Positions 1 through 64,000 of a DNA stretch of 64,000 nt are shown here, piece after piece (position 1 is the first letter of the stretch; the number at the start of each line of letters is the position of its first letter). This DNA is from Ralstonia sp. SET104 (lineage in GTDB: Bacteria > Pseudomonadota > Gammaproteobacteria > Burkholderiales > Burkholderiaceae). The notes below the pieces were generated by a model, which ran no database searches, was not told the DNA's origin, and saw only the letters and a program-made list of their open reading frames with translations. Where the stretch lies: the NCBI RefSeq assembly GCF_003851545.1, contig NZ_BHVX01000010.1:1-64000 (forward strand), in the 5' to 3' direction. The translations under genes and the position numbers were made by a program.

Positions 1-59
1 AGCGCGCTCTTGCGCTTGGCCGTCCAGCGCTTGATGTCTTCTTCCATCTTCGTGCTCAT
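1..59 (-). CDS. 5' fragment of probable IS3-family OrfA (DUF1153-like)
   Basis: Only the first 19 codons lie in the window; the gene runs off the left edge. The start codon at 59 is preceded by a good AGGAGA ribosome site at about 66-72. The charged N-terminus (MSTKMEEDIKRW, then a basic KRKS run) resembles the small DUF1153/helix-turn-helix proteins that act as OrfA of IS3-type elements in Ralstonia and Xanthomonas. That match is from memory of the family and rests on very little sequence, so another small DNA-binding protein is possible. It is divergent from the SOS cassette. Confidence 0.5.
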   Translation of the reverse strand, partial: MSTKMEEDIKRWTAKRKSA

Positions 60-126
60 CGTCGTTTCTCCTATTGTGACGTGAGCAGGTTTTTCACTGG
101 GTCAATACACTCGCTTACTTGTGATA

Positions 127-142
127 CTGTATATTTATACAG
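127..142. promoter_or_regulatory. LexA (SOS) box upstream of imuA
   Basis: CTGTATATTTATACAG is a perfect CTGT-N8-ACAG palindrome of the LexA type, 28 bp upstream of the imuA start. ImuA-ImuB-DnaE2 cassettes are classic LexA targets, so repression relieved by DNA damage is the expected control. The box also lies within about 70 bp of the divergent gene at the left edge. Confidence 0.92.
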
Positions 143-169
143 TATTCATCGGCTTGTCTTGGCGTTCCC

Positions 170-1135
170 ATGTTTGCGCTGTCCCCATCTCTTTTTCTCG
201 CCGAAGATAAGGCGGAATCTCCTGTCACCGCTGGATGCGCGGTGCCGGGGCCGCGCTCGCCTGCGTCGAAAATCCGAACGGTGTCCTTGCCCGAAACGCT
301 GCACCCAGCGTTATGGCGTGCGGGCCGTCTGGCGGGGGGCGGCGGACGCGTTCTGACTACCGGTTATGATCTGTTGAATGCCGAGCTGCCCGGCGGTGGC
401 TGGCCTCTTGGCGGATTGACCGAGCTGCTGTGCTCGCAATCCGGCATCGGTGAGTGTCGGTTGCTGCGCCCAGCTTTGTCTACGTTGTGCACAAGCGCAG
501 GGCGCATCGCGCTTATTGCCCCGCCGTATTTGCCGAATGCGGTGCGGTTGGTTGGGTGGGATTTTTCTCCTGAACAAATCGCCTGGGTGCGCACTGACAA
601 ACCGACCGATTTGCTATGGGCAGCCGAGCAGGTTCTGCGCAGCCAAGCCTTCGGTGGTGTGCTGATTTGGCTGAATCAGGTGCGCCCCGGGGCGCTGCGC
701 AGGCTGCAAGTGCTGGCGCAGGCTGGCGAGAGTGCCATCTGGGTGTTCCGGCCGGCACAGGCGTTGCGCGAATCATCGCCAGCGGTGCTGCGGTTGGGGC
801 TGGAGCCCGCCGGTGCCGATGCGCTGTCCATCCTCCTCCACAAGCGACGTGGGCCGTTGCGTGAATCGCCGTTGTTGCTGCCGCTGGCTGATCCTCTTCA
901 GGCTGGTCGCGCTTCCGTCCGTCCGTTGCCTGCGCAGCCTGCCGAACCGTTCACCATGGATCCAGCCACGGCGAGGCTGCTGGCTGCGCTTTCGTCTTCT
1001 TCGTCTTCTTCGGCTTCTGCTGCGTTTGATTCTTTGTCAGGCGCTTCCGATCAAAACATTCCCGACCATGCCGTTCTGGATCGCGGTGCATCTGCCCCGT
1101 CTCCCACTCGACGCGCTTCGACCCCAGTGGCCTGA
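170..1135 (+). CDS. imuA: ImuA, translesion-synthesis accessory protein
   Basis: 321-residue RecA/SulA-like protein of the ImuA family, first gene of the imuA-imuB-dnaE2 mutasome, which performs error-prone bypass of DNA lesions after SOS induction. The family core begins near residue 40 (LPETLHPALWRAG), followed by the G-rich section LPGGGWPLGGLTELL. The C-terminal 60 residues are a low-complexity Ser/Ala tail. The ATG at 170 is used; a GTG at 281 would match shorter homologues. The 3' end overlaps imuB by 68 bp, which suggests translational coupling. The LexA box at 127-142 lies directly upstream. Confidence 0.9.
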   Translation: MFALSPSLFLAEDKAESPVTAGCAVPGPRSPASKIRTVSLPETLHPALWRAGRLAGGGGRVLTTGYDLLNAELPGGGWPLGGLTELLCSQSGIGECRLLRPALSTLCTSAGRIALIAPPYLPNAVRLVGWDFSPEQIAWVRTDKPTDLLWAAEQVLRSQAFGGVLIWLNQVRPGALRRLQVLAQAGESAIWVFRPAQALRESSPAVLRLGLEPAGADALSILLHKRRGPLRESPLLLPLADPLQAGRASVRPLPAQPAEPFTMDPATARLLAALSSSSSSSASAAFDSLSGASDQNIPDHAVLDRGASAPSPTRRASTPVA

Positions 1136-2651
1136 CCCAGCCGCGCTACCTTTGCCGGTAATGGTGCTGGAGCAGGAGCGTGTGGTGTCGGCCAACCGTC
1201 TGGCGATGCGTGAAGGCGTACATGTGGGCCTGCGCCGGGCGGGCGCACAGGCATTGGCGCCGCACGCCATACAGCTTGACCGTGACGTGGGGGCCGAGGC
1301 GCGATTGATGCAATCGTTGGCGCTGGCGCTGTTGGCATTTACGCCGTATGTCACGTTGGACGTGGTGGATGAGGCGACCGTGTTGCTGGAGGTCGAGGCC
1401 AGCTTGCGTTTGTTCGGCGGGCATCGTGCGCTGTGTCGAGCCGTGAAGTATTGCGCGGTTCGGTTGGGCGCCCTACCGCAGCTTGGCTCCGGGCCGACGG
1501 CACGTGGTGCAGCATGGCTTGCCAGTGGGCAGCCGGCGCCATTACGTGGGCGTCGTCGCACAGTAGCGCGTCAGGGGTGTGCGCGGCGAGCGGTGCGGCA
1601 GGAACGCTTGTCTGCATTGCTTGATCAATTGCCGGTCGATGCGGTGGCGCGTCTCACGCGGCCCGATTGGCTTGAGGGCCTGGGCTGTCGCACGCTTGCC
1701 GATTTGCGTGATTTACCGCGTAGTGGCCTGCGCCGGCGCTGCGGGCCATTGCTGGTGGATACGCTCGATGCGGCGTATGGCGACGGCTACGAGAGCTTTG
1801 CGTGGTTTACTGCGCCACTGCGTTTCGATGTGTCGTTGGAATTGTTGGGCCGCATCGATAGTGCGGAAGGTGTGCTGGCCGCATCGGAGCAGTTGTTGTT
1901 GCAGTTGGTCGGTTGGCTGTCGGCGCTTCAATTGGGCGCCAAGACGTATCGGCTCACGCTGGAGCATGAACGCCGGCGCGGTCGGAGCAGTGAGGGTGCA
2001 GCCTCATCCACGCCTGTGGAGATCGCGCTGGCGCAGCCGGTTCGTACGCTGGCGCACTTGTCGCGGGTGCTGCATGAGCGCGTGCATCGGCTCACGCTGA
2101 TCGCCCCCGTGGTTGAACTGCGCCTGACGGTGACTGACGCTACGCCGCTTGTGCCGCCCACGGCATCGCTGTTTCCCGAACCTGGCGGCCGCGCTGAAGA
2201 TGCTGCGCGCCTGATCGACACGCTCATCGCCCGGCTGGGTGCTGAGAACGTGCGTTACCCACAGCCGTGTGCTGACCATCGTCCCGAGCGCGCCAACCAC
2301 TGGGTTGAGGTGAATGCCGCGACCACCGCGCAGAGTCGTGCCGCGGCGCGTCAGGCATTGGCGCAATGGCACGCGCAGCAGCCGGAACGGCCGCTGTGGC
2401 TGCTGGAGAAGCCGATTCCGCTGCTGACACGTCAACACTATCCGTATTACCGCGGGCTGTTGCGGCTGGTGTCGATGCCCGAGCGCATCGAATCCGGCTG
2501 GTGGGACGACGACCTCATCAAGCGCGATTATTTCATCGCGGAGGGAGAGCGGGGCGTGCGCTATTGGGTGTATCGCGAGCGCGTTTCTGCTGGCAAGGTC
2601 AGCGCGGGAGATGAAGACGCCCGCTGGTATCTGCACGGCCTGTTTGGTTAA
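1068..2651 (+). CDS. imuB: ImuB, Y-family polymerase-like mutasome subunit
   Basis: 527 residues from the ATG at 1068 (MPFWIAVHLPRLPLDAL), the usual ImuB N-terminus; the open frame extends further upstream but overlaps imuA more deeply and looks non-native. ImuB is a DinB/UmuC-fold protein that lacks the polymerase catalytic acidic residues and acts as the hub linking ImuA and DnaE2 to the beta clamp. The gene overlaps imuA and ends 7 bp before dnaE2, consistent with one transcript. The C-terminal WWDDDLIKRDYF block is typical of the family. Confidence 0.92.
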   Translation: MPFWIAVHLPRLPLDALRPQWPDPAALPLPVMVLEQERVVSANRLAMREGVHVGLRRAGAQALAPHAIQLDRDVGAEARLMQSLALALLAFTPYVTLDVVDEATVLLEVEASLRLFGGHRALCRAVKYCAVRLGALPQLGSGPTARGAAWLASGQPAPLRGRRRTVARQGCARRAVRQERLSALLDQLPVDAVARLTRPDWLEGLGCRTLADLRDLPRSGLRRRCGPLLVDTLDAAYGDGYESFAWFTAPLRFDVSLELLGRIDSAEGVLAASEQLLLQLVGWLSALQLGAKTYRLTLEHERRRGRSSEGAASSTPVEIALAQPVRTLAHLSRVLHERVHRLTLIAPVVELRLTVTDATPLVPPTASLFPEPGGRAEDAARLIDTLIARLGAENVRYPQPCADHRPERANHWVEVNAATTAQSRAAARQALAQWHAQQPERPLWLLEKPIPLLTRQHYPYYRGLLRLVSMPERIESGWWDDDLIKRDYFIAEGERGVRYWVYRERVSAGKVSAGDEDARWYLHGLFG

Positions 2652-2658
2652 GCGCATC

Positions 2659-5600
2659 ATGGCGACAGCTACACCACTCCCCGCTCTGCCCGACTATGCC
2701 GAGCTGTATTGCATCAGCAACTTCACGTTTCTGATCGGCGCGTCGCACCCGCACGAATTGGTGGAGCGTGCCAAGCTGTATGGCTATCAAGCACTGGCGC
2801 TGACCGACGAATGTTCTGTGGCGGGCACAGCGCGCGCGCTCGTGGCGTCGAAAGAGCACGACCTGAAGCTCATCATCGGTAGCCGTTTCACCGTGCGTGA
2901 TGCCGATGGAGAACCCTGGCTGCGGCTGGTGCTGCTGGCGCAGAACATCGAGGGTTACGGCAACCTGAGCGAGGTCATCACGCATGCGCGATTGGCGGCA
3001 CCCAAGGGCGAGTATCGTTTGTTGGCCGATGACTTGGCCGCGCCCAAAGGTGAGCTTGCCCACCTGCGCGGTGTGCCCGACTGCCTGGCAATCCTGCTGC
3101 CTGACTACGACCCTGATCCGCAGCAACTGCTGGCCCAGACGTGGTGGTGCCAGCACGTATTCGATGATCGGCTATCGATTGCACTGGAGTTGCCGCTACG
3201 CCATGCGGATGATCGTCATCGCGGCACGGTCGCGGCAGTGTCGGAACAGATCGATGTGCCCATGGTTGCGACCGGTGGCGTGCAGATGCACACGCGCCAG
3301 CGCAAGCCGCTGCACGACGTGCTGACCGCTATCCGCCTGTCCAAACCACTTTCTGAATGCGGGTTGGAACTCGCCCCCAGCGCTGAACAGGCGATGCGCA
3401 CGCGCATGCAGCTCGGGTTTTTCTATCGGGGTGAGCGTGGTGAGAAGGCTTTGCAGCGTGCGGTGGAGTTGGCCAGCCTGTGCACATTCGAGCTAGACCA
3501 GATCAAATACGAATACCCACGCGAAGTTGTGCCCGACGACATGACACCTGCCGCGTATCTGCGTGCGCAGACCATGGCCGGTGCCGCGCGACGCTATCCG
3601 AATGGTGTGCCCGATAAGGTCGTCGCGCAAATTGAGGAAGAGCTCGAGCTGATTGCCGAACTGGAGTACGAGCCATTCTTCCTCACCGTCTATGACGTGG
3701 TGAAGTTTGCCCGTAATGAGGGGATCCTGTGCCAGGGGCGCGGCTCGGCGGCCAATTCGGCGGTGTGTTTCTGTCTGGGAATCACCGAAGTGGATCCGAG
3801 TGACGGCAATACGTTGTTCGCACGCTTTCTCTCGCGCGCACGCAATGAGCCGCCCGACATTGACGTCGATTTTGAGCACCAGCGCCGTGAAGAGGTCATC
3901 CAATACATCTACAACAAGTACGGCGTGACACGCACGGCTTTGGCGGCCGCGCTCATCACTTATCGCACGCGTAGCGCACTCCGTGACGTGGGCCGCGCGT
4001 TGGGCATTGACTTGGGGATTGTCGAGCAGGTAGCCAAGGGCCAAGCATGGTGGGACACCCGCAAGGAATTTGCCCAGCGTGCAGGCCAGCAGGGGCTGGA
4101 CCCCGAATCCCCGCTGGTGTTGCGCTGGGCTCAAATGGTGGATCAGTTGCGTGGGTTTCCGCGCCACCTGTCGCAGCACGTTGGTGGATTTGTGATCGCG
4201 CAGAACAAGCTCTCTCGCTTGGTGCCGATTGAGAACGCGGCCATGGAAAACCGCCGCGTCATTCAGTGGGACAAAAACGATCTCGAGTCACTGCGTCTAT
4301 TGAAGGTCGACGTGCTGGCGTTAGGCATGTTGACGGCGATTCGGCGCACGCTCGATATGGTGGATGCACTGCCGGGCCGCCGAGCGCATTACAAAACGAC
4401 CGACAAGCTCGCCATGCAGAACCTGCCGGGCGAGGACGAAAAAACCTACAACATGATTTGCCGCGCCGAGACCATCGGCGTATTCCAGATCGAATCGCGC
4501 GCGCAGCAATCGATGCTGCCGCGCTTGCGTCCACGCGAATACTACGATCTGGTCATCCAGGTGGCCATCGTTCGCCCTGGGCCGATTCAGGGCGGCATGG
4601 TGCATCCATACCTGCAGCGACGTGAGGCCGTGCGTAATGGCAATACCGATTGCGTGACGTACCCCGGCCCCGAGGTGAAGGCGGTGCTCGAGCGCACGCT
4701 GGGTGTGCCGATTTTTCAAGAGCAGGTCATGGAGATCGCCATGGAGGCGGGCGATTTCACGGCCGATGATGCCGACCGCCTGCGTCGCGACATGGCCAAC
4801 TGGAATCGCAAGGGGAATCTCACAGAGCACCAGGAGCGATTGCTGAGGGTGATGGTCGAGAAAAAAGGCTATGACCGTACTTTTGTTGAAGCGCTGTGCA
4901 GCCAGATGGAGGGCTTTGCCGAATACGGCTTCCCAGAAAGTCATGCGGCGGGCTTTGCCAAGTTGGCCTACGTCAGTAGCTTTCTGAAATGCCACGAGCC
5001 TGCGGCGTTCTTTGCTGCGTTGCTCAACAGTCAGCCGATGGGATTCTATTCGCCGTCACAACTGGTGCAGGAGGCGCAGCGTAGCCGGGTGCGTGTGCTG
5101 CCGGCAGATGTGACGGCCAGCGTCTGGGACAGCACGTTGCATCCCCGTACCGATCCCGGTGTCGATGGCGTGGAGCAGCCTGACATCCGCCTTGGCCTGA
5201 GTCGCATCCGCGGCATGCGCAAGCCGGCTGCCGAGCGCATCGAAGCGGCTCGCGCTCAAGCGCCGTTTATTAGCGTGGAGGATCTCGCTCATCGTGCGGC
5301 GCTCGATCGCCATGACTTGAATGTGCTGGCCGCTGCCAATGCGCTCAAGCCGTTGGCTGGGCACCGTCGCCAGGCGTTATGGCAAACACTCGCATTGCAG
5401 GAGCCCGGACAGGATCACGTGTTGCTGCGCCAGGCACGTCCGGTGGAAGCGCCGCTCGTTCTGCCGGCCCCCCCCATCGGCGAAGAGGTGATGGCCGATT
5501 ACGGCAGCCTGGGGCTGTCGTTGCAGAGCCATCCTGTCGGGCTGCTGCGCGCAAAGCTCGAACGCATGCGCTTTGCCACCGCCGCGACGCTGGCCGGCTA

Positions 5601-5892
5601 TCGTAACGGGCAACTGGCACGCGCCTGCGGCATTGTCACAGTGCGGCAGCGGCCGGGCACAGCCAACGGCACGATCTTCGTTTCCATTGAAGACGAGACG
5701 GGCGCCATCAACGTCATCCTCTGGCCGCGCTTGGTCGAGCGCCAGCGCCGCGAGCTGCTGAATGCGCAATTGCTGGGCGTCTACGGCAAATGGCAATGTG
5801 AGCGCGAAACTCGGCATCTGGTCGCCCAGCATCTGGTGGATCTGACCCCACTTCTGGGGCGCCTCGCCACTTCCAGCCGCGATTTTCATTGA
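2659..5892 (+). CDS. dnaE2: Error-prone DNA polymerase III alpha subunit DnaE2 (ImuC)
   Basis: 1077 residues, the normal length for DnaE2. The start is the ATG at 2659 (MATATPLPALPDYAELYC), 7 bp after the imuB stop. The N-terminal PHP domain is clear (ISNFTFLIGASHPHELVERA). The C-family polymerase core contains the PDIDVDF catalytic aspartate motif near residue 405, and an OB-fold region lies near the C-terminus (GTIFVSIEDETGAINVILWP). It is the catalytic subunit of the SOS mutasome, copying past lesions with low fidelity. It is distinct from the replicative DnaE, which is longer and is not found next to imuAB. Confidence 0.95.
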   Translation: MATATPLPALPDYAELYCISNFTFLIGASHPHELVERAKLYGYQALALTDECSVAGTARALVASKEHDLKLIIGSRFTVRDADGEPWLRLVLLAQNIEGYGNLSEVITHARLAAPKGEYRLLADDLAAPKGELAHLRGVPDCLAILLPDYDPDPQQLLAQTWWCQHVFDDRLSIALELPLRHADDRHRGTVAAVSEQIDVPMVATGGVQMHTRQRKPLHDVLTAIRLSKPLSECGLELAPSAEQAMRTRMQLGFFYRGERGEKALQRAVELASLCTFELDQIKYEYPREVVPDDMTPAAYLRAQTMAGAARRYPNGVPDKVVAQIEEELELIAELEYEPFFLTVYDVVKFARNEGILCQGRGSAANSAVCFCLGITEVDPSDGNTLFARFLSRARNEPPDIDVDFEHQRREEVIQYIYNKYGVTRTALAAALITYRTRSALRDVGRALGIDLGIVEQVAKGQAWWDTRKEFAQRAGQQGLDPESPLVLRWAQMVDQLRGFPRHLSQHVGGFVIAQNKLSRLVPIENAAMENRRVIQWDKNDLESLRLLKVDVLALGMLTAIRRTLDMVDALPGRRAHYKTTDKLAMQNLPGEDEKTYNMICRAETIGVFQIESRAQQSMLPRLRPREYYDLVIQVAIVRPGPIQGGMVHPYLQRREAVRNGNTDCVTYPGPEVKAVLERTLGVPIFQEQVMEIAMEAGDFTADDADRLRRDMANWNRKGNLTEHQERLLRVMVEKKGYDRTFVEALCSQMEGFAEYGFPESHAAGFAKLAYVSSFLKCHEPAAFFAALLNSQPMGFYSPSQLVQEAQRSRVRVLPADVTASVWDSTLHPRTDPGVDGVEQPDIRLGLSRIRGMRKPAAERIEAARAQAPFISVEDLAHRAALDRHDLNVLAAANALKPLAGHRRQALWQTLALQEPGQDHVLLRQARPVEAPLVLPAPPIGEEVMADYGSLGLSLQSHPVGLLRAKLERMRFATAATLAGYRNGQLARACGIVTVRQRPGTANGTIFVSIEDETGAINVILWPRLVERQRRELLNAQLLGVYGKWQCERETRHLVAQHLVDLTPLLGRLATSSRDFH

Positions 5893-6418
5893 TTCCCACC
5901 CAGGCCGAACCGACCGCCGCGTCACCTCCGGCACGGCAATTGCGTGATGAAAGGCACGCGCAGCCGTCTGGCCGTGACGTAGAGGGCCCACGCAGCTTTC
6001 ATCGGTTGCGCCCCCTCCAATCGGTGGATAGGGCAAGCGCGGATCGACGGAACGTGATACGGGTGTAAGGATTTGCGCTTGGAGCGTCACAAAAATGGCA
6101 TGCCAAGCGAAGAAAACGGCATTTATGAGGGAACTGACCTTCAAGGCGCCTTGTCCCCATCAATGGGGTGGATGAGATGCGTTTTCATCACGCGTCGATA
6201 TTGGGTGCAGTCGAAATTACGTCTACTCTGTAGAAAACACATCACGGAGGCAGCCTCCCCAAAATGTGTGCAACGGCGTGCATAGACGCAACCACCGCCG
6301 CTGCCGCGCTGTGTACGACCGCGGATGAAGGTGCAGCCCACCCGACCCGCATATTTTCAGCCCATCGTTCGGGTTCAGGCCCGGCGGTGTTTCCCATCTC
6401 AGGTGCAGGAGCGAACAG
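5893..6418. other. Intergenic stretch downstream of dnaE2
   Basis: 526 bp without a convincing gene. Short open frames are present but none has both a ribosome site and a recognisable product. I see no clear terminator for the imu cassette. The last 20 bp carry the AGGAG ribosome site of the next gene. Confidence 0.6.
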
Positions 6419-6961
6419 ATGGAACAGCCTTTCAAGCAGTTACACAGTCTGCGCAAGTCGCGCAAGCTCAAACAGGAAGATGTCGCCAAGATGGCCGGTA
6501 TCTCCCGCGAGGCGTATTTGCGCGCGGAATCCGGTCGTGCCGATCCCCGCCTGTCGACGCTGATGGCCGTGGCCGGCGCGCTGGGGCTGGAGGTCGTTCT
6601 GGCTCCGCGTGAAGCCGTGGCCGAGATCGAACGCGTGATCGCCAGTCACCCGACCCAGCCGACCCAAGGTGGCAGTGGGACGGAAGCCGGCCACGAGCGT
6701 TCAGAACACGGTTCGATGGGAGGCGCGGGCGGTGGTCATGGTTTGGCAGGCCAGTATCGCGGGCCGGAACGCCATCCGCAGTCGGCCTATCATCCGGGCG
6801 CCACGCATAGCCAAGCCGGCCAGCAAGGTGCACCGCATGCCGGCGGCAGCGCCGAAGACCGTTCGCGCATGACGTCTTCCGACAGACCGGCCGCTGGCGG
6901 TTCCGCGGGCAGCTCGGATCGCCCGGGCGGCTCGGGCGGCTCGGGCTCGCGCGAATCGTAA
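6419..6961 (+). CDS. XRE-family regulator with long disordered tail
   Basis: 180 residues. Residues 1-65 form a Cro/C1-type helix-turn-helix (LRKSRKLKQEDVAKMAGISREAY, then ESGRADPRLSTLMAVAGALG), like HipB/XRE repressors. From about residue 80 the protein becomes a Gly/Ser/His/Arg-rich segment without predicted folding, ending in GGSGGSGSRES. The ATG at 6419 follows an AGGAG site. No toxin partner is adjacent; the next gene is a permease. The target is unknown. The tail is unusual for this family, where about 100 residues is common. Confidence 0.8.
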   Translation: MEQPFKQLHSLRKSRKLKQEDVAKMAGISREAYLRAESGRADPRLSTLMAVAGALGLEVVLAPREAVAEIERVIASHPTQPTQGGSGTEAGHERSEHGSMGGAGGGHGLAGQYRGPERHPQSAYHPGATHSQAGQQGAPHAGGSAEDRSRMTSSDRPAAGGSAGSSDRPGGSGGSGSRES

Positions 6962-7140
6962 GCTGAACCCTCTCGTACATGCCGGGCACGCAGGCGCGCG
7001 CCCGGTTTGCGATTGAGCGCACGAGGCAGGCGCACGTACAATCAGCCGGGCAAACCGCGCCCTGTTGGTTTGTGCGCGTTTGCGCCAACGTTTTCTCCTT
7101 CCTCTGTATGCAGGACGATTTGTCTCGCACGCGGTCACGC

Positions 7141-8277
7141 ATGTCCATCGCGCAAGCCGTGCCGCAACACCCGCCGTTCTGGCACAACCTCAAACAAGAC
7201 GTTTTCTTCTGGTCGCTGCTGGCTATCTGCAGTGCGCTGACGCTCGCAGCGCCCAAGCGCATCGTTGAATATCCAGCACTGATTGACTGGCACACCATTG
7301 CCGCGTTGGCCGGTTTGCTGATCCTGACCAAGGCGGTGGAGGCGAGCGGCATGCTTCAACTGCTTGGCCGACGCCTCGTCGATGTGGTCAGCAGCCAGCG
7401 CGTGCTTGCGCTCAGCCTGGTGGCGGCTTCGGCGGTGCTCTCGACGGTGCTGACCAACGACGTGGCGTTGTTCGTGATCGTGCCGCTTACCGTCGGCTTG
7501 CGGCGGGTCGCCAGCCTGCCGGTGGCGCGGCTGGTGATATTCGAAGCGCTGGCGGTCAATGCGGGTTCGGCACTCACGCCGATCGGCAACCCGCAGAACC
7601 TCTTCCTGTGGCATCAATCGGGGCTGTCGTTTGGCGCGTTTGTCTGGCAGATGGCGCCGATGGTCTTGTTGCTGATGGCCTTGTTGCTGGCGGTGACGTG
7701 GCTCGCGTTTGCCTCGCATGAAATCCATCTGCATGCCGAAACCGACGACGTGGAATTGCACAAGCGTCTGTTGGTGCCGGCACTCGTGTTGTACGTGCCG
7801 TTTCTGGTGCTGACCGACCTGGGCCACCCGCTGGTGGCGGCCGGCGGACTGATCGTGCTCTACCTCGTCGGGGCGCGCTATGTGCTGGCGCGGGTGGACT
7901 GGGGGCTGCTACTGGTGTTTATGTTGATGTTCATCGACCTGCGGCTGGTGGCTCAGCTTGGCATCGTGCGGCAGGCGCTGGACGCGCTGACGTTGAACAA
8001 TCCGATGCATCTGTACTGGGCCGGCATTGGCGTGTCCCAGTTCATCAGCAACGTGCCGGCGGCGATCTTGCTGGCTGAGTATTCGCATGACTGGCCGATG
8101 ATTGCCTTTGCGGTGAGCGTGGGCGGGTTCGGCACGCTCCTCGGGTCATTAGCCAACCTGATTGCGTTGCGCATGCTGGGCGAGCGGCGTGCCTGGTGGG
8201 TGTTTCATGCGTACTCGATGCCGTTTCTGCTCGCTGCGGCGGGCCTCGTGTATACGTGGCTGGTGTGGTTGCGTTAG
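7141..8277 (+). CDS. SLC13/ArsB-type anion permease
   Basis: 378 residues from the ATG at 7141; an in-frame ATG at 7108 would add 11 residues and neither start has a strong ribosome site. The protein is very hydrophobic with about ten membrane segments. It has the family signature in which a short Asn/Gly/Pro loop re-enters the membrane (NAGSALTPIGNPQNLFLW) and a second, inverted copy (GTLLGSLANLIAL). This places it in the ion-transporter superfamily with CitT, ArsB and SLC13 carriers. The substrate (dicarboxylate, sulfate or arsenite) cannot be read from the sequence. Confidence 0.8.
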   Translation: MSIAQAVPQHPPFWHNLKQDVFFWSLLAICSALTLAAPKRIVEYPALIDWHTIAALAGLLILTKAVEASGMLQLLGRRLVDVVSSQRVLALSLVAASAVLSTVLTNDVALFVIVPLTVGLRRVASLPVARLVIFEALAVNAGSALTPIGNPQNLFLWHQSGLSFGAFVWQMAPMVLLLMALLLAVTWLAFASHEIHLHAETDDVELHKRLLVPALVLYVPFLVLTDLGHPLVAAGGLIVLYLVGARYVLARVDWGLLLVFMLMFIDLRLVAQLGIVRQALDALTLNNPMHLYWAGIGVSQFISNVPAAILLAEYSHDWPMIAFAVSVGGFGTLLGSLANLIALRMLGERRAWWVFHAYSMPFLLAAAGLVYTWLVWLR

Positions 8278-8310
8278 GCCGGCACGGTATCCCAATCTTC
8301 GTAAAGCAGT

Positions 8311-8331
8311 GCGGCCGCACAAGGCGGCCGC
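8311..8331. terminator. GC-rich hairpin between convergent genes
   Basis: Two GCGGCCGC octamers separated by ACAAG can pair into an 8-bp stem. It lies in the 76-bp gap between the permease and the convergent EF-G gene. There is no T-tract, so it may be a weak bidirectional or Rho-assisted terminator. Confidence 0.35.
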
Positions 8332-8353
8332 GCTGGATAAAGCGAACGGCGTA

Positions 8354-10456
<2,103 letters not shown>

Positions 10457-10584
10457 GATGTTTCTCTTCCCTTGAAGGACACTCGCAACGCCGACTCCGC
10501 ACCATGCGAAGGGCGAATGTGCGAGTGGGAACACATTATAGGATTGGTCCTATCTCATCGCCTGTAGGGGTATTGGTCGGAATT

Positions 10585-11325
10585 TCACCCTCGTGCGGCC
10601 TCATATGCCAGCTTATGCGCCACTTCACGCAGGCCGGCAAAGTCCAGCAACTCGATTTCCCCATAGGCAAGTTTGAGAATGCCACGCGCCTGGAAATCCT
10701 TGAGCACGTGGTTGACGGTCTGACGAGACAGCGCCAGCAGTTGCGCAAGCTGCTCCTGTGGCACGCGCAGCACTCGGCGGCTGCCCAGGCGCAGGTCGCC
10801 ATAACCGTCGGCCATGAGTAGCAGGCGCCGCGCCACGCGCACAGGGGCGGGCAGCAGGGCGGTTTCTTCCAGCACCGCAAAGGTCAACCGCAGCTTGTGG
10901 GTCAGCAGCAGCGCGAAGGCGTGCACCAGGGCCGGAGTGTCGTCCAGCAAGGCGATCAGCGCGGTTTGTGGCATATGCAGCAATGTCGTAGTGCCGTCGG
11001 CGCGGGCGTCGTGCGTGCGCGGCTGGCGATCGAACACGCCGATCTCGCCAAACCAGTTGACGGGTTCGAGCACCGCCAGCAGGGCTTCGCGCCCATCTGC
11101 GCTGGTGGCGCCAATGCGGATCATGCCTTCCACCACGCAGTACAGGCCGTCGGGCGGGTCGCCGCGCAGGAAGAGGATTTCTCCCGCCCCCAGGCGTCGC
11201 ACAGCAGCAATGCCGATCAGCGCGTCCTGCAAGGGCGCCTCCAGCGTGCCGAACCAACTGCTTGCGTGCAGGCGTTCGCGGTACGGCGCTGCGTCCAGCG
11301 TGGACAGTGTGGCGGGGCGATCCAT
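10585..11325 (-). CDS. Crp/Fnr-family transcriptional regulator
   Basis: 246 residues from the ATG at 11325 (MDRPATLSTLDAAPY); an upstream ATG at 11391 would add 22 residues. An N-terminal cyclic-nucleotide-binding-type beta barrel (LGAGEILFLRGDPPDGLYCVVEGMI) is followed by a long helix and a C-terminal winged helix (VPQEQLAQLLALSRQTVNHVL). It lacks the N-terminal cysteine cluster of FNR and has QTVNH in the recognition helix where FNR has ETxSR, so it should not read FNR boxes. The ligand is unknown. It is divergent from the DUF962 gene. Confidence 0.85.
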   Translation of the reverse strand: MDRPATLSTLDAAPYRERLHASSWFGTLEAPLQDALIGIAAVRRLGAGEILFLRGDPPDGLYCVVEGMIRIGATSADGREALLAVLEPVNWFGEIGVFDRQPRTHDARADGTTTLLHMPQTALIALLDDTPALVHAFALLLTHKLRLTFAVLEETALLPAPVRVARRLLLMADGYGDLRLGSRRVLRVPQEQLAQLLALSRQTVNHVLKDFQARGILKLAYGEIELLDFAGLREVAHKLAYEAARG

Positions 11326-11468
11326 GGGGCTGAGGAAAACCTCGGAAACGTGGAATTTGTCGGCTATGCGACAGAGCGCTGTGCCATCCACTGACTAGGA
11401 TGAAATGATCATAACGAGCGCGCGGCTGGAGCGTCCATGCTGCAAACGCACAAAAACCGGAGACCCTC

Positions 11469-12002
11469 ATGCGGACCCTGTCTGATCATCTTTCCAACTA
11501 CGCCGCCTATCACCAGGACGGCCGCAATATCGCCACGCATTTCGTCGGCATTCCGGCGATTGTGCTGGCGGTAGCGGTGCTGCTGTCTCGGCCTGTGCTG
11601 GCAGACCTGTCGAGCGTGGCCGTGACGCCCGCGTTGATTGCGCTAGCGCTAACGACGCTGTTTTACCTGCGTCTGGATGCGATGTTCGGCGTGGTGATGT
11701 TCGCACTCATCGGCGTGTGTGTATGGGCGGGTAACCGTGTGGCCGCGCATTCAACGGCGGCTTGGTTGTCAGTGGGCATTGGCCTGTTTGTGATCGGCTG
11801 GATCATCCAGTTTGTCGGCCATTATTACGAAGGGCGCAAACCGGCGTTTGTCGACGATCTGGCGGGTTTGGTGATCGGGCCGTTGTTCCTGGTCGCGGAA
11901 ACAGCGTTTGCTCTGGGTTTGCGAACAAAGCTGCGCGACGAGGTGATCAGCCGCTCGCGCGCGATGCGTGCCTCGATGGGGAGCAAGCACGCTACCGCCT
12001 GA
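11469..12002 (+). CDS. Mpo1-like (DUF962) membrane protein
   Basis: 177 residues with about four membrane segments. The N-terminal YAAYHQDGRNIATHFVGIPAIV contains the conserved His near the start of the first helix, and FVGHYYEGRKPAFVDD carries the second His group; both are signatures of the DUF962/Mpo1 family. Yeast Mpo1 is an Fe(II)-dependent dioxygenase acting on 2-hydroxy fatty acids, and the bacterial members are uncharacterised. A GGAGA ribosome site precedes the ATG. Confidence 0.85.
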   Translation: MRTLSDHLSNYAAYHQDGRNIATHFVGIPAIVLAVAVLLSRPVLADLSSVAVTPALIALALTTLFYLRLDAMFGVVMFALIGVCVWAGNRVAAHSTAAWLSVGIGLFVIGWIIQFVGHYYEGRKPAFVDDLAGLVIGPLFLVAETAFALGLRTKLRDEVISRSRAMRASMGSKHATA

Positions 12003-12017
12003 GCGTATCGCTTGCGC

Positions 12018-12845
12018 TTATTTTCTTTCGAATTGCGTGGCCGGTTGAAAGAGCGGCGCGCGGTTCTGCATCCCAGCCAACACCGCCTCGCGCTGGTTCG
12101 CCCCGCCGATCAGCCGGTCTTGCTCGACCGACTCGGCCAGCAGAATGGCCGCAGTGTCGCCATCTTGCACCACACGCATCAGGCGCTTGCCGGCGCGAAT
12201 GGCGTCTGGGCTTTTTTGCGCGATGTCACGCGCAGCCGCCAGTGCCGCTGCGCGTGGATCGTCCACTACGTGTGTCGCCAGGCCCAGGGCGCAGGCTTCT
12301 TCGCCGTTGATGACGCGGCCGCTGTAGATCAGCTCGCGCAACTGGTCCGGGCGCACCAGGCCGCGCGTGAGCGCCATGCCGCCCATGTCGGGCACCAGCC
12401 CCCATTTGATTTCCATGACAGACAGGCGCGTGTCGGCGCTCACGTAGCGCACGTCTGCGCCCAGCGCGATCTGCAACCCGCCGCCGTAGGCAACGCCATG
12501 CACTGCGGCCAGCACCGGTACCGGCAGATCGCGCCATACCGTGCAGGCGTACTGCGGCAGATTGGCGACGCCATGCGTGCGCTTGGCGAGACGGCCGGCG
12601 CTGATATCTGCGTTGGCGTCGTGGTTGCCCAAGCTGGCCATGCTGCCCATGTCCAGCCCTGCGCAGAAGGCGCGCCCCTCACCGGACAGCACCACGGCGC
12701 GCAGGTCTGCTTCGTTCATCAGGCGCTGCCCAATGGTGACGAGCGCCTCGAACATGGTCGGGTCGATGGCGTTCATCTTCTCGGGGCGGTTGAGCCGGAC
12801 TTCGGCCACGCCAGCGTTGATGCTGAGCAGGATGCGATCAGTCAT
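12018..12845 (-). CDS. Enoyl-CoA hydratase/isomerase (crotonase family)
   Basis: 275 residues; start at 12845 (MTDRILLSINAGVAEVRLNRPEKMNAID). The crotonase fold is clear: the first oxyanion-hole region (LSGEGRAFCAGLDMGSM) and the second (VHGVAYGGGLQIALGADVRYV). It has an Asp/Glu-poor active-site loop and a Trp-containing IKWGLVPDMGG stretch, so hydratase versus isomerase activity cannot be decided. The ferredoxin gene lies 20 bp upstream in the same direction, suggesting co-transcription. Confidence 0.9.
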   Translation of the reverse strand: MTDRILLSINAGVAEVRLNRPEKMNAIDPTMFEALVTIGQRLMNEADLRAVVLSGEGRAFCAGLDMGSMASLGNHDANADISAGRLAKRTHGVANLPQYACTVWRDLPVPVLAAVHGVAYGGGLQIALGADVRYVSADTRLSVMEIKWGLVPDMGGMALTRGLVRPDQLRELIYSGRVINGEEACALGLATHVVDDPRAAALAAARDIAQKSPDAIRAGKRLMRVVQDGDTAAILLAESVEQDRLIGGANQREAVLAGMQNRAPLFQPATQFERK

Positions 12846-12865
12846 GGGGAGCGTTGTCCTCGGAT

Positions 12866-13204
12866 TTATTCGGGGGCGATGACCAATGCGTTGCGCTTGT
12901 CCTTTACCTGCGCCCAGCGAGCATGGTCGACCAGTGGCGGTTGCACTTTGGTCAGGCGCGGCCAGTCGGCGCGGCGTGAGAGCTGCGCGTTCAAGGCGAT
13001 GAAGTCTTGCTGATCGGCCGGCACTTCGGCTGCCGGATAAATTGCGCCCACCGGGCATTCCGGCACGCAGATCGAGCAGTCGATGCATTCATCCGGATCG
13101 ATCACCAGGAAGTTCGGGCCAGCGTGGAAGCAGTCCATGGGGCAGACCGCCACGCAATCGGTGTATTTGCACTGGATGCAGGATTCGGTGACGACATAGG
13201 GCAT
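12866..13204 (-). CDS. fdxA: 7Fe ferredoxin FdxA
   Basis: 112 residues. Cysteines at 9, 12, 17, 21 and 25 and the CIDCSICVPECP block at 40-51 give the arrangement of seven-iron ferredoxins with one [3Fe-4S] and one [4Fe-4S] cluster. The long C-terminal extension (about 55 residues) is usual for proteobacterial FdxA. It carries electrons at low potential in the cytoplasm; the partner is not evident here, although the downstream hydratase is probably on the same mRNA. Confidence 0.93.
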   Translation of the reverse strand: MPYVVTESCIQCKYTDCVAVCPMDCFHAGPNFLVIDPDECIDCSICVPECPVGAIYPAAEVPADQQDFIALNAQLSRRADWPRLTKVQPPLVDHARWAQVKDKRNALVIAPE

Positions 13205-13247
13205 AACGGCGCGGGGTGTTCAAAATCTGTTCAAAACGCGTTCGAAA

Positions 13248-13436
13248 TTATGCCGCATCGATCTGAACTCTGACAGGGGGCAGTCCGCGCGAGTCTGCAT
13301 GCAATGCGGCCATCTCGTCCGAGGTGTGGCCGAGCAAAGCTTTTGTGTCTATATGCCCTTGTTTGAGGCAGCTATAGCTGAGCTGCCAGTTCCGGATGGT
13401 TGAGCGGTCCTGGCCGGAAATGAGAGCTAAGAGCAT
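13248..13436 (-). pseudogene. C-terminal remnant of a tyrosine recombinase
   Basis: A 62-residue frame whose last 40 residues (IDTKALLGHTSDEM, then ADSRG and PPVRV) match the tail of phage-type integrases of the LLGH...M...LY..SRG type. The catalytic tyrosine position reads His (AALHADSRG) and the Arg-His-Arg portion of the domain is absent, so it cannot be active. It lies between the ferredoxin and the MFS gene and marks a past integration event. Confidence 0.65.
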
Positions 13437-13891
13437 GGCGGTTTGCAGCCATAAGGCGACCTCGGGTGCGCATTTGTATATGGATCAAAACGCATCGAGC
13501 GTCATGTGCCAGCGCAACCGACTTGCTGAACATGCGGACCTTTGCCAGTTTTTAACAGCATCCCTAACGTGAACGGCAATCCGACGCGTCTCTTGTGATA
13601 TGGCGAGAAATTATTGAATGGTGCTGTGTTGTAGTCCGCGCCATTGCTTGATGATGATCTGCCCCAACAGCGAACGCCGACGTCGTTATAATTTAATAAC
13701 TCTAGTCGCTACCTGACTTGGCAAAGAAGTGGAACTGGCGATGCTTGGCGCAGGAGCTTTCTGCAACGTCCATTGCTTTTCACCGACACGGTTTCTTGTC
13801 GGAAGCGGGATTCTTTTGGCAACAAGCATCTGTCTTTGCATCGAGAGCAAGGATTGTCATCGGGGTTTGCCTTCATTGAAGGTTCTAAAGG
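13437..13891. other. Intergenic region with possible MFS promoter
   Basis: About 450 bp without a gene. It is AT-richer than the surroundings. A TATAAT hexamer at 13687-13692 would fit the -10 of the MFS gene, though I see no good -35 at the right spacing. No tRNA or obvious attachment site was seen next to the integrase remnant. Confidence 0.45.
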
Positions 13892-13903
13892 TTGTTCTTC
13901 CCA

Positions 13904-15418
13904 ATGCAACACAGGCCATTGCTGAGCAGCCATCCGGAGTTGTCTGCGGTGCGCGTCTATCTCATCGGACTCGCGCTCGGTTGCTCCACGGGCGTCGATT
14001 TCTGGGCGAGCGCCATGATGGGTGTCGCCGGCACCCATATTCGTGGCGGCGTGCACGCCTCGCCCGAAGACTTTCTCTGGGCCATGACGTCATATGCGGC
14101 GGCGGCAGTGGTGGCGAACCTTATGCTGCGCCGCCTCGCGCACGACATCAGCTACCGCGGCTTCACCGTGACTGGCTTGGCGATTGCCGCCGCAGGCGCC
14201 GTACTTTGCGCCTTGAGTCGTAATCCGCTCGAATTGGCTCTTGCGCGCGCTGTCCAAGGGTTCGGAGCTGGCGGCTTGTTTGCTGCCTCACGCATTATCA
14301 TCCAACTTGTTGCGGCCCGGCAGGAGCGGCTCCCTCTGTTTATCGGGTTCAACGCGGGTAGCATGGGGCTGCCAGCGGCGGCGCCGTGGATCACCGCACA
14401 ACTGGTAGAGAACGCAGACTGGCAGATGATCTTCGTTGTCCAAGCGGCGATCGCCCTGGTGACGCTGGTTTTTGTCTTAACCACGTATCCGCCACGGTTG
14501 ACCGCCACACTATCGCCTTGGGATGTTGAGTACCACGCGATGGACTGGGCCACCGTGATCCTGTTTGGCGCCGGCGCCCTGGTTCTGTTGCACGGATTGG
14601 GCGATCTACGGTTTTACGAGCTGGCCAGTTCCCCCTCGGTGGCGCTGACTCCGATCATTGGGGTCATGCTCTTTGTTCTGGGTTTCTTCTATTTATTCCG
14701 CCATCCGGACCCGTGGCTCAATCCAATGCTGTTGCTGGGCCGCCGTTTTTTAGTCGGACTCGCTTTCTACGCACTCTATTATTTCCTGAGCGGCCTGTGG
14801 ACCTATGTCATTTCGACGATGCTACAGAGCGGACTCGGGTTCACGTTCCAAACTACGGGCACGGTCTTGAGCGCCACCTCGTTACTGGGGTTTGGCGCAG
14901 CCGCCATATTTACCATCTGGGGTACAGCATTGCCCGGTGCGCGCCGCTATATCGCGCTCGGCTATCTGATCTTTGCCTTCGCGGCCTGGCTGCTCGCGCA
15001 GCGGATGATGCCAGGCGCGTCGATCGCGGTCATCTTACCGGTGCTTGCCCTGCAAAGCTTGACGCTGCCGTTCATCCTGATGCTTGTGGCGGGGCTGACA
15101 TGGGCCGAATTCACAGTGGAAGATTTCGCCCATGGCTACCAATTCAAGAACGTAGTGCGGCAGATCGCGTCGGCTGCGGGAACAGGGATGGCAAGCCTCT
15201 GGCTGCAATATGAGCAGGTCATGGCGCGCACGCATCTAGTGGCGAAGGTTACGCCCTACGATTTAAAGGGGGTAATCGAGCCCTCAGAGTTGGTGCGCTT
15301 GTCACGATTGATCGATCAGCAAGCAACGCTGATCGGCACTGGCAACCTGTTGGCGCTCCTCGCATTCGCCTGCGCGGTGATTGCCATGGTTGCAGGACTG
15401 CAGCGCGTCTTGAAGTAG
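13904..15418 (+). CDS. MFS transporter, 14-helix (DHA2/EmrB-like)
   Basis: 504 residues from the ATG at 13904; a TTG at 13892 is an alternative start 12 bp upstream. There are about 14 hydrophobic segments. Loop motifs typical of drug:H+ antiporters appear (LMLRRLAHDISYRGF after helix 2; ALARAVQGFGAGG, the motif C-like region). The substrate is unknown and no membrane-fusion partner is adjacent. The gene sits between an integrase remnant and an oxidoreductase remnant, so it may have been acquired. Confidence 0.82.
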   Translation: MQHRPLLSSHPELSAVRVYLIGLALGCSTGVDFWASAMMGVAGTHIRGGVHASPEDFLWAMTSYAAAAVVANLMLRRLAHDISYRGFTVTGLAIAAAGAVLCALSRNPLELALARAVQGFGAGGLFAASRIIIQLVAARQERLPLFIGFNAGSMGLPAAAPWITAQLVENADWQMIFVVQAAIALVTLVFVLTTYPPRLTATLSPWDVEYHAMDWATVILFGAGALVLLHGLGDLRFYELASSPSVALTPIIGVMLFVLGFFYLFRHPDPWLNPMLLLGRRFLVGLAFYALYYFLSGLWTYVISTMLQSGLGFTFQTTGTVLSATSLLGFGAAAIFTIWGTALPGARRYIALGYLIFAFAAWLLAQRMMPGASIAVILPVLALQSLTLPFILMLVAGLTWAEFTVEDFAHGYQFKNVVRQIASAAGTGMASLWLQYEQVMARTHLVAKVTPYDLKGVIEPSELVRLSRLIDQQATLIGTGNLLALLAFACAVIAMVAGLQRVLK

Positions 15419-15484
15419 TTCGCGCGATCGGTGGTTCGCACACTGCGTATCGCCGGCCCCCTCCGACACGGGATACGCGTGGCG

Positions 15485-15634
15485 TTACGACGCAGGCTTC
15501 GTACCACCTTGCGTTGCAAGGATGTGTGCCACCGTGCGCAGCGCAACGGCAAGGCCGTTTTCGGTGGAATTGCAGGTGCCGGCTGTGGGTAAGACGCCCG
15601 TGCTGGCAAAGTACAGATTCTCGTGATCGTGACT
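15485..15634 (-). pseudogene. C-terminal remnant of a GMC oxidoreductase
   Basis: A 49-codon tail (HDHENLYFASTGVLPTAGT, then NSTENGLAVALRTVAHIL) ending in TAA at 15485 matches the FAD-binding C-terminus of GMC-type oxidoreductases. It has no in-frame upstream sequence of the family and no start, so only the end of the gene survives. Its strand is that of the GH3 gene and it lies downstream of that gene's terminator. Confidence 0.6.
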
Positions 15635-15753
15635 CCAGCCTCCTCCGCTGAGCGCGCGGCCACGCCGCCGTTGAACTGCGCGTGCCAGTCGTCGGGCAAT
15701 GCTGGGCGGTCTGCTGTTCGCCTATATCGTCTCGCAGAGGAGGCGAAAGAAAA

Positions 15754-15777
15754 ACGCCACGATGCAAATCGTGGCGT
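15754..15777 (-). terminator. Rho-independent terminator of the GH3 gene
   Basis: A perfect 10-bp stem (ACGCCACGAT / ATCGTGGCGT) with a GCAA loop, followed on the minus strand by a T-rich run (TTTTTCTTT). It lies 73 bp past the GH3 stop codon. Confidence 0.85.
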
Positions 15778-15849
15778 CAAGGAGGAGACAGCTTTGCAAT
15801 TAGGCGTTGCGTGATTGATGTCAGCAGTCTTTGTTGAAACCTTTCCAGC

Positions 15850-18252
15850 TTATTGTGTGATCGTGCCGGCCAGCGTCAGCTTTCTGGACGAATTCCCGAC
15901 AAATACAGAAGACGCGCCGCTCGCGGGTTTCCAGAGTTGTGCGTCCTTGTCCCACGTGCTCAAAGGATGGTTGCTCGCATTCGGGTCGATCGTGATCGAC
16001 ACGGTTTTTGACGCACCCGCATCGAGCCAGACTTTCTGGAAGCCGATCAAGCGCTTCGGAGGCTCTCCGGTCGCGGACGGCAATGCAACGTACACCTGCG
16101 GTACTTCGGCGCCTCGCAGCTTGCCAGTATTCGTTACGACAGCCGTGACGTTGTACGTACCGTTCGCCCCAGGTGAGACCGTGGCATTCGTGATCGTGAA
16201 GCTGGTGTATGACAGCCCGAAGCCAAATTCGAAGGCAGGATTCTTGTTCATGGCGTCATACCAGCGGTACCCCATGTTCAGTCCTTCCGAATAGGAGACC
16301 GTCGGGACGCCGTTGATTGCGACGCCGGGGTACTGCACTGCCGAGATCGCATCCATGAAACCTTGTCCGGCTTGCGGAATGGTTACGGGCAGTTTGCCGG
16401 AGGGGTTGGTTACGCCAAAGAGCAGGTCCGCGACGATATGCCCGTCTTCCTGGCCAGGGAACCACGCTTCAAGAATGGCGGCAGGGGCAGACGTGCCGCC
16501 CGTCAGGAGCGATGGATCAAGCGATTCGGCCGCGTTGTCCTTGAGAACCAGAACCGTGTTCTTGTTTGCCGCGACGATGCTCTGAACCATTGCGAAGGTA
16601 TTGCTGCTCTTAACCGTGCTGGTCGTGGTCAGCTTGTTGGCTTTCGGGCCATACCAATCCAGCGTATTCAGATATTTTCCCGGATCCAGAGTCAAGCCCG
16701 TGCTGTCCGTGAACGTTGTCTGGTCCGCACCTTCTTCAGCGATCGCGCCGGCCATCACGATCACAGCATCGGCGCCAGCCGCCGTCGATTGCACCTGGGC
16801 AAAACTGACCGATACACCGTCGATGGTTGCATTGACATTGGCATCGTCGACCAGGGCGAGATGCACTTTTGCCCCCGAATTTCCAAGGCTCGTCAGCACG
16901 TCTTGAATGCCTTGCACCGGCGACACCGTGTAGAACGGGACCACATCGGAACTGCCGCCACCAGCCCCCATCACTTGGCCCACGGTACTTCCGCCGGCCA
17001 CGGCCTGCTGCGCATAAACCTGGGAGGCTTTTCCGATCACCACCACGTTTTGCACCGACTTGCTCAATGGCAGCACGCCATTGTTCTGCAGCAGCACGGC
17101 AGATTGCTCGCCAATTGTCTTGGCGCTTGCGCCGCCGGCGGCTTTATCGATCGGGGTCTGTACCAGTGGCCGATCAAAGATGCCTGCCTTGAACATTTGC
17201 GTGTATCGCCGTGTCAACGCAGTGTTCATATCGGATTCCTTGATCTGCCCGGCCGCGAGTGCCGCGTTGAGTTTGTCCGATGTCCACCACGTCGTCACGC
17301 CCGGGATGTTCACGCCAGGCATCTCGTGGTCCATGCCAGCGAGCATCGTCGCGGCAGTGCTATGCGCAGCAAAAAAGTCGGACTGCACGTAGCCTTTGAA
17401 ACCCCATTGGTCGCGCAGGATCGTGGTGAGAATCTGCTTGTTCTCGCACATCGAGAGCCCGTTGACGGCGTTGTACGAGCACATGGCTGCGCCAACCTGG
17501 CCGTCCTTGACCGCCATTTCAAACGGCAGCAGATAGAGTTCATGCAAAGTGCGGTCGTCGATGTTCTCCTGAATCGTCATGCGATTCGTTTCCTGTTCGT
17601 TCGCGACCAGGTGCTTCGCCATCGCGATCATCCCGTGCGACTGCACGGCCTGGATTTCCGCGGTCGCCATGGCACCCGCCAGATAGGGGTCTTCGCCCAT
17701 GTACTCGAAATTTCGACCGCCAACCGGCAATCTGGCCAGGTTAACGCCAGGTGCCTCGAAAACGTGAAGCGCGAGATTGTTGCCTTCCGTTCCGATGACA
17801 TTGCCAAACTGAGTTGCCACACCAGGGTCGAAAGAGGCCGAAACCGCAATTGCGGACGGCAATGCAGTGGCCTTCGCTGAACTCGGATCGGTGAACGCTG
17901 CGAAGCCGCCTGCGGTGGATGTGGATACGCAGTCGTTTTGGCCGATGCCAACCGGACCGTTCGTGATGCGCAGCGTCGGAATGTGATATTTGGGCAATCC
18001 AGGAACGTGACGGGCTCCATAGCATTGGGGGAGTTCGGCAATGACTCCGGGTGCACCGACGAGCTGCTCTTCCTTGTCGGCCAGGGCCATTGCCGCCACC
18101 AGCAGGGCGGCGCGCTGCTCCGGTGCGAGCGCGGTATTCATCCATGCGTCAGTCGAGGCGGTCGTGCTATCCGAGCCGCCGCCGCATGCGGCCACAAATA
18201 TTGCGATGCCAGCGGCAATCGCTGTTCGCTTATTCAAAGAAAATCTTTTCAT
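15850..18252 (-). CDS. GH3 beta-glucosidase, lipoprotein
   Basis: 800 residues; start at 18252 with an AGGAG site 8 bp upstream, although the frame is open 50 codons further. The N-terminus is a lipoprotein signal (AAGIAIFVAAC) followed by GGGSDSTTAST, so the enzyme should be anchored in the outer or inner membrane facing the periplasm. The GH3 N-domain contains the nucleophile motif SDFFAAH, where the Asp attacks the glycosidic bond. Later come the GH3 C-domain and a fibronectin-III-like tail (RLIGFQKVWLDAGASKTVSI). It is likely to release terminal glucose or a related sugar from oligosaccharides. A strong terminator follows. Confidence 0.93.
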   Translation of the reverse strand: MKRFSLNKRTAIAAGIAIFVAACGGGSDSTTASTDAWMNTALAPEQRAALLVAAMALADKEEQLVGAPGVIAELPQCYGARHVPGLPKYHIPTLRITNGPVGIGQNDCVSTSTAGGFAAFTDPSSAKATALPSAIAVSASFDPGVATQFGNVIGTEGNNLALHVFEAPGVNLARLPVGGRNFEYMGEDPYLAGAMATAEIQAVQSHGMIAMAKHLVANEQETNRMTIQENIDDRTLHELYLLPFEMAVKDGQVGAAMCSYNAVNGLSMCENKQILTTILRDQWGFKGYVQSDFFAAHSTAATMLAGMDHEMPGVNIPGVTTWWTSDKLNAALAAGQIKESDMNTALTRRYTQMFKAGIFDRPLVQTPIDKAAGGASAKTIGEQSAVLLQNNGVLPLSKSVQNVVVIGKASQVYAQQAVAGGSTVGQVMGAGGGSSDVVPFYTVSPVQGIQDVLTSLGNSGAKVHLALVDDANVNATIDGVSVSFAQVQSTAAGADAVIVMAGAIAEEGADQTTFTDSTGLTLDPGKYLNTLDWYGPKANKLTTTSTVKSSNTFAMVQSIVAANKNTVLVLKDNAAESLDPSLLTGGTSAPAAILEAWFPGQEDGHIVADLLFGVTNPSGKLPVTIPQAGQGFMDAISAVQYPGVAINGVPTVSYSEGLNMGYRWYDAMNKNPAFEFGFGLSYTSFTITNATVSPGANGTYNVTAVVTNTGKLRGAEVPQVYVALPSATGEPPKRLIGFQKVWLDAGASKTVSITIDPNASNHPLSTWDKDAQLWKPASGASSVFVGNSSRKLTLAGTITQ

Positions 18253-18536
18253 AGTCTCACTCCTCTTTTGGTGGTGGTTGCCGATTGCGATTGAATGGTG
18301 CGTTGTTGTATCAATCCAGGAGCAGTACCGCGGGCTTGGCGCGCGCCGAAAGCGCGGGTTGATCGCTTGCTGCCTGATTGTTCGCATCGGATTCACCGCC
18401 ACCGCAAGCGGTGATGCCCAGCGCCACGCCTAAGGCTGAACCCCAAAGCGCCAGGGGCTTGCCGATTTTCTTGCTCATGCTTCCGTCTCCTCTGCGGGGT
18501 GGTTGTTGCTGATTGCGGTTGAATGGCGCGCTTATT
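18253..18536 (-). repeat. Duplicated leader in front of two lipoprotein genes
   Basis: About 55 bp upstream of the GH3 start (18253-18310) and about 55 bp upstream of the small lipoprotein start (18479-18536) align with roughly three quarters identity by eye. Shared stretches include CTCCTCT, GTGGTTG, GATTGCG and TTGAATGG on the plus strand. Each copy contains an AGAGGAG ribosome site. It looks like an old tandem duplication. Confidence 0.6.
18311..18478 (-). CDS. Small lipoprotein, probably truncated
   Basis: 55 codons from the ATG at 18478, which has AGAGGAG 8 bp upstream. It encodes a clear lipoprotein signal (ALGVALGITAC followed by GGGESD) and about 30 further residues ending in AKPAVLLLD before TGA. 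The N-terminus and leader resemble those of the GH3 gene that follows on the same strand. It could be a genuine small lipoprotein, but ending exactly where the second copy of the leader begins suggests it is the 5' end of a gene whose body was deleted between the two leaders. Confidence 0.55.
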   Translation of the reverse strand: MSKKIGKPLALWGSALGVALGITACGGGESDANNQAASDQPALSARAKPAVLLLD

Positions 18537-18750
18537 CAAGGCGGGCGCTCTCGTGATCTCAATGCGTGGCCTGTGCCAATCACGTGCCTCGTGTCGAGCG
18601 GCGGGATGACACCCAATTGCATGTTTGGTCGCGTGGCGAAGGACCGATATTTCGAAATGCCGACCGGGCCTACTGTCGTGCATGAACCGTCTCCCGGTCC
18701 GGGCGCTGGTGTGCCTGTCACTCGGCGATGCATCCGGCCAGTGCGCTCCC

Positions 18751-18766
18751 TTGTCATACTATGACG
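18751..18766. promoter_or_regulatory. Palindrome, candidate hexuronate-regulator operator
   Basis: TTGTCATACTATGACG contains the perfect inverted repeat GTCATA-C-TATGAC. A FadR-type GntR protein is encoded nearby and such proteins bind short palindromes of this kind. The assignment is inferred from recurrence of similar sites in this locus. Confidence 0.45.
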
Positions 18767-18950
18767 TACGACTGATGGTAGTGATCAGACAACTTGAGGG
18801 CAAGCTCAAGGATCTAGGTGTATTCCATTAAATGGCTATAAGTACCGCGCTATACAGCCATTAGACTAGTTATAGCGGTTGTCGGTAAGGCGCTACGAGG
18901 CTGCGATTGGGTGAGTGTTGATGTTGCGTGATCGGATGTCAATATGTAGG

Positions 18951-18964
18951 ATGTCACATGACAT
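18951..18964. promoter_or_regulatory. Palindrome ATGTCA-CA-TGACAT upstream of porin
   Basis: A 6-bp inverted repeat with a 2-bp spacer, 74 bp upstream of the porin start. Its core GTCACATGAC differs by one base from the GTCATATGAC in front of the TRAP operon. An extra ATGTCA half-site lies at 18936-18941. Candidate operator, inferred. Confidence 0.5.
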
Positions 18965-19037
18965 GAGTGTGCGGAAAACACTGCGAAAAGGGTGTTGAGC
19001 CGAAGCTCGGTCCAATCTAAAACGACAGGAGGAGAAC

Positions 19038-20084
19038 TTGAAAAAGCAGATCACGACGTTTGCAGCATTCGGAGCGCTGGCGACTTGCGCGCATGCCGCA
19101 CCATCGGGTGTCAATCTGTATGGGTTGGTAGACACCACCATCCGATACAGCACGAATGAGAGCGCAGCAGGAAACAGCAAGCTGCAAATGACCGACGGCG
19201 TTCTGACTGGCAGCCGTTGGGGTATGTACGGTGCTGAGGACCTGGGCGGCAACTACCAAGCCATCTTTGTTCTGGAATCGGGCTTTGCCCCGGACACCGG
19301 CAACAGCTTGCAAGGGGGCAGGCTGTTTGGCCGCAAAGCCTACGTTGGTCTGCAGGGAGACTTTGGAACGATCACGCTGGGCCGCCAGTACACGGTCATT
19401 CACGAAGCGATCGCGAGTACCGATGTCATGGCGCTGGCGAACCTGGGGCTGGTGGGATTCCAGGGAGGTAATTACACCGGCGGCGTACGTCAGGACAACA
19501 TGCTCAAGTACACGGGCGTCTTTGGCGGATGGACTCTGGCAGCCCAGCACGCGTTTGGCGAGGTTGCGGGGAGCTTCACCAGGTCGTCGTCCACAGGGGG
19601 CAGCGTGACTTATGCCGATGGCCCCTTCAAGGTGGTTGGCGGCTATCAAGTCATCCGCAACACCACGACGTATTTCGTGCCGACCCCGAACAGCGATCAG
19701 AAGGTGTGGATGCTGGGCGGCACCTATAAGATCGGGCCGGCCACGCTCTTTGCAAATTACGTCAATAACCGTGTGGACGCCGCAGACTACCGGAACCAGA
19801 CGATTGACCTGGGTGTGAACTACGCAATCACGCAGGCAGTGTCACTGATGGCACTTGGCAACTACGATCGACTCCAGCATGCGGGGAACTCAGGCCGGCG
19901 TTTTACCGGCGCGGTGATGCTTGATTACGCTTTCAGCAAGCGCACCGATGTGTATATCGAGTCCGACTACACCAAGCTGAACGGCGCCTGGACCACGCTG
20001 GCTGGGCAATCCAATTTCACCACGCCATTCTTCGGGAATAGCACCCGGCTGGGTGTCATGGCAGGGCTGCGCCACAAGTTCTGA
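19038..20084 (+). CDS. Gram-negative porin (Burkholderia OmpC type)
   Basis: 348 residues starting with TTG at 19038, chosen because AGGAGGAG lies just upstream and because the signal peptide (MKKQITTFAAFGALATCAHA, cleaved before APSG) begins there. The mature protein opens with SGVNLYGLVDTTIRYSTN and ends GVMAGLRHKF with a terminal Phe, the hallmark of 16-strand outer-membrane porins. FGTITLGRQYTVIHEA marks the constriction-loop area. Position next to the sugar-acid lactonase and palindromes upstream suggest it admits uronic acids across the outer membrane; that role is inferred. Confidence 0.92.
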   Translation: MKKQITTFAAFGALATCAHAAPSGVNLYGLVDTTIRYSTNESAAGNSKLQMTDGVLTGSRWGMYGAEDLGGNYQAIFVLESGFAPDTGNSLQGGRLFGRKAYVGLQGDFGTITLGRQYTVIHEAIASTDVMALANLGLVGFQGGNYTGGVRQDNMLKYTGVFGGWTLAAQHAFGEVAGSFTRSSSTGGSVTYADGPFKVVGGYQVIRNTTTYFVPTPNSDQKVWMLGGTYKIGPATLFANYVNNRVDAADYRNQTIDLGVNYAITQAVSLMALGNYDRLQHAGNSGRRFTGAVMLDYAFSKRTDVYIESDYTKLNGAWTTLAGQSNFTTPFFGNSTRLGVMAGLRHKF

Positions 20085-20355
20085 GTCATGCTTGCGCTCG
20101 AGCCCGGCTGCCTGGTGGGGGCAGGGAGGGGGCGCATCCAGACAACATCCGCCATCTGAATGGATTTTGCGAGCCGCGACCTGGCGTCGTGGCTGTGCCA
20201 TCGTTGGGCTGCGTTGGGAGGGTGGGCCTGATCGGTTGGTTCACAATCCGCGAACATCCGCCTTCGGAGTCATCGTTGAATGGATTGGCCCACTGCGTGG
20301 CCAACCTTTCTATCGAAGGAGGCGTGTTTCAACAAGCACCCGAGCAGAAACAACT

Positions 20356-21528
20356 ATGCAACAACTGAGGCGAATGATTTTTCCGGCAGCGCCAGTGATG
20401 CCACTGACCTCCGCCGGCGTGGCGGGCGCACGTGGCAAGACCTACGTTTATGTCTCGAACGCCGAGGACGGCAATATCGACGGTTACGAGATGGACGTCT
20501 CGACCGGATCTTTAACCTCGATTGGAAAAACGCAGGCTGGCAAGCTGGTAATGCCAATGGCGCTCAGCGTAGACAAGAGGCACCTCTACGCCGTGATCCG
20601 CTCGCAGCCCTTCGTCGTCCTGACTTATGCGATCGATGCGCTGACCGGACATCTTTCGCAGCAAGCAAGCGCGCCGTTGCCCGACAGCATGGCGTATGTT
20701 TCCACTGACTTGACGGGGCGATTCCTGTTCACGGCGTCGTATGGTGGTAACAAGATTGCGGTCAACCCAATCGAAGCCTCCGGTTTGGTGGAGTCCGGTG
20801 CGACCCAAGTCATTCCAAGCGGAGAGAACGCGCACTGCATTCGCGTGGACCGCTCAAACAGGTATGGCTACGCAGCGAATCTTGGCAGCAACCAGATTCA
20901 GCAATTTCGATTTGATGCCAATAGCGGCAGATTGACCGAGAACCCCACCCCACGGGTCAAAGCGCGGCCTGGAGAGGGCCCGCGCCACCTCGTGTTCTCG
21001 CCAGACAACACGTCTCTGTATGTCCTGAACGAGCTGTCGGGGAATGTCGCGCAATTTTCGATCGACGACGCAAGCGGCGTGCTGACAGAAGTGGCTTATA
21101 CCGGGACGGTGCCTCCCGATTCGCCACTCGAACCAGGTTTTGCGCGCACAACGATCGCGGCTGCGGTATCGCCTGCGAAGAACGCGCAGACTGCCGGTGA
21201 CGAGAAGGCGCGCATCTGGGCGGCCGATCTTCAGATCACGCCGGACGGGAAATTCCTCTACGCGTCCGAGCGCACCGACAGCAAGATCGCGCTGCTTGCT
21301 GTAGAGGCGGGCACCGGCAAGCTGAAGTACGTCAAGAACTACCCGACTGAGACCCAGCCGCGCGGCATGCGTATTGACCCGAGCGGAACGTACCTCATCG
21401 TAGCTGGCGAAAAATCTGACCGTTTGGCGGTCTACAGGATCGACCGGGATAACGGTGAGTTGGAATGCGTTGGTCGCATTCCGGTGGGGCGTGGCGCGAA
21501 CTGGGTGGAGATTGTCACATTACCTTGA
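20356..21528 (+). CDS. uxuL: Sugar-acid lactonase, Pgl-type beta-propeller (UxuL-like)
   Basis: 390 residues from the ATG at 20356. It has the seven-bladed propeller repeats of the lactonase family (PF10282): KTYVYVSNAEDGNIDGYEMD, LSVDKRHLYAV, GEGPRHLVFSPDN and RGMRIDPSGTYLIVAGEKSD. Members of this family hydrolyse 6-phosphogluconolactone or, in hexuronate pathways, glucaro- and galactaro-lactones. Because uronate dehydrogenase and glucarate dehydratase are encoded next door, the likely substrate is the aldarolactone made by uronate dehydrogenase. Hydrophobic residues near the start could be a weak signal but no clear cleavage site is seen. It is convergent with the GntR gene. Confidence 0.82.
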   Translation: MQQLRRMIFPAAPVMPLTSAGVAGARGKTYVYVSNAEDGNIDGYEMDVSTGSLTSIGKTQAGKLVMPMALSVDKRHLYAVIRSQPFVVLTYAIDALTGHLSQQASAPLPDSMAYVSTDLTGRFLFTASYGGNKIAVNPIEASGLVESGATQVIPSGENAHCIRVDRSNRYGYAANLGSNQIQQFRFDANSGRLTENPTPRVKARPGEGPRHLVFSPDNTSLYVLNELSGNVAQFSIDDASGVLTEVAYTGTVPPDSPLEPGFARTTIAAAVSPAKNAQTAGDEKARIWAADLQITPDGKFLYASERTDSKIALLAVEAGTGKLKYVKNYPTETQPRGMRIDPSGTYLIVAGEKSDRLAVYRIDRDNGELECVGRIPVGRGANWVEIVTLP

Positions 21529-21559
21529 CCCGGCTTCAGCGGCAGTCTGTCGGGAACGC

Positions 21560-22327
21560 TCAGACGCTGTTCGGCACAGACGCATCAAGGGCAGACGTGC
21601 TGGATTGCGCGTGGGCTCGGCGCAATCTGTCACGGCTGTTCGTCAGATGCATGCGCATCGCGGCCCGGGCCGCCTCCGAATCCCGATGGAAAATGGCATC
21701 GAAAATGCTGCGGTGCTCGCGGATGACAGTGGCGCGTGCTTCCGGTGAATTCAGGTAGCTAACCTGCGACGGATCGATCCGGCTGCGCGGAATCAGCGTC
21801 TTGTCGAGTTGAGAGAGCACGGTAACGAAATGCTGGTTACCGGTAGAGCGCGCAATGGCCAGGTGAAAGCGCAGATCCGACGCCATGCTGTCGTTGCCGG
21901 CGGCCTTATCCTGTTCAAGCGCGTCCAATGCAGCGCGGATGGTCTCAAGGTTTTCAGGGGTGGCCCGCTGTGCAGCCAGACCGGCGCATTCGGTCTCGAG
22001 CGCAACGCGCAACTCCAGCATCGCCAGAATGTCCTGCAGCGTGGAGGCGGTTCCCAGCTGGATCGTGTTTTCTGTGCGAGGCTCCAGCACGAAGCTACCG
22101 ATACCGTGCCTCGTTTCAACGAGCGCGTTGGCCTGCAGTCGCGAAATGGCTTCGCGCACCACCGTGCGGCTCACGCCCAACGCGTCCATCAGCTCGGATT
22201 CGGTGGGCAGCTTGTCGCCAGGGCGCAGGGCTCCTGAGAGAATGCGTTCTTTGACGTGGTCGACGACGACCTCCGCCAAGCTTTGGGTCCGCCGCACGAA
22301 CGGTTCTGGGGCGCCAGGGGTGAGCAT
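21560..22327 (-). CDS. FadR-subfamily GntR transcriptional regulator
   Basis: 255 residues from the ATG at 22327 with a GGAG site; ATGs at 22375-22384 would extend it by up to 19 residues but overlap a probable -10 element. The winged helix is clear (VVDHVKERILSGALRPGDKLPTESELMDALGVSRTVVREAISRLQ). It is followed by an all-helical FCD effector domain with the metal and ligand histidines expected (DLRFHLAIA, REHRSIFDAI). It probably senses a hexuronate, aldarate or keto-acid intermediate and represses the surrounding genes. It lies at the end of the gudD-garR-garL-udh series, 350 bp below udh. Confidence 0.88.
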   Translation of the reverse strand: MLTPGAPEPFVRRTQSLAEVVVDHVKERILSGALRPGDKLPTESELMDALGVSRTVVREAISRLQANALVETRHGIGSFVLEPRTENTIQLGTASTLQDILAMLELRVALETECAGLAAQRATPENLETIRAALDALEQDKAAGNDSMASDLRFHLAIARSTGNQHFVTVLSQLDKTLIPRSRIDPSQVSYLNSPEARATVIREHRSIFDAIFHRDSEAARAAMRMHLTNSRDRLRRAHAQSSTSALDASVPNSV

Positions 22328-22677
22328 GCCGTCTCCGGTGCGTGGGTTCCGAGTTCGCCGAGGGTTTGATTGCATCATTGTCATAATTATAGTCCTGCGC
22401 GTGCCACGCGGCGACACGCACCGGGCGCTGCGGACCGTACACTCCGCGCTGCGCAATTTGAGTGATTCGACGTGCATACTACGCCGCCGTCGTGCGCAAC
22501 CTCGTCATCCAGAAAGATTTCGACGGCCTTTGGAGCACGACGATCTACCTGATCATCTGCGCCCGATTGCTGCCTGCAATTAGCCAGTGGCCCGCGCTTG
22601 CCGCAAGTTGCGCAAGATGTGCTCGCCTGCGTTATCGCGGCATTTGTCCGGTGCGCAACAGGCGTGAATCGCGCATC
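22328..22677. other. Gap between udh and the GntR gene
   Basis: 350 bp with no convincing gene. It holds the probable GntR promoter: on the minus strand an exact TATAAT at 22386-22391 overlapping a TTGTCAT palindromic half-site at 22378-22384. No good -35 hexamer is seen at 17 bp. Confidence 0.5.
22378..22392 (-). promoter_or_regulatory. GntR promoter -10 overlapping candidate operator
   Basis: TTGTCATAATTATAG on the plus strand reads CTATAATTATGACAA on the minus strand, giving an exact TATAAT followed by the TATGACAA half of the motif repeated in this locus. Overlap of a -10 with an operator would fit autorepression. Confidence 0.4.
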
Positions 22678-23502
22678 TCAGTCGCGCGGGGTGACCGTCA
22701 CGAATTTCCCCCCTTGATAAATGGCGGCGGGATCCAGCGGGTCGATTGTCGGTTGGCGCGCTTCGACCGTGGCACGGAAGTTATCTGAGGTGTCCTGCGG
22801 TCGATAACCGATGTGCCTGGCGTGGCGGTTGTCCCACCAGCTGCTTTGATTGTCCGAGACGCCATAAATGATCGTGTGTCCAACGATCGGTGCTGTGAGC
22901 GCCGAGACGATCAGTCGTTCCAGGTCATCGAAACTCAGCCAGGTCGATAGCATGCGTCGGTCCTGTGGTTCCGTGTATGAAGACCCGATGCGCAAGCTGA
23001 CGGTTTCGATGCCCCATCGATTCCAATAGAGCTCGGCCAGATTTTCGCCGAATACCTTGGACAAGCCGTAATAGCCGTCGGGCTTGGCGGGCATACGTGT
23101 GTCGATCACCTCATCTTGACGATAGAAGCCGGTGACGTGATTCGAGCTGGCGAACACGATGCGCTTGGTTCGGTGCTTGCGCGCAGCTTCGTAGAGGTTG
23201 ACCATGCCGACAATATTGCCGGCCAGAATCGGTTCCCAGGGCTGTTCGGTCGACACGCCGCCCATATGGACGACTGCATCGACGCCTTCCAACAGGTCTG
23301 TCACCTGCGCTTTGTCTTCAAGCGCAGCGATGACGATCTCCTCGTCGGGTTGCGCTTCGCCCATGGGGCTGCGATGACTCAGGCGCAGTGTGTCGCAATA
23401 GGCTTTGAGGCGAGGGCGCAGTTCTCGCCCGAGGTTGCCGGCGGCGCCGGTCAGTAGCAGCCGTGGCACGCGCAGCGCGGTGTTCTGTAGGTTCAGCATC
23501 AT
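22678..23502 (-). CDS. udh: Uronate dehydrogenase (SDR family)
   Basis: 274 residues from the ATG at 23502 (or 23499). The NAD-binding motif TGAAGNLG is at 18-25 and the catalytic pair is Y145-xxx-K149 (YGLSK). VHMGGVSTEQPW, IVFASSNHVTGFYR and the SWWDNRHARHIGY segment are typical of bacterial Udh. The enzyme oxidises galacturonate or glucuronate to the corresponding aldaro-1,5-lactone with NAD+. It is the entry step of the pathway encoded here, 32 bp after the aldolase gene on the same strand. Confidence 0.9.
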   Translation of the reverse strand: MMLNLQNTALRVPRLLLTGAAGNLGRELRPRLKAYCDTLRLSHRSPMGEAQPDEEIVIAALEDKAQVTDLLEGVDAVVHMGGVSTEQPWEPILAGNIVGMVNLYEAARKHRTKRIVFASSNHVTGFYRQDEVIDTRMPAKPDGYYGLSKVFGENLAELYWNRWGIETVSLRIGSSYTEPQDRRMLSTWLSFDDLERLIVSALTAPIVGHTIIYGVSDNQSSWWDNRHARHIGYRPQDTSDNFRATVEARQPTIDPLDPAAIYQGGKFVTVTPRD

Positions 23503-23534
23503 GCCTGAAACGGTTCTTAAGGGTTCACAACGTC

Positions 23535-24299
23535 TCACGCCCGGAAGCGAGCGGCCAGATTCTGGGCGCTGTCGCGCAATAGATTTTGGTCTGCGCCGAC
23601 GGCAACGAACAGGCAGCCTTGTTCAACAAAATGGCGCGCCAATGACTCATCTCCGGTCAGGATGCCTGCGGCTTTGCCGCACGCGCGGATACGCTGGATC
23701 GCATCGTCAATCGCGGCCAACACTACCGGATGTTTGGGATTGCCCAAGTGCCCGAGCGCGGCCGACAGATCCCCTGGGCCAATGAAGACGCCGTCGATGC
23801 CGTCGACATTGGCGATGGCCTCCAGATTTTGCAGCCCCTGTACCGTCTCCACTTGCACGAGCACGCACAACTCCTCTGTGCAGCGCTGCCCGTAGTCTTT
23901 GACGCGACCGTAATGGCTGGCGCGCGGTGCGCCTGCGAAACCGCGCACACCATGCGGTGGGTAGCGCGTATAGGCGACGGCATTGCGTGCTTCTTCCTCG
24001 GTCTGCACGTAGGGCACCAACAGCGTCTGGACACCGACGTCCAGCAGCCGTTTCATAGTCACCATGTCATTCCAGGGCGGCCGCACAATAGGTGCCGCCG
24101 TGCCACCGGTCATGGCCTGCAGTTGTGCAAGGATGTCAGGCACTTCATTGGGAGAATGCTCCATGTCGAGCAGCAGCCAATCAAAGCCGCAGCCCGCCAG
24201 GATCTCTGTACTGATGTTGCTGCACAAGTGCGACCACAAGCCAATCTGTTTTTCACCGGCCAGGATTGCGTGTTTGAAACGGTTGATGGGTAGTTCCAT
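23535..24299 (-). CDS. garL: HpcH/HpaI aldolase, 2-dehydro-3-deoxyglucarate type
   Basis: 254 residues from the ATG at 24299 ([22 protein letters not shown]). The class II aldolase residues are visible: H48 in LLDMEHSP, R73 in IVRPPWND, and metal ligands E151 (VQVETVQGL) and D177 ([10 protein letters not shown]). By family it splits 2-keto-3-deoxy- or 5-keto-4-deoxy-glucarate into pyruvate and tartronate semialdehyde. HpaI homologues can act on other hydroxy-keto acids, but the neighbours (glucarate dehydratase, tartronate semialdehyde reductase) favour the GarL role. Confidence 0.88.
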
Positions 24300-24463
24300 G
24301 GTGTGCGCAGCCGAGTGGGACCGTTGATAGGAGCGAGTTGGCGCGTCGGTTGCCAGCGCAGTCTGGATCAGCGGCCTGCAAATCGTTGAGATGGATTCAC
24401 GCAAGCCCCGTGGTTGCCGCGTGATCGAGGGCACCGAAGAAAACGGTGCCCTTCCGTATCGAC

Positions 24464-25348
24464 TTAGTTACCGGCAATTTGAAAGTTGGCTGCAAACTCG
24501 AGCGCCCGAACCAGACCGGAGTGATCCCACCCGGCACCGCCATGTGCGACGCAACTGCTCATCAACTGCTGCGCACTCGCGGTATGCGGCAGGCTTAACC
24601 CCAAGGTTCGCGCGCCTTCCAGGGCGAGATTGAGATCTTTCTGGTGAAGCTCGATGCGGAACCCCGGATTAAACGTGCGCTTGATCATGCGTTCGCCATG
24701 CACTTCCAGAATGCGGCTTGCGGCAAAACCGCCCATCAGCGCCTCGCGCACTTTGGCTGGATCGGCCCCGGCTTTGGCAGCAAAGAGCAGCGCTTCACCA
24801 ACTGCCTCGATGTTGAGTGCCACGATGATCTGATTGGCGACCTTGCAGGTTTGGCCATCACCGTTGCCGCCGACTAGCGTGATGTTCTTGCCCATGCGCT
24901 CGAAGAGCGGGCGCACCCTTGCAAAGGCGGTTTCACTGCCCCCCACCATGATGGTGAGGCTGGCGGCCTTGGCGCCCAATTCGCCGCCGGAAACCGGGGC
25001 ATCGAGGTAATCGCAACCCAGGCTGTTGATCTTTTTGGCAAAAGCCTTGGTGGCGATGGGCGAAATGGAGCTCATGTCCACAACGGTTTTCCCGGCGCTC
25101 AGTCCTTTGACCAAGCCCGACTCGCCGAAGAGCACTTCTTCTACGTGCGGCGTATCCGGAACCATCAGGAAAACGATGTCTGCAGCCTGCCCGACTTCCG
25201 CTGCCGTGGTGCACGGCGTGGCACCTTGCTCCAATAGCTCCGCGGGCACTCCGCTGCGAGACTGGGCGAATAACGTGTGGCCAGCAGCCAGTAGATGGCT
25301 TGCCATGGGCGCGCCCATGATCCCCAAACCGATGAAGCCTAGTTTCAT
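24464..25348 (-). CDS. garR: Tartronate semialdehyde reductase (2-hydroxy-3-oxopropionate reductase)
   Basis: 294 residues; AGGAG precedes the ATG at 25348. It is a beta-hydroxyacid dehydrogenase: the Rossmann motif [13 protein letters not shown] is at 4-16, the substrate loop [22 protein letters not shown] at 117-137, and the catalytic K169 with N172 in KVANQI. It reduces tartronate semialdehyde, released by the aldolase, to D-glycerate with NAD(P)H. It lies 165 bp from the aldolase gene and 47 bp from gudD, in one direction. Confidence 0.92.
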
Positions 25349-25394
25349 TATTCCGCTCCTAATGAAGGAAATATCGTATAGCGTTGCGCGTGCC

Positions 25395-26732
25395 TTATCG
25401 GACCATGCAAGGCATCTTGTTGTTGTACTGCCAGCCCGGGATCAGGTACTGCATTGCTGCGGCGTCGTTACGGGCGCCGAGGCCATGCTGAAGATAAAGC
25501 TGGTTCGCTTTCATGACCGCTGTCATGTCGAGCTCGATGCCAAGGCCAGGTTTTTTCGGAACCTCGATATAGCCATCCTTGATTTGCAACGGATTCTTGG
25601 TCAGGGACTGGCCGTCTTGCCAGATCCAGTGCGTATCAATGGCAGTGACCTTGCCGGGCGCCGCGGCCGCGCAGTGCGTAAACATGGCCAGCGAGATATC
25701 GAAATGGTTATTGGAGTGCGAGCCCCAGGTCAGATCGAACATCTGGCAAAGCTGCGCCACGCGCACCGAGCCTTGCAGCGTCCAGAAATGCGGGTCGGCC
25801 AACGGAATGTCGACCGACTGGAGCTGAATGCTGTGAGACATTTCACGCCAGTCGGTGGCAATCATGTTGGTTGCGGTCGGCAATCCGGTGGCGCGGCGGA
25901 ATTCCGCCATGACCTCGCGACCCGAGAACCCGCCTTCAGCGCCGCAAGGATCTTCGGCATAGGCCAATTCCTTCGATCGATCGCGCAGCAGTCGGATCGC
26001 ATCTTTCAGATACCAGCCGCCGTTCGGATCGAGCGTGATGCGGGCTTCAGGAAAGCGCTCGTGCAGGGCGACGATGGCTTCCACTTCCTCTTCACCCCGC
26101 AGCACGCCGCCCTTGAGTTTGAAATCCTGGAACCCGTAGCGGGCCTGCGCCGCCTCGGCGAGGCGCACCACGGCTTCGGGCGTGATTGCGACTTCATGGC
26201 GAATGCGCAGCCACTCGTCTTCGGCGTCCGGATTGCTTTGGTATGGCAGCGCTGTCTTGGTGCGATCGCCGACGTAGAACAGGTACCCCAGAATTTGCAC
26301 GCGTTCGCGCTGTTGGCCTTCGCCAAGCAGGGCTGCCACAGGCACGTTCAGGTGTTTGCCGACCAGGTCGAGCAAGGCGCTTTCCACCGCAGTGACCGCG
26401 TGAATCGTGATACGCAAGTCAAAGGTCTGTTGGCCTCGGCCGCCTGCGTCGCGGTCCGCAAATGCGGCACGAACGCTATTGAGGATGCGGTTGTAGTCAC
26501 CAATAGGCTGACCCTCAAGCAATGGGCGCGCATCCTCAAGTGTCTGGCGAATCTTTTCGCCGCCCGGGACTTCGCCCACGCCGGTATTGCCGCTGGAATC
26601 CGTCAGGATGACAAGGTTGCGTGTGAAATACGGACCATGGGCGCCGCTCAGGTTGAGCAGCATGCTGTCGTGACCCGCAACGGGGATCACCTGAATTTGA
26701 GTGATGGTGGGGGTATTGGCTGATGTTGGCAT
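25395..26732 (-). CDS. gudD: Glucarate dehydratase
   Basis: 445 residues, standard length. It belongs to the enolase superfamily, with the KxK base motif K205-L-K207, metal ligands in LDPNGGW (D235), E260 in YAEDP and N289, D313, and the H339 base in GSHSNNHFD. These follow the numbering I recall for E. coli GudD. The enzyme dehydrates D-glucarate (and often L-idarate) to 5-keto-4-deoxyglucarate. It is the first gene of the minus-strand series gudD-garR-garL-udh and is divergent from the TRAP operon, with palindromes in the shared upstream region. Galactarate specificity cannot be excluded. Confidence 0.93.
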
Positions 26733-28420
<1,688 letters not shown>

Positions 28421-28432
28421 AGCTTGAGTCCG

Positions 28433-28954
28433 ATGGCCTTCATCATGGGTTGGTTAAAGAAGTGCAATGCGATCCTCGAACGGGGCGTGCTCTATGTCGC
28501 CGGAGCATGCCTCGCAGGATTGGGGATCATTGTGGTCTACGGCGTGGTGCTGCGGTATGTGTTCAACGCCTCACCGCCATATGTGGAGCAATTGGCTCTG
28601 CTGCTGGTGATCGCAGTGGCCATGTTTGGAGCGGCAGCCACGGTACGCGAAGCCGGTCACATCGGATTGGATTCGCTTGTGAACCGGCTGCCAAAGCTCG
28701 CGCAATTCTGGTGTGGTGTCGCGGTTGATGTGCTGATCATCGTGTTCGCAGTGGGTTTGTTCACCGGAAGCGTGCAGATGAGCCTCTCCACGCGTCACGA
28801 CATGATCCCGACGCTGGGCATCTCGGAGGCCTCGCGCTATATCGCGCCGATTGTGGCGAGTGTGCTTATCGCGCTGTTCTCACTTGAACGCTTGTTGAAT
28901 GCCTTTGCCAAGGATGCCTTTGCCAAGGACAAGGGAGTGGTATCTTGGAATTGA
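28433..28954 (+). CDS. TRAP transporter small membrane subunit (DctQ)
   Basis: 173 residues with four hydrophobic helices, the DctQ topology. The YGVVLRYVFNASPPYVEQLALLL section is the family signature. The ATG at 28433 is used; TTG 28424 and ATG 28445 are alternatives and the ribosome site is weak, as expected for a coupled middle gene. It begins 12 bp after dctP and overlaps dctM by 10 bp. It pairs with DctM in the inner membrane. Confidence 0.88.
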   Translation: MAFIMGWLKKCNAILERGVLYVAGACLAGLGIIVVYGVVLRYVFNASPPYVEQLALLLVIAVAMFGAAATVREAGHIGLDSLVNRLPKLAQFWCGVAVDVLIIVFAVGLFTGSVQMSLSTRHDMIPTLGISEASRYIAPIVASVLIALFSLERLLNAFAKDAFAKDKGVVSWN

Positions 28955-30297
28955 CTGTACTGTGCCTGAGCTTTGTCGCCTTCCTGCTGCTGGGCGTGCC
29001 GGTTGCATTCGGCATCGGCCTGGCCTGCCTCGCCACTTATCTGGTTGAGGGCCTGCCGCTGGAAACGTCGATTCAGATGATGGTTTCCGGAATGAATGTC
29101 TTCTCATTCCTCGCCATTCCGTTCTTCATCTTTTCTGGCGAGCTGATGCTGCATGGCGGCATTGCGGACCGGATCATGAATTTTGCGCGAAGCCTGGTCG
29201 GCCACTGGCGTGGCGGGCTGGGTCTGGCAAACGTCATGGCCAGCACGCTATTCGGCGGGGTTTCAGGCTCGCCGGTTGCCGACACTTCGGCAATGGGCGG
29301 GGTCATGATCCCGATCATGAAGCGTGAAGGCTATAGCGCCGATTACGCAGTGAACGTCACCACCCACGCGTCGCTTGCCGGCGCGCTGATGCCGACCTCG
29401 CACAATCTGATCATTTACGCCTTTGCGGCTCAAGGCGCAGCAGGCGCCATCGCTGGGCACACGATCAAGGGTGTTTCCATCGGCGATCTCATGTTCGCCG
29501 GGTTGATCCCGGTGTTCTGGATCATGGTGTGCATGTTGATTGCCGCGTACTGGCAAGCCGTGCGAAACGGTTACCCCAAGCGTGCAGACGGTTCCTCGCT
29601 CGTCGAGAAATTCCCGGGCTGGCGCGCGGTGCTGACCTACCTGGTTGCTGCGGTGCCAGGTCTGCTGGTGATCGCTGTGATTCTTGTGTGTGTGATGGGC
29701 GGGATCACAACGGCCACCGAGGCGGCAGCAATCGCGGTGTGCTACTCGTTGTTTCTGACGGTGATCGTCTACCGCACCATGAGTCGCAAAAGGCTGGTCG
29801 AATCGTTGATCAAGGCATCGAAGACCACCGGCATCATCCTGTTGCTGATTGGCGTGTCTAACATGCTGCGCTGGCAGATGGCGTATCTGGAAATCCCGGA
29901 AGCGATCGAGGCCGCTTTGATGCATGCCACGACGACGCCATGGCTGATGTTGCTGTACATCAACATCATTCAGATCATCCTGGGCATCTTCCTGGATATG
30001 GCGGCGCATATCCTGATCACGACGCCGCTGTTTCTCCCGATCGCGATTGCGATGGGTGTTGGTCCGGTGCAATTCGGCATGATGCTGTTGCTCAATTGCG
30101 CACTGGGGCTGGTGCATCCTCCGGTGGGAACCGTGCAATTTGTCGGCTGCGCAATCGGTAAGATTTCAATTGGCGAAGCGACAAAGACTGCGTGGCCGTA
30201 CTACTTGGCAATATGTGCTGCGATCACCCTCGTGACCTACGTTCCGGCGTTTTCTACGTGGTTGCCATCGTTGATCACAGGGCACCCGGTTTTCTAG
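28945..30297 (+). CDS. TRAP transporter large permease (DctM)
   Basis: 450 residues, about 12 membrane segments. It starts with TTG at 28945, supported by GGAG upstream and by overlap with the dctQ end; no ATG lies near. Family motifs are LANVMASTLFGGVSGSPVADTSAMG and PPVGTVQFVGCAIG. It performs Na+-driven import of the DctP-delivered substrate. A terminator follows about 50 bp downstream. Confidence 0.92.
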   Translation: MELTVLCLSFVAFLLLGVPVAFGIGLACLATYLVEGLPLETSIQMMVSGMNVFSFLAIPFFIFSGELMLHGGIADRIMNFARSLVGHWRGGLGLANVMASTLFGGVSGSPVADTSAMGGVMIPIMKREGYSADYAVNVTTHASLAGALMPTSHNLIIYAFAAQGAAGAIAGHTIKGVSIGDLMFAGLIPVFWIMVCMLIAAYWQAVRNGYPKRADGSSLVEKFPGWRAVLTYLVAAVPGLLVIAVILVCVMGGITTATEAAAIAVCYSLFLTVIVYRTMSRKRLVESLIKASKTTGIILLLIGVSNMLRWQMAYLEIPEAIEAALMHATTTPWLMLLYINIIQIILGIFLDMAAHILITTPLFLPIAIAMGVGPVQFGMMLLLNCALGLVHPPVGTVQFVGCAIGKISIGEATKTAWPYYLAICAAITLVTYVPAFSTWLPSLITGHPVF

Positions 30298-30344
30298 CGT
30301 ATTGCTTTTCGCTCGGCGCGCAGAGGGTCGACGAAGAGAGTCGG

Positions 30345-30379
30345 GAGGGGCATGCCTTAACGGCGTGCCTCTTTTTTTC
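30345..30379 (+). terminator. Terminator after the TRAP operon
   Basis: GAGGGGCATGCC and GGCGTGCCTC pair with one bulge and one G-T around a TTAAC loop, followed by seven T residues. It closes the TRAP operon and separates it from the epimerase gene. Confidence 0.75.
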
Positions 30380-30468
30380 TTATGCGTTTCGGGCGGGCTT
30401 TGGCTTGTTGGCAGACGCTGAAGCCGTCCTCCGATGCCTTGCGCAACCGATTTAAAAAGGGGCTGTAG

Positions 30469-31446
30469 ATGCGCGCAATTCCGTCTCGTATTTCAGGTGC
30501 CCTCGCGCCGGGCCCTGCCTGGCTGGCGCCAGGTCCGGTTCATACACTGCGAGCTGGTGCGCTGACGATGACGATTGCACCCGCCGCGGGCGGGCGCATT
30601 GGCTCGCTGAGTTCGACCACGGCAACCGGCAATCGTATTGACTGGCTTGTGCCGATGCCGGACGCTTGCCTGCAAAACGGTTTCGATGGGCTGGCATGGC
30701 CCAAAGCGGGTTGCTATCCGCTGCTGCCGTTTTCCAATCGTATCCGGGGTGGCCGCTTTCTTTGGCGGGGGCGCGAAATCTGCCTGGCCCCGCATCCTGG
30801 GCAAGCCCATGCCATGCACGGCATTGCCCACGCACGCGCTTGGCAGGTCGAGCAACTGACGCAGTCGTCCATCCAGCTTAGCCTGCGCTACTCACCCACG
30901 CCGGGTGGTTGGCCATGGGCTTTCTTCGCCATGCTCACATTCGTATTGACGCCTGAGGGGCTGCAAGCGGAGATGGTGCTGCACAACGAGAGCGACAGCG
31001 ATATGCCCGCAGGTGGTGGCTTTCACCCGTACTTCGCGCGCACGCCGCGCACGCGGGTGCAATTCGATGCCGACACGGTGTGGCCAATGGATGCGGAAGA
31101 GGTCGCCACAGGGCGCAGGCCTATCGGCCCCGATGAGGATTTCCATGATGGACGCTTGCTTCCCGAGGATAGCTTCAGCGTTTATTACGGCGATTGGCAT
31201 CAGGTGGCCAGCGTGTTTGGAGACGGCGGATCCACGCTGACGTTGCGTGCGGATGATCCGCTCACGCACTTCATCCTGCACGCCCCCGGGGGCAGTCCTT
31301 ACTTCTGCCTCGAACCGGTCTCGCACGTGGCGGATGCGCTTAACCTGGCTGCCGATGGGTGGGAGGGGACCGGTTTGCGTGCGCTCGCGCCTGGTCAGGC
31401 ATTACGGCTGACAATGCAGCTCACATTGTGCGCGGGGCAGTCCTGA
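30469..31446 (+). CDS. Aldose 1-epimerase family protein
   Basis: 325 residues of the GalM fold. Key segments are LLPFSNRIRGGRFLWRG (N and R contacting the sugar), HAMHGIAHARAW with the catalytic acid His, and GGGFHPYFAR with the second His. The general base Glu appears in YFCLEPVSH. It interconverts alpha and beta anomers of a hexose or, in this setting, a uronate before oxidation. It lies between the TRAP operon terminator and an oxidoreductase of the same strand. Confidence 0.85.
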   Translation: MRAIPSRISGALAPGPAWLAPGPVHTLRAGALTMTIAPAAGGRIGSLSSTTATGNRIDWLVPMPDACLQNGFDGLAWPKAGCYPLLPFSNRIRGGRFLWRGREICLAPHPGQAHAMHGIAHARAWQVEQLTQSSIQLSLRYSPTPGGWPWAFFAMLTFVLTPEGLQAEMVLHNESDSDMPAGGGFHPYFARTPRTRVQFDADTVWPMDAEEVATGRRPIGPDEDFHDGRLLPEDSFSVYYGDWHQVASVFGDGGSTLTLRADDPLTHFILHAPGGSPYFCLEPVSHVADALNLAADGWEGTGLRALAPGQALRLTMQLTLCAGQS

Positions 31447-31516
31447 AGCGGACAGCGCAACGGGTTGCTGTAGGGCATCAGGTCTATTGGAAATCGCTTG
31501 CGTCAGGAAAATCAAC

Positions 31517-32590
31517 ATGAGCGCCACTGATCAACAACAAACGATCGGCTTCGGGCTGGTCGGAGCCGGGATGATTGCCGGTTATCACGCGCGGGCCATT
31601 CATGCGGCGAGCCACTCGCACAATATCCGGCTCGTAGGCGTGGCGGGTTTGAACGAGGCGCGTGTCCGCGATTTCGCCATGCATCATGACATTCCGTTCC
31701 ATACGACGGAGCTTGATGCATTGCTCGCGCGCCCTGACGTTCACGTGGTGTGTATCGTGACCCCGAGCGGCGCCCATCTGGAGCCCGCGCTCAAGGCCAT
31801 TCGTGCTGGCAAGCACGTGATTGTTGAAAAGCCGCTCGAAGTGACGTTGCAGCGGGTGGACGAGATGATCGCGGCGGCCAATCTGGCTGACGTCAAGCTC
31901 GCCGCGATTTTTCAGGCGCGCTTCGGGCGCGGCGCGCAAGCCGTCCGGGCAGCACTCGACGCCGGCCGCTTCGGCCGCCTCTGCCTCTGTAGCGCGTATG
32001 TCAAATGGCATCGCAGCGTTGATTACTATCGCGGCTGGAAGGGCACCTTAGCGCTGGACGGCGGCGGCGCGGTGATGAACCAGGCAATTCACGCGCTCGA
32101 CTTGTTACAGTGGTTTGCCGGGATGCCGACCGAAGTGTTCGCCTGGACGACCCGGCGCGTGCATGTTGCGATTGAAGCAGAAGACACCGCATGCGCTACG
32201 TTCAAGTTTGCGAACGGCGCGCTCGGCGTGCTTGAGGCGACGACGGCTGCCTACCCGGGATGGGAACGGCGCATTGAGGTCTGCGGTGAGCGTGGTTCCG
32301 TTGCGATCGAGGATGACCGCATCGTGTGCTGGGATTTTGCGCAACCCGATCCAGAGGATGCCGCGCTCGTCGCGCAATCCTCCCAGGCGGGCTCGGCGTC
32401 GGGCGCAGGGGCGCCGAACCAGATCAATATGGACGGGCATCGGAAGCAGATTGAAGAGCTGATTGACGCAATACGCACTGGAGCGGCACTGACGATCGAC
32501 GCCACGCAGGCACGCAATACGGTCGCCCTGGTACGCGGCGTTTATGCATCCGCGCAGGAAGGCAAACCGATCAGGCTGGCAACCGGCTGA
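31517..32590 (+). CDS. Gfo/Idh/MocA-family dehydrogenase
   Basis: 357 residues from the ATG at 31517 with an AGGAAAA site. The Rossmann motif GLVGAGMIAGYHARAI and the family lysine motif EKPLEV are present, followed by DGGGAVMNQAIHALDLLQWFAG with the expected catalytic Asp/His. It oxidises a sugar or sugar derivative with NAD(P)+. It is probably part of the uronate locus as a second route or for a related substrate; the exact substrate cannot be told. Confidence 0.85.
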   Translation: MSATDQQQTIGFGLVGAGMIAGYHARAIHAASHSHNIRLVGVAGLNEARVRDFAMHHDIPFHTTELDALLARPDVHVVCIVTPSGAHLEPALKAIRAGKHVIVEKPLEVTLQRVDEMIAAANLADVKLAAIFQARFGRGAQAVRAALDAGRFGRLCLCSAYVKWHRSVDYYRGWKGTLALDGGGAVMNQAIHALDLLQWFAGMPTEVFAWTTRRVHVAIEAEDTACATFKFANGALGVLEATTAAYPGWERRIEVCGERGSVAIEDDRIVCWDFAQPDPEDAALVAQSSQAGSASGAGAPNQINMDGHRKQIEELIDAIRTGAALTIDATQARNTVALVRGVYASAQEGKPIRLATG

Positions 32591-32731
32591 CCCGTGGCGG
32601 GGCAATCATTGCAGCTTTGTTGCATCAGACCATCGTTATGAGTGCCAGCTCGCTTTACGTGATGTCTGCAGCAGCGCGAGAAGTCAATGCGCTGCCCATG
32701 CACGCTCGCTCAGCCCGGCATTGTGCCGCTC

Positions 32732-32755
32732 GTGTTTTTCGGGGCGAAAAATCAC
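32732..32755. terminator. Hairpin between convergent genes
   Basis: TTTTTCG and CGAAAAA pair around GG(G), extended by GTG/CAC with one mismatch. It lies between the MocA-type gene and the convergent stress-protein gene and could end both transcripts. Confidence 0.45.
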
Positions 32756-32790
32756 GCAAAAACGTCGGCAAATCATGATTGCCAGCCGCG

Positions 32791-33246
32791 TCACTCATCG
32801 ATTTCGCTGCGGACCATCAACACCGGCTTGTTGGTTTTGCGCACCACGCCTTCGGCCACGCTGCCCAGCACCAGATGCTTGAGCCCACGTCGGCCATGTG
32901 TGCCCAGCACGATCAGGTCGGTGTTGGTTTCATTGGCTTCCGCAACAATCGTTGCGGAGATCTGCCCCGGCACAATGGATTTTTCCAGCAACTTGGTCGA
33001 ATGCTTGACGCCCGCTGCGTCCAGCTTCTTTGATACCTCGGCCAACGTGTCTCGGCCATATTCGACCACTTGCCTGGCGTAGGCAATCGAGTCGGCTCCA
33101 ACCATGTCGAAGGTCACGTCGCTGCTGTCGGCGACAAACAGGGCTTCGACTTCCGCGCCCGTCGCCTTGCTGACCACAATGGCTTGGTGCAGCGCAAGGT
33201 AGGACGCGTGGCTGCCGTCGACGGCGAGCAGAATTCGCTGATACAT
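32791..33246 (-). CDS. Universal stress protein (single UspA domain)
   Basis: 151 residues; GGAGATCACC precedes the ATG at 33246. The UspA domain is complete with the ATP-binding signature GTHGRRGLKHLVLGSVAEGVV (Gly-x2-Gly-x9-Gly-Ser). Such proteins support survival in growth arrest and anoxia. An FNR-type promoter is seen immediately upstream, overlapping the end of the adjacent dehydrogenase gene. It marks the left end of the low-oxygen locus. Confidence 0.92.
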   Translation of the reverse strand: MYQRILLAVDGSHASYLALHQAIVVSKATGAEVEALFVADSSDVTFDMVGADSIAYARQVVEYGRDTLAEVSKKLDAAGVKHSTKLLEKSIVPGQISATIVAEANETNTDLIVLGTHGRRGLKHLVLGSVAEGVVRKTNKPVLMVRSEIDE

Positions 33247-33289
33247 GGTGATCTCCAACGCGTTGCACAGTCGGGCACCGCTTGTTATC

Positions 33290-33330
33290 AGCGTAGACAG
33301 CGTAGCGCCCAGGCTGTTGATGCGTGTCAA
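33290..33330 (-). promoter_or_regulatory. FNR-type promoter of the first Usp gene
   Basis: Minus strand: box TTGACACGCATCAA (33317-33330, one mismatch to TTGAT-N4-ATCAA) and -10 TACGCT (33290-33295), centres 31 bp apart. Confidence 0.75.
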
Positions 33331-34337
33331 ATGTCTTCCGAAGACACCCGCAGAACGGCAGCGCCGGCCACCCGCCCGGCGCGGAGGTCTTCCAACGCGG
33401 TGTTGGCGTTTTGCAATCGATAGGGTGTGACGTGAACCTGCAAGGGGATTTTCGCCGCGAGGCGCATGAGCGCGAGTCCATCAGCTCGCGTCAGGTTTGC
33501 GACGGAGACAAGCTTGCGCTCTTCCCATAGCAACCGGTACGGAAACGCCGGGATGTCACTCATGTGAATGCCGCCGCAAACGACCGTGCCACCTTTGACC
33601 ACGGCCTGCAGCGCTTGCGGTACGAGCGCGCCGATCGGTGCGAAGATCAGCGCGGCGTCGAGCGGTTCCGGTGCGGGGGTGCCGCTGGCGCCTGCCCACC
33701 TGGCACCGGTGTCCAGCGCAAGTTGCTGAGCTGCAGTGTCGCCGGCCCGGGTGAAGGCAAAGACTTCGCGTTGCTCCGCCACGGCAATCTGCGTGATGAG
33801 ATGGGCTGCGGCGCCAAAGCCGTAGATGCCAATCCGGCGCACATCTCCGGCCATGCGCAGCGTGCGGTAGCCGATCAGGCCGGCGCAGAGCAGCGGAGCA
33901 GCATGGGCATCGTCGTACCGCTCGGGAATCGGCAGGCAATACCGCGCGTCGCAGACGACATACTGCGCATACCCGCCATCGCGCGTATATCCGGTGAAGG
34001 CGGGGTGGTCGCACAGGTTTTCGTGGCCGTGCATGCAGTACGGGCAGACTCCGCATGTCCAGCCGAGCCACGGCACGCCGACGCGCTCGCCTGGGGCAGG
34101 CGTCGTCACGCCTTCGCCGCACGATTCGACGATGCCGACGATTTCGTGACCGGGAATGAGGGAGGGCTTCGGGGTGGTCAGTTCGCCGTCCACGATATGG
34201 AGATCGGTGCGGCAGACGCCACACACAGACACAGCGATCCGGACTTCTCCCGGCCCGGGTGTGGGCATCGGCACACGGCGCCAGACCAATGGTTTTCTTG
34301 CTTCTTCCATCACCATGGCCTGCATTGGTTCAGACAT
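33327..34337 (-). CDS. Zinc-dependent alcohol dehydrogenase (AdhA-like)
   Basis: 336 residues of the medium-chain dehydrogenase family. Catalytic-zinc residues are in VCGVCRTDLH and GHEIVG, the structural zinc in CGVCPYCMHGHENLC, and the coenzyme motif is degenerate as GIYGFGAAAHL. It resembles the propanol-preferring AdhA class, which in Pseudomonas is under ANR control during oxygen limitation. It probably reduces aldehydes or oxidises ethanol for redox balance. The stop codon overlaps the promoter of the downstream Usp gene. Confidence 0.9.
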   Translation of the reverse strand: MSEPMQAMVMEEARKPLVWRRVPMPTPGPGEVRIAVSVCGVCRTDLHIVDGELTTPKPSLIPGHEIVGIVESCGEGVTTPAPGERVGVPWLGWTCGVCPYCMHGHENLCDHPAFTGYTRDGGYAQYVVCDARYCLPIPERYDDAHAAPLLCAGLIGYRTLRMAGDVRRIGIYGFGAAAHLITQIAVAEQREVFAFTRAGDTAAQQLALDTGARWAGASGTPAPEPLDAALIFAPIGALVPQALQAVVKGGTVVCGGIHMSDIPAFPYRLLWEERKLVSVANLTRADGLALMRLAAKIPLQVHVTPYRLQNANTALEDLRAGRVAGAAVLRVSSEDI

Positions 34338-34414
34338 GGCCGTCTCCGAGTGTGGCGCGTCTGTCCAGTATGGATGGGGCGCGCGGGGCTGTCGCTCTTG
34401 CGCTCGACCATCGA

Positions 34415-34455
34415 CTGCGCCAGATCAATCGGAAAGCGTTGCCGCGCGCGATACT
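34415..34455 (+). promoter_or_regulatory. FNR-type promoter of the MgtC/DUF4010 gene
   Basis: Box CTGCGCCAGATCAA (34415-34428; one half-site perfect) and GATACT (34450-34455), 31 bp centre to centre, 38 bp before the start codon. Confidence 0.5.
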
Positions 34456-34492
34456 GAATAAACGCAACGCAACTGCCATCCGTATCCACTGA

Positions 34493-35725
34493 ATGTCTTC
34501 ACTGCTGTCTTTCTCGGTTGCCTTGGGCGTGGGGCTGGCGATTGGCCTTGAGCGCGAGCGTAGTCACGCCGCCAGTACAGAGCTGCCGGCAGGCATGCGA
34601 ACGTTTGCGATTGGCGCACTGGCTGGTGCCATTGCGGCGAGCTTGCCGATACCGTTTTCTGTGCCAACCGTCTTGCTGACGGTCTCGGTGTTGGCGGCCC
34701 TGGGGTATCACCATTCAGCCAATGTTGACCCTGGTGTGACAACGGAACTTGCGCTGGTTGTGACGACGCTATTGGGCGCCTATGCCGTGAGTGAACCTGA
34801 GATGGCGGCCGGTCTTGGCACAGTCCTGCTCGTCCTGCTCTACGCCAAAGCGGGCTTGCACCGGTTCGCACGCTCTGTCATTACTCAGCGTGAACTTGCC
34901 GACCTGCTGATCCTTGCCGTGGCGGCATTGCTGATCTGGCCTGCGGTTCCGGATCGAGCCATGGGGCCATTGAACGCCTGGAATCTGCATACGCTCTGGC
35001 TGGTTGCGCTGCTGGTCATGCTGACCGGCAACGCAGGCCATTTTGCGACGCGATGGTTTGGAGAACGTATCGGCTTGCCGCTTGCGGGCCTGTTCAGCGG
35101 GTTTGCATCGAGTGTGGCAACAATCACGGCCATGGCCGCGCGCGTCCGAAAAGATCATCGCCGCGTTGACGGTGCGGTTGCCGCAGCGCTGCTGTCCAAC
35201 GTTGCCACGCTGGTGCAGATGCTGCTGCTGATTGCCGCCATCAACATCGACTTGCTGCGCGTGCTGGCTGGTCCGCTGGCGGCGGGCATGATAGCGATCG
35301 TGGCATGGTCTGCTCCATGGATATGGCGCGGCAGTGAGCCGCTTCAGGGGCAGGAGGCGCCTGAGAGCTCGGCGTCATCCATCAACTGGCGCGTTGCGAT
35401 CGGTTTTGCGCTATGGACGGCGGCGTTGCTGCTTGCCGCAGCCGCCGCGCGCGCATCGTTCGGGACAGCAGCGGTGGTGGCCGTCACCGTGTTTGGTGCG
35501 TTTGCCGATGTGCATGCCGCGACCGCATCCATTGCGACGCAGGTTGCTGTCCACACGCTGCAGACCTCGACGGCAGGTGCGCTGGCGATGCTTGCGCTGA
35601 CAGCCAACACGTTCTCGAAGGTTGTTGTGGCCATCAGCGGAGGCCGTGCTTTTGCCGGCAAGGTGACTGCCGGTCTGCTGACCATGCTCCTGTCTAGCTG
35701 GGCAGTGTTCTGGTTTGTCGCCTAG
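34493..35725 (+). CDS. MgtC/SapB-DUF4010 membrane protein
   Basis: 410 residues with about 12 hydrophobic segments. The N-terminal 150 residues are MgtC/SapB-like (LGVGLAIGLERERS and PAGMRTFAIGALAGA), and the rest is DUF4010 (NAGHFATRWFGERIGLPLAGLFSGFASSVATITAMA). MgtC-type proteins are linked to growth at low Mg2+ and to control of ATP synthase; the DUF4010 part is uncharacterised. The gene ends one base from the convergent DUF2892 gene. Confidence 0.87.
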   Translation: MSSLLSFSVALGVGLAIGLERERSHAASTELPAGMRTFAIGALAGAIAASLPIPFSVPTVLLTVSVLAALGYHHSANVDPGVTTELALVVTTLLGAYAVSEPEMAAGLGTVLLVLLYAKAGLHRFARSVITQRELADLLILAVAALLIWPAVPDRAMGPLNAWNLHTLWLVALLVMLTGNAGHFATRWFGERIGLPLAGLFSGFASSVATITAMAARVRKDHRRVDGAVAAALLSNVATLVQMLLLIAAINIDLLRVLAGPLAAGMIAIVAWSAPWIWRGSEPLQGQEAPESSASSINWRVAIGFALWTAALLLAAAAARASFGTAAVVAVTVFGAFADVHAATASIATQVAVHTLQTSTAGALAMLALTANTFSKVVVAISGGRAFAGKVTAGLLTMLLSSWAVFWFVA

Positions 35726-35908
35726 TCAATCACGCCCAATGCCCAGCACCCAATAGAGCGGACACATGCGGATCAGGCCCGTCACCAGCGGTATCAGCCC
35801 CAGCCAGCCCACCCATGCAGGTACCTTGCCAAAAAACGCCAGCAGGATCATGACGATGCCGATCAAGATGCGGACGACGCGATCCGCGGTTCCGACATTG
35901 GGAAACAT
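35726..35908 (-). CDS. DUF2892 inner-membrane protein
   Basis: 60 residues: MFPNVGTADRVVRI, then two hydrophobic helices separated by GKVPAWVG, ending PLYWVLGI. This is the DUF2892 pattern (as in YgaP's membrane part) including the conserved Cys in RMCPLY. It lies 33 bp after the CBS gene on the same strand, so probably in one transcript. Function unknown. Confidence 0.85.
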   Translation of the reverse strand: MFPNVGTADRVVRILIGIVMILLAFFGKVPAWVGWLGLIPLVTGLIRMCPLYWVLGIGRD

Positions 35909-35941
35909 GGCAATTCTCCTGAGGAATGGCTGGGTGATGGC

Positions 35942-36409
35942 TCAGAGAATCAGATCGGACGGCACGTGCTGGCGAGATTCGGTCGCGTTGTCTCGGCCCA
36001 GAATGCCGGCCAGCAAGGTCCATTCGCCGCCCATCGCGCGGATGGTGTCGTCCAGGCTGAGCATGCCCACCAGCCGCTGCTGACGATCGATCACTGCCAG
36101 ACGGTGCAGGCCGTGGCTCAGCATCGAGCGCAAGGCTTCACTGATCACGGCGTCATCGTGGATGGTCAGAAGGCCCCGGGTCATGACTTCCGATACGGCG
36201 GTCTGGGTGCAATCGCTGCGGCTGGCAATGCCGTGCACCACCATGTCCCGGTCTGTCACGATGCCCACCACGCGCGAACCGCCGGCGGTGTGTTCCGTAA
36301 TAAGCAACGCCCGCACGCTTTCGTCCCGCATCAAACGGGCGGCCTGCTGCAGCGTCGCCGTCGCTTGGACGTGGACGATGCGGCGGGAGCAAATCTCGTC
36401 GACCCTCAT
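35942..36409 (-). CDS. Tandem CBS-domain protein
   Basis: 155 residues from the ATG at 36409 (MRVDEICSRRIVHV) with GGAG 7 bp upstream. Two CBS motifs are complete: ALLITEHTAGGSRVVGIVTDRDMV and RLAVIDRQQRLVGMLSLDDTI. Paired CBS domains bind adenosine nucleotides and act as energy sensors. A close paralogue lies at 48118-48582. An FNR-type promoter is upstream. Confidence 0.9.
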   Translation of the reverse strand: MRVDEICSRRIVHVQATATLQQAARLMRDESVRALLITEHTAGGSRVVGIVTDRDMVVHGIASRSDCTQTAVSEVMTRGLLTIHDDAVISEALRSMLSHGLHRLAVIDRQQRLVGMLSLDDTIRAMGGEWTLLAGILGRDNATESRQHVPSDLIL

Positions 36410-36436
36410 GCTGAACTCCGATGCGCGTACGTTTTC

Positions 36437-36477
36437 ACTATAAGAACGGGCCGGTGTCAGAAGTTGATCCCGCACAA
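36437..36477 (-). promoter_or_regulatory. FNR-type promoter of the CBS gene
   Basis: Minus strand: box TTGTGCGGGATCAA (36464-36477) and a strong -10 TATAGT (36437-36442), 31 bp apart, giving a short leader before the ATG at 36409. Confidence 0.72.
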
Positions 36478-36555
36478 GGTGCCGTGAGCTTTCCAAGACT
36501 GCGCCAAAAGGGCAGCGGATAGCGGACGAGTCTATCGAGCACTCGGCTTAAGCCA

Positions 36556-36643
36556 TTGAGGCAGATCAAGTGGCGTTGCGCGGGGGGGCTGTGAGCCAAA
36601 CGCTGATGTAAATCAAGGGGTGATCCGCCTGGTGGTCCAACAT
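36556..36643 (+). promoter_or_regulatory. Tandem FNR boxes before the usp-bon operon
   Basis: TTGAGGCAGATCAA (36556-36569) and CTGATGTAAATCAA (36603-36616), each one mismatch from consensus, 47 bp apart. The nearer box is 31 bp from CAACAT (36638-36643). The layout suggests class II activation with an additional upstream FNR dimer. Confidence 0.8.
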
Positions 36644-36695
36644 GGAATTTAGCGAGCCCGCTTGGGGCAGATCACGGATTCGATGGAGGCACATC

Positions 36696-37196
36696 ATGTA
36701 CGACAGGATTCTGGTAGCGGTGGATGGCAGCCCTACGGCAGATCGTGCGCTGGACGAGGCAATTCAACTTGCACAAAAGCTTGGGTCTGAGCTGGTCATT
36801 GCTCACGTGGTCGACAACTCGTATCTGATGTACGACGTTGGCTACATCGATGTCGGCGCCTTTACCGAGGCATTGGTCAAACAAGGCAAGCAAATCGTTG
36901 CCGACGCGCGGGCCAAAGCCGAAAAGGCAGGTGTGCACGTGCACAGCGTGGTGGTTGATGATCCCATCGGAACCTTTGATATTGGCACTGCCATTGAGCA
37001 GGCGGCCCACAACGTCGGCGCTCAAGCCCTGGTGCTGGGCACGCACGGGCGTCGCGGTTTCCAGCGTTTGTTCCTGGGCAGTGTGGCCGAGAGCGTTGTG
37101 CGCCGGAGCACGCTGCCGGTGCTGCTCGTTCGTGCGGTGCAGACGGAAACACCGCACGTGCCTACGGAACCGCTGAGCAATGCCGTCATTGCCTAG
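36696..37196 (+). CDS. Universal stress protein (single UspA domain)
   Basis: 166 residues; GGAGG lies before the ATG at 36696. YDRILVAVDGSPTADRAL opens the domain and GTHGRRGFQRLFLGSVAESVV is the ATP-binding loop. It leads a six-gene run (usp, double usp, bon, flavodoxin, dksA-like, bon) that ends at the terminator near 40490 and begins at tandem FNR boxes. Confidence 0.93.
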   Translation: MYDRILVAVDGSPTADRALDEAIQLAQKLGSELVIAHVVDNSYLMYDVGYIDVGAFTEALVKQGKQIVADARAKAEKAGVHVHSVVVDDPIGTFDIGTAIEQAAHNVGAQALVLGTHGRRGFQRLFLGSVAESVVRRSTLPVLLVRAVQTETPHVPTEPLSNAVIA

Positions 37197-37236
37197 CCGG
37201 GCACCGCATCCTTTGACACGACATCGGGATCTGATC

Positions 37237-38076
37237 ATGAGCTATGCCAGCGTGATGGTGCATCTGGACCGCAGCGAACGCGCCAGCCACCGCCTCAACC
37301 TTGCGGCCCAGTACGCACAGGCGCACGGCGCCAAACTCGTCGGCATCTATGCGAGCTTTGCGCCAAGCCTCAGCTGGTTCTACATGATGGAGAACGCTGC
37401 ACGCTATCTGGAGGAAGACCGTATCCGGCGCGACAGCATCCGGGACGCCGTGCACGCGCGCTTTCGCCAGGCGACGCAGAGCCTTGGGGTGGAAACCGAA
37501 TGGCGTGCAATGGAAGGCGACCCCGTGGCACTCGTACTGCGCGAAGCGCGGGAGACTGATCTTCTTGTCGTCGGACAACGCAACCATGATGAGCCGGATG
37601 AATTTGTCGCCGGCGATTTTGTGGAAACCCTGATCCTGGAGTCGGGCCGCCCGGTGCTGGTGGTGCCGTATGCGGGCAACTTCACGGCATTGCCGCAGCG
37701 CGTTCTGGTGGCCTGGAGCGGTGGCCGCGAATCGGCCCGCGCGCTGCACGACGCCATGCCGATGATGACGGGCGCAAATGTGCACGTGCTGCAGATCAGC
37801 AGCACGCAGCCAAAGCACTGGGCCGAAGAAACCACGGTGGGTCAGGTGGCGCGTGCGCTAAACGCGCGCGGCATTCATGCCACGGTGGAAGAGGCCAACT
37901 GCGCAGATTCCGACACTGCCGTGGGTGAGTTGCTGCTCTCGCGAGCGGCCGACTTCAATGCCGATCTGATCGTGATGGGCGCCTACGGGCACAGCCGCCT
38001 GCGCGAACTCGTGCTGGGTGGGGTGACGCGCACCCTGCTGAAGACAATGACCGTGCCGGTGCTGATGTCGCACTAA
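37237..38076 (+). CDS. Universal stress protein, two UspA domains
   Basis: 279 residues from the ATG at 37237. Two tandem Usp domains, residues about 1-145 and 150-279. The second has the nucleotide-binding loop (GAYGHSRLRELVLGGVTRTLL), while the first has a degenerate loop (GQRNHDEPDEFVAGDFVETLI), a common arrangement in double Usp proteins. It lies 40 bp after the single-domain Usp. Confidence 0.9.
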   Translation: MSYASVMVHLDRSERASHRLNLAAQYAQAHGAKLVGIYASFAPSLSWFYMMENAARYLEEDRIRRDSIRDAVHARFRQATQSLGVETEWRAMEGDPVALVLREARETDLLVVGQRNHDEPDEFVAGDFVETLILESGRPVLVVPYAGNFTALPQRVLVAWSGGRESARALHDAMPMMTGANVHVLQISSTQPKHWAEETTVGQVARALNARGIHATVEEANCADSDTAVGELLLSRAADFNADLIVMGAYGHSRLRELVLGGVTRTLLKTMTVPVLMSH

Positions 38077-38109
38077 GCCTTGATCCCGATTGCGCATCAG
38101 GAGATCACC

Positions 38110-38763
38110 ATGAAGAACGATATCCAGCTCAAGCACGATGTCGAAGAAGAATTGCAATGGGACCCGGCGGTAGATGCCAGCCGCTTTGCGGTGCAGGCCA
38201 AGGACGGCGTCGTCACGCTCTCCGGCAGCGTCGACTCGTTCGCCGACAAGCATGCCGCGGAGGGAGCGATTGGGCGTGTTGCCGGCGTGACCGCGCTTGT
38301 CATCCATGTGGATGTGCGTATACCGCCCAATATGGAGCGCCCGGATGATGAGATTGCGCAGGCGATCAGCAGTGCGTTGCATTGGAATGCATCGGTGCCG
38401 CCGGATGCTGTCCAGATCACTGTCGAAGACGGAGCCGTGACGCTGCGCGGTGAAGTCAACCAGGACTTCCAGCGCCGTGCCGCGCTGGACACCGTGCGCA
38501 GAGTGCGCGGCGTGAAGTCCGTGGCCAATGCGCTGACATTGCGCGCCGCTTCCGGCCCGGCCGATCTGAACGATCGCATTGCAAAGGCTCTGCAACGCCT
38601 GGCTGCGGTCGACGCCTCGCGCCTCAATGTTTCCGTGGCGGACGGAACGGTGACCCTGTATGGGCCGCTGCGCAACCTCAACGAGTGCCGTGCGGCCCGC
38701 GAGGCCGCATGGGACGCACCGGGCGTGCGTGCCGTCGTCGATCAGATGTGGGTTGGCTCCTAG
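38110..38763 (+). CDS. BON-domain protein (three BON modules)
   Basis: 217 residues from the ATG at 38110 preceded by AGGAG; the frame opens upstream at a TTG. Three BON repeats are seen, each with the DGVVTLSGSV-type turn (residues about 30-75, 105-150, 175-217). No signal peptide is visible, unlike OsmY, so it may be cytoplasmic. BON modules bind lipids or membranes. A paralogue follows two genes downstream. Confidence 0.88.
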   Translation: MKNDIQLKHDVEEELQWDPAVDASRFAVQAKDGVVTLSGSVDSFADKHAAEGAIGRVAGVTALVIHVDVRIPPNMERPDDEIAQAISSALHWNASVPPDAVQITVEDGAVTLRGEVNQDFQRRAALDTVRRVRGVKSVANALTLRAASGPADLNDRIAKALQRLAAVDASRLNVSVADGTVTLYGPLRNLNECRAAREAAWDAPGVRAVVDQMWVGS

Positions 38764-38809
38764 AGGCGATTGCCCCGTTCCACTGCTTTCGAAATCCCTG
38801 GAGTACGAG

Positions 38810-39340
38810 ATGGAAAAGAAGCTGATTGTGTACTACTCGCGCACCGGTACGGCACGTCAGGTGGCCGAGCAGATGGCTGCGCAGAGCGGATGGCAGCTTG
38901 CCGAGGTGACGGACGAGCATCCGCGCGCCGGCTTCCTGGGAGATGCGCGTTGTGTCATCGAAACGATATTCCATGCACGCGCCAAATATCGCTATGAAGG
39001 TCCGCCGCTTGGTGAAGTCGAGCACGTGATCGTGATCGCACCGATCTGGATGGGCCACCTGGCTTCGCCCATGCGGGACTTCCTGGTTGATCAATTGCCG
39101 GTGTCCAGGCACCTGTCCGTGATTTGTGTCATGGCGGCCCGCGGGGCATTCAGTGCTGTCGAAGAAATCATGCGTATCACCGCCACTATTCCTGCGCCGG
39201 TGCTCGCGCTGTTCCAGCGCGACGTGCTCAGCGGGTTGTCGCAGGAGGAGATCGCGGGCTTTATCGATCAGGTGAAGACCGCCGGCCGGTGGGAGCAATC
39301 GAGACAGCGTCCAGCGTGGCTGTCGCCAACGGAAGCCTGA
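38810..39340 (+). CDS. Flavodoxin-domain protein (HemG-like)
   Basis: 176 residues from the ATG at 38810. YYSRTGTARQVAEQMA is the FMN phosphate-binding loop and VIVIAPIWMGHLASPMRDFL the isoalloxazine loop. The size fits flavodoxin or menaquinone-dependent protoporphyrinogen oxidase; the latter would allow heme synthesis without oxygen. Which of the two cannot be settled from sequence alone. Confidence 0.8.
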   Translation: MEKKLIVYYSRTGTARQVAEQMAAQSGWQLAEVTDEHPRAGFLGDARCVIETIFHARAKYRYEGPPLGEVEHVIVIAPIWMGHLASPMRDFLVDQLPVSRHLSVICVMAARGAFSAVEEIMRITATIPAPVLALFQRDVLSGLSQEEIAGFIDQVKTAGRWEQSRQRPAWLSPTEA

Positions 39341-39386
39341 AGCCGCATACACCGCTCGACGCTGAATCAACAGAAGGAGACTGGGC

Positions 39387-39749
39387 ATGACCCGCTTTAC
39401 CGAGGCGCAATGGAAACGGCTGAGGAGCTTGCTCGACGAAGAGGAAGCACGCGTGCAGCGCCAGTTGTCGGCGCTGAGTCCATCGGTGGTGCCGGTGCCG
39501 CGTGAGGCACCGTTCGAAAACGCAGATCTTGCCGATGAAGAGGCCGGGGACCAAACGAACGACGTCATGCTCGCCCGTTACCGAAGCGAGCTTGAGCAAC
39601 TGAACGCTGCACGCGAGCGTATGCAGCAGAACAGCTACGGTATCTGCGTCGATTGTGGCGAAGCGATTCCGTTTTTACGCCTGCAAGCCCAGCCGACTGC
39701 CACGCGCTGTCTGCCTTGCCAAACAGCGCGTGAGCGCCGCTGGGCATAG
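39387..39749 (+). CDS. DksA/TraR-family zinc-finger protein
   Basis: 120 residues: an N-terminal coiled coil, then a four-cysteine zinc finger (C87-x2-C90, C108-x2-C111) in CVDCGEAIPF and CLPCQ. DksA homologues bind RNA polymerase and work with ppGpp to reprogramme transcription in starvation. The coiled-coil tip carries acidic residues (ADLADEEAGD), though not the exact DxxDxA of E. coli DksA, so it is a paralogue. Confidence 0.87.
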   Translation: MTRFTEAQWKRLRSLLDEEEARVQRQLSALSPSVVPVPREAPFENADLADEEAGDQTNDVMLARYRSELEQLNAARERMQQNSYGICVDCGEAIPFLRLQAQPTATRCLPCQTARERRWA

Positions 39750-39779
39750 CGAGGCGACTCTATCTAGCAGGAGCAAGGT

Positions 39780-40427
39780 ATGAAAAGCGATCTGGGTATC
39801 AAGCAGGACGTCAACGACGAACTGCTTTGGGAGCCTGCGGTGGATGCCGCAGCGGTGGGTGTAGAAGTGGACAACGGCGTGGTGACACTGACCGGCCACG
39901 TGCACAGTTACATGGAGAAGCTCGCAGCCGAGCACGCAGCCGAACGTGTTGCTGGTGTGCGTGGTGTCGTGCAGAAGATCGAAGTCCGCCTGCCGGGCGC
40001 GTACACCGATGCGGACGTTGCTCAGGCGGCCCGCTCCGCACTTGAATGGCATGTCAGCCTGCCGTCCAACCGTATTGAGGTTCTGGTCGAGAATGGCTGG
40101 GTGACGCTGTCGGGTGAGGTGGACTGGCCCTACCAGAGCGAACTGGCCGCTCACGCCGTGGGGTCGCTGCGTGGTGTGGCGGGCCTGATCAACCGGTTAA
40201 GTATCAAGACGCGCGTGGCGCCGGCCAATGTCGCCGAGCAGATCGGCGCCGCACTCAAGCGGCATGCCGCGCGTGAGGCCGGCCACATCCGCGTCTCCGT
40301 CCAGGGTGGCACGGTGACGCTCAGCGGCCACATCGGTTCCGCATCGGAGCGGCGTGCGGCCAAAGGCGCGGCATGGTCCGCGCCTGGTGTGACAGAAGTC
40401 ATCGATCATCTCCAGATCGCGACGTAA
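39780..40427 (+). CDS. BON-domain protein (paralogue of 38110-38763)
   Basis: 215 residues with three BON repeats, closely similar in order to the protein two genes upstream (KQDVNDELLWEPAVDAA against KHDVEEELQWDPAVDAS). The last gene of the FNR-controlled run; a strong terminator follows. No signal peptide is visible. Confidence 0.88.
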   Translation: MKSDLGIKQDVNDELLWEPAVDAAAVGVEVDNGVVTLTGHVHSYMEKLAAEHAAERVAGVRGVVQKIEVRLPGAYTDADVAQAARSALEWHVSLPSNRIEVLVENGWVTLSGEVDWPYQSELAAHAVGSLRGVAGLINRLSIKTRVAPANVAEQIGAALKRHAAREAGHIRVSVQGGTVTLSGHIGSASERRAAKGAAWSAPGVTEVIDHLQIAT

Positions 40428-40455
40428 GGTTGCAAACCAGGCAGGAAAACAAACA

Positions 40456-40492
40456 CGCCGCCCCACCAGAAAAAAGTGGGGCGGCGTTTTTT
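40456..40492. terminator. Strong terminator, probably bidirectional
   Basis: An 11-bp GC-rich perfect stem (CGCCGCCCCAC / GTGGGGCGGCG) with a loop of A residues and a six-T tail on the plus strand. The minus side is also T-rich, so it may serve the convergent fnr gene too. Confidence 0.92.
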
Positions 40493-40514
40493 GTGTTTGT
40501 AGTGAGCGGAGCGA

Positions 40515-41315
40515 TCAAAGCTCCGTCAGTGCCGCCTTGTCAGTCAGTTCGATGTTCTTGCCGCTCACGACGATCCAGCCTTCGCGGTGGAACTTCGACA
40601 GCGCACGGCTGACAGTCTCAAGCTGCATGCCAAGGTAGCTGCCAATTTCTTCGCGGGTCATGCGCAGCGTGAAACTCGAAGCGGAGTAACCGCGGTCCTG
40701 CATGCGCGTAGAGAGGTTCAGCAGGAAGGTCGCAACACGCGCTTCCGCGCTCAGCCCCGCAAGCAGCAGCATGAGTCCTGACTCGCGCACGATCTCTTCG
40801 GCCATCAGTTGGTGAAGGCGATGTTGCAGTGGGCGGATGTCCTGGCACAGGTCTTCAATGCAATGGAAGGGCATAGAGCAGACGGTACTGTCTTCCAGGG
40901 CAATTGCATCGCAAGTGTGACGGTCGGCGGCAATGCCGTCGAGGCCAAGCGTTTCGCCCGACAACTGGAAGCCGCTGACGTGGCTTGCGCCGTTGGGATG
41001 CGACACCACAGTCTTGAACGAGCCTGAGCGGACGGCATACAGCGCATGGAAGCTATCGCCGGCGCGAAAGAGGGCTTCGCCTTTGGCGATCTTGCGCCAG
41101 GTGTGAACCATTCTGTCCAGGCTATCTCGTTGCGCGGAGGGCACGGCGCTCGCGATGCACGCCCATTGCATCACGCAACTGCTGCACTGGCTGTTGGGAA
41201 CCAGCGGCGTTGTCAGATGGGCCTGCGTTGCATCGCGCACAAGCCTGAGCGGGGCAAGCGTGGCAGGACGGCGGGTGTCGACGGGTGCTTGGTGCTCTGC
41301 AGTATGCGGGATCAT
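40515..41315 (-). CDS. fnr: FNR-type oxygen-sensing regulator
   Basis: 266 residues from the ATG at 41315 (GGAG 9 bp upstream); an ATG at 41399 is possible. All four [4Fe-4S] ligands of FNR are present: C44-x2-C47-x5-C53 and C146 in STVCSMPF. The recognition helix LETVSRALSKF keeps the E-x2-S-R set (E233, S236, R237) that reads TTGAT. It therefore should activate TTGAT-N4-ATCAA promoters when oxygen is low, and such boxes surround it on both sides. It is convergent with the usp-bon operon. Confidence 0.93.
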   Translation of the reverse strand: MIPHTAEHQAPVDTRRPATLAPLRLVRDATQAHLTTPLVPNSQCSSCVMQWACIASAVPSAQRDSLDRMVHTWRKIAKGEALFRAGDSFHALYAVRSGSFKTVVSHPNGASHVSGFQLSGETLGLDGIAADRHTCDAIALEDSTVCSMPFHCIEDLCQDIRPLQHRLHQLMAEEIVRESGLMLLLAGLSAEARVATFLLNLSTRMQDRGYSASSFTLRMTREEIGSYLGMQLETVSRALSKFHREGWIVVSGKNIELTDKAALTEL

Positions 41316-41385
41316 GGGGCGGCTCCGGGAAGGTATCTGTGGTCTTTTGGCACGCACCCCGGGTGAGGTGGTGGGTATCCGGCCA

Positions 41386-41426
41386 CTGCGCTTCATCAAC
41401 GCCGGTGTCCGTAAGTCCAGTATCGG
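41386..41426 (+). promoter_or_regulatory. Weak FNR-like site upstream of the sensor kinase
   Basis: CTGCGCTTCATCAA (41386-41399) with one perfect half-site, 31 bp from TATCGG (41421-41426). The -10 is poor, so this is only a candidate. Confidence 0.3.
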
Positions 41427-41567
41427 AGGCGCGGCGTTTGCGCGAAATCAGGCGGCGCTGAGATGCGCGTCGGGATGCTCCATGCCCTTGTCAGGGTTTC
41501 CTGACAGCGGTGGCAGGGTTTTTCAGAGGGCGTCTCCATCACATGGCTAGTATCTCTCGCCCCCGGA

Positions 41568-42956
41568 ATGGACTATGTTGTCTGCATCCCGACCTTTTGG
41601 CGGCGTTCGGTGGCGGATCAAGACAGTCAATCCTCGAAGGCAACGCGCAGGCGCCTGTTGCAGTTGCAATCCAGCTCAGCAGAACTCGTGGTTGGGGTGC
41701 TGGCGATCCTGCTGCTGGCAGCGTCCGTCATGCGGTTGGCGCTGGCACTTCAGGCCAGAGACGCCGCGTTTATTTTTCTAGCCTCGGCAAGTATCGCTGC
41801 GATCCTGGCGCTGGTGTTCTACTGGCTCCGGCTCAGGAAGCTACGCGCCGCCGTGGCACGTGATCTGACCCACCTGGAGAAGAGCGAAGCGCGGCTGGCC
41901 GGCATCATCCGCTCGTCCATGGAAGCGATCATTTCGGTGGATGAAACGCAACGCATCGTGCTGTTCAACCCCATGGCCGAAACACTGTTCGGATGCCCGG
42001 CCCGTCATGCCATCGGCCGCCGGCTGTCTGACTTCATTCCCGAGCGCTTTCGCGGCGCGCACGAGGCGCACGTGCGGCGCTTTGGGGTGACGGGGGTATC
42101 GGAGCGCCAAATGGGCAAGCAACGTCCGCTATTTGCCTTGCATACGGACGGGCGAGAGTTCCCGATCGAGGCGTCGATTTCCCAGATCGAAGTGAACGGC
42201 GGCAAGCTTTTCACCGTGATGCTGCGGGACACCACAGAGCGTGTCCGCGCAGAAACGGCGCTGCGGCGCTCGCAAGAGGAGTTGCAGCATCTGTCGGACA
42301 GCATTCTGGCCACGCGGGAAGAGGAGCGGCATCGTATTGCACGCGAGCTGCACGATGATCTGGGCCAGCGTCTGAGCGCGCTCAAGATGGATATCTCGTT
42401 GCTGGCGGGCGATCTCCAGGCTGCAGGGAGCGACAAAGGTTTGATTGACCAGACCCGGGCGATGCAGCATGTCATCGACGAAACGATTGCAGCCGTGCGG
42501 CAGATCTCCGCAGACCTTCGGCCGCCGCTGCTTGACGAGCTGGGCCTTGTGCCGTCCATTGAGTGGATGGCCAAGAATTTTCGTCAGCGCTTTGGCTTGG
42601 TGGTCAACGTGCATGCGCAAGAGATGTCGATGCCGGAGCACGCCGCAATCTCGGTCTTTCGGATCGTGCAGGAGGCGCTCAACAATGTCGTGCGCCATGC
42701 AGATGCCACCCGTGTGGAAATCGAGTTTTCGCAACAGGACGACATGCTCGAATTGTTCATTCAGGACAATGGACACGGCTGGAGCGGGGCGCCTCCGGCA
42801 GCGGGCGAACGCAAGCCGCTGGGGTTGCTTGGTATCCGCGAGCGGGCTCGGCTCCTGGGTGGGCAAGCGACGATCACACACACACCGGAGGGCGGCTTTC
42901 GCCTGGCCGTGCGCTTTCCCGCCGTTCATGAAACTGACGCGGAGGCCAGGATATGA
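41568..42956 (+). CDS. PAS-domain sensor histidine kinase (HisKA_3)
   Basis: 462 residues. Two membrane helices (about 40-62 and 67-87), a PAS domain at about 108-225, the dimerisation helix with phospho-acceptor H262 in ARELHDDLGQRLS (HisKA_3, the NarX/DegS class), and an HATPase domain ending LGLLGIRERARLLGG. The PAS F-helix ERFRGAHEAHVRRFGVTG carries H165 and H168 where FixL has its heme-ligand region, so oxygen or redox sensing is possible. It overlaps the response regulator by 4 bp and is divergent from fnr. Confidence 0.9.
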   Translation: MDYVVCIPTFWRRSVADQDSQSSKATRRRLLQLQSSSAELVVGVLAILLLAASVMRLALALQARDAAFIFLASASIAAILALVFYWLRLRKLRAAVARDLTHLEKSEARLAGIIRSSMEAIISVDETQRIVLFNPMAETLFGCPARHAIGRRLSDFIPERFRGAHEAHVRRFGVTGVSERQMGKQRPLFALHTDGREFPIEASISQIEVNGGKLFTVMLRDTTERVRAETALRRSQEELQHLSDSILATREEERHRIARELHDDLGQRLSALKMDISLLAGDLQAAGSDKGLIDQTRAMQHVIDETIAAVRQISADLRPPLLDELGLVPSIEWMAKNFRQRFGLVVNVHAQEMSMPEHAAISVFRIVQEALNNVVRHADATRVEIEFSQQDDMLELFIQDNGHGWSGAPPAAGERKPLGLLGIRERARLLGGQATITHTPEGGFRLAVRFPAVHETDAEARI

Positions 42957-43600
42957 TCCGCGTAATGATTGCCGACGATCACGCTGTGATGCGCGATGGC
43001 GTGCGTCATATTCTGGAGCGCGCCGGGGATTTCGAGGTCGCATGCGAAGCCTCGGATGGTACGCAGGTCCTGCAACTGGTGCGTGACCATCAACCCCAGG
43101 TGATCGTGCTCGACCTCTCGCTGCCCGGACGCAGCGGACTGGAGCTGCTGCGGCAACTGCACGATGATCACCCGAGAGTGCGCGTGCTGGTGCTGACCAT
43201 GCACGCTGAAGAACAGTACGTGGCGCGCGCCTTCCGTGCGGGCGCGGCCGCTTATCTGACCAAGGAGAGCGCCGCAACTGAACTGGTCACCGCTCTGCAG
43301 AAGGTGGCCATGGGCGGCACGTATGTCAGTCCGCCCATGGCGGAGAAGCTTGCACACAGCCTGGGCGAGCCCAGCGAGGAAGCTGCGCACACCCGATTGT
43401 CCGACCGCGAGATGGAGGTCTATCGCCGGCTGGTGCGTGGCGAGCCGCAAACCGACATCGCCGCCAGCCTGTGCGTAAGCGCAAAGACCATCAGCACCTA
43501 CAAGATGCGGCTGATGGACAAGCTGAGGCTCTCCAGCGAAGCCGCGCTCGTGCGTTACGCCATACGTCATCGTTTGTTTTCTGACGACGATACGCTGTAG
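42953..43600 (+). CDS. NarL/FixJ-family response regulator
   Basis: 215 residues. The receiver domain has the acidic pair D8-D9, the phospho-acceptor D54 (VLDLSLPG) and K103 region (AAYLTKESA). The C-terminal LuxR-type helix-turn-helix is LSDREMEVYRRLVRGEPQTDIAASLCVSAKTISTYKMRLMDKL. The start overlaps the kinase stop in ATGA, so the two are co-translated partners. Targets are unknown. Confidence 0.93.
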   Translation: MIRVMIADDHAVMRDGVRHILERAGDFEVACEASDGTQVLQLVRDHQPQVIVLDLSLPGRSGLELLRQLHDDHPRVRVLVLTMHAEEQYVARAFRAGAAAYLTKESAATELVTALQKVAMGGTYVSPPMAEKLAHSLGEPSEEAAHTRLSDREMEVYRRLVRGEPQTDIAASLCVSAKTISTYKMRLMDKLRLSSEAALVRYAIRHRLFSDDDTL

Positions 43601-44084
43601 CGCGCAGGCCGAAGCCGGTGCCATGGCACATGCCAGCGAGTTAAGTCTCGCTGTGCAATTGGCGGAGCACGCACGGCAACCCCCCCCAGGTGACGACGAC
43701 CGTTGCGTTGCATCAAGCCCTGACGCGCGTCCTGCGCTCTAATGATTTGCACATCCGGGTGCTTTGCCCGCAATTTCCCATGCACACCATGCCAACGCCG
43801 TCTCAATCTGCTGCAGTCAAGATCGGCTTGCCTCCATACGTGCCCATGGCGTGGGTGTCGATGCAGCCGGTATCGCCTCAGAATGTTCAGGGAAAGCGTG
43901 TTGTGGTGGCGCACGCAGCGGTGCCGAATATGCTGCGCAGTGCGTTGATTGCCGCGTTGCCCGGCCATCGCCAAGCAGCTCGAATACCTGGGCGGCGCCA
44001 TCGGTGCCGGGATCGTGCCGCCGCGCCGCGCCGATCTGTGCGCTTCGCGGTTCGCCATACGGCCTGCGCGCCAGGAGGCTACTG
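43601..44084. other. 484-bp region before mgtA: FNR promoter and long leader
   Basis: No convincing gene; several short frames overlap without ribosome sites or recognisable products. The probable mgtA promoter is at 43703-43743, which would leave a transcribed leader of about 330 nt before the AGGAGG site at 44070-44080. Long leaders sense Mg2+ in enterobacterial mgtA, but I cannot show structure here. Confidence 0.5.
43703..43743 (+). promoter_or_regulatory. FNR-type promoter of mgtA
   Basis: Box TTGCGTTGCATCAA (43703-43716, two mismatches) and -10 TCTAAT (43738-43743, five of six), 31 bp centre to centre. Confidence 0.6.
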
Positions 44085-46712
44085 ATGCGCGGCAAGCCAC
44101 GCTGGCAAGCGCTGCCCAATGTGTTGTCCGCACATTCACCGGCCGACGATCTCTCGATGTGGTCGGCACTAGCCTCGCAAGACGTGCTGGAGCGGCTGGA
44201 GACGCAGCCGCACGGCCTGACGCAGCAAGCCGCCGCACAGCGCCTGCGTGAATACGGGCTCAACCGTGTGGCCAATGGCCATCACGAGGCTGTGCTGATT
44301 GAGCTGGCGCGCCGTTCGGTGAATCCGCTGAATCTGCTGCTGATTTCGCTGGCGGGCGTCTCGGCGGTGTTGGGCGATGTACGGGCAGCCGTGCTGATTG
44401 CCGTCATGGTGGTGCTGAGCGTTGTGCTGGGCTTTCTGCAGGAGCATCGCTCGAACCGGGCGGCGGAGGCACTGCGCCGCATGGTGCATACAACGGCAAC
44501 GGTAAGGCGCATCGGCTCAGACGGCGCTGAAACGAGCCAGGAAATTCCTATCGAGCAATTGGTGCCGGGCGATATCGTCCAGCTTTGCGCCGGTGACATG
44601 GTGCCGGCAGACTTGCGGCTGCTCAGCGCGAAGGACGTGTTCGTCAACCAGTCTGCCCTGACTGGCGAGGCCATGCCACAGGAAAAGCATGCGGAGCCTT
44701 CCGACAGCCACCCTGCAGCAGATTTCGATCGGCCCAATCTGTGCTTCATGGGCAGCGCCGTGGTGAGCGGCTACGCGACGGGCGTTGTCCTGACCACCGG
44801 CCACCGGACCGCCTTTGGTCATGTGGCCAACCTGATTGCCGCGCAACGCGTGCAGACCAGCTTTGATCGCGGCATTACCCGGTTCACCTGGCTGATGCTG
44901 GCGCTGATTTTGGTGATGGCGCCCACCGTCTTTCTGATCAATGGACTGACCAAGGGCAACTGGTTCGAGGCCCTGTTGTTTGCGGTGGCCGTGGCCGTTG
45001 GCCTGACGCCCGAGATGCTGCCGATGATCGTTACCGTCAATCTGGCCAAGGGCGCCATTGCCATGTCACGCAAGAAGGTCATCGTGAAGCGGCTGAATGC
45101 CATCCAGAACTTCGGTGCGATGGATGTGCTGTGCACCGACAAGACCGGCACGCTCACGCAAGACCGCATCATCCTCAAGCATCACCTGGATTTGCGTGGC
45201 GAAGAATCCGACCAGGTGCTGGAGTATGCATTTCTTAACAGCTTCTATCAGTCGGGCCTGAAGAACCTGCTGGACGTGGCCGTGCTCAAGCACGTGGAGC
45301 TGGAGCAGAGCCTGGATGTGCATGCGCGTTTCCAGAAAATCGATGAACTGCCGTTTGACTTCGAGCGCCGGCGCATGTCGGTGGTACTGGCGCGGGACGA
45401 CGGCACGCACGTGCTGATCTGCAAGGGTGCTGTGGAAGAGGTGCTGGCCGTCAGTGCGCGTTACGTCAGCGGTGACGAGGCTGGCCCGCTGGAGGCAAGT
45501 CATCTCGAACAGACGCGGCAACTGGCGGAGAACCTGAATGCCGACGGCTTCCGTGTCGTGGCTGTTGCTTACAAGGAGATGCCGCCCGAGCAAAGCCAGT
45601 ACGCCATGGCGGACGAGTCGGGGTTGACGTTGCTGGGGTATATCGCCTTTCTCGACCCACCACGTGATACGGCTGCGCCAGCCATTGCAGCCTTGAAGGC
45701 CAGCGGCGTGGCAGTCAAGATCCTGACGGGGGACAACGCCATTGTTGCGCGCAAGATCTGTCGCGAGGTCGGGCTGGCCGTGGAACCGGTGGTGCTTGGC
45801 ACCGAGCTGGCTGCCATGTCACCCGACCAGATGGCCGATATGGCTGAACGCGCGTCGGTCTTCGCCAAGGTGTCGCCCGCGCAGAAGGCGGCCATTGTCG
45901 AGGCCCTGCATCGCAGGGGCCATGTCGTGGGGTTCATGGGCGATGGCATTAACGACGGGCCGGCGCTCAAGGCCGCGGATGTCGGCATCTCCGTGGATAG
46001 CGCGGTCGATATTGCCAAGGAGTCCGCCGACATCATCCTGCTGGAGAAAAGCCTGGCCGTGCTGGGGGAGGGCGTGACGGAAGGGCGCAAGGTGTTCGGC
46101 AACATCGTCAAGTACATCAAGATGGGCGCCAGCTCAAACTTCGGAAACATGTTCAGCGTGCTGGGCGCCAGCCTGTTTCTGCCCTTTCTGCCAATGGCAC
46201 CGGTGCAGGTGCTGCTCAACAACCTGCTCTACGACTTCTCGCAAACCGCCATTCCGACCGACAACGTGGACGACGATTACCTCGTCAGGCCGCGACGCTG
46301 GGAGATCGGCAGCATCCTGAAATTCATGCTGTACATGGGCCCCGTCAGTTCGTTGTTTGACTTTGCGACCTACGCGCTGCTGCTTGGCGTTTTTCACGCG
46401 TGGGCCGATCCGTCGCTCTTCCAGTCGGGGTGGTTTGTTGAATCGCTCCTCACGCAGACACTCATCATCCACATCATCCGTACGAGCAAGGTGCCGTTTG
46501 TGCAAAGCCGTGCAAGCACTGCCCTGGTGCTGACCAGCGTTGCCATTGCCTGTGTGGGCGTAGCCATGCCGCTAACCCCGGTCGGCGCATTGTTTGGCTT
46601 TGTTCCGCTGCCAGCGGCCTACTGGCCCTGCTTGGCGGCAATCGTGTTGGCCTATGGGTTGTGCGCTTACGTGACAAAAGCTTGGTATGTGCGCAGGTAT
46701 GGTCTGGATTGA
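44085..46712 (+). CDS. mgtA: Magnesium-translocating P-type ATPase
   Basis: 875 residues from the ATG at 44085, which follows CCAGGAGG; the open frame extends upstream without native features. It is a P3-type ATPase: actuator loop TGE (ALTGEAMPQEK), phosphorylated D352 in CTDKTGTLTQD, the hinge GDGINDGPALKAADVGIS, and ten membrane segments with the MgtA-type motif VGLTPEMLPMIVTVNLAKGA. It imports Mg2+ across the inner membrane at the cost of ATP. Location in an anoxia regulon suggests defence of ribosome-bound Mg2+. Confidence 0.94.
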   Translation: MRGKPRWQALPNVLSAHSPADDLSMWSALASQDVLERLETQPHGLTQQAAAQRLREYGLNRVANGHHEAVLIELARRSVNPLNLLLISLAGVSAVLGDVRAAVLIAVMVVLSVVLGFLQEHRSNRAAEALRRMVHTTATVRRIGSDGAETSQEIPIEQLVPGDIVQLCAGDMVPADLRLLSAKDVFVNQSALTGEAMPQEKHAEPSDSHPAADFDRPNLCFMGSAVVSGYATGVVLTTGHRTAFGHVANLIAAQRVQTSFDRGITRFTWLMLALILVMAPTVFLINGLTKGNWFEALLFAVAVAVGLTPEMLPMIVTVNLAKGAIAMSRKKVIVKRLNAIQNFGAMDVLCTDKTGTLTQDRIILKHHLDLRGEESDQVLEYAFLNSFYQSGLKNLLDVAVLKHVELEQSLDVHARFQKIDELPFDFERRRMSVVLARDDGTHVLICKGAVEEVLAVSARYVSGDEAGPLEASHLEQTRQLAENLNADGFRVVAVAYKEMPPEQSQYAMADESGLTLLGYIAFLDPPRDTAAPAIAALKASGVAVKILTGDNAIVARKICREVGLAVEPVVLGTELAAMSPDQMADMAERASVFAKVSPAQKAAIVEALHRRGHVVGFMGDGINDGPALKAADVGISVDSAVDIAKESADIILLEKSLAVLGEGVTEGRKVFGNIVKYIKMGASSNFGNMFSVLGASLFLPFLPMAPVQVLLNNLLYDFSQTAIPTDNVDDDYLVRPRRWEIGSILKFMLYMGPVSSLFDFATYALLLGVFHAWADPSLFQSGWFVESLLTQTLIIHIIRTSKVPFVQSRASTALVLTSVAIACVGVAMPLTPVGALFGFVPLPAAYWPCLAAIVLAYGLCAYVTKAWYVRRYGLD

Positions 46713-46743
46713 TGCCGGGCGTGACGCGGTTGCCGAAGTCGGG

Positions 46744-47394
46744 TCAGCTCGCCTTGCGTTCGGTTTGCGCGGATGCGCCCAGCGCTGCACGCACCTCGGC
46801 ATCTTCGACTTGCGGAAAGTTGTCGTAGTGGAGGCCGACCGCGCGGAAGCCCTGCGGCGCGTAGAGGCAGACGACATCGTCGGCCAGCGGCCGAATGTCT
46901 TCCAGGCTATCGGGTGCGGCCACAGGCACCGCGCAGATGAGGCGTTGCGGATGACGCTGGCGGATGGCGTGGAGTGCCGCCTTCATGGACGCCCCGGTCG
47001 CCAGGCCATCATCGACCACGATCACAACGCGCCCCTGTACGTCATATGGCTCACGGTGGGGGGTATAGAGCGCACGGCGCCGGCGGATGACGTCCATCTG
47101 TTCGGCGCTTTCCTGCTCGAGATATGTCGCATCCGCGCCGATGCGGCCCGCGTACGGCGCGATGTAACTCCAGCCGCCTTCCTCAACGGAGCCAACCGCC
47201 AGTTCGGGATTGAAAGGCGCCCCGAGCTTGCGAACCAGCACGACATCAAGCTGACCATCGAGTGCGGTTGCGATAAGTGCGCCCATGGGAACGGCGCCCC
47301 GCGGGATGGCCAACACCAGAGGATGCGTGCCCCTGTACTGGTCCAACGCATTCGCCAGCATGCGCGCTGCATCCAATCGATCTTTGAATCGCAT
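46744..47394 (-). CDS. Phosphoribosyltransferase-domain protein
   Basis: 216 residues. The type I PRTase PRPP loop VVIVVDDGLATGAS is at about 123-136, preceded by AIPRGAVPMGALIA and VVLVRKLGAPFNPELAVGSV. Standalone proteins of this sort are not the classical salvage enzymes and their substrate is unknown. It is the last gene of the minus-strand run phasin-CBS-hydrolase-PRTase, 4 bp after the hydrolase. Confidence 0.87.
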   Translation of the reverse strand: MRFKDRLDAARMLANALDQYRGTHPLVLAIPRGAVPMGALIATALDGQLDVVLVRKLGAPFNPELAVGSVEEGGWSYIAPYAGRIGADATYLEQESAEQMDVIRRRRALYTPHREPYDVQGRVVIVVDDGLATGASMKAALHAIRQRHPQRLICAVPVAAPDSLEDIRPLADDVVCLYAPQGFRAVGLHYDNFPQVEDAEVRAALGASAQTERKAS

Positions 47395-47398
47395 GGGG

Positions 47399-48082
47399 TT
47401 ACCTCGCGTGTTGTTGGGGTTGCGTGACCGAGCTCAGATGACGGACAAACCATGCCCGCGCCAGTTCGGCCACTTGTTCGAGCGCGCCTGCTTCTTCAAA
47501 AAGGTGCGTTGCGCCGGGCACCGTGTCGAGGGCTTTCTCACAATGCATCTGGCTCAAAGCTTGCCGGTTGAGGTCGAGGACGTCCAAATCGGCTGCGCCG
47601 ACGATCAGCAGGGTCGGGCAGGCGAGTTTGCCCAGCGCGCGCTGGCCGGCAAGATCCGGGCGGCCGCCGCGGCTGACGACCGCTTCGATCGGGCAGGCGT
47701 CGTCCGGCTCGGCTGCCGCCAGGATCGCGGCTGCGGCACCGGTGCTGGCGCCGAAGTATCCGAGGCGCAACCTGCGTTCGCGGGCAATGCTGCCTACCGC
47801 GTGTGTGGCTGTATGCAGCCGCCGCGCCAGGAGAGCGATGTCGAACCGGCATGAGGCGTGTGCCGCCTCTTCGGCGCTCAGCAGGTCGAACAGCAGTGTG
47901 CCCAGTCTGGCAGCGTGGAGTTGATCGGCAACATACCTGTTGCGCGGGCTGAGCCGTGAACTGCCGCTTCCATGCGCAAAAATCACCAAGCCGACCGCGT
48001 TGACCGGGCAAGTCAGGCTGCCCTGGAGCACGGCGTCGTCAGCCACGATGTCCATGCTTAGAGAAAGCGGCTCGGCGTTCAT
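47399..48082 (-). CDS. Dienelactone-hydrolase-like alpha/beta hydrolase
   Basis: 227 residues. Oxyanion region FAHGSGSSRLSPRN, nucleophile S113 in GYFGASTGAAAA, an Asp in LIVGAADLDVLDL and a His in PGATHLFEEAG complete the triad. Homologues are often fused or adjacent to phosphoribosyltransferases, as here, which suggests a joint but undefined reaction. It lies between the CBS and PRTase genes. Confidence 0.87.
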   Translation of the reverse strand: MNAEPLSLSMDIVADDAVLQGSLTCPVNAVGLVIFAHGSGSSRLSPRNRYVADQLHAARLGTLLFDLLSAEEAAHASCRFDIALLARRLHTATHAVGSIARERRLRLGYFGASTGAAAAILAAAEPDDACPIEAVVSRGGRPDLAGQRALGKLACPTLLIVGAADLDVLDLNRQALSQMHCEKALDTVPGATHLFEEAGALEQVAELARAWFVRHLSSVTQPQQHAR

Positions 48083-48117
48083 GGAGCGGAGTTCCTGAAA
48101 TTGGGGTGGCAGCCGGA

Positions 48118-48582
48118 TTACACGCTCAGCGGCGGCTGGACGCTACCGGTCGTTTCGCGCTCACGCTCGTTATGAACGAGGCGGGCGATCAGGCTCCATT
48201 CTGTGGCCATCGCGCTCAGCACATCGTCCAGAGACAGCACGCCAATCAGTGCGCCGTCAGACGTCACGCCAACACGCCGGACGCCGGCGGAAAGCATTTC
48301 CTGCAACGCGTCGCTCAGGCTTGCATCGAGCGGTACGTTGAGGATGCCGCGGCTCATGACATCGGCCACGCAGGTCTGAGACGGGTCAATGCCAACGGCG
48401 ACCGCATCGAGCACCATGTCGCGATCCGTGATGACGCCGATCGCGCGAGCCCCAGAGGGGGTGTTCTCCGTCACCACCAGCGCACCGACATGTTTTTGGC
48501 GCATCTGCTGCGCCGCCTCCTGGAGCGTGCACGAGAGCGGAATGTGGACTGCATTGTGTGAATAGACGTCCTGAACTCGCAT
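48118..48582 (-). CDS. Tandem CBS-domain protein
   Basis: 154 residues from the ATG at 48582 with AGGAG 6 bp upstream. Two CBS motifs (GALVVTENTPSGARAIGVITDRDMVLD; RVGVTSDGALIGVLSLDDVL). It is a clear paralogue of the protein at 35942-36409. The short gap (22 bp) to the phasin gene puts both in one operon. Confidence 0.9.
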   Translation of the reverse strand: MRVQDVYSHNAVHIPLSCTLQEAAQQMRQKHVGALVVTENTPSGARAIGVITDRDMVLDAVAVGIDPSQTCVADVMSRGILNVPLDASLSDALQEMLSAGVRRVGVTSDGALIGVLSLDDVLSAMATEWSLIARLVHNERERETTGSVQPPLSV

Positions 48583-48604
48583 GATGGGCTCCTTGGCCTG
48601 TCGA

Positions 48605-49090
48605 TCAGGCGGCCTGCTCAGCTCTTGCCTTTGCGGGGCGTGCCGGTCCGTTCTTCTTCGCCTCGGAGTCTGGCAGAGCCATGAGGTTGAAACTGTCAAA
48701 GAAGGCCTTCAGCGAATCGGAAGAGGCGGCAAACAGTTGGGAGGACGATTGCCCTTCCGGTTGTTGCATCTGCTGAGTCCATTCCGTCAACCGGCGCAAA
48801 TAGGCGGCCTGGAGCTTGTTCGTAAAGTCGATCCATGTCTGCAGCGCCGCGGCGCCGTGGGTCGATTGCATTTTCATAAAGATGCTTTGTGCGGTGGCCA
48901 GCGATGTCCAGTCATGCGTGCCGCTCAGTTCATGTTCCAGCTCGCGCACATCTTCCAGCGCAGCCTCGGCCAGCTTGAGGCGGAATTGGGCCAGGTCGAT
49001 TTGCACCTCGAGCATGAAGCTGGCGGTGCGGCTCATATCGCGCATGGCGGCGCATGCCAGGTTGCATGCCATATCAGCGGGTTGTTGCAT
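48605..49090 (-). CDS. Phasin-family protein
   Basis: 161 residues from the ATG at 49090 after GGAGATCACA. Mostly amphipathic helix with the phasin_2 pattern (FRLKLAEAALEDVRELEHELSG, then SIFMKMQSTHGAAALQTWIDFTNKLQAAYLRRLTEW). Phasins coat polyhydroxybutyrate granules and control their number. A paralogue is at 60367-60855, and an acetoacetyl-CoA reductase lies between them. Confidence 0.87.
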   Translation of the reverse strand: MQQPADMACNLACAAMRDMSRTASFMLEVQIDLAQFRLKLAEAALEDVRELEHELSGTHDWTSLATAQSIFMKMQSTHGAAALQTWIDFTNKLQAAYLRRLTEWTQQMQQPEGQSSSQLFAASSDSLKAFFDSFNLMALPDSEAKKNGPARPAKARAEQAA

Positions 49091-49154
49091 TGTGATCTCC
49101 GGTGGGGTTTTGGCGGGCAGGTGAGCAGGGCCGCTGAATGCGGTATCCCTATGC

Positions 49155-49195
49155 AGCGTAGGCACTCTGCAAGTGTGTGCGTTGATATGGCGCAA
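49155..49195 (-). promoter_or_regulatory. FNR-type promoter of the phasin-CBS operon
   Basis: Box at 49182-49195 (plus strand TTGATATGGCGCAA, one half perfect) and minus-strand -10 TACGCT (49155-49160), 31 bp apart. Confidence 0.6.
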
Positions 49196-49274
49196 ATTGG
49201 CGGCCGCGCGCGAAACATCATCGCTCCAGCGCTTGGTTTCAAGGCACTTGATTGCCTGAGCCTGCCTGGTGAAA

Positions 49275-50825
49275 TCACTGCCCTCTGCTTCTGATGTAAG
49301 GCACCACGTTGGACATGTCGCCAAGGACGACATGTGCCCGCTCTTGCATGTTGAGCGGTTGTTGTGTGGCGATCTGGGCTTCCAGCACATGCAGGTCTGC
49401 CTCGGATGCGTCGAGCCCGCTGCGCATGCGAGCGCGGATGCGCGTGCGCAGCGTTTGGACGTCGGCAACGCAGTCTACGATGGCCACTGCCACGCCCAAT
49501 CGGCGGGCCAGCGAGAAGAATCGTCTGCGCTGGTGCTCGGCCAGGAACGTGGCATCGGCAAGCATCGGAAAACCGGCGCGTGCCCCCAGCTTGCAGACAG
49601 CGGCCAAGCGTCGATAGGTACGTTCGACTGCACGCGGCAGGTACCGATCGACAGCGGCAACATACCGGAAGCGTTGGCGTTCCACGTCGGAGCGCACGCG
49701 GATCATCCCTTCTGCTTCGGCAAGCTGTGCGGCGCGGGTGGATTTTCCGCTGCCGGCAAGGCCATGCATGAGAAGAATGCAGGCGTCGTCTCGGCAGAGC
49801 AGCGCCCGGCACAGCTCAAGCATGCGGTGTGCCTCGCCGCGCGGCCTGGCAGCCAAATCGGGTGTTCCCTCCAACTGATGGGCGCGCTCCAGCAGCACCC
49901 GGGCGCGCACGAGCGCGCGCATCGATGCGTAGAAGGGCAGTACCGCCAACCCGCCATAGTCGCCACATCGTTCGAGATAACGGTTGATCAGGCGATACGC
50001 CAGCCCATGCAGACCCGCGGCGAGCAAGTCCATGAATAAAAAGGCGGTGTCGTACATGGTGTCGATCGACCGAAGCGACGGTGAGAATTCCAGGCAGTCG
50101 AACGGCGTTGGCTGGCCACTGATCAACACGATGTTGCCCAAGTGCAGATCGCCATGGCATTCGCGGATGTGGCGGCTGCGCCGGCGTGACGCGAATGTCT
50201 CTTCGAGGCGATCTGCGCGCTGGCGAAGAAGCGATACGGTGGCCGCCGCAATCAGCGGTTCAGTGCTGAGGGCAATGACCCCCGCTGCGCAGTCCTCAAG
50301 CACGCGCCGAATGCTTGCCGGTGTTCCATCGTCTGACCCAGGGCCGCAGACAGGCGCGGTTGCGTGGAAGTCTGCAATCAGGTCGGCCAGCGCGTCGATC
50401 TCTTCCGGGCGGAGTCGCCCATCATGCGCCAATGCACTCAGTACGTCCTGCTGGGCAAACCGGCGCATGCAGACCGCGTACTCACAAGGTGTGCCTTGCC
50501 CATTGACGCGGATGGCGCCCGTGGCCGGATCGAGCGAAATGGGCACCACGCCAAGGTACAGCGCAGGGGCAAGGCGGCGGTTGAGGCGGCATTCCTCCTC
50601 GCAATCGTTTTGCCGCGCGCGGAGCGTCGAAAAATCGACGAAGTCCAGCTTGATCGGCTTGCGCACCTTGTACGCAAATTCTCCGGCCAGGAGGACCCAC
50701 GACAGATGGGTTTCGATCATCTGCAAATCCGCAGCGGGGTGCGGATACGCTGCCGCTTCAAGCATGCGAGTGACCAACGCGTCGGCTGGCTGCGTGCGTG
50801 CAATGGTGGTGGCTTGTTCGGCCAT
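49275..50825 (-). CDS. APH-like kinase fused to AAA/zeta-type P-loop ATPase
   Basis: 516 residues from the ATG at 50825. Residues about 40-330 resemble aminoglycoside phosphotransferases: Brenner motif ECHGDLHLGN (H224, D226) and FDCLEFSPSLRSIDTMYD for metal binding. Residues about 345-516 form a P-loop kinase (Walker A HGLAGSGKST, 354-363) like gluconate kinase or zeta toxin. Such two-domain proteins are widespread but uncharacterised; the substrate is unknown. It is divergent from the second alcohol dehydrogenase and may share its FNR box. Confidence 0.87.
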   Translation of the reverse strand: MAEQATTIARTQPADALVTRMLEAAAYPHPAADLQMIETHLSWVLLAGEFAYKVRKPIKLDFVDFSTLRARQNDCEEECRLNRRLAPALYLGVVPISLDPATGAIRVNGQGTPCEYAVCMRRFAQQDVLSALAHDGRLRPEEIDALADLIADFHATAPVCGPGSDDGTPASIRRVLEDCAAGVIALSTEPLIAAATVSLLRQRADRLEETFASRRRSRHIRECHGDLHLGNIVLISGQPTPFDCLEFSPSLRSIDTMYDTAFLFMDLLAAGLHGLAYRLINRYLERCGDYGGLAVLPFYASMRALVRARVLLERAHQLEGTPDLAARPRGEAHRMLELCRALLCRDDACILLMHGLAGSGKSTRAAQLAEAEGMIRVRSDVERQRFRYVAAVDRYLPRAVERTYRRLAAVCKLGARAGFPMLADATFLAEHQRRRFFSLARRLGVAVAIVDCVADVQTLRTRIRARMRSGLDASEADLHVLEAQIATQQPLNMQERAHVVLGDMSNVVPYIRSRGQ

Positions 50826-50856
50826 GCGCGGGTCTCGCCTCCTGATACTGGAGATC

Positions 50857-50924
50857 AATATCGCGCGGTTGCTGCCATGCGCCCTGACGTAGATCAACGT
50901 CCGCGCAGGGTGGTTGCCTAGCAT
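50857..50924. promoter_or_regulatory. FNR-type site between divergent kinase and dehydrogenase
   Basis: Box CTGACGTAGATCAA at 50884-50897. On the plus strand TAGCAT (50919-50924) and on the minus strand GATATT (50857-50862) both lie 31 bp from its centre, so it may serve both genes. Confidence 0.6.
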
Positions 50925-50952
50925 GGAGTCATCGTCCTCTTCGGTGATTCCC

Positions 50953-51990
50953 ATGAAAGCACTCGTCTACGAAGGGCCCGGCAAAATCACGCTGTCAGAG
51001 AAGCCGAAGCCGGAATTGCAGACACCCGGAGACGCAGTGGTGCGCGTAACGTTGACGACCATCTGCGGTACCGATCTGCACATCATCAAGGGCGACGTGC
51101 CGACCTGCGAGCCAGGGCGCACGCTGGGCCACGAAGGCGTGGGCGTGGTGGAATCAGTCGGTGCGGCCGTGACATCGCTCCAGCCGGGTGACCACGTGCT
51201 GATCTCATGCATTTCGTCTTGCGGAAAATGTACCAACTGCCGGCGCGGCATGTACTCGCACTGCGAGACGGGCGGCTGGATCCTGGGCAATCGCATCGAC
51301 GGTGTGCAGGCCGAATACGTCAGGATTCCGCACGCCGAGACCAGCCTTTACAAACTGCCGCCTGGCGTCGATGAAGAGGCGCTGGTCATGCTGTCAGACA
51401 TCTTCCCGACCGGGTTCGAATGCGGCGTACTCAATGGCCGCGTCCAGCCTGGCAACAGCGTGGCAATTGTCGGTGCGGGACCCATTGGGCTGGCCTCGTT
51501 GCTGACGGCGCAGTTCTACTCGCCGGCGCAGATCATCATGATCGACACGAACGCGGCGCGGCTGGAAGTGGCCGGCCGGCTGGGCGCAACGGCCTGCATC
51601 GACGTCTCCGGTGAAGACGCAGTTGCCGCCGTGAAGCGGCTGACGGATGGCGTGGGGGTCGATTGTGCGATCGAGGCGGTGGGCGTGCCAACCACGTTCG
51701 AACTCTGCCAGCAACTGGTTGCGCCAGGCGGGGTGATTGCGAACATTGGCGTGCATGGCGTGAAGGCCGATCTGCATCTGGAAACGTTGTGGAGCCAGAA
51801 CATTGCCATCACCACGCGGCTGGTGGATACGGTCAGCACACCGATGCTCCTCAAAACGGTGCGCGCAGGCAAGCTGCTTCCGGGGCAGCTCATTACGCAC
51901 CGGTTCAGGCTCGATGACATCCTCACCGCCTACGACACCTTCCGCAACGCCGCGAAGACTCAGGCGCTCAAGGTGATCATCTCCGCCTAG
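50953..51990 (+). CDS. Zinc-dependent alcohol dehydrogenase
   Basis: 345 residues from the ATG at 50953 (MKALVYEGPGKITLSEKPKP). Catalytic zinc C in TICGTDLH and GHEGVGVV; structural zinc cysteines in CGKCTNCRRGMYSHC; NAD motif IVGAGPIGLASL. This is the threonine/butanediol/isopropanol-like subgroup rather than AdhA. It begins a run with a nitroreductase, a small secreted protein and an acetoacetyl-CoA reductase. Likely role: re-oxidation of NADH at low oxygen. Confidence 0.92.
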   Translation: MKALVYEGPGKITLSEKPKPELQTPGDAVVRVTLTTICGTDLHIIKGDVPTCEPGRTLGHEGVGVVESVGAAVTSLQPGDHVLISCISSCGKCTNCRRGMYSHCETGGWILGNRIDGVQAEYVRIPHAETSLYKLPPGVDEEALVMLSDIFPTGFECGVLNGRVQPGNSVAIVGAGPIGLASLLTAQFYSPAQIIMIDTNAARLEVAGRLGATACIDVSGEDAVAAVKRLTDGVGVDCAIEAVGVPTTFELCQQLVAPGGVIANIGVHGVKADLHLETLWSQNIAITTRLVDTVSTPMLLKTVRAGKLLPGQLITHRFRLDDILTAYDTFRNAAKTQALKVIISA

Positions 51991-52037
51991 GCGGCAACAC
52001 GTGTCCGACGGGTTTTCAGTTTTGTGAGGGGGATGCC

Positions 52038-52691
52038 ATGAGCGAGGCGGTGCTTCTGTCTTATGACCCTGTGCAACATCTACTGCCGCAGCCAACGTCT
52101 CACGCCGCGCCGTCAACCATTGCGCTGGCGCCGCCGCTACTGGATGGCGGCAACACTCTGACCGCGGCGCTGACCAAGCGGAAAAGCGTGCGCGCGTTTG
52201 CGCCCACGCCACTGTCATTGCAGCAACTGAGCGAATTGCTGTGGGCGGCGAACGGCATCAACCGCCCGGCAACAGGCGGGCGCACCGCACCTTCGGCGCA
52301 TGGCCTGAACGAGATCGATATCTACGTCGCCCTGCCAGAAGGCGTTTATCAATACGAACCTGTGGCGCACCGCTTGCGGCTCAAGCATGCCGTGGACGCG
52401 CGCAACCTCACCGGGTATCAGGATTTTGTGGGCAGGGCGCCGCTGGATCTGGTGTACGTGGTGAACCATGCGCGTGCAGATCAGATGCCAGAAGCCGTGC
52501 GCGAAACCTTTGCCGGCGTAGCGGCGGGGGCGATCTCGCAAAACGTGTCGCTTTACTGTGCCTCGGCCGGGCTGGGCTGTGTAGTGCGTGGCTGGCTTAA
52601 TCAGCGTCTTTTGGCAGAAGCCTTGTCACTCAATGAAGATGAAGTTCCGGTGCTGGCACAGACGATCGGCCGCCCTGGCGCAGAGCAATGA
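52038..52691 (+). CDS. Nitroreductase-family protein (SagB/ThcOx type)
   Basis: 217 residues. FMN-binding features are LTKRKSVRAFAPTPLSLQQLSELLWAANGINRP, RTAPSAHGLNEIDIYV and the glycine-rich YCASAGLGCVVRGW. Short members of this class are FMN oxidoreductases of unknown substrate. It overlaps the next start by 4 bp, so they are co-translated. Confidence 0.87.
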   Translation: MSEAVLLSYDPVQHLLPQPTSHAAPSTIALAPPLLDGGNTLTAALTKRKSVRAFAPTPLSLQQLSELLWAANGINRPATGGRTAPSAHGLNEIDIYVALPEGVYQYEPVAHRLRLKHAVDARNLTGYQDFVGRAPLDLVYVVNHARADQMPEAVRETFAGVAAGAISQNVSLYCASAGLGCVVRGWLNQRLLAEALSLNEDEVPVLAQTIGRPGAEQ

Positions 52692-53209
52692 GGTATGAAA
52701 TGAGCCAAGCATGTCGTCTTTTGCCACGCTGCCTTCTGGCCGCGTTGGCTTTGGCCGCGAGCGCGCACGCGGGTGCAGTTGGGCCGGACGCGGTGGCGGC
52801 TCCGGAGGTCCGCTCCCAGAACGAAATCGCGTATGTGTCGGGCGGTGTGGGGAGCGACGAGCGCGACACCATGCGCGCGATGGCGCGTCGTTTCAATGTG
52901 CGGCTGAACGTGGTGTCGGTCAAAACCGGCGAGGCGCTGTCGGATGTGGATGTCTCGGTTGCGGATGATCGCGGCAAACTCCGTTTGCGCGTGCGCACGG
53001 AGGGGCCGCTTTTGTATATGCAATTGCCTCGCGGGCGCTATCAGATAACGGCTGCGTATCAAGGTGTAATGCAGACCCTGAGCGTTCGCGCAGGCGCGCA
53101 GCCGGTTGATGCCGTTGTGCGGTTGCGTGTCGAACCGGGAACAGACCGGTGGCTCTTGTGTAAGCGTGGTTGCCCCCGCGCCGGCCGACATCCGGCGATA
53201 GCGCGATGA
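52688..53209 (+). CDS. Secreted protein with transthyretin/carboxypeptidase-regulatory-like fold
   Basis: 173 residues; ATG at 52688, overlapping the nitroreductase stop, or 52700. A signal peptide (CLLAALALAASAHA) is followed by a beta-rich region VNVVSVKTGEALSDVDVSVADDRGKLRLRV...PRGRYQITAAYQG, which looks like an Ig-like carboxypeptidase-regulatory domain. Exported, function unknown. The C-terminal Cys pair (LCKRGCPRAG) is of uncertain role. Confidence 0.72.
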   Translation: MRYEMSQACRLLPRCLLAALALAASAHAGAVGPDAVAAPEVRSQNEIAYVSGGVGSDERDTMRAMARRFNVRLNVVSVKTGEALSDVDVSVADDRGKLRLRVRTEGPLLYMQLPRGRYQITAAYQGVMQTLSVRAGAQPVDAVVRLRVEPGTDRWLLCKRGCPRAGRHPAIAR

Positions 53210-53216
53210 GGCCGTC

Positions 53217-53963
53217 ATGACAGCACAGCGCATTGCGCTTATCACCGGTGGCATGGGCGGGCTGGGGGAAGCCATTGCCATCCGTCTTTACGCGCAAGGG
53301 CATCGGGTTGTGGTCACCCATTCGCTGGGCAATACGCATGTGACCTCATGGGTGGCAGAGCAGCATGCCCAAGGGCGTCTGTTTCAGACGTTTTCGGTGG
53401 ATGTGGCTGACTACGACGCTTGCCAACGCTGTGCATCTGAGGTGCTTTCGATCGTGGGCCCGGTCGACATACTGGTGAACAACGCCGGTATCACGCAGGA
53501 CATGACCTTCAAGCGCATGACGCTGGATGCCTGGCGGAACGTGCTTGCCACCGATCTCGACTCCGTCTTCAACATGACCAAGCCGCTGTACGCAGGCATG
53601 ATCGAGCGCGGTTGGGGCCGCATCATCAACATCTCGTCGGTCAACGGATCGCGGGGCGCGTTCGGGCAGACGAACTACGCGGCGGCCAAGGCCGGCATAC
53701 ACGGGTTCACCAAGGCACTGGCCCTTGAGTGCGCCGCAAGGGGTGTAACCGTGAACACGATTTCGCCCGGTTATCTCGCCACCCGAATGACGCGCGATAT
53801 TCCTGACGAAATCATGCAAGAGCGGATTCTTCCGCAAATCCCGATAGGACGCCTGGGCAGGCCGGAAGAAGTGGCTGCCTTGGTGGCCTTTTTGTGCGGC
53901 GAGGACGCTGCCTACGTTACGGGTGCCAACCTGGCCGTGAATGGTGGCTTGCACATGCAATAG
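53217..53963 (+). CDS. phaB: Acetoacetyl-CoA reductase
   Basis: 248 residues, SDR fold. Cofactor motif TGGMGGLGEAI at 10-20; catalytic S (ISSVNG), Y and K in YAAAKAG; NNAGIT. The FKRMTLDAWRNVLATDLDSVFNMTK and SVNGSRGAFGQTNYAAAKAG stretches are characteristic of PhaB (PhbB), which makes 3-hydroxybutyryl-CoA for PHB with NADPH. Within a locus with two phasins this fits polymer synthesis as an electron sink. A FabG-like role is the alternative. Confidence 0.88.
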   Translation: MTAQRIALITGGMGGLGEAIAIRLYAQGHRVVVTHSLGNTHVTSWVAEQHAQGRLFQTFSVDVADYDACQRCASEVLSIVGPVDILVNNAGITQDMTFKRMTLDAWRNVLATDLDSVFNMTKPLYAGMIERGWGRIINISSVNGSRGAFGQTNYAAAKAGIHGFTKALALECAARGVTVNTISPGYLATRMTRDIPDEIMQERILPQIPIGRLGRPEEVAALVAFLCGEDAAYVTGANLAVNGGLHMQ

Positions 53964-53988
53964 CGCGTTTGCACGCCCACGATATGCC

Positions 53989-54306
53989 TCAAGACTGTGA
54001 CGAGCGTTTGCCATTGGCTTGCACGAGCATGCGTTCCACATGCGTGAAAGCTTCGTGAAGCGCGACGTATGGGTCTTCGTTGGACGTGTTGCTCGAAACA
54101 TGCGTCTGATGCGGTGTGAACACGTGGATGTGGACGTCGAATGGCTTGCCATGGTGCTGATGCTTGGCTCCCACGGCCAGGCTGACGCGGCAGCGCAGCA
54201 GATCGCCACGAAGACGCTTCAGGCGCTCCACACGGTCGATAACCGCTTCTTCGACGGCCTTGGAATGCGGAATCCCCTGGAACGAAATATCGACTGGCAC
54301 GCTCAT
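53989..54306 (-). CDS. hpf: Ribosome hibernation factor (HPF/RaiA family)
   Basis: 105 residues of the S30AE domain: VDISFQGIPHSKAVEEAVIDRVERLKR, CRVSLAVGAKHQHHGKPFDVHIHV, and DPYVALHEAFTHVERML. Short HPF proteins bind the decoding centre and drive 70S dimerisation or silencing in dormancy. An FNR-type promoter lies upstream. It is convergent with phaB, with 25 bp between stops. Confidence 0.88.
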   Translation of the reverse strand: MSVPVDISFQGIPHSKAVEEAVIDRVERLKRLRGDLLRCRVSLAVGAKHQHHGKPFDVHIHVFTPHQTHVSSNTSNEDPYVALHEAFTHVERMLVQANGKRSSQS

Positions 54307-54353
54307 GGTTTGGCTCCGGTTGGTCTGGTTGCTGGTGTGGACATTGATGCTTC

Positions 54354-54394
54354 ATTTTTGATCGCACGATTTCCGGCACCTTGACTCGGATCAA
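54354..54394 (-). promoter_or_regulatory. FNR-type promoter of hpf
   Basis: Box at 54381-54394 (plus TTGACTCGGATCAA, one mismatch) and minus-strand AAAAAT (54354-54359), 31 bp apart. Confidence 0.7.
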
Positions 54395-54626
54395 ACCAAC
54401 CGGCGCGGCCGGCGGCATGTTGCGGTGCAGACACAAATAGCCCGAGGTGGTGTGTGAGTTCGGTCGTCACATGGTCCGCTTCAACAACGGACGCAGCGTG
54501 TCGAGCGAGTGCGCATTGAGTCCGTTTGCTTGCCCCAGCCACGTACAAGCGCACCTTCCGACTTTGCCGGGCTGCATTCAATGCCGCGCGTGGCTTTGCA
54601 GGATCACGAAACGCTGTCGAACCGGC

Positions 54627-54667
54627 TTGCGCGAGATCAACCCGGCAAACGCGCGCCGCCGTATCGT
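54627..54667 (+). promoter_or_regulatory. FNR-type promoter of the rhomboid-NamZ operon
   Basis: Box TTGCGCGAGATCAA (54627-54640, two mismatches) and -10 TATCGT (54662-54667), 31 bp apart, 24 bp before the rhomboid start. Confidence 0.6.
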
Positions 54668-54690
54668 GGGCAGAGATCAAGGGTGCTTTC

Positions 54691-55284
54691 ATGATCAAGC
54701 TGCTCATCCTGATGAACGTGGTGGTGTTCGTTGCGGAACTTTTTGCGGGAGACGAGTTGCTGCGTACCTTTGCGCTCTGGCCACTCGGCATATCGGGCGG
54801 CGGCATGCGGAGCGGATTCATGCCGTGGCAACCGCTGACATACGCCTTCCTGCATGCAAATGGTGCGCATCTGGCGCTCAACATGTTCGGTCTCTACATG
54901 TTCGGGCGCGACGTGGAACGCACCGTGGGAGCGCCTCGGACTTGGCTGCTCTATCTATCCAGCATCTTGAGTGCGGCGTTCGCGCAAATCGCTTTTACAG
55001 TCTTCAGCGTTCTGCCGGCGGGTCCGGTCATTGGCGCGTCCGGGGGCGTATTCGGATTGCTTCTCGCTTACGCCGTCCTGTTTCCCAATCGCATGATCGT
55101 TCCGTTGATCCCGCCCATCCCGATGCCTGCGTGGGCGTTTGCAACGCTCTATGCAATCGTGGAGCTGACACTCGGCGTGAGCGGAACCGAAGTCGATGTC
55201 GCGCACTTTGCCCATCTGGGCGGCATGGCGGGCAGCGGGGTGCTGCTTTGGCAGTGGTTGCGCGGCACACCACGCGAGTCATAG
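54691..55284 (+). CDS. Rhomboid-family intramembrane serine protease
   Basis: 197 residues from the ATG at 54691 (MIKLLILMNVVVFVAEL). About six helices; catalytic S117 in GASGGVFG and H175 in AHFAHLGG, with the oxyanion Asn in HLALNMFGLYMFG and the PWQPLTYAFLH loop before it. It cleaves membrane helices within the bilayer; its substrate is unknown. It starts an operon with three envelope glycan enzymes. Confidence 0.93.
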   Translation: MIKLLILMNVVVFVAELFAGDELLRTFALWPLGISGGGMRSGFMPWQPLTYAFLHANGAHLALNMFGLYMFGRDVERTVGAPRTWLLYLSSILSAAFAQIAFTVFSVLPAGPVIGASGGVFGLLLAYAVLFPNRMIVPLIPPIPMPAWAFATLYAIVELTLGVSGTEVDVAHFAHLGGMAGSGVLLWQWLRGTPRES

Positions 55285-55348
55285 GTCATAGGCTGTGCAG
55301 GGTAGACGAGGCGGGCTATCCATTCATCCTCCTTCGGAGCTGCGGCTG

Positions 55349-56137
55349 ATGAACACCTGGGTCTTCTCGTTGTGTTGCGCGCTTCTGATGCTTGCGTGCC
55401 CCGGTGCCAACGCAGAGACGCCCGCCATGGAGCCACATGTGGTGGTGCTCGTTTATCACCGCTTTGCATTGACGGCAGATAGCACCATGACGGTTCGGAT
55501 GCAGACATTCGAGGCGCATCTACATGCGATCGAGGCGGCTGGTTATCGCATCGTTCCGCTAGCGGACATTCTGCGCTGGCACGAAGGCAAGCAAGACGCA
55601 CTGCCCGCGAAGGCTGTTGCCATTACGGTGGATGACGGCCATCGGTCTGTGTACGAGACGTTGTGGCCCGCGCTGCGCGGCCGGAGCATACCCGTGACGC
55701 TGTTTGTGTACCCGTCTGCAATCTCAAATGCCGCATACGCGATGACCTGGCCCCAGTTGCGAGAGCTTGCCCGCACCGGCCAGTTTGAGGTGCAGTCTCA
55801 CACCTACTGGCATCCGAATTTTCGCGTGGAACGTATGCACCGAGGCGCCGATGATTTCGTCAAGTTCGCCCACGACCAGTTGCGCCGCGCAAAGGCGCGC
55901 ATCGAAACAGAGATCGGGGTCCCGGTGCACGTACTGGCGTGGCCGTTCGGCATCCACGATCCTGAACTGGAGCGCATCGCCCGAGAGGCGGGCTATACCG
56001 CCGCGTTCACTCTGGACGCGCGGCCGCTGCGGGCGAGTCAACCCGCCCTGGCACTGCCTCGATACCTGATTACCGATGACTGTGGAGCGCGATGCATGAC
56101 GCGCATTCTCAATGCAGCCGGGGGCAATCATGAGTAG
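55349..56137 (+). CDS. Exported polysaccharide deacetylase (NodB domain)
   Basis: 262 residues from the ATG at 55349; signal peptide LCCALLMLACPGANA, cleaved before ETPA (the Cys in it could alternatively be a lipobox). NodB metal motifs are intact: D95-D96 in TVDDGH and H151, H155 in SHTYWHPN. The AWPFGIHDPELERIAREAGY motif follows. It should remove N-acetyl groups from a polymer such as peptidoglycan or poly-N-acetylglucosamine. It overlaps the next gene by 8 bp. Confidence 0.9.
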   Translation: MNTWVFSLCCALLMLACPGANAETPAMEPHVVVLVYHRFALTADSTMTVRMQTFEAHLHAIEAAGYRIVPLADILRWHEGKQDALPAKAVAITVDDGHRSVYETLWPALRGRSIPVTLFVYPSAISNAAYAMTWPQLRELARTGQFEVQSHTYWHPNFRVERMHRGADDFVKFAHDQLRRAKARIETEIGVPVHVLAWPFGIHDPELERIAREAGYTAAFTLDARPLRASQPALALPRYLITDDCGARCMTRILNAAGGNHE

Positions 56138-57392
56138 CCGCTTGTGCCTGTGGCTTGCAGCGGTGTGGCTCTCTTGCGCGCAGTTTGCGGGCGCGGCCGA
56201 GATCAGGGTGGTCGACGCACAGACTCACCTTCCTGTGGAAGGCGCTTTCACATTCGTTCAGGGCGAGAGCGGAACGACCGATGCTGCCGGCCTGGTCGCC
56301 ATTCCGGCATCGGCGGTGGATGCACGCGCGGTGGTCAGCGTCCGCGCGCCTGGCTATGCACGTGCCGAGCTGGTGCTTGGCGGCCCGCAGCCCGCAGTCG
56401 GGATATCGCTCAAGCCGATCAGGCCGAAGGCGGTTTATCTGTCGGTACAGGGCGTATCCAACCGATCCTTGCGCGATGCGGCTGTCGCCCTTCAGGGCGA
56501 GACGGCCATCAATGCGCTGGTGATCGACATGAAGGGCGACCGGGGAGATACACCTTATCCGAGTGCAGCCCGTGTGACAGCGGGCGCGGCCCCCGAACAG
56601 AACAACGGTGTGGCCCGGATCAACCAGTTCGCCGCCGTGATTCGGCAACTCCGTCTACGTGGCCTGTATCTGATTGCGCGCATCGTCGTCTTCAAGGACG
56701 ACCGCTTGGCCCGGGCGCATCCCGAATGGGCCGTGCGAGACCGCGATGGAGAGGTCTGGCGCGATCGTGAAGACCAACAATGGATCGACCCCGGTGTGCA
56801 GGCCGCCTGGGCCAGCACGCTTGACGTGGCGGAAGAGGCTGCAAGACTCGGGTTTGATGAGATCCAGTTCGACTATCTTCGTTTTCCGGACGCCAATGGC
56901 TTGCAGTTTCACCAAGCCAACACGCAAGCACACCGGGTTGCGGCCGTTACGGGTTTTCTTGCGCGGGCCAGAGAGCGGCTGCGGCCGTACAACATTTACC
57001 TGGCGGCGGACATTTTCGGCTACGTTTGCTGGAACACCGACGACACAGCGATCGGCCAGCAGATCAACACACTGGGCGCTGTGGTCGACTACATCTCGCC
57101 CATGCTCTATCCATCTGGCTTCACGTGGGGCTTGCCCGGCAGCAGAAACCCCACCGAAAAGCCTGGCGAGATCGTCTCGCGTTCCCTGGCGGAAGCGAAG
57201 CGCCGCACAGGTTTGCCGGGCGTGAGGTTCCGGCCATGGCTGCAGGCGTTCCGGGACTATGCTTTTGATCGTCGTGAGTTCAATGCCGAGATGATTCGCG
57301 CCCAAGTCGACGCTGCCGATGCGGAAGGTACCAACGGGTGGATGCTATGGAACGCGCGCAATCGTTACGACCCAGCCAATTTGCCGCGATAG
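56130..57392 (+). CDS. Exported DUF4015-type putative glycoside hydrolase
   Basis: 420 residues from the ATG at 56130. Signal peptide LCLWLAAVWLSCAQFAGA. An N-terminal carboxypeptidase-regulatory-like beta domain (about 20-95) is followed by the DUF4015 barrel (RPKAVYLSVQGVSN, INALVIDMKGDRG, FDEIQFDYLRFPDAN, VDYISPMLYPSGFTWG). Acidic residues in DYLRFPD and ADIFGY sit where barrel glycosidases have their catalytic pair. The family is uncharacterised. It overlaps both flanking genes. Confidence 0.85.
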   Translation: MSSRLCLWLAAVWLSCAQFAGAAEIRVVDAQTHLPVEGAFTFVQGESGTTDAAGLVAIPASAVDARAVVSVRAPGYARAELVLGGPQPAVGISLKPIRPKAVYLSVQGVSNRSLRDAAVALQGETAINALVIDMKGDRGDTPYPSAARVTAGAAPEQNNGVARINQFAAVIRQLRLRGLYLIARIVVFKDDRLARAHPEWAVRDRDGEVWRDREDQQWIDPGVQAAWASTLDVAEEAARLGFDEIQFDYLRFPDANGLQFHQANTQAHRVAAVTGFLARARERLRPYNIYLAADIFGYVCWNTDDTAIGQQINTLGAVVDYISPMLYPSGFTWGLPGSRNPTEKPGEIVSRSLAEAKRRTGLPGVRFRPWLQAFRDYAFDRREFNAEMIRAQVDAADAEGTNGWMLWNARNRYDPANLPR

Positions 57393-59740
57393 TCGCGGTA
57401 CTGGCGGTGGTGCTGCTGGCCTGCACGCAGACCCTGCGCGCCGAGCCCGCCGCCACCGGCCTTGGGCCGCTGGGCACGCCTGTGCCCATGCGCGAACTGG
57501 AAGCCGTGGTGGCGGCGCAGATTGCCGATGCCAATGTGCCCGGGGCGGTCGTGGCGATCGGTGATGCCAGCGGGTTGCGCGAACGCGTCGCGCTGGGCGA
57601 GCGATCTGTTGGACTCGCCGCTGAGCCGATGACCGAAGACACCATCTTCGATCTGGCATCGCTCACCAAGGCAGTGGCCACTGCCACGGCGGTATTGCAG
57701 TTGGCAGAGCGAGGACGTTTGGAGTTGGATGCACCTGCCAGCCGTTACTGGCCCGCCTTCGCAGACGGAGGCAAGGCGCGCATCACAATACGGCAGTTGC
57801 TCATTCACACATCCGGTTTGCCTCCCGGCCTGGCCGCCCGAGCGGAACTCCGGAGTCGCGCCACGGTGCTTCACGCGATCGGGATCATGCCGCCGATTGC
57901 GGAGCCGGGGCTCCGTGTCATCTACAGTGATCTCAACTATGTTGTGCTGGGCGAGATCGTCCAGCGTGTCAGCGGGATCGGGCTGGACGCATGGTGTGCG
58001 CAGCAGATCTTTCGACCGCTTGGCATGCGCGACACCGCATTCCGTCCGAGCCACAAAGCGATCACCCGCATCGCGCCAACCATCATTCGCAACGGACGAT
58101 GGCTTCGCGGCAAAGTGCATGATCCGACGGCCGCTGCACTGGGTGGTGTCTCCGGCAACGCGGGCCTGTTCTCCACGGCGGATGACCTCGCGCAGTTCGC
58201 CAGGATGCTCCTCAACGGGGGCCGCTTCGAGGGGCGCCGTATCCTGCAACCGGACAGCGTTGCCCTGCTGTTGACGCCAGACGCCTCGACTGCAGTGGAG
58301 GCAACACGCACGCTGGGATGGGAAGTCCAGGCGCCGTTGACGCCCAACCGCTATCGCGCGCCGCGCGCGGGGCTCCTCCAGCACCTGGGCTATACCGGCA
58401 CCGGCTTATGGATCGACTTGGTAACGCGCAGATTCGTGATTGTGCTCACAAGCCGGCTGTATCCGGACGAGCAGGGTAACGCCATGCCGTTGCGTGAAGC
58501 CGTGCTGAATCTGGTGTCGAGCACCGCGCCGCCGCTCTCCGGCGAGCAGATCGCAGTGCGCGCCCCCACCATGGCCGATGCGGTGAACAGTGCCGGACGC
58601 CGCTTACCCATGGCGGTCGGCCCCGTGCGATCAGGTATCGATGTATTGGAGGCCAGCGGCTTCGCACCGCTTGCCGGAAAGCGGGTCGGCTTGGTCACGA
58701 ACCACAGTGGCCTGGATGCGCAGGGGCGGCGCACCATCGACGTACTCAGTCAGGCGCCGGGCGTGCGGTTGACGGCGATCTTTGCACCGGAGCATGGCAT
58801 CGGTACGGATCTCGACGCGCGCTTTGGCGACACGATCGACACACGCACCAACGTGGTCGTCCATAGCCTGTATGGCAACAGCAAAGACATACCACGCAGC
58901 GCGCTGGCCGATATCGACGTTCTGGTGTTTGACCTCCAGGACGCCGGCGTACGCTTCTTTACCTACCTTGCCACCCTGGGGGCGACGCTGGAAGCCGCAG
59001 CTAAGGCCCACATCCCGGTGCTGGTGCTGGACCGTCCCAATCCGATACGCGGTGATCTCGTTGGTGGGCCGGTATCCGATACGGCTGACCGCTCATTGAC
59101 AAACTATGTGCCTCTGCCGCTTGTGCACGGCATGACGATCGGCGAGCTTGCCAGATTGCTGAATGATCAGTTGCACATCGGCGCAGCGCTGCATGTCGTG
59201 GCCATGGAGCAGTACGACCGCGCAATGCGCTTTGCCAATACCGGGCTGGGTTGGGTTCCGCCATCACCAAACCTGCGCGATTTTGCTGCCTTGGAGCGGT
59301 ATCCGGATGTGGGGTTGATCGAGGGCGCAAGTGTCAGCGTGGGCAGGGGCACGTCGGCGCCGTTCGGCATGGTGGGAGCACCGTGGATGGACGGCACAGC
59401 GGTAGCGGAAGCACTCAATGCCCTGGATACCGGCGCCACCTATACACCCGTCCATTTCGTTCCAGCGGAGGGGCCATACCATGGCCGCTCGTGCTCGGGT
59501 GTGGCGATCCACCGGACGTCAGCGCTGACGCGCCCGGGCCGCATCGGTTTGGCGCTGGCCCGGGTACTGTCGCAACGCTATCCGGAGCATTTCAAGTTGG
59601 AGGCGATCCGCACGTCCGTTGCGTCGGAGACGGTCTGGGCGATGCTGCGTGATGGCGTTTCGCTAGACGCGATCGAGCATGCCTACAGCGCACAGACCGA
59701 TGCCTTTCTCTCGCAGCGAGCGCCCTATTTGCTCTATTGA
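57338..59740 (+). CDS. Lipoprotein fusion: serine beta-lactamase-like (AmpH/YbbE) plus NamZ muramidase (DUF1343)
   Basis: 800 residues. N-terminal lipobox LLAC (C29). Residues about 50-420 form a class C beta-lactamase-type hydrolase with S108-x-x-K111 (SLTK) and the LIHTSGLPPGL motif. Residues about 435-800 are DUF1343, the exo-beta-N-acetylmuramidase NamZ fold (GLVTNHSGLD, FAPEHGI, VFDLQDAGVRFFTYL, RPNPI, GASVSVGRGTSAPF). In Bacillus subtilis the separate ybbE and ybbC (namZ) genes are neighbours in a muropeptide recovery cluster, so the fusion supports a joint cell-wall role. It overlaps the DUF4015 gene by 55 bp. Confidence 0.9.
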   Translation: MDAMERAQSLRPSQFAAIVAVLAVVLLACTQTLRAEPAATGLGPLGTPVPMRELEAVVAAQIADANVPGAVVAIGDASGLRERVALGERSVGLAAEPMTEDTIFDLASLTKAVATATAVLQLAERGRLELDAPASRYWPAFADGGKARITIRQLLIHTSGLPPGLAARAELRSRATVLHAIGIMPPIAEPGLRVIYSDLNYVVLGEIVQRVSGIGLDAWCAQQIFRPLGMRDTAFRPSHKAITRIAPTIIRNGRWLRGKVHDPTAAALGGVSGNAGLFSTADDLAQFARMLLNGGRFEGRRILQPDSVALLLTPDASTAVEATRTLGWEVQAPLTPNRYRAPRAGLLQHLGYTGTGLWIDLVTRRFVIVLTSRLYPDEQGNAMPLREAVLNLVSSTAPPLSGEQIAVRAPTMADAVNSAGRRLPMAVGPVRSGIDVLEASGFAPLAGKRVGLVTNHSGLDAQGRRTIDVLSQAPGVRLTAIFAPEHGIGTDLDARFGDTIDTRTNVVVHSLYGNSKDIPRSALADIDVLVFDLQDAGVRFFTYLATLGATLEAAAKAHIPVLVLDRPNPIRGDLVGGPVSDTADRSLTNYVPLPLVHGMTIGELARLLNDQLHIGAALHVVAMEQYDRAMRFANTGLGWVPPSPNLRDFAALERYPDVGLIEGASVSVGRGTSAPFGMVGAPWMDGTAVAEALNALDTGATYTPVHFVPAEGPYHGRSCSGVAIHRTSALTRPGRIGLALARVLSQRYPEHFKLEAIRTSVASETVWAMLRDGVSLDAIEHAYSAQTDAFLSQRAPYLLY

Positions 59741-59792
59741 CGATGGCAGCCACGCGCGCAGATGGAGCCCGCTGGGGCAATAACAGATGCTG

Positions 59793-60119
59793 CTACTTCA
59801 TCTGATTGCCGCCATCCGTGTATGGGTCACGTTTGCCCTTTGCGCCTTCTGTGTACGGGTCAAACTTGCCGCGCCTCGACCCTTCTGTGTACGGGTCACG
59901 TTTGCCCTTTGCACCCTCTGTGTACGGATCAAACTTGCCGCGTCTTGATCCCTCTGTGTACGGGTCGCGTTTGGCTTGTTTAGCGCCGTCCGTGTAGGGG
60001 TCCACCTTGCGGGCCGCCTGTCCTTCGCCGTTCTGTGCCGCGTCGGGCTTACTCTGTGCGTACGCTGCAGTGGAAGCCGCTGCGACCACGAGCAGAGTCA
60101 TCATGAGTTTTCTGCGCAT
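59793..60119 (-). CDS. Small secreted DPYT(E/D)G-repeat protein
   Basis: 108 residues from the ATG at 60119 (MRRKLMMTLLVV); signal peptide cleaved after AYA. The mature part is six copies of a KxDPYT(E/D)G motif separated by short basic linkers (SRRGK, AKGK). It is highly charged, lacks hydrophobic residues and should be disordered. I recall similar repeat proteins in Burkholderiales, all hypothetical. No catalytic site is seen. It is convergent with the NamZ fusion gene. Confidence 0.75.
   Translation of the reverse strand: MRRKLMMTLLVVAAASTAAYAQSKPDAAQNGEGQAARKVDPYTDGAKQAKRDPYTEGSRRGKFDPYTEGAKGKRDPYTEGSRRGKFDPYTEGAKGKRDPYTDGGNQMK
59824..59961. repeat. 69-bp tandem repeat in the DPYTEG gene
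   Basis: Two full 69-bp units (59824-59892 and 59893-59961) plus a partial third, few differences by eye, mostly synonymous. Each encodes two motif copies (23 codons). Confidence 0.9.
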
Positions 60120-60287
60120 TTTGTGCTCCTGCAAACAAATCAAATCCAACCGCTGGATCAAAAACCTGTTCTATCCACCACGTGCTTGCCCGATGGCTAT
60201 TTCAAGAATAGGCAGCTGCTAGAGACCCTCGTTGACAGGAATCAAGCGGCTTTCTTTCGTCGATGCCATGCATGGCACATGGTTTTC

Positions 60288-60322
60288 GGCATTAGGCATT
60301 AGGCGTTCGGCATTAGGCGTTC
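60288..60322. repeat. 7-bp tandem repeat array
   Basis: Five 7-bp units in a row: GGCATTA, GGCATTA, GGCGTTC, GGCATTA, GGCGTTC. Lies in the gap between the DPYTEG gene and the phasin stop. Confidence 0.85.
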
Positions 60323-60366
60323 GGCTTTTGTTTTGGCCGCCGTATTCCCATTCGCCCGGACAGCCG

Positions 60367-60855
60367 TCAGGCGCCTTGCGCGCTCTTGGGCGTTGTTTGC
60401 GGCTGCGACAGCGATCGGGTTTGCGTAGCCGATGCGGCTATCACGTTGAAGGTGTTGACCAACGTCTGCCAGGCGTCGAGGGACGCGGTCAACAGTTGTG
60501 CGGCAGGCGCAGCCGCCCCGGGCCGATGTTGGAACGGGGTGCTCCACTCTGTCGCCTGGCGCAGATAAGACTGCTGTGCGTCATTGAGAAGGTCGCCCCA
60601 CTGGCGGGCAGCGTTTGCGCCCAGGCTGGCTTGCAGCTCCATGTATGCGCTCTGCGCCGAGGCCAGTGCGTTCCAGTCTTTGATGGCATCCAACTGGTCT
60701 TCCAGTTGGCGCAGATTCTCTAGCGCGGTTTCTGCCATCTTGACGCGAAGGCGCGCGAGCTGAAGCTGGCTACCGACGAAGAACTCGGCTGCGCGGCTGG
60801 CGTCGCGCATGGTGGCTCGGGCAAGGTTACAGACTGCATCAGTAGGCTGCGGCAT
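60367..60855 (-). CDS. Phasin-family protein (second copy)
   Basis: 162 residues from the ATG at 60855 with CGGAGATCGTG upstream. Same architecture as the phasin at 48605-49090: N-terminal CNLARATMRDASRAAEFFVGSQLQLARLRVKMAETALENLRQLEDQL and a helical C-half with AARQWGDLLNDAQQSYLRQATEW. An FNR-type promoter is just upstream. Confidence 0.87.
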   Translation of the reverse strand: MPQPTDAVCNLARATMRDASRAAEFFVGSQLQLARLRVKMAETALENLRQLEDQLDAIKDWNALASAQSAYMELQASLGANAARQWGDLLNDAQQSYLRQATEWSTPFQHRPGAAAPAAQLLTASLDAWQTLVNTFNVIAASATQTRSLSQPQTTPKSAQGA

Positions 60856-60880
60856 CACGATCTCCGGTTGATAAGACTGC

Positions 60881-60921
60881 AGGGTAGGCACTTCGCCGTG
60901 GCCGGAATTGACCTGACGCAA
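60881..60921 (-). promoter_or_regulatory. FNR-type promoter of the second phasin
   Basis: Box at 60908-60921 (plus TTGACCTGACGCAA) and minus-strand -10 TACCCT (60881-60886), 31 bp apart. Confidence 0.55.
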
Positions 60922-61049
60922 GTCTCTGGATCGGCTTGCCGTATGCCCCTGACAGGACGGTTTTCCTGAGGCGATTGGCTGCCTGAGCCCCCCCAGAAAA
61001 AACTTCGGATGGCAGTGTCCGGCATCGGATCTGCTGGGCAGACCGGCGC

Positions 61050-61433
61050 CTAATCCAGATCCCACGCTGGATAGTCCGACAGAACGTCAGCCCGCGAGCG
61101 GCATGCGAGCAGCGGGTCGTCCGGTCCAATCCAGGCCGCGCGCACGTTCGCGCAGACGTCACGAAACCGCGCAGTGCTGATGCCCATGCGATTGGCTGCC
61201 GTTGCCCAGTGTGTAAAGACTTTTGAATGAACAGCCAGATACCTCTGGCGCATGTCTGGTTCTCGCGGAAACATGCCATCGGCGGGAGAAAAATCGGGGC
61301 ACCTCAAGTAGAGGTTGAACCAGAAGAGCGCCGCATACGCCCGGAGAATCTCTTCCACTGACTCTGGACACGCCGGATTGAAGGCGACATGGGGGCACGG
61401 GCAATCGGTCTCACAGAAATATGTCGTACGCAT
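61050..61433 (-). CDS. Uncharacterised protein with N-terminal cysteine cluster
   Basis: 127 residues. The N-terminus holds CETDCPCPH and a further Cys in FNPACPE, suggesting a metal site. The middle is helical (VEEILRAYAALFWFNLYLRCPDF, KVFTHWATAANRMG). I do not recognise the family. It lies 15 bp after the BON-like gene on the same strand, so it is probably in the same FNR-controlled operon. Confidence 0.6.
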   Translation of the reverse strand: MRTTYFCETDCPCPHVAFNPACPESVEEILRAYAALFWFNLYLRCPDFSPADGMFPREPDMRQRYLAVHSKVFTHWATAANRMGISTARFRDVCANVRAAWIGPDDPLLACRSRADVLSDYPAWDLD

Positions 61434-61448
61434 GTTCGCGCGCCCCGG

Positions 61449-61826
61449 TTATCCGACGTGCTGAGGGTGCGTGGCGACGGAATACGCGCGCAGCGGATTG
61501 GCGATGGCGTCCACCGTCACCGTCATCTCCAGCCCACCAACGCCAGGCAAGCGGAGCAGGGCCATCTTCAGGTAGGTCAGTGGGCGGGCATTGCAGACGT
61601 GGCCAGTCATGCGAATGCGTCCATGCTCAGCGCTGATATGGATTTCGTTTGCCAACGTCGGGGCAAACCAGTTGGCGGCCGTCTTTGCCAAGACGGCAAG
61701 CGCCGGATCAGGGAGCAGACAGGCATTGGCATCCGGAAGAAATACCGTTGCCAGCGCATCTTCGTTGATGTGCCGAACGGGTGCCGCTTTCGCGAGCTGA
61801 TGATGGATGGCTGCGGGAGCGATCAT
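61449..61826 (-). CDS. BON-like small protein
   Basis: 125 residues. Residues about 40-110 fit one BON module (ALAVLAKTAANWFAPTLANEIHISAEHGRIRMTGHVCNARPLTYLKMALLRLPGVGGLEM). The N-terminal part is unassigned and there is no signal peptide. It is the first gene of a two-gene operon behind an FNR-type promoter. Confidence 0.68.
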   Translation of the reverse strand: MIAPAAIHHQLAKAAPVRHINEDALATVFLPDANACLLPDPALAVLAKTAANWFAPTLANEIHISAEHGRIRMTGHVCNARPLTYLKMALLRLPGVGGLEMTVTVDAIANPLRAYSVATHPQHVG

Positions 61827-61859
61827 GGCGAAGGCGGCGTGTCAAAGTGTCTTGCCACC

Positions 61860-61900
61860 ACTGTAGGAGACTGCCTGGAAGCGCACTTGATCGTAAGCAA
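61860..61900 (-). promoter_or_regulatory. FNR-type promoter of the BON-like gene
   Basis: Box at 61887-61900 (plus TTGATCGTAAGCAA, one half perfect) and minus-strand -10 TACAGT (61860-61865), 31 bp apart. Confidence 0.6.
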
Positions 61901-62072
61901 AGCTTGATGATCAGGGTGCAGTGCTGGCAGAACCGAAGTCGAGCGATGGTTCCTGTATCAAGCCGGGCGTTTCTGTGCATGCACCCGCTCGCCTGTTCGA
62001 GACAGCCCGTGCAAACGCATCGGTGGACACGGCCGGCGCCGGGTGTGCTTGACGTAAGCAGGTATTGCGTTG

Positions 62073-62113
62073 TTGAGGCAGGTCAACGCGCGCGACGCAG
62101 TGCCCAATAGGCT
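62073..62113 (+). promoter_or_regulatory. FNR-type promoter of the PfkB gene
   Basis: Box TTGAGGCAGGTCAA (62073-62086) and -10 TAGGCT (62108-62113), 31 bp apart. The box differs by one base from that at 36556. Confidence 0.6.
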
Positions 62114-62243
62114 AATAGATCAGTTCGCTTTGATGCGGCTTCGCTGTTGAGCCTGGGTTGATTTCCCTAAGAGGGCGACGGGATCGAAACGCGGATGTGC
62201 AGCATGACCACCGGCTGCCCTCCGCAGCTTCTTGAGGTGTGCA

Positions 62244-63176
62244 ATGCCGGAAATTGTCACGCTTACGGTCAATCCCGCAATCGACATCGCCACGTCGGTG
62301 GAGCGCTTGACGGATACCCACAAGATGCGCTGCACCCCGGCGCGCTGTGACCCCGGAGGCGGCGGAATCAACGTTGCCCGCGTTGTTCATCGCCTGGGTG
62401 GGGATTGCCTGGCCATTTACCTTGCCGGCGGCCCGGTGGCCGAGCGATTGGGGCGTCTTCTGTCGGCAGAGGGCTTATCGTTCGTCGCCCTCGGGATCGA
62501 AGGGCAGACGCGCGAGAATTTTTCCGTGACGGAACTGTGCAGCCACCGCGAGTTCCGGTTCGTGATGCCGGGGCCGGCCGTCTCGGAAGCGGAATGGCAG
62601 CGCTGCCTGGAGTATCTGGATGCGCTGCAACCTGCGCCGCGCTACCTCGTGCTAAGCGGAAGCCTGCCGCTCGGGGTGGCCGACGATTTCTACGCGCGCG
62701 CCATTGACAGGGCCAAGGTTCATGGCAGCCGCGTCGTACTGGATGCCTCGGGTCCGGCATTGCGCATGGCATTGCCGCATGCGCCATACCTGATCAAGCC
62801 CAGCCTGAACGAGCTCCGACAACTCACAGGGCGCGCGTTGGAGACGGAAGCGGATTGCAGGCAAGCTGCTCGAGAGATTGTCCGCAATGGGCACGCGCAT
62901 GCCGTCGCGCTCACGCTGGGCGCAGGCGGGGCCATGCTCGTCACGCAAAAAGATGTTGTCCGCTCACGTGCGGTCGCAACGTCATGCCTGAGCACCATTG
63001 GGGCGGGTGACAGCTTCGTGGGCGCAATGGTGTGGGCGCTTAACCGGAATGCCGGGATACACGAGGCATTTCGATACGGCATGGCCGCCGCTGCAGCAGC
63101 GTTGGGCCATGCCGGTACTGAACTTGGCAGCGCCGCCGAGATCGAGCAGCGCTATGCAGAGGTCTCCGTGTCTTGA
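62244..63176 (+). CDS. PfkB-family sugar kinase (phosphofructokinase type)
   Basis: 310 residues from the ATG at 62244; ATG 62232 is an alternative. Signature 1 PGGGGINVARV (37-47) and signature 2 with catalytic D256 in TIGAGDSFVGAM. The TVNPAIDIATSVERL opening is typical of 1-phosphofructokinase, 6-phosphofructokinase II and tagatose-6-phosphate kinase. A second glycolytic kinase would help fermentation in Ralstonia-like organisms that lack PfkA. The substrate is inferred only. Confidence 0.88.
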   Translation: MPEIVTLTVNPAIDIATSVERLTDTHKMRCTPARCDPGGGGINVARVVHRLGGDCLAIYLAGGPVAERLGRLLSAEGLSFVALGIEGQTRENFSVTELCSHREFRFVMPGPAVSEAEWQRCLEYLDALQPAPRYLVLSGSLPLGVADDFYARAIDRAKVHGSRVVLDASGPALRMALPHAPYLIKPSLNELRQLTGRALETEADCRQAAREIVRNGHAHAVALTLGAGGAMLVTQKDVVRSRAVATSCLSTIGAGDSFVGAMVWALNRNAGIHEAFRYGMAAAAAALGHAGTELGSAAEIEQRYAEVSVS

Positions 63177-63266
63177 GGCGCGCCTGCCTGAGCTTGATGG
63201 ATCGGGGCAAGCCGCCGCTTGGCTTGCAAGGGCGGCTGGTGGCGTTACGGAGCGTCCCTCCTGATG

Positions 63267-63767
63267 CTACCGGCTCCATTTCACGTGCAGTTCGGTTTCT
63301 GCGTTGCCATAGTCAAACGTCAGGTGCCCGTGGAATGCATGGTGGATTGCGTGGCCGATGTCGCGCGCCAGATGAAAACCGGTCGTCAGGATGTCCGTGC
63401 CGCTGCTCGTGCATTCGACAGCCATGATGCGTTCCATCGGATGATCCAGGCGCAGATCTGCCTCGCGGTGGCGAGCGAGCGTCAGGATCTCTTCCCGATG
63501 GGCCGCCTCAAAGTCCCCCGACAGGTGGATTCGGGCTGCCGGCATCTGGTCGGCGGCACGCTGGCATGCCGAGCAGATCAATGAAGTTGCCCCCGGTGGT
63601 GGACTGCGCCACAACCAGCGGCCCTTGAGGTAAACGGCACCGCAAACCGGGCAACAGCTTGCGGCCGGTGCCTTGTCGGGTTGCCGATACCGGTTGTGGA
63701 TCGGCTCAACGGCAAATGGGCTCCAGCGTGCCGGCCGCACTCGTTCGGATTGAGAGCGTTGTTTCAT
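63267..63767 (-). CDS. BCAM0308-family zinc-ribbon protein
   Basis: 166 residues from the ATG at 63767 after AGGAGTCAAT. A zinc ribbon is formed by CCPVCGAVYLKGRW and LICSACQRA. The C-terminal half (HREEILTLARHREADLRLDHPMERIM, then GTDILTTGFHLARDIGHAIHHAFHGHL) is compact alpha/beta. I associate this with the BCAM0308 family from the B. cenocepacia low-oxygen locus; function unknown. An FNR-type promoter is upstream. Confidence 0.75.
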   Translation of the reverse strand: MKQRSQSERVRPARWSPFAVEPIHNRYRQPDKAPAASCCPVCGAVYLKGRWLWRSPPPGATSLICSACQRAADQMPAARIHLSGDFEAAHREEILTLARHREADLRLDHPMERIMAVECTSSGTDILTTGFHLARDIGHAIHHAFHGHLTFDYGNAETELHVKWSR

Positions 63768-63844
63768 ATTGACTCCTGTGAGGGCGAATTCCTCCGGCCT
63801 GCTGCAGAGCAGAATCTGCAACACGGTGGCGGTGGACAATTCTC

Positions 63845-63885
63845 AGAGTACTTCCCGCCGCGCGACGCAATTTGGGCTGAGTCAA
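63845..63885 (-). promoter_or_regulatory. FNR-type promoter of the BCAM0308-like gene
   Basis: Minus strand: box TTGACTCAGCCCAA (63872-63885, about three mismatches) and -10 TACTCT (63845-63850), 31 bp apart. The weakest box of the set. Confidence 0.45.
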
Positions 63886-64000
63886 GTCCGTGCGTAACAG
63901 TGCCCATCGAGCCAGGCTTCAGTCGAGCCGCATCGCGCCAGCAGGCACCACAGCCAACACGGCAAGCAGCGGTTCGGGCGGCGTTCAAGTGGGGTGCATC

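Follow-up and report, generated by a model that had tools for sequence, protein, structure and literature searches.

The DNA analysed here, referred to as the window, comprises positions 1-64,000 (forward strand) of contig NZ_BHVX01000010.1 from Ralstonia sp. SET104 (assembly GCF_003851545.1), and its 31-kb block at 33290..63885 is, judging from its sequence, a collection of stress and persistence genes that represents a Ralstonia relative of the known Burkholderia lxa (low-oxygen-activated) locus. It is very probably an lxa-type hypoxia-persistence locus, its transcription units are predicted to start from class II promoters switched on by an FNR-type [4Fe-4S] regulator, and it carries at least 11, probably 14, putative FNR-type switches built to one measure. 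The lxa locus, the FNR box and the class II geometry are all of an already known kind. The newer details are that the block's spacing of 31 bp contrasts with one of mostly 32 bp at the cbb3-oxidase promoters beside a second FNR gene, and that the upstream half-site in Ralstonia is often a conserved TTGCG.

In the mechanism that we propose, low oxygen would render the FNR-type [4Fe-4S] dimer active, the dimer would bind a TTGAT-N4-ATCAA-like box standing in for the -35 element, and the bound FNR would recruit RNA polymerase to a TAnnnT -10 hexamer centred at a fixed 31 bp downstream. The box, the fixed distance, the missing -35 hexamer, the conservation and an encoded FNR-like protein are seen directly; FNR binding, activation and oxygen as the signal are the steps that we infer.

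The spacing was defined as a hexamer starting 35 bases after the start of the box, i.e. with the two centres 31 bp apart. Between 33201 and 64000, nine boxes with at most two mismatches have a TAnnnT at this distance, compared with a mean of 0.03 and a maximum of one in 300 dinucleotide shuffles; when three mismatches are allowed, 11 phased boxes are observed (shuffle mean 0.36, maximum two). The corresponding numbers for bases 1-33200 are zero and two. Over the whole window, nine of 74 strand readings (37 boxes with at most two mismatches, read on both strands) are phased at 31 bp, and the 25 remaining distances within 20-45 yield five phased readings in sum. The relaxed composite TTGN7TCAA-N21-TAnnnT has 13 matches in the whole genome (4.8 Mb), nine of them in the block, and its reversed control has none; N22 spacing gives five matches (control five) and N20 spacing two (control three). 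One of the four composite matches outside the block lies inside a long frame (C15), two stand before plausible genes, and the fourth is near a frame that we take to encode a single-strand binding protein. The earlier note had held the fixed spacing to be unlikely by chance and had proposed shuffled DNA as a control; indeed, counts are far lower in the shuffles, at the other distances, in bases 1-33200 and with the composite reversed genome-wide.

All 13 start regions named in that note were located at 31 bp, but a full TAnnnT is present in only nine of them (usp1, CBS1, 'phasin1', adh2, rhomboid, 'phasin2', the 61449-61826 gene, pfkB and the BCAM0308-like gene). Two strict sites absent from its list, a tandem second CBS1 site and the one at 60205-60245, bring the block total to 11. 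The predicted usp1 promoter (ATG 33246) lies at 33290..33330 on the minus strand (TTGACACGCATCAA ... TACGCT), and a phased site with at most one mismatch occurs upstream of the usp1 orthologue in all eight other Ralstonia loci. CBS1 (ATG 36409) has two putative promoters on the minus strand: a distal one at 36529..36569 (TTGATCTGCCTCAA ... TAGACT), recovered by the scan, the comparison loci and the footprint and kept in seven of the eight other Ralstonia loci, and a proximal one 92 bp downstream at 36437..36477 (TTGTGCGGGATCAA ... TATAGT), kept in all eight. The same three lines of evidence point to promoters of 'phasin1' (gene 48605-49090; 49155..49195, minus strand, TTGCGCCATATCAA ... TACGCT), adh2 (ATG 50953; 50884..50924, plus strand, CTGACGTAGATCAA ... 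TAGCAT) and rhomboid (ATG 54691; 54627..54667, plus strand, TTGCGCGAGATCAA ... TATCGT). Further candidate promoters on the minus strand precede the small ORF 59793-60119 (60205..60245, TTGATTCCTGTCAA ... TATTCT), 'phasin2' (gene 60367-60855; 60881..60921, TTGCGTCAGGTCAA ... TACCCT, three mismatches), the 61449-61826 gene (61860..61900, TTGCTTACGATCAA ... TACAGT) and the BCAM0308-like gene (ATG 63767; 63845..63885, TTGACTCAGCCCAA ... TACTCT, three mismatches), and one on the plus strand precedes pfkB (ATG 62244; 62073..62113, TTGAGGCAGGTCAA ... TAGGCT). Over the ranges searched, 'phasin1', 'phasin2', the small ORF and the 61449-61826 gene had no Pfam or NCBIfam match; the phasin labels and the BON-like label given to the last of these are thus unconfirmed.

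The remaining four regions have hexamers other than TAnnnT. The mgtA site (43703..43743, plus strand, TTGCGTTGCATCAA ... TCTAAT) is doubtful, being the weakest of the 13 and not found among the relatives' loci. The weaker DUF4010 site (ATG 34493; 34415..34455, plus strand, CTGCGCCAGATCAA ... GATACT) recurs with an identical box and the hexamer xATACT in all seven Ralstonia loci that have the gene, out of eight others examined. The usp2 site (ATG 36696; 36603..36643, plus strand, CTGATGTAAATCAA ... CAACAT, in which the first base is not T) has the same box and hexamer in seven of the eight other Ralstonia loci. For hpf (ATG 54306), likewise a weaker case (54354..54394, minus strand, TTGATCCGAGTCAA ... 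AAAAAT), the best phased site in five other Ralstonia loci tested has one -10 mismatch in four and two in the fifth. At the position of mgtA, relatives seem to carry a different gene with a phased TTGCG box of its own. The divergent kinase promoter that had been considered possible was located at 31 bp (50857-50897, hexamer GATATT), but it is only the adh2 palindrome read in reverse, and its conservation is therefore no proof of a second promoter.

The class II assignment agrees with the position of the box, which occupies the place of the -35 element at a fixed 31 bp, and with the lack of a good -35 hexamer: with spacers of 16-18, the best match to TTGACA among the 11 strict sites is three of six positions in one site and one or two in the other ten. 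The boxes of the window are often weak individually, with two or three mismatches, just as the earlier note had remarked. Its proposal that nearly the whole block is one oxygen-controlled regulon stands in so far as putative class II FNR-type promoters lead most transcription units, grouped as we infer them, but the membership of mgtA is unsupported. Neither the FNR gene nor the sensor kinase gene has a phased 31-bp site within 260 bp upstream (at most two mismatches in total; window and testable comparison loci), so that a single promoter type does not account for the entire block.

The 31-bp geometry is kept in Ralstonia, Cupriavidus, Paraburkholderia and Burkholderia-type loci. All 17 comparison loci together contain 102 sites at 31 bp, eight at 32 bp and at most five at any other distance, a tally to be read with the reservation that eight loci are from Ralstonia and share orthologous, hence non-independent, sites, that three (G017, G026 and G015) showed composite clusters before they were selected, and that the remaining loci were chosen by Usp or FNR matches, which favours such blocks. 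Leaving out G017 and G026 reduces the count at 31 bp to 85, and no other distance then exceeds five; six named records, themselves selected through Usp or FNR matches, yield 30 sites at 31 bp, four at 32 bp and at most three at any other distance. Of the 102 sites, 48 belong to loci outside Ralstonia, and there several boxes match TTGATN4ATCAA perfectly. A -10 resembling that of sigma-S promoters (C at -13 in 62 and at -8 in 54 of the 102) was considered and dropped, as it may simply reflect ordinary -10 boxes in a G+C-rich genome. Upstream of orthologous starts, 79 of 254 regions have a match at 31 bp with at most two mismatches, as against 3-21 at 12 other distances, the window's own rows contributing 10 of the matches and 27 of the regions. 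For some orthologues no 31-bp site was found, e.g. pfkB in G005 and the BCAM0308-like gene in G026 (37% identity, the single orthologue of that gene tested elsewhere), and the G024 and B. pyrrocinia loci have one phased site each. In the footprint of six Ralstonia promoter families, mean identity is 0.96 and 0.99 in the half-sites, 0.88 in the box centre and 0.98 in the -10, values for the box and the -10 that are raised by the choice of families from known 31-bp sites; the drifting parts are the spacer (0.64) and the flanks (0.55 and 0.66). For the rhomboid family, one of two candidate sites in G003 was used.

As the earlier note had claimed, an FNR with a TTGAT-reading helix appears to be encoded within the block. 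The product of 40515..41315 (minus strand) has an N-terminal CX2CX5C and a further central cysteine, present in 19 of 19 aligned rows, and when aligned with solved FNR it displays the recognition helix E-x2-SR in the form ETVSR. Its score against the NCBIfam model NF008365 (Fnr), 205.4 bits, is below the cut-off of 228, this being still the best-scoring model of the library. For E. coli FNR, the accessible portion of PMC4505428 describes the part that the E-x2-SR residues play in reading TTGAT. A second FNR-type gene, at G000:C2:246671 beside the cbb3 oxidase genes (ccoNOP, ccoG), encodes the same cysteine spacing and helix, and the locus protein is therefore one of two candidate activators.

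There is a real, if clearly smaller, chance that the second FNR is the main reader of the phased boxes and that the locus FNR has another job. The two proteins have CX2CX5C and ETVSR in common, and the part of PMC9104464 at hand indicates that in B. cenocepacia H111, which is without lxa, two anr copies may be redundant in anoxic survival. On the other hand, the cbb3 promoters neighbouring the second gene use 32 bp and the block 31 bp (with an exception in G011), and the locus FNR is kept in 17 of 17 comparison loci, some of which were picked by FNR matches.

The cbb3 promoters adjoining the second FNR gene stand at 32 bp in SET104 itself, and a comparable pair about 2.8 kb apart does so in 14 of 16 Ralstonia genomes; this is no absolute rule, since G011 has one of the pair at 31 bp and G013 is without such a pair. 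Across the same 16 genomes the block has 27 strict sites at 31 bp and one at 32 bp, its limits for this count having been set by us from the position of Usp. The idea that 31 bp is private to the block was rejected, as 44 of the 71 strict 31-bp sites in the genus lie elsewhere. The upstream half-site in Ralstonia is often conserved as TTGCG or CTGCG rather than decayed; in the window, the 'phasin1' promoter is of the TTGCG type and that of usp1 nearly symmetric. In Ralstonia, 60 phased sites (window included) have 70 left and 17 right mismatches, largely in orthologous sites, as against 236 left and 292 right in unphased boxes. In the window alone the left excess is non-significant (10 of 14 untied sites; sign test, p 0.18), and left and right mismatches are balanced in the other three groups (9 v 9, 12 v 14 and 6 v 4). 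We consider it rather doubtful that these TTGCG/ATCAA hybrid sites reflect oriented FNR heterodimers, or that paralogue-specific geometry sorts promoters between the two FNRs by 31 versus mostly 32 bp; the cbb3-type site at 31 bp in G011 speaks against sorting by distance.

Regulators of the DNR and FixK types recognise nearly the same sequence as FNR, so another member of the CRP/FNR superfamily, such as a DNR-like nitric-oxide sensor or a FixK-type protein, might read the boxes. This seems improbable: among the 10 CRP-type HTH matches above the family cut-off (12 others score below it), the E-x2-SR helix occurs in just two proteins, each of which also carries the Fe-S cysteines. Equally within the block are a PAS sensor histidine kinase (41568..42956, plus strand) and its partner response regulator (42953..43600, plus strand; receiver and LuxR-type HTH). 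In the kinase, the PAS domain can be aligned with the heme-binding domain of FixL structures and places one histidine opposite a FixL histidine that is presumably the heme ligand, although its score against the NCBIfam FixL model (70) is far below the cut-off of 850. Direct activation by the regulator of this FixL-like pair, with the boxes a mere coincidence, is quite improbable, since what is conserved is a palindrome of the FNR type and we know of no response regulator of this class that reads TTGAT-N4-ATCAA. A promoter cassette spread by duplication rather than by regulatory selection, suggested by the same unit standing before unrelated genes, was rejected, because the 11 strict sites have no homologous flanks (mean identity 0.27 upstream, 0.32 in the spacer and 0.26 downstream; 0.26 in random 60-mers). 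Chance matches picked by eye, conceivable given weak single boxes and 15.5 boxes with at most two mismatches expected per window (37 seen), are virtually excluded by the counts above, from shuffles to comparison loci.

Activation by an FNR-type regulator also accords with the lxa-type character of the block. Its BCAM0308 family protein (63267..63767, minus strand), a marker of lxa loci, scores 151.6 bits against NF040826 (lxa_BCAM0308), above the curated cut-off of 100, and three block proteins have Usp Pfam matches in addition to the FNR-type regulator. As far as described in the accessible parts of PMC9104464, PMC9733578 and PMC4505428, the lxa locus of B. cenocepacia J2315 (Sass et al. 2013) likewise has universal stress proteins, an FNR and a BCAM0308 family protein, and FNR box-like motifs were reported at many low-oxygen-induced genes. 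Low-oxygen induction was measured there and is only presumed for the Ralstonia block, which belongs to another genus and differs in gene content as far as compared with the description of the J2315 locus. The E. coli class II promoter (FF at -41.5; pFF-41.5, in the portion of PMC4505428 consulted) likewise has an FNR box in place of the -35 element, ahead of the -10. Unlike that promoter, the putative Ralstonia sites are many, have weaker and asymmetric boxes, and keep one distance block-wide.

The DosR dormancy regulon of Mycobacterium tuberculosis has a regulator and a binding site that differ from those of FNR, and the Ralstonia block would at most work like it without being a member. Both include many universal stress proteins among genes tied, in the Ralstonia block presumably, to hypoxia, and DosR is compared with lxa in the available part of PMC6127331. 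Herbaspirillum seropedicae is likewise a betaproteobacterium with several Fnr paralogues (Fnr1/Fnr3), with an fnr1 box at -42 and hybrid half-sites at Group III promoters, including those of two uspA genes, according to the passages of PMC5934665 at hand; in Ralstonia, by contrast, one block dominates, with no sign of heterodimers. The 31-bp geometry is not mentioned in what we saw of the literature on the FNR box, lxa, Ralstonia, Cupriavidus and cbb3, including the accessible portions of PMC4505428, PMC5934665, PMC9104464, PMC5234846, PMC3759415, PMC6127331 and PMC9733578, and may still be in print; nor did the accessible descriptions of the J2315 lxa locus give its exact promoter geometry.

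Seen in this way, a list of stress genes becomes one testable unit, a persistence block sharing a promoter rule that offers a simple sequence-based way to find its members. With two FNRs per cell and 31 bp in the block versus mostly 32 bp at cbb3 promoters, the purpose of multiple FNRs becomes directly testable; why such bacteria keep several is a question posed in the part of PMC5934665 consulted. No continuation of the array was seen in C10:64000-81999, and the next stretch contains a single phased box, at C10:83788. Such blocks are found in plasmid records, of which two out of six are typed as mobilizable, as well as on large replicons.

The distance between FNR-like boxes and -10-like hexamers in the stress and persistence gene block (33-64 kb) is fixed to the base pair. 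Every 14-mer of the window was scored against TTGATN4ATCAA, and a TAnnnT hexamer was sought at each centre-to-centre distance from 20 to 45 bp. At up to two mismatches the whole window gives 74 strand readings (37 boxes, two strands), nine of which have TAnnnT at 31 bp, the remaining 25 distances summing to five; relaxing the limit to three gives 384 readings, 13 of them phased at 31 bp and at most three at any other distance. Within 33201-64000 there are nine phased sites at up to two mismatches and 11 at up to three, versus means of 0.03 (maximum 1) and 0.36 (maximum 2) in 300 dinucleotide shuffles, and bases 1-33200 hold none and two, respectively. A relaxed composite, TTGN7TCAA-N21-TAnnnT, occurs 13 times in the 4.8 Mb genome, nine times inside the block, and its reversed control is absent; with one base more in the spacing there are five matches (control five), and with one base fewer two (control three). 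The other distances and the genome-wide composite bear out the suggestion of the earlier note, made for 13 genes, that this spacing is unlikely by chance, the phased pairs being equalled neither in shuffles nor in bases 1-33200, and we regard the observation as well supported.

Eleven strict sites (full TAnnnT) and four weaker ones, whose hexamer departs from TAnnnT, were assigned to gene starts in the block. Strict sites precede usp1, CBS1 (two in tandem, 92 bp apart, at 36437-36569 on the minus strand), the 48605-49090 gene, adh2, the rhomboid gene, the 59793-60119 ORF, the 60367-60855 and 61449-61826 genes, pfkB and the BCAM0308-like gene; weaker ones precede the DUF4010 gene, usp2, hpf and, doubtfully, mgtA. 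Judging from the gene map, the usp2 promoter probably heads an operon for a dual Usp, a BON, a flavodoxin-like, a DksA-type zinc finger and another BON protein, the adh2 promoter one with a nitroreductase and an SDR, and the rhomboid promoter one with a deacetylase, a glycoside hydrolase and NamZ, so that the majority of the block's genes would be under phased promoters. In the window, the 260 bp upstream of the FNR, kinase and 33327-34337 dehydrogenase genes contain no 31-bp site with two or fewer mismatches in total. Seemingly downstream of the rhomboid promoter, after the polysaccharide deacetylase and DUF4015 glycoside-hydrolase genes, 57338-59740 (+) encodes an 800-aa protein combining a beta-lactamase-family domain with the N and C domains of NamZ (exo-beta-N-acetylmuramidase). 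The short 48605-49090 and 60367-60855 genes, labelled phasins in the earlier note, match no NCBIfam model in this range and no Pfam family in the longer frames tested.

A dual-Usp protein of at least 66% identity is encoded in 14 of the 15 other Ralstonia genomes, the exception (G001) being a fragmented assembly. A DUF4010 query places the organism itself in Ralstonia: it retrieved 13 loci, nine at 73-91% identity (Ralstonia or Burkholderiaceae, including R. pickettii) and four at 29-31%. The 17 comparison loci come from eight of those 15 genomes, three further genomes and six plasmid records whose sole selection criterion was a hit to Usp or FNR (Cupriavidus metallidurans p1, Cupriavidus sp. 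KK10, C. oxalaticus, Burkholderia pyrrocinia, Paraburkholderia phymatum and P. caribensis). The same test finds 102 sites at 31 bp in them (54 in Ralstonia, 48 outside), eight at 32 bp and at most five at any other distance; the six plasmid records have 30, four and at most three, respectively. These tallies depend on which loci are chosen: composite clusters in two genomes, G017 and G026, had been seen before their selection, and the tally without them is 85 at 31 bp and at most five elsewhere. The B. pyrrocinia locus and that of genome G024 have one 31-bp site each. Outside Ralstonia, several of the boxes form a perfect palindrome. Upstream of orthologous starts, 79 of 254 regions match at 31 bp with up to two mismatches (the window's own share being 10 of 27), and 12 other distances give 3 to 21 matches each. 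In six Ralstonia promoter families, drawn from sites already found at 31 bp, half-sites and -10 are nearly invariant and the spacer varies in sequence, not in length. The weaker sites of DUF4010 (CTGCGCCAGATCAA plus xATACT, kept in all seven other Ralstonia loci having the gene) and usp2 (box plus CAACAT, kept in seven of eight) look real, since relatives retain them; both tandem CBS1 sites are likewise kept in seven of eight. The mgtA site was not found among the relatives examined. At its expected place four Ralstonia loci (L082 5925, L076 4532, L080 4451 and L070 7170, all on the minus strand) have a TTGCG-type phased box preceding what looks like a different gene.

The regulator encoded at 40515-41315 carries CX2CX5C, a later cysteine and ETVSR, in line with the FNR with a TTGAT-reading helix that the earlier note placed in mid-block; among solved structures its closest relatives are FNR proteins (E 5e-49), and it scores below the curated NCBIfam Fnr cut-off (205.4 versus 228). 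Class II FNR promoters demand a fixed distance between box and -10. The TAnnnT-phased promoters, among the strict sites searched, lack a -35 hexamer at a spacer of 16-18 and should thus need an activator. In the neighbouring kinase, the PAS domain can be aligned with the heme-binding PAS of FixL, and the BCAM0308 protein exceeds the cut-off of its lxa model. The published low-oxygen-activated (lxa) locus of Burkholderia cenocepacia includes an FNR protein, as does this block, and an FNR box-like motif is reported at many low-oxygen-induced genes (PMC4505428). Given these features, the block is best read as an lxa-type locus driven by FNR, with an oxygen dependence predicted from sequence: at low oxygen FNR would act at the class II promoters and the locus would be transcribed. 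The interpretation in the earlier note is largely right, its class II geometry holding and mgtA dropping out, with the oxygen response and the identity of the regulator as predictions. The lxa locus, the FNR box and the class II promoter are of an already known kind; the exact distance conserved across a whole block and the contrast of 31 with 32 bp are new details as far as limited literature searches show.

This contrast concerns a second FNR. Ten CRP-type HTH matches in the genome exceed the family cut-off, and the FNR cysteines and helix occur together in two of them: the locus FNR and one adjacent to cbb3 oxidase genes. Here the two FNR-box promoters of the cbb3 group, close to that second FNR gene, have a distance of 32 bp; they lie at 492-533 and 3296-3337 of locus L110 on contig C2, at a metal-transporting ATPase gene (ccoI-like) and ccoN. 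In 14 of 16 Ralstonia genomes a similar pair, separated by about 2.8 kb, is found at 32 bp, probably at the same genes, judging from site similarity and spacing; in genome G011 one member of the pair is at 31 bp instead, and in G013 no such pair was seen. Among strict boxes of the 16 genomes, the block has 27 of 71 sites at 31 bp versus one of 56 at 32 bp, the latter being a box already counted at 31 bp and read in reverse; the block thus keeps almost uniformly to 31 bp, and both distances are in use elsewhere in the genome. The distance may sort promoters between the two FNRs.

The phased sites of Ralstonia (60, window included) are asymmetric, with 70 mismatches in the upstream half versus 17 downstream, in a genus count that is not independent. 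Unphased boxes have no upstream excess (236 versus 292), nor do the other three groups (9 versus 9, 12 versus 14 and 6 versus 4). TTGCG or CTGCG halves precede four genes whose sites relatives retain: the rhomboid and DUF4010 genes and the mutually similar 48605-49090 and 60367-60855 genes, the last of which matches the relatives' loci of the former at about 40-44% identity. Hybrid half-sites are described for Herbaspirillum Fnr1/Fnr3 (PMC5934665), which makes FNR heterodimers one possible reading. As the excess is not significant in the window alone (sign p 0.18) and the sites pooled across the genus are not independent, the asymmetry stays a lead.

A perfect FNR palindrome lies 3.5 kb past the window end (contig C10, 67509-67522), between an FtsH-like gene and another ORF, with no TAnnnT at 27-35 bp. 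On the C. metallidurans plasmid p1, typed as mobilizable, a compact module (L061, 12388-22445) unites Usp genes, a PAS kinase, a regulator, an FNR-like gene, dehydrogenases and BON, and metal-efflux genes adjoin it.
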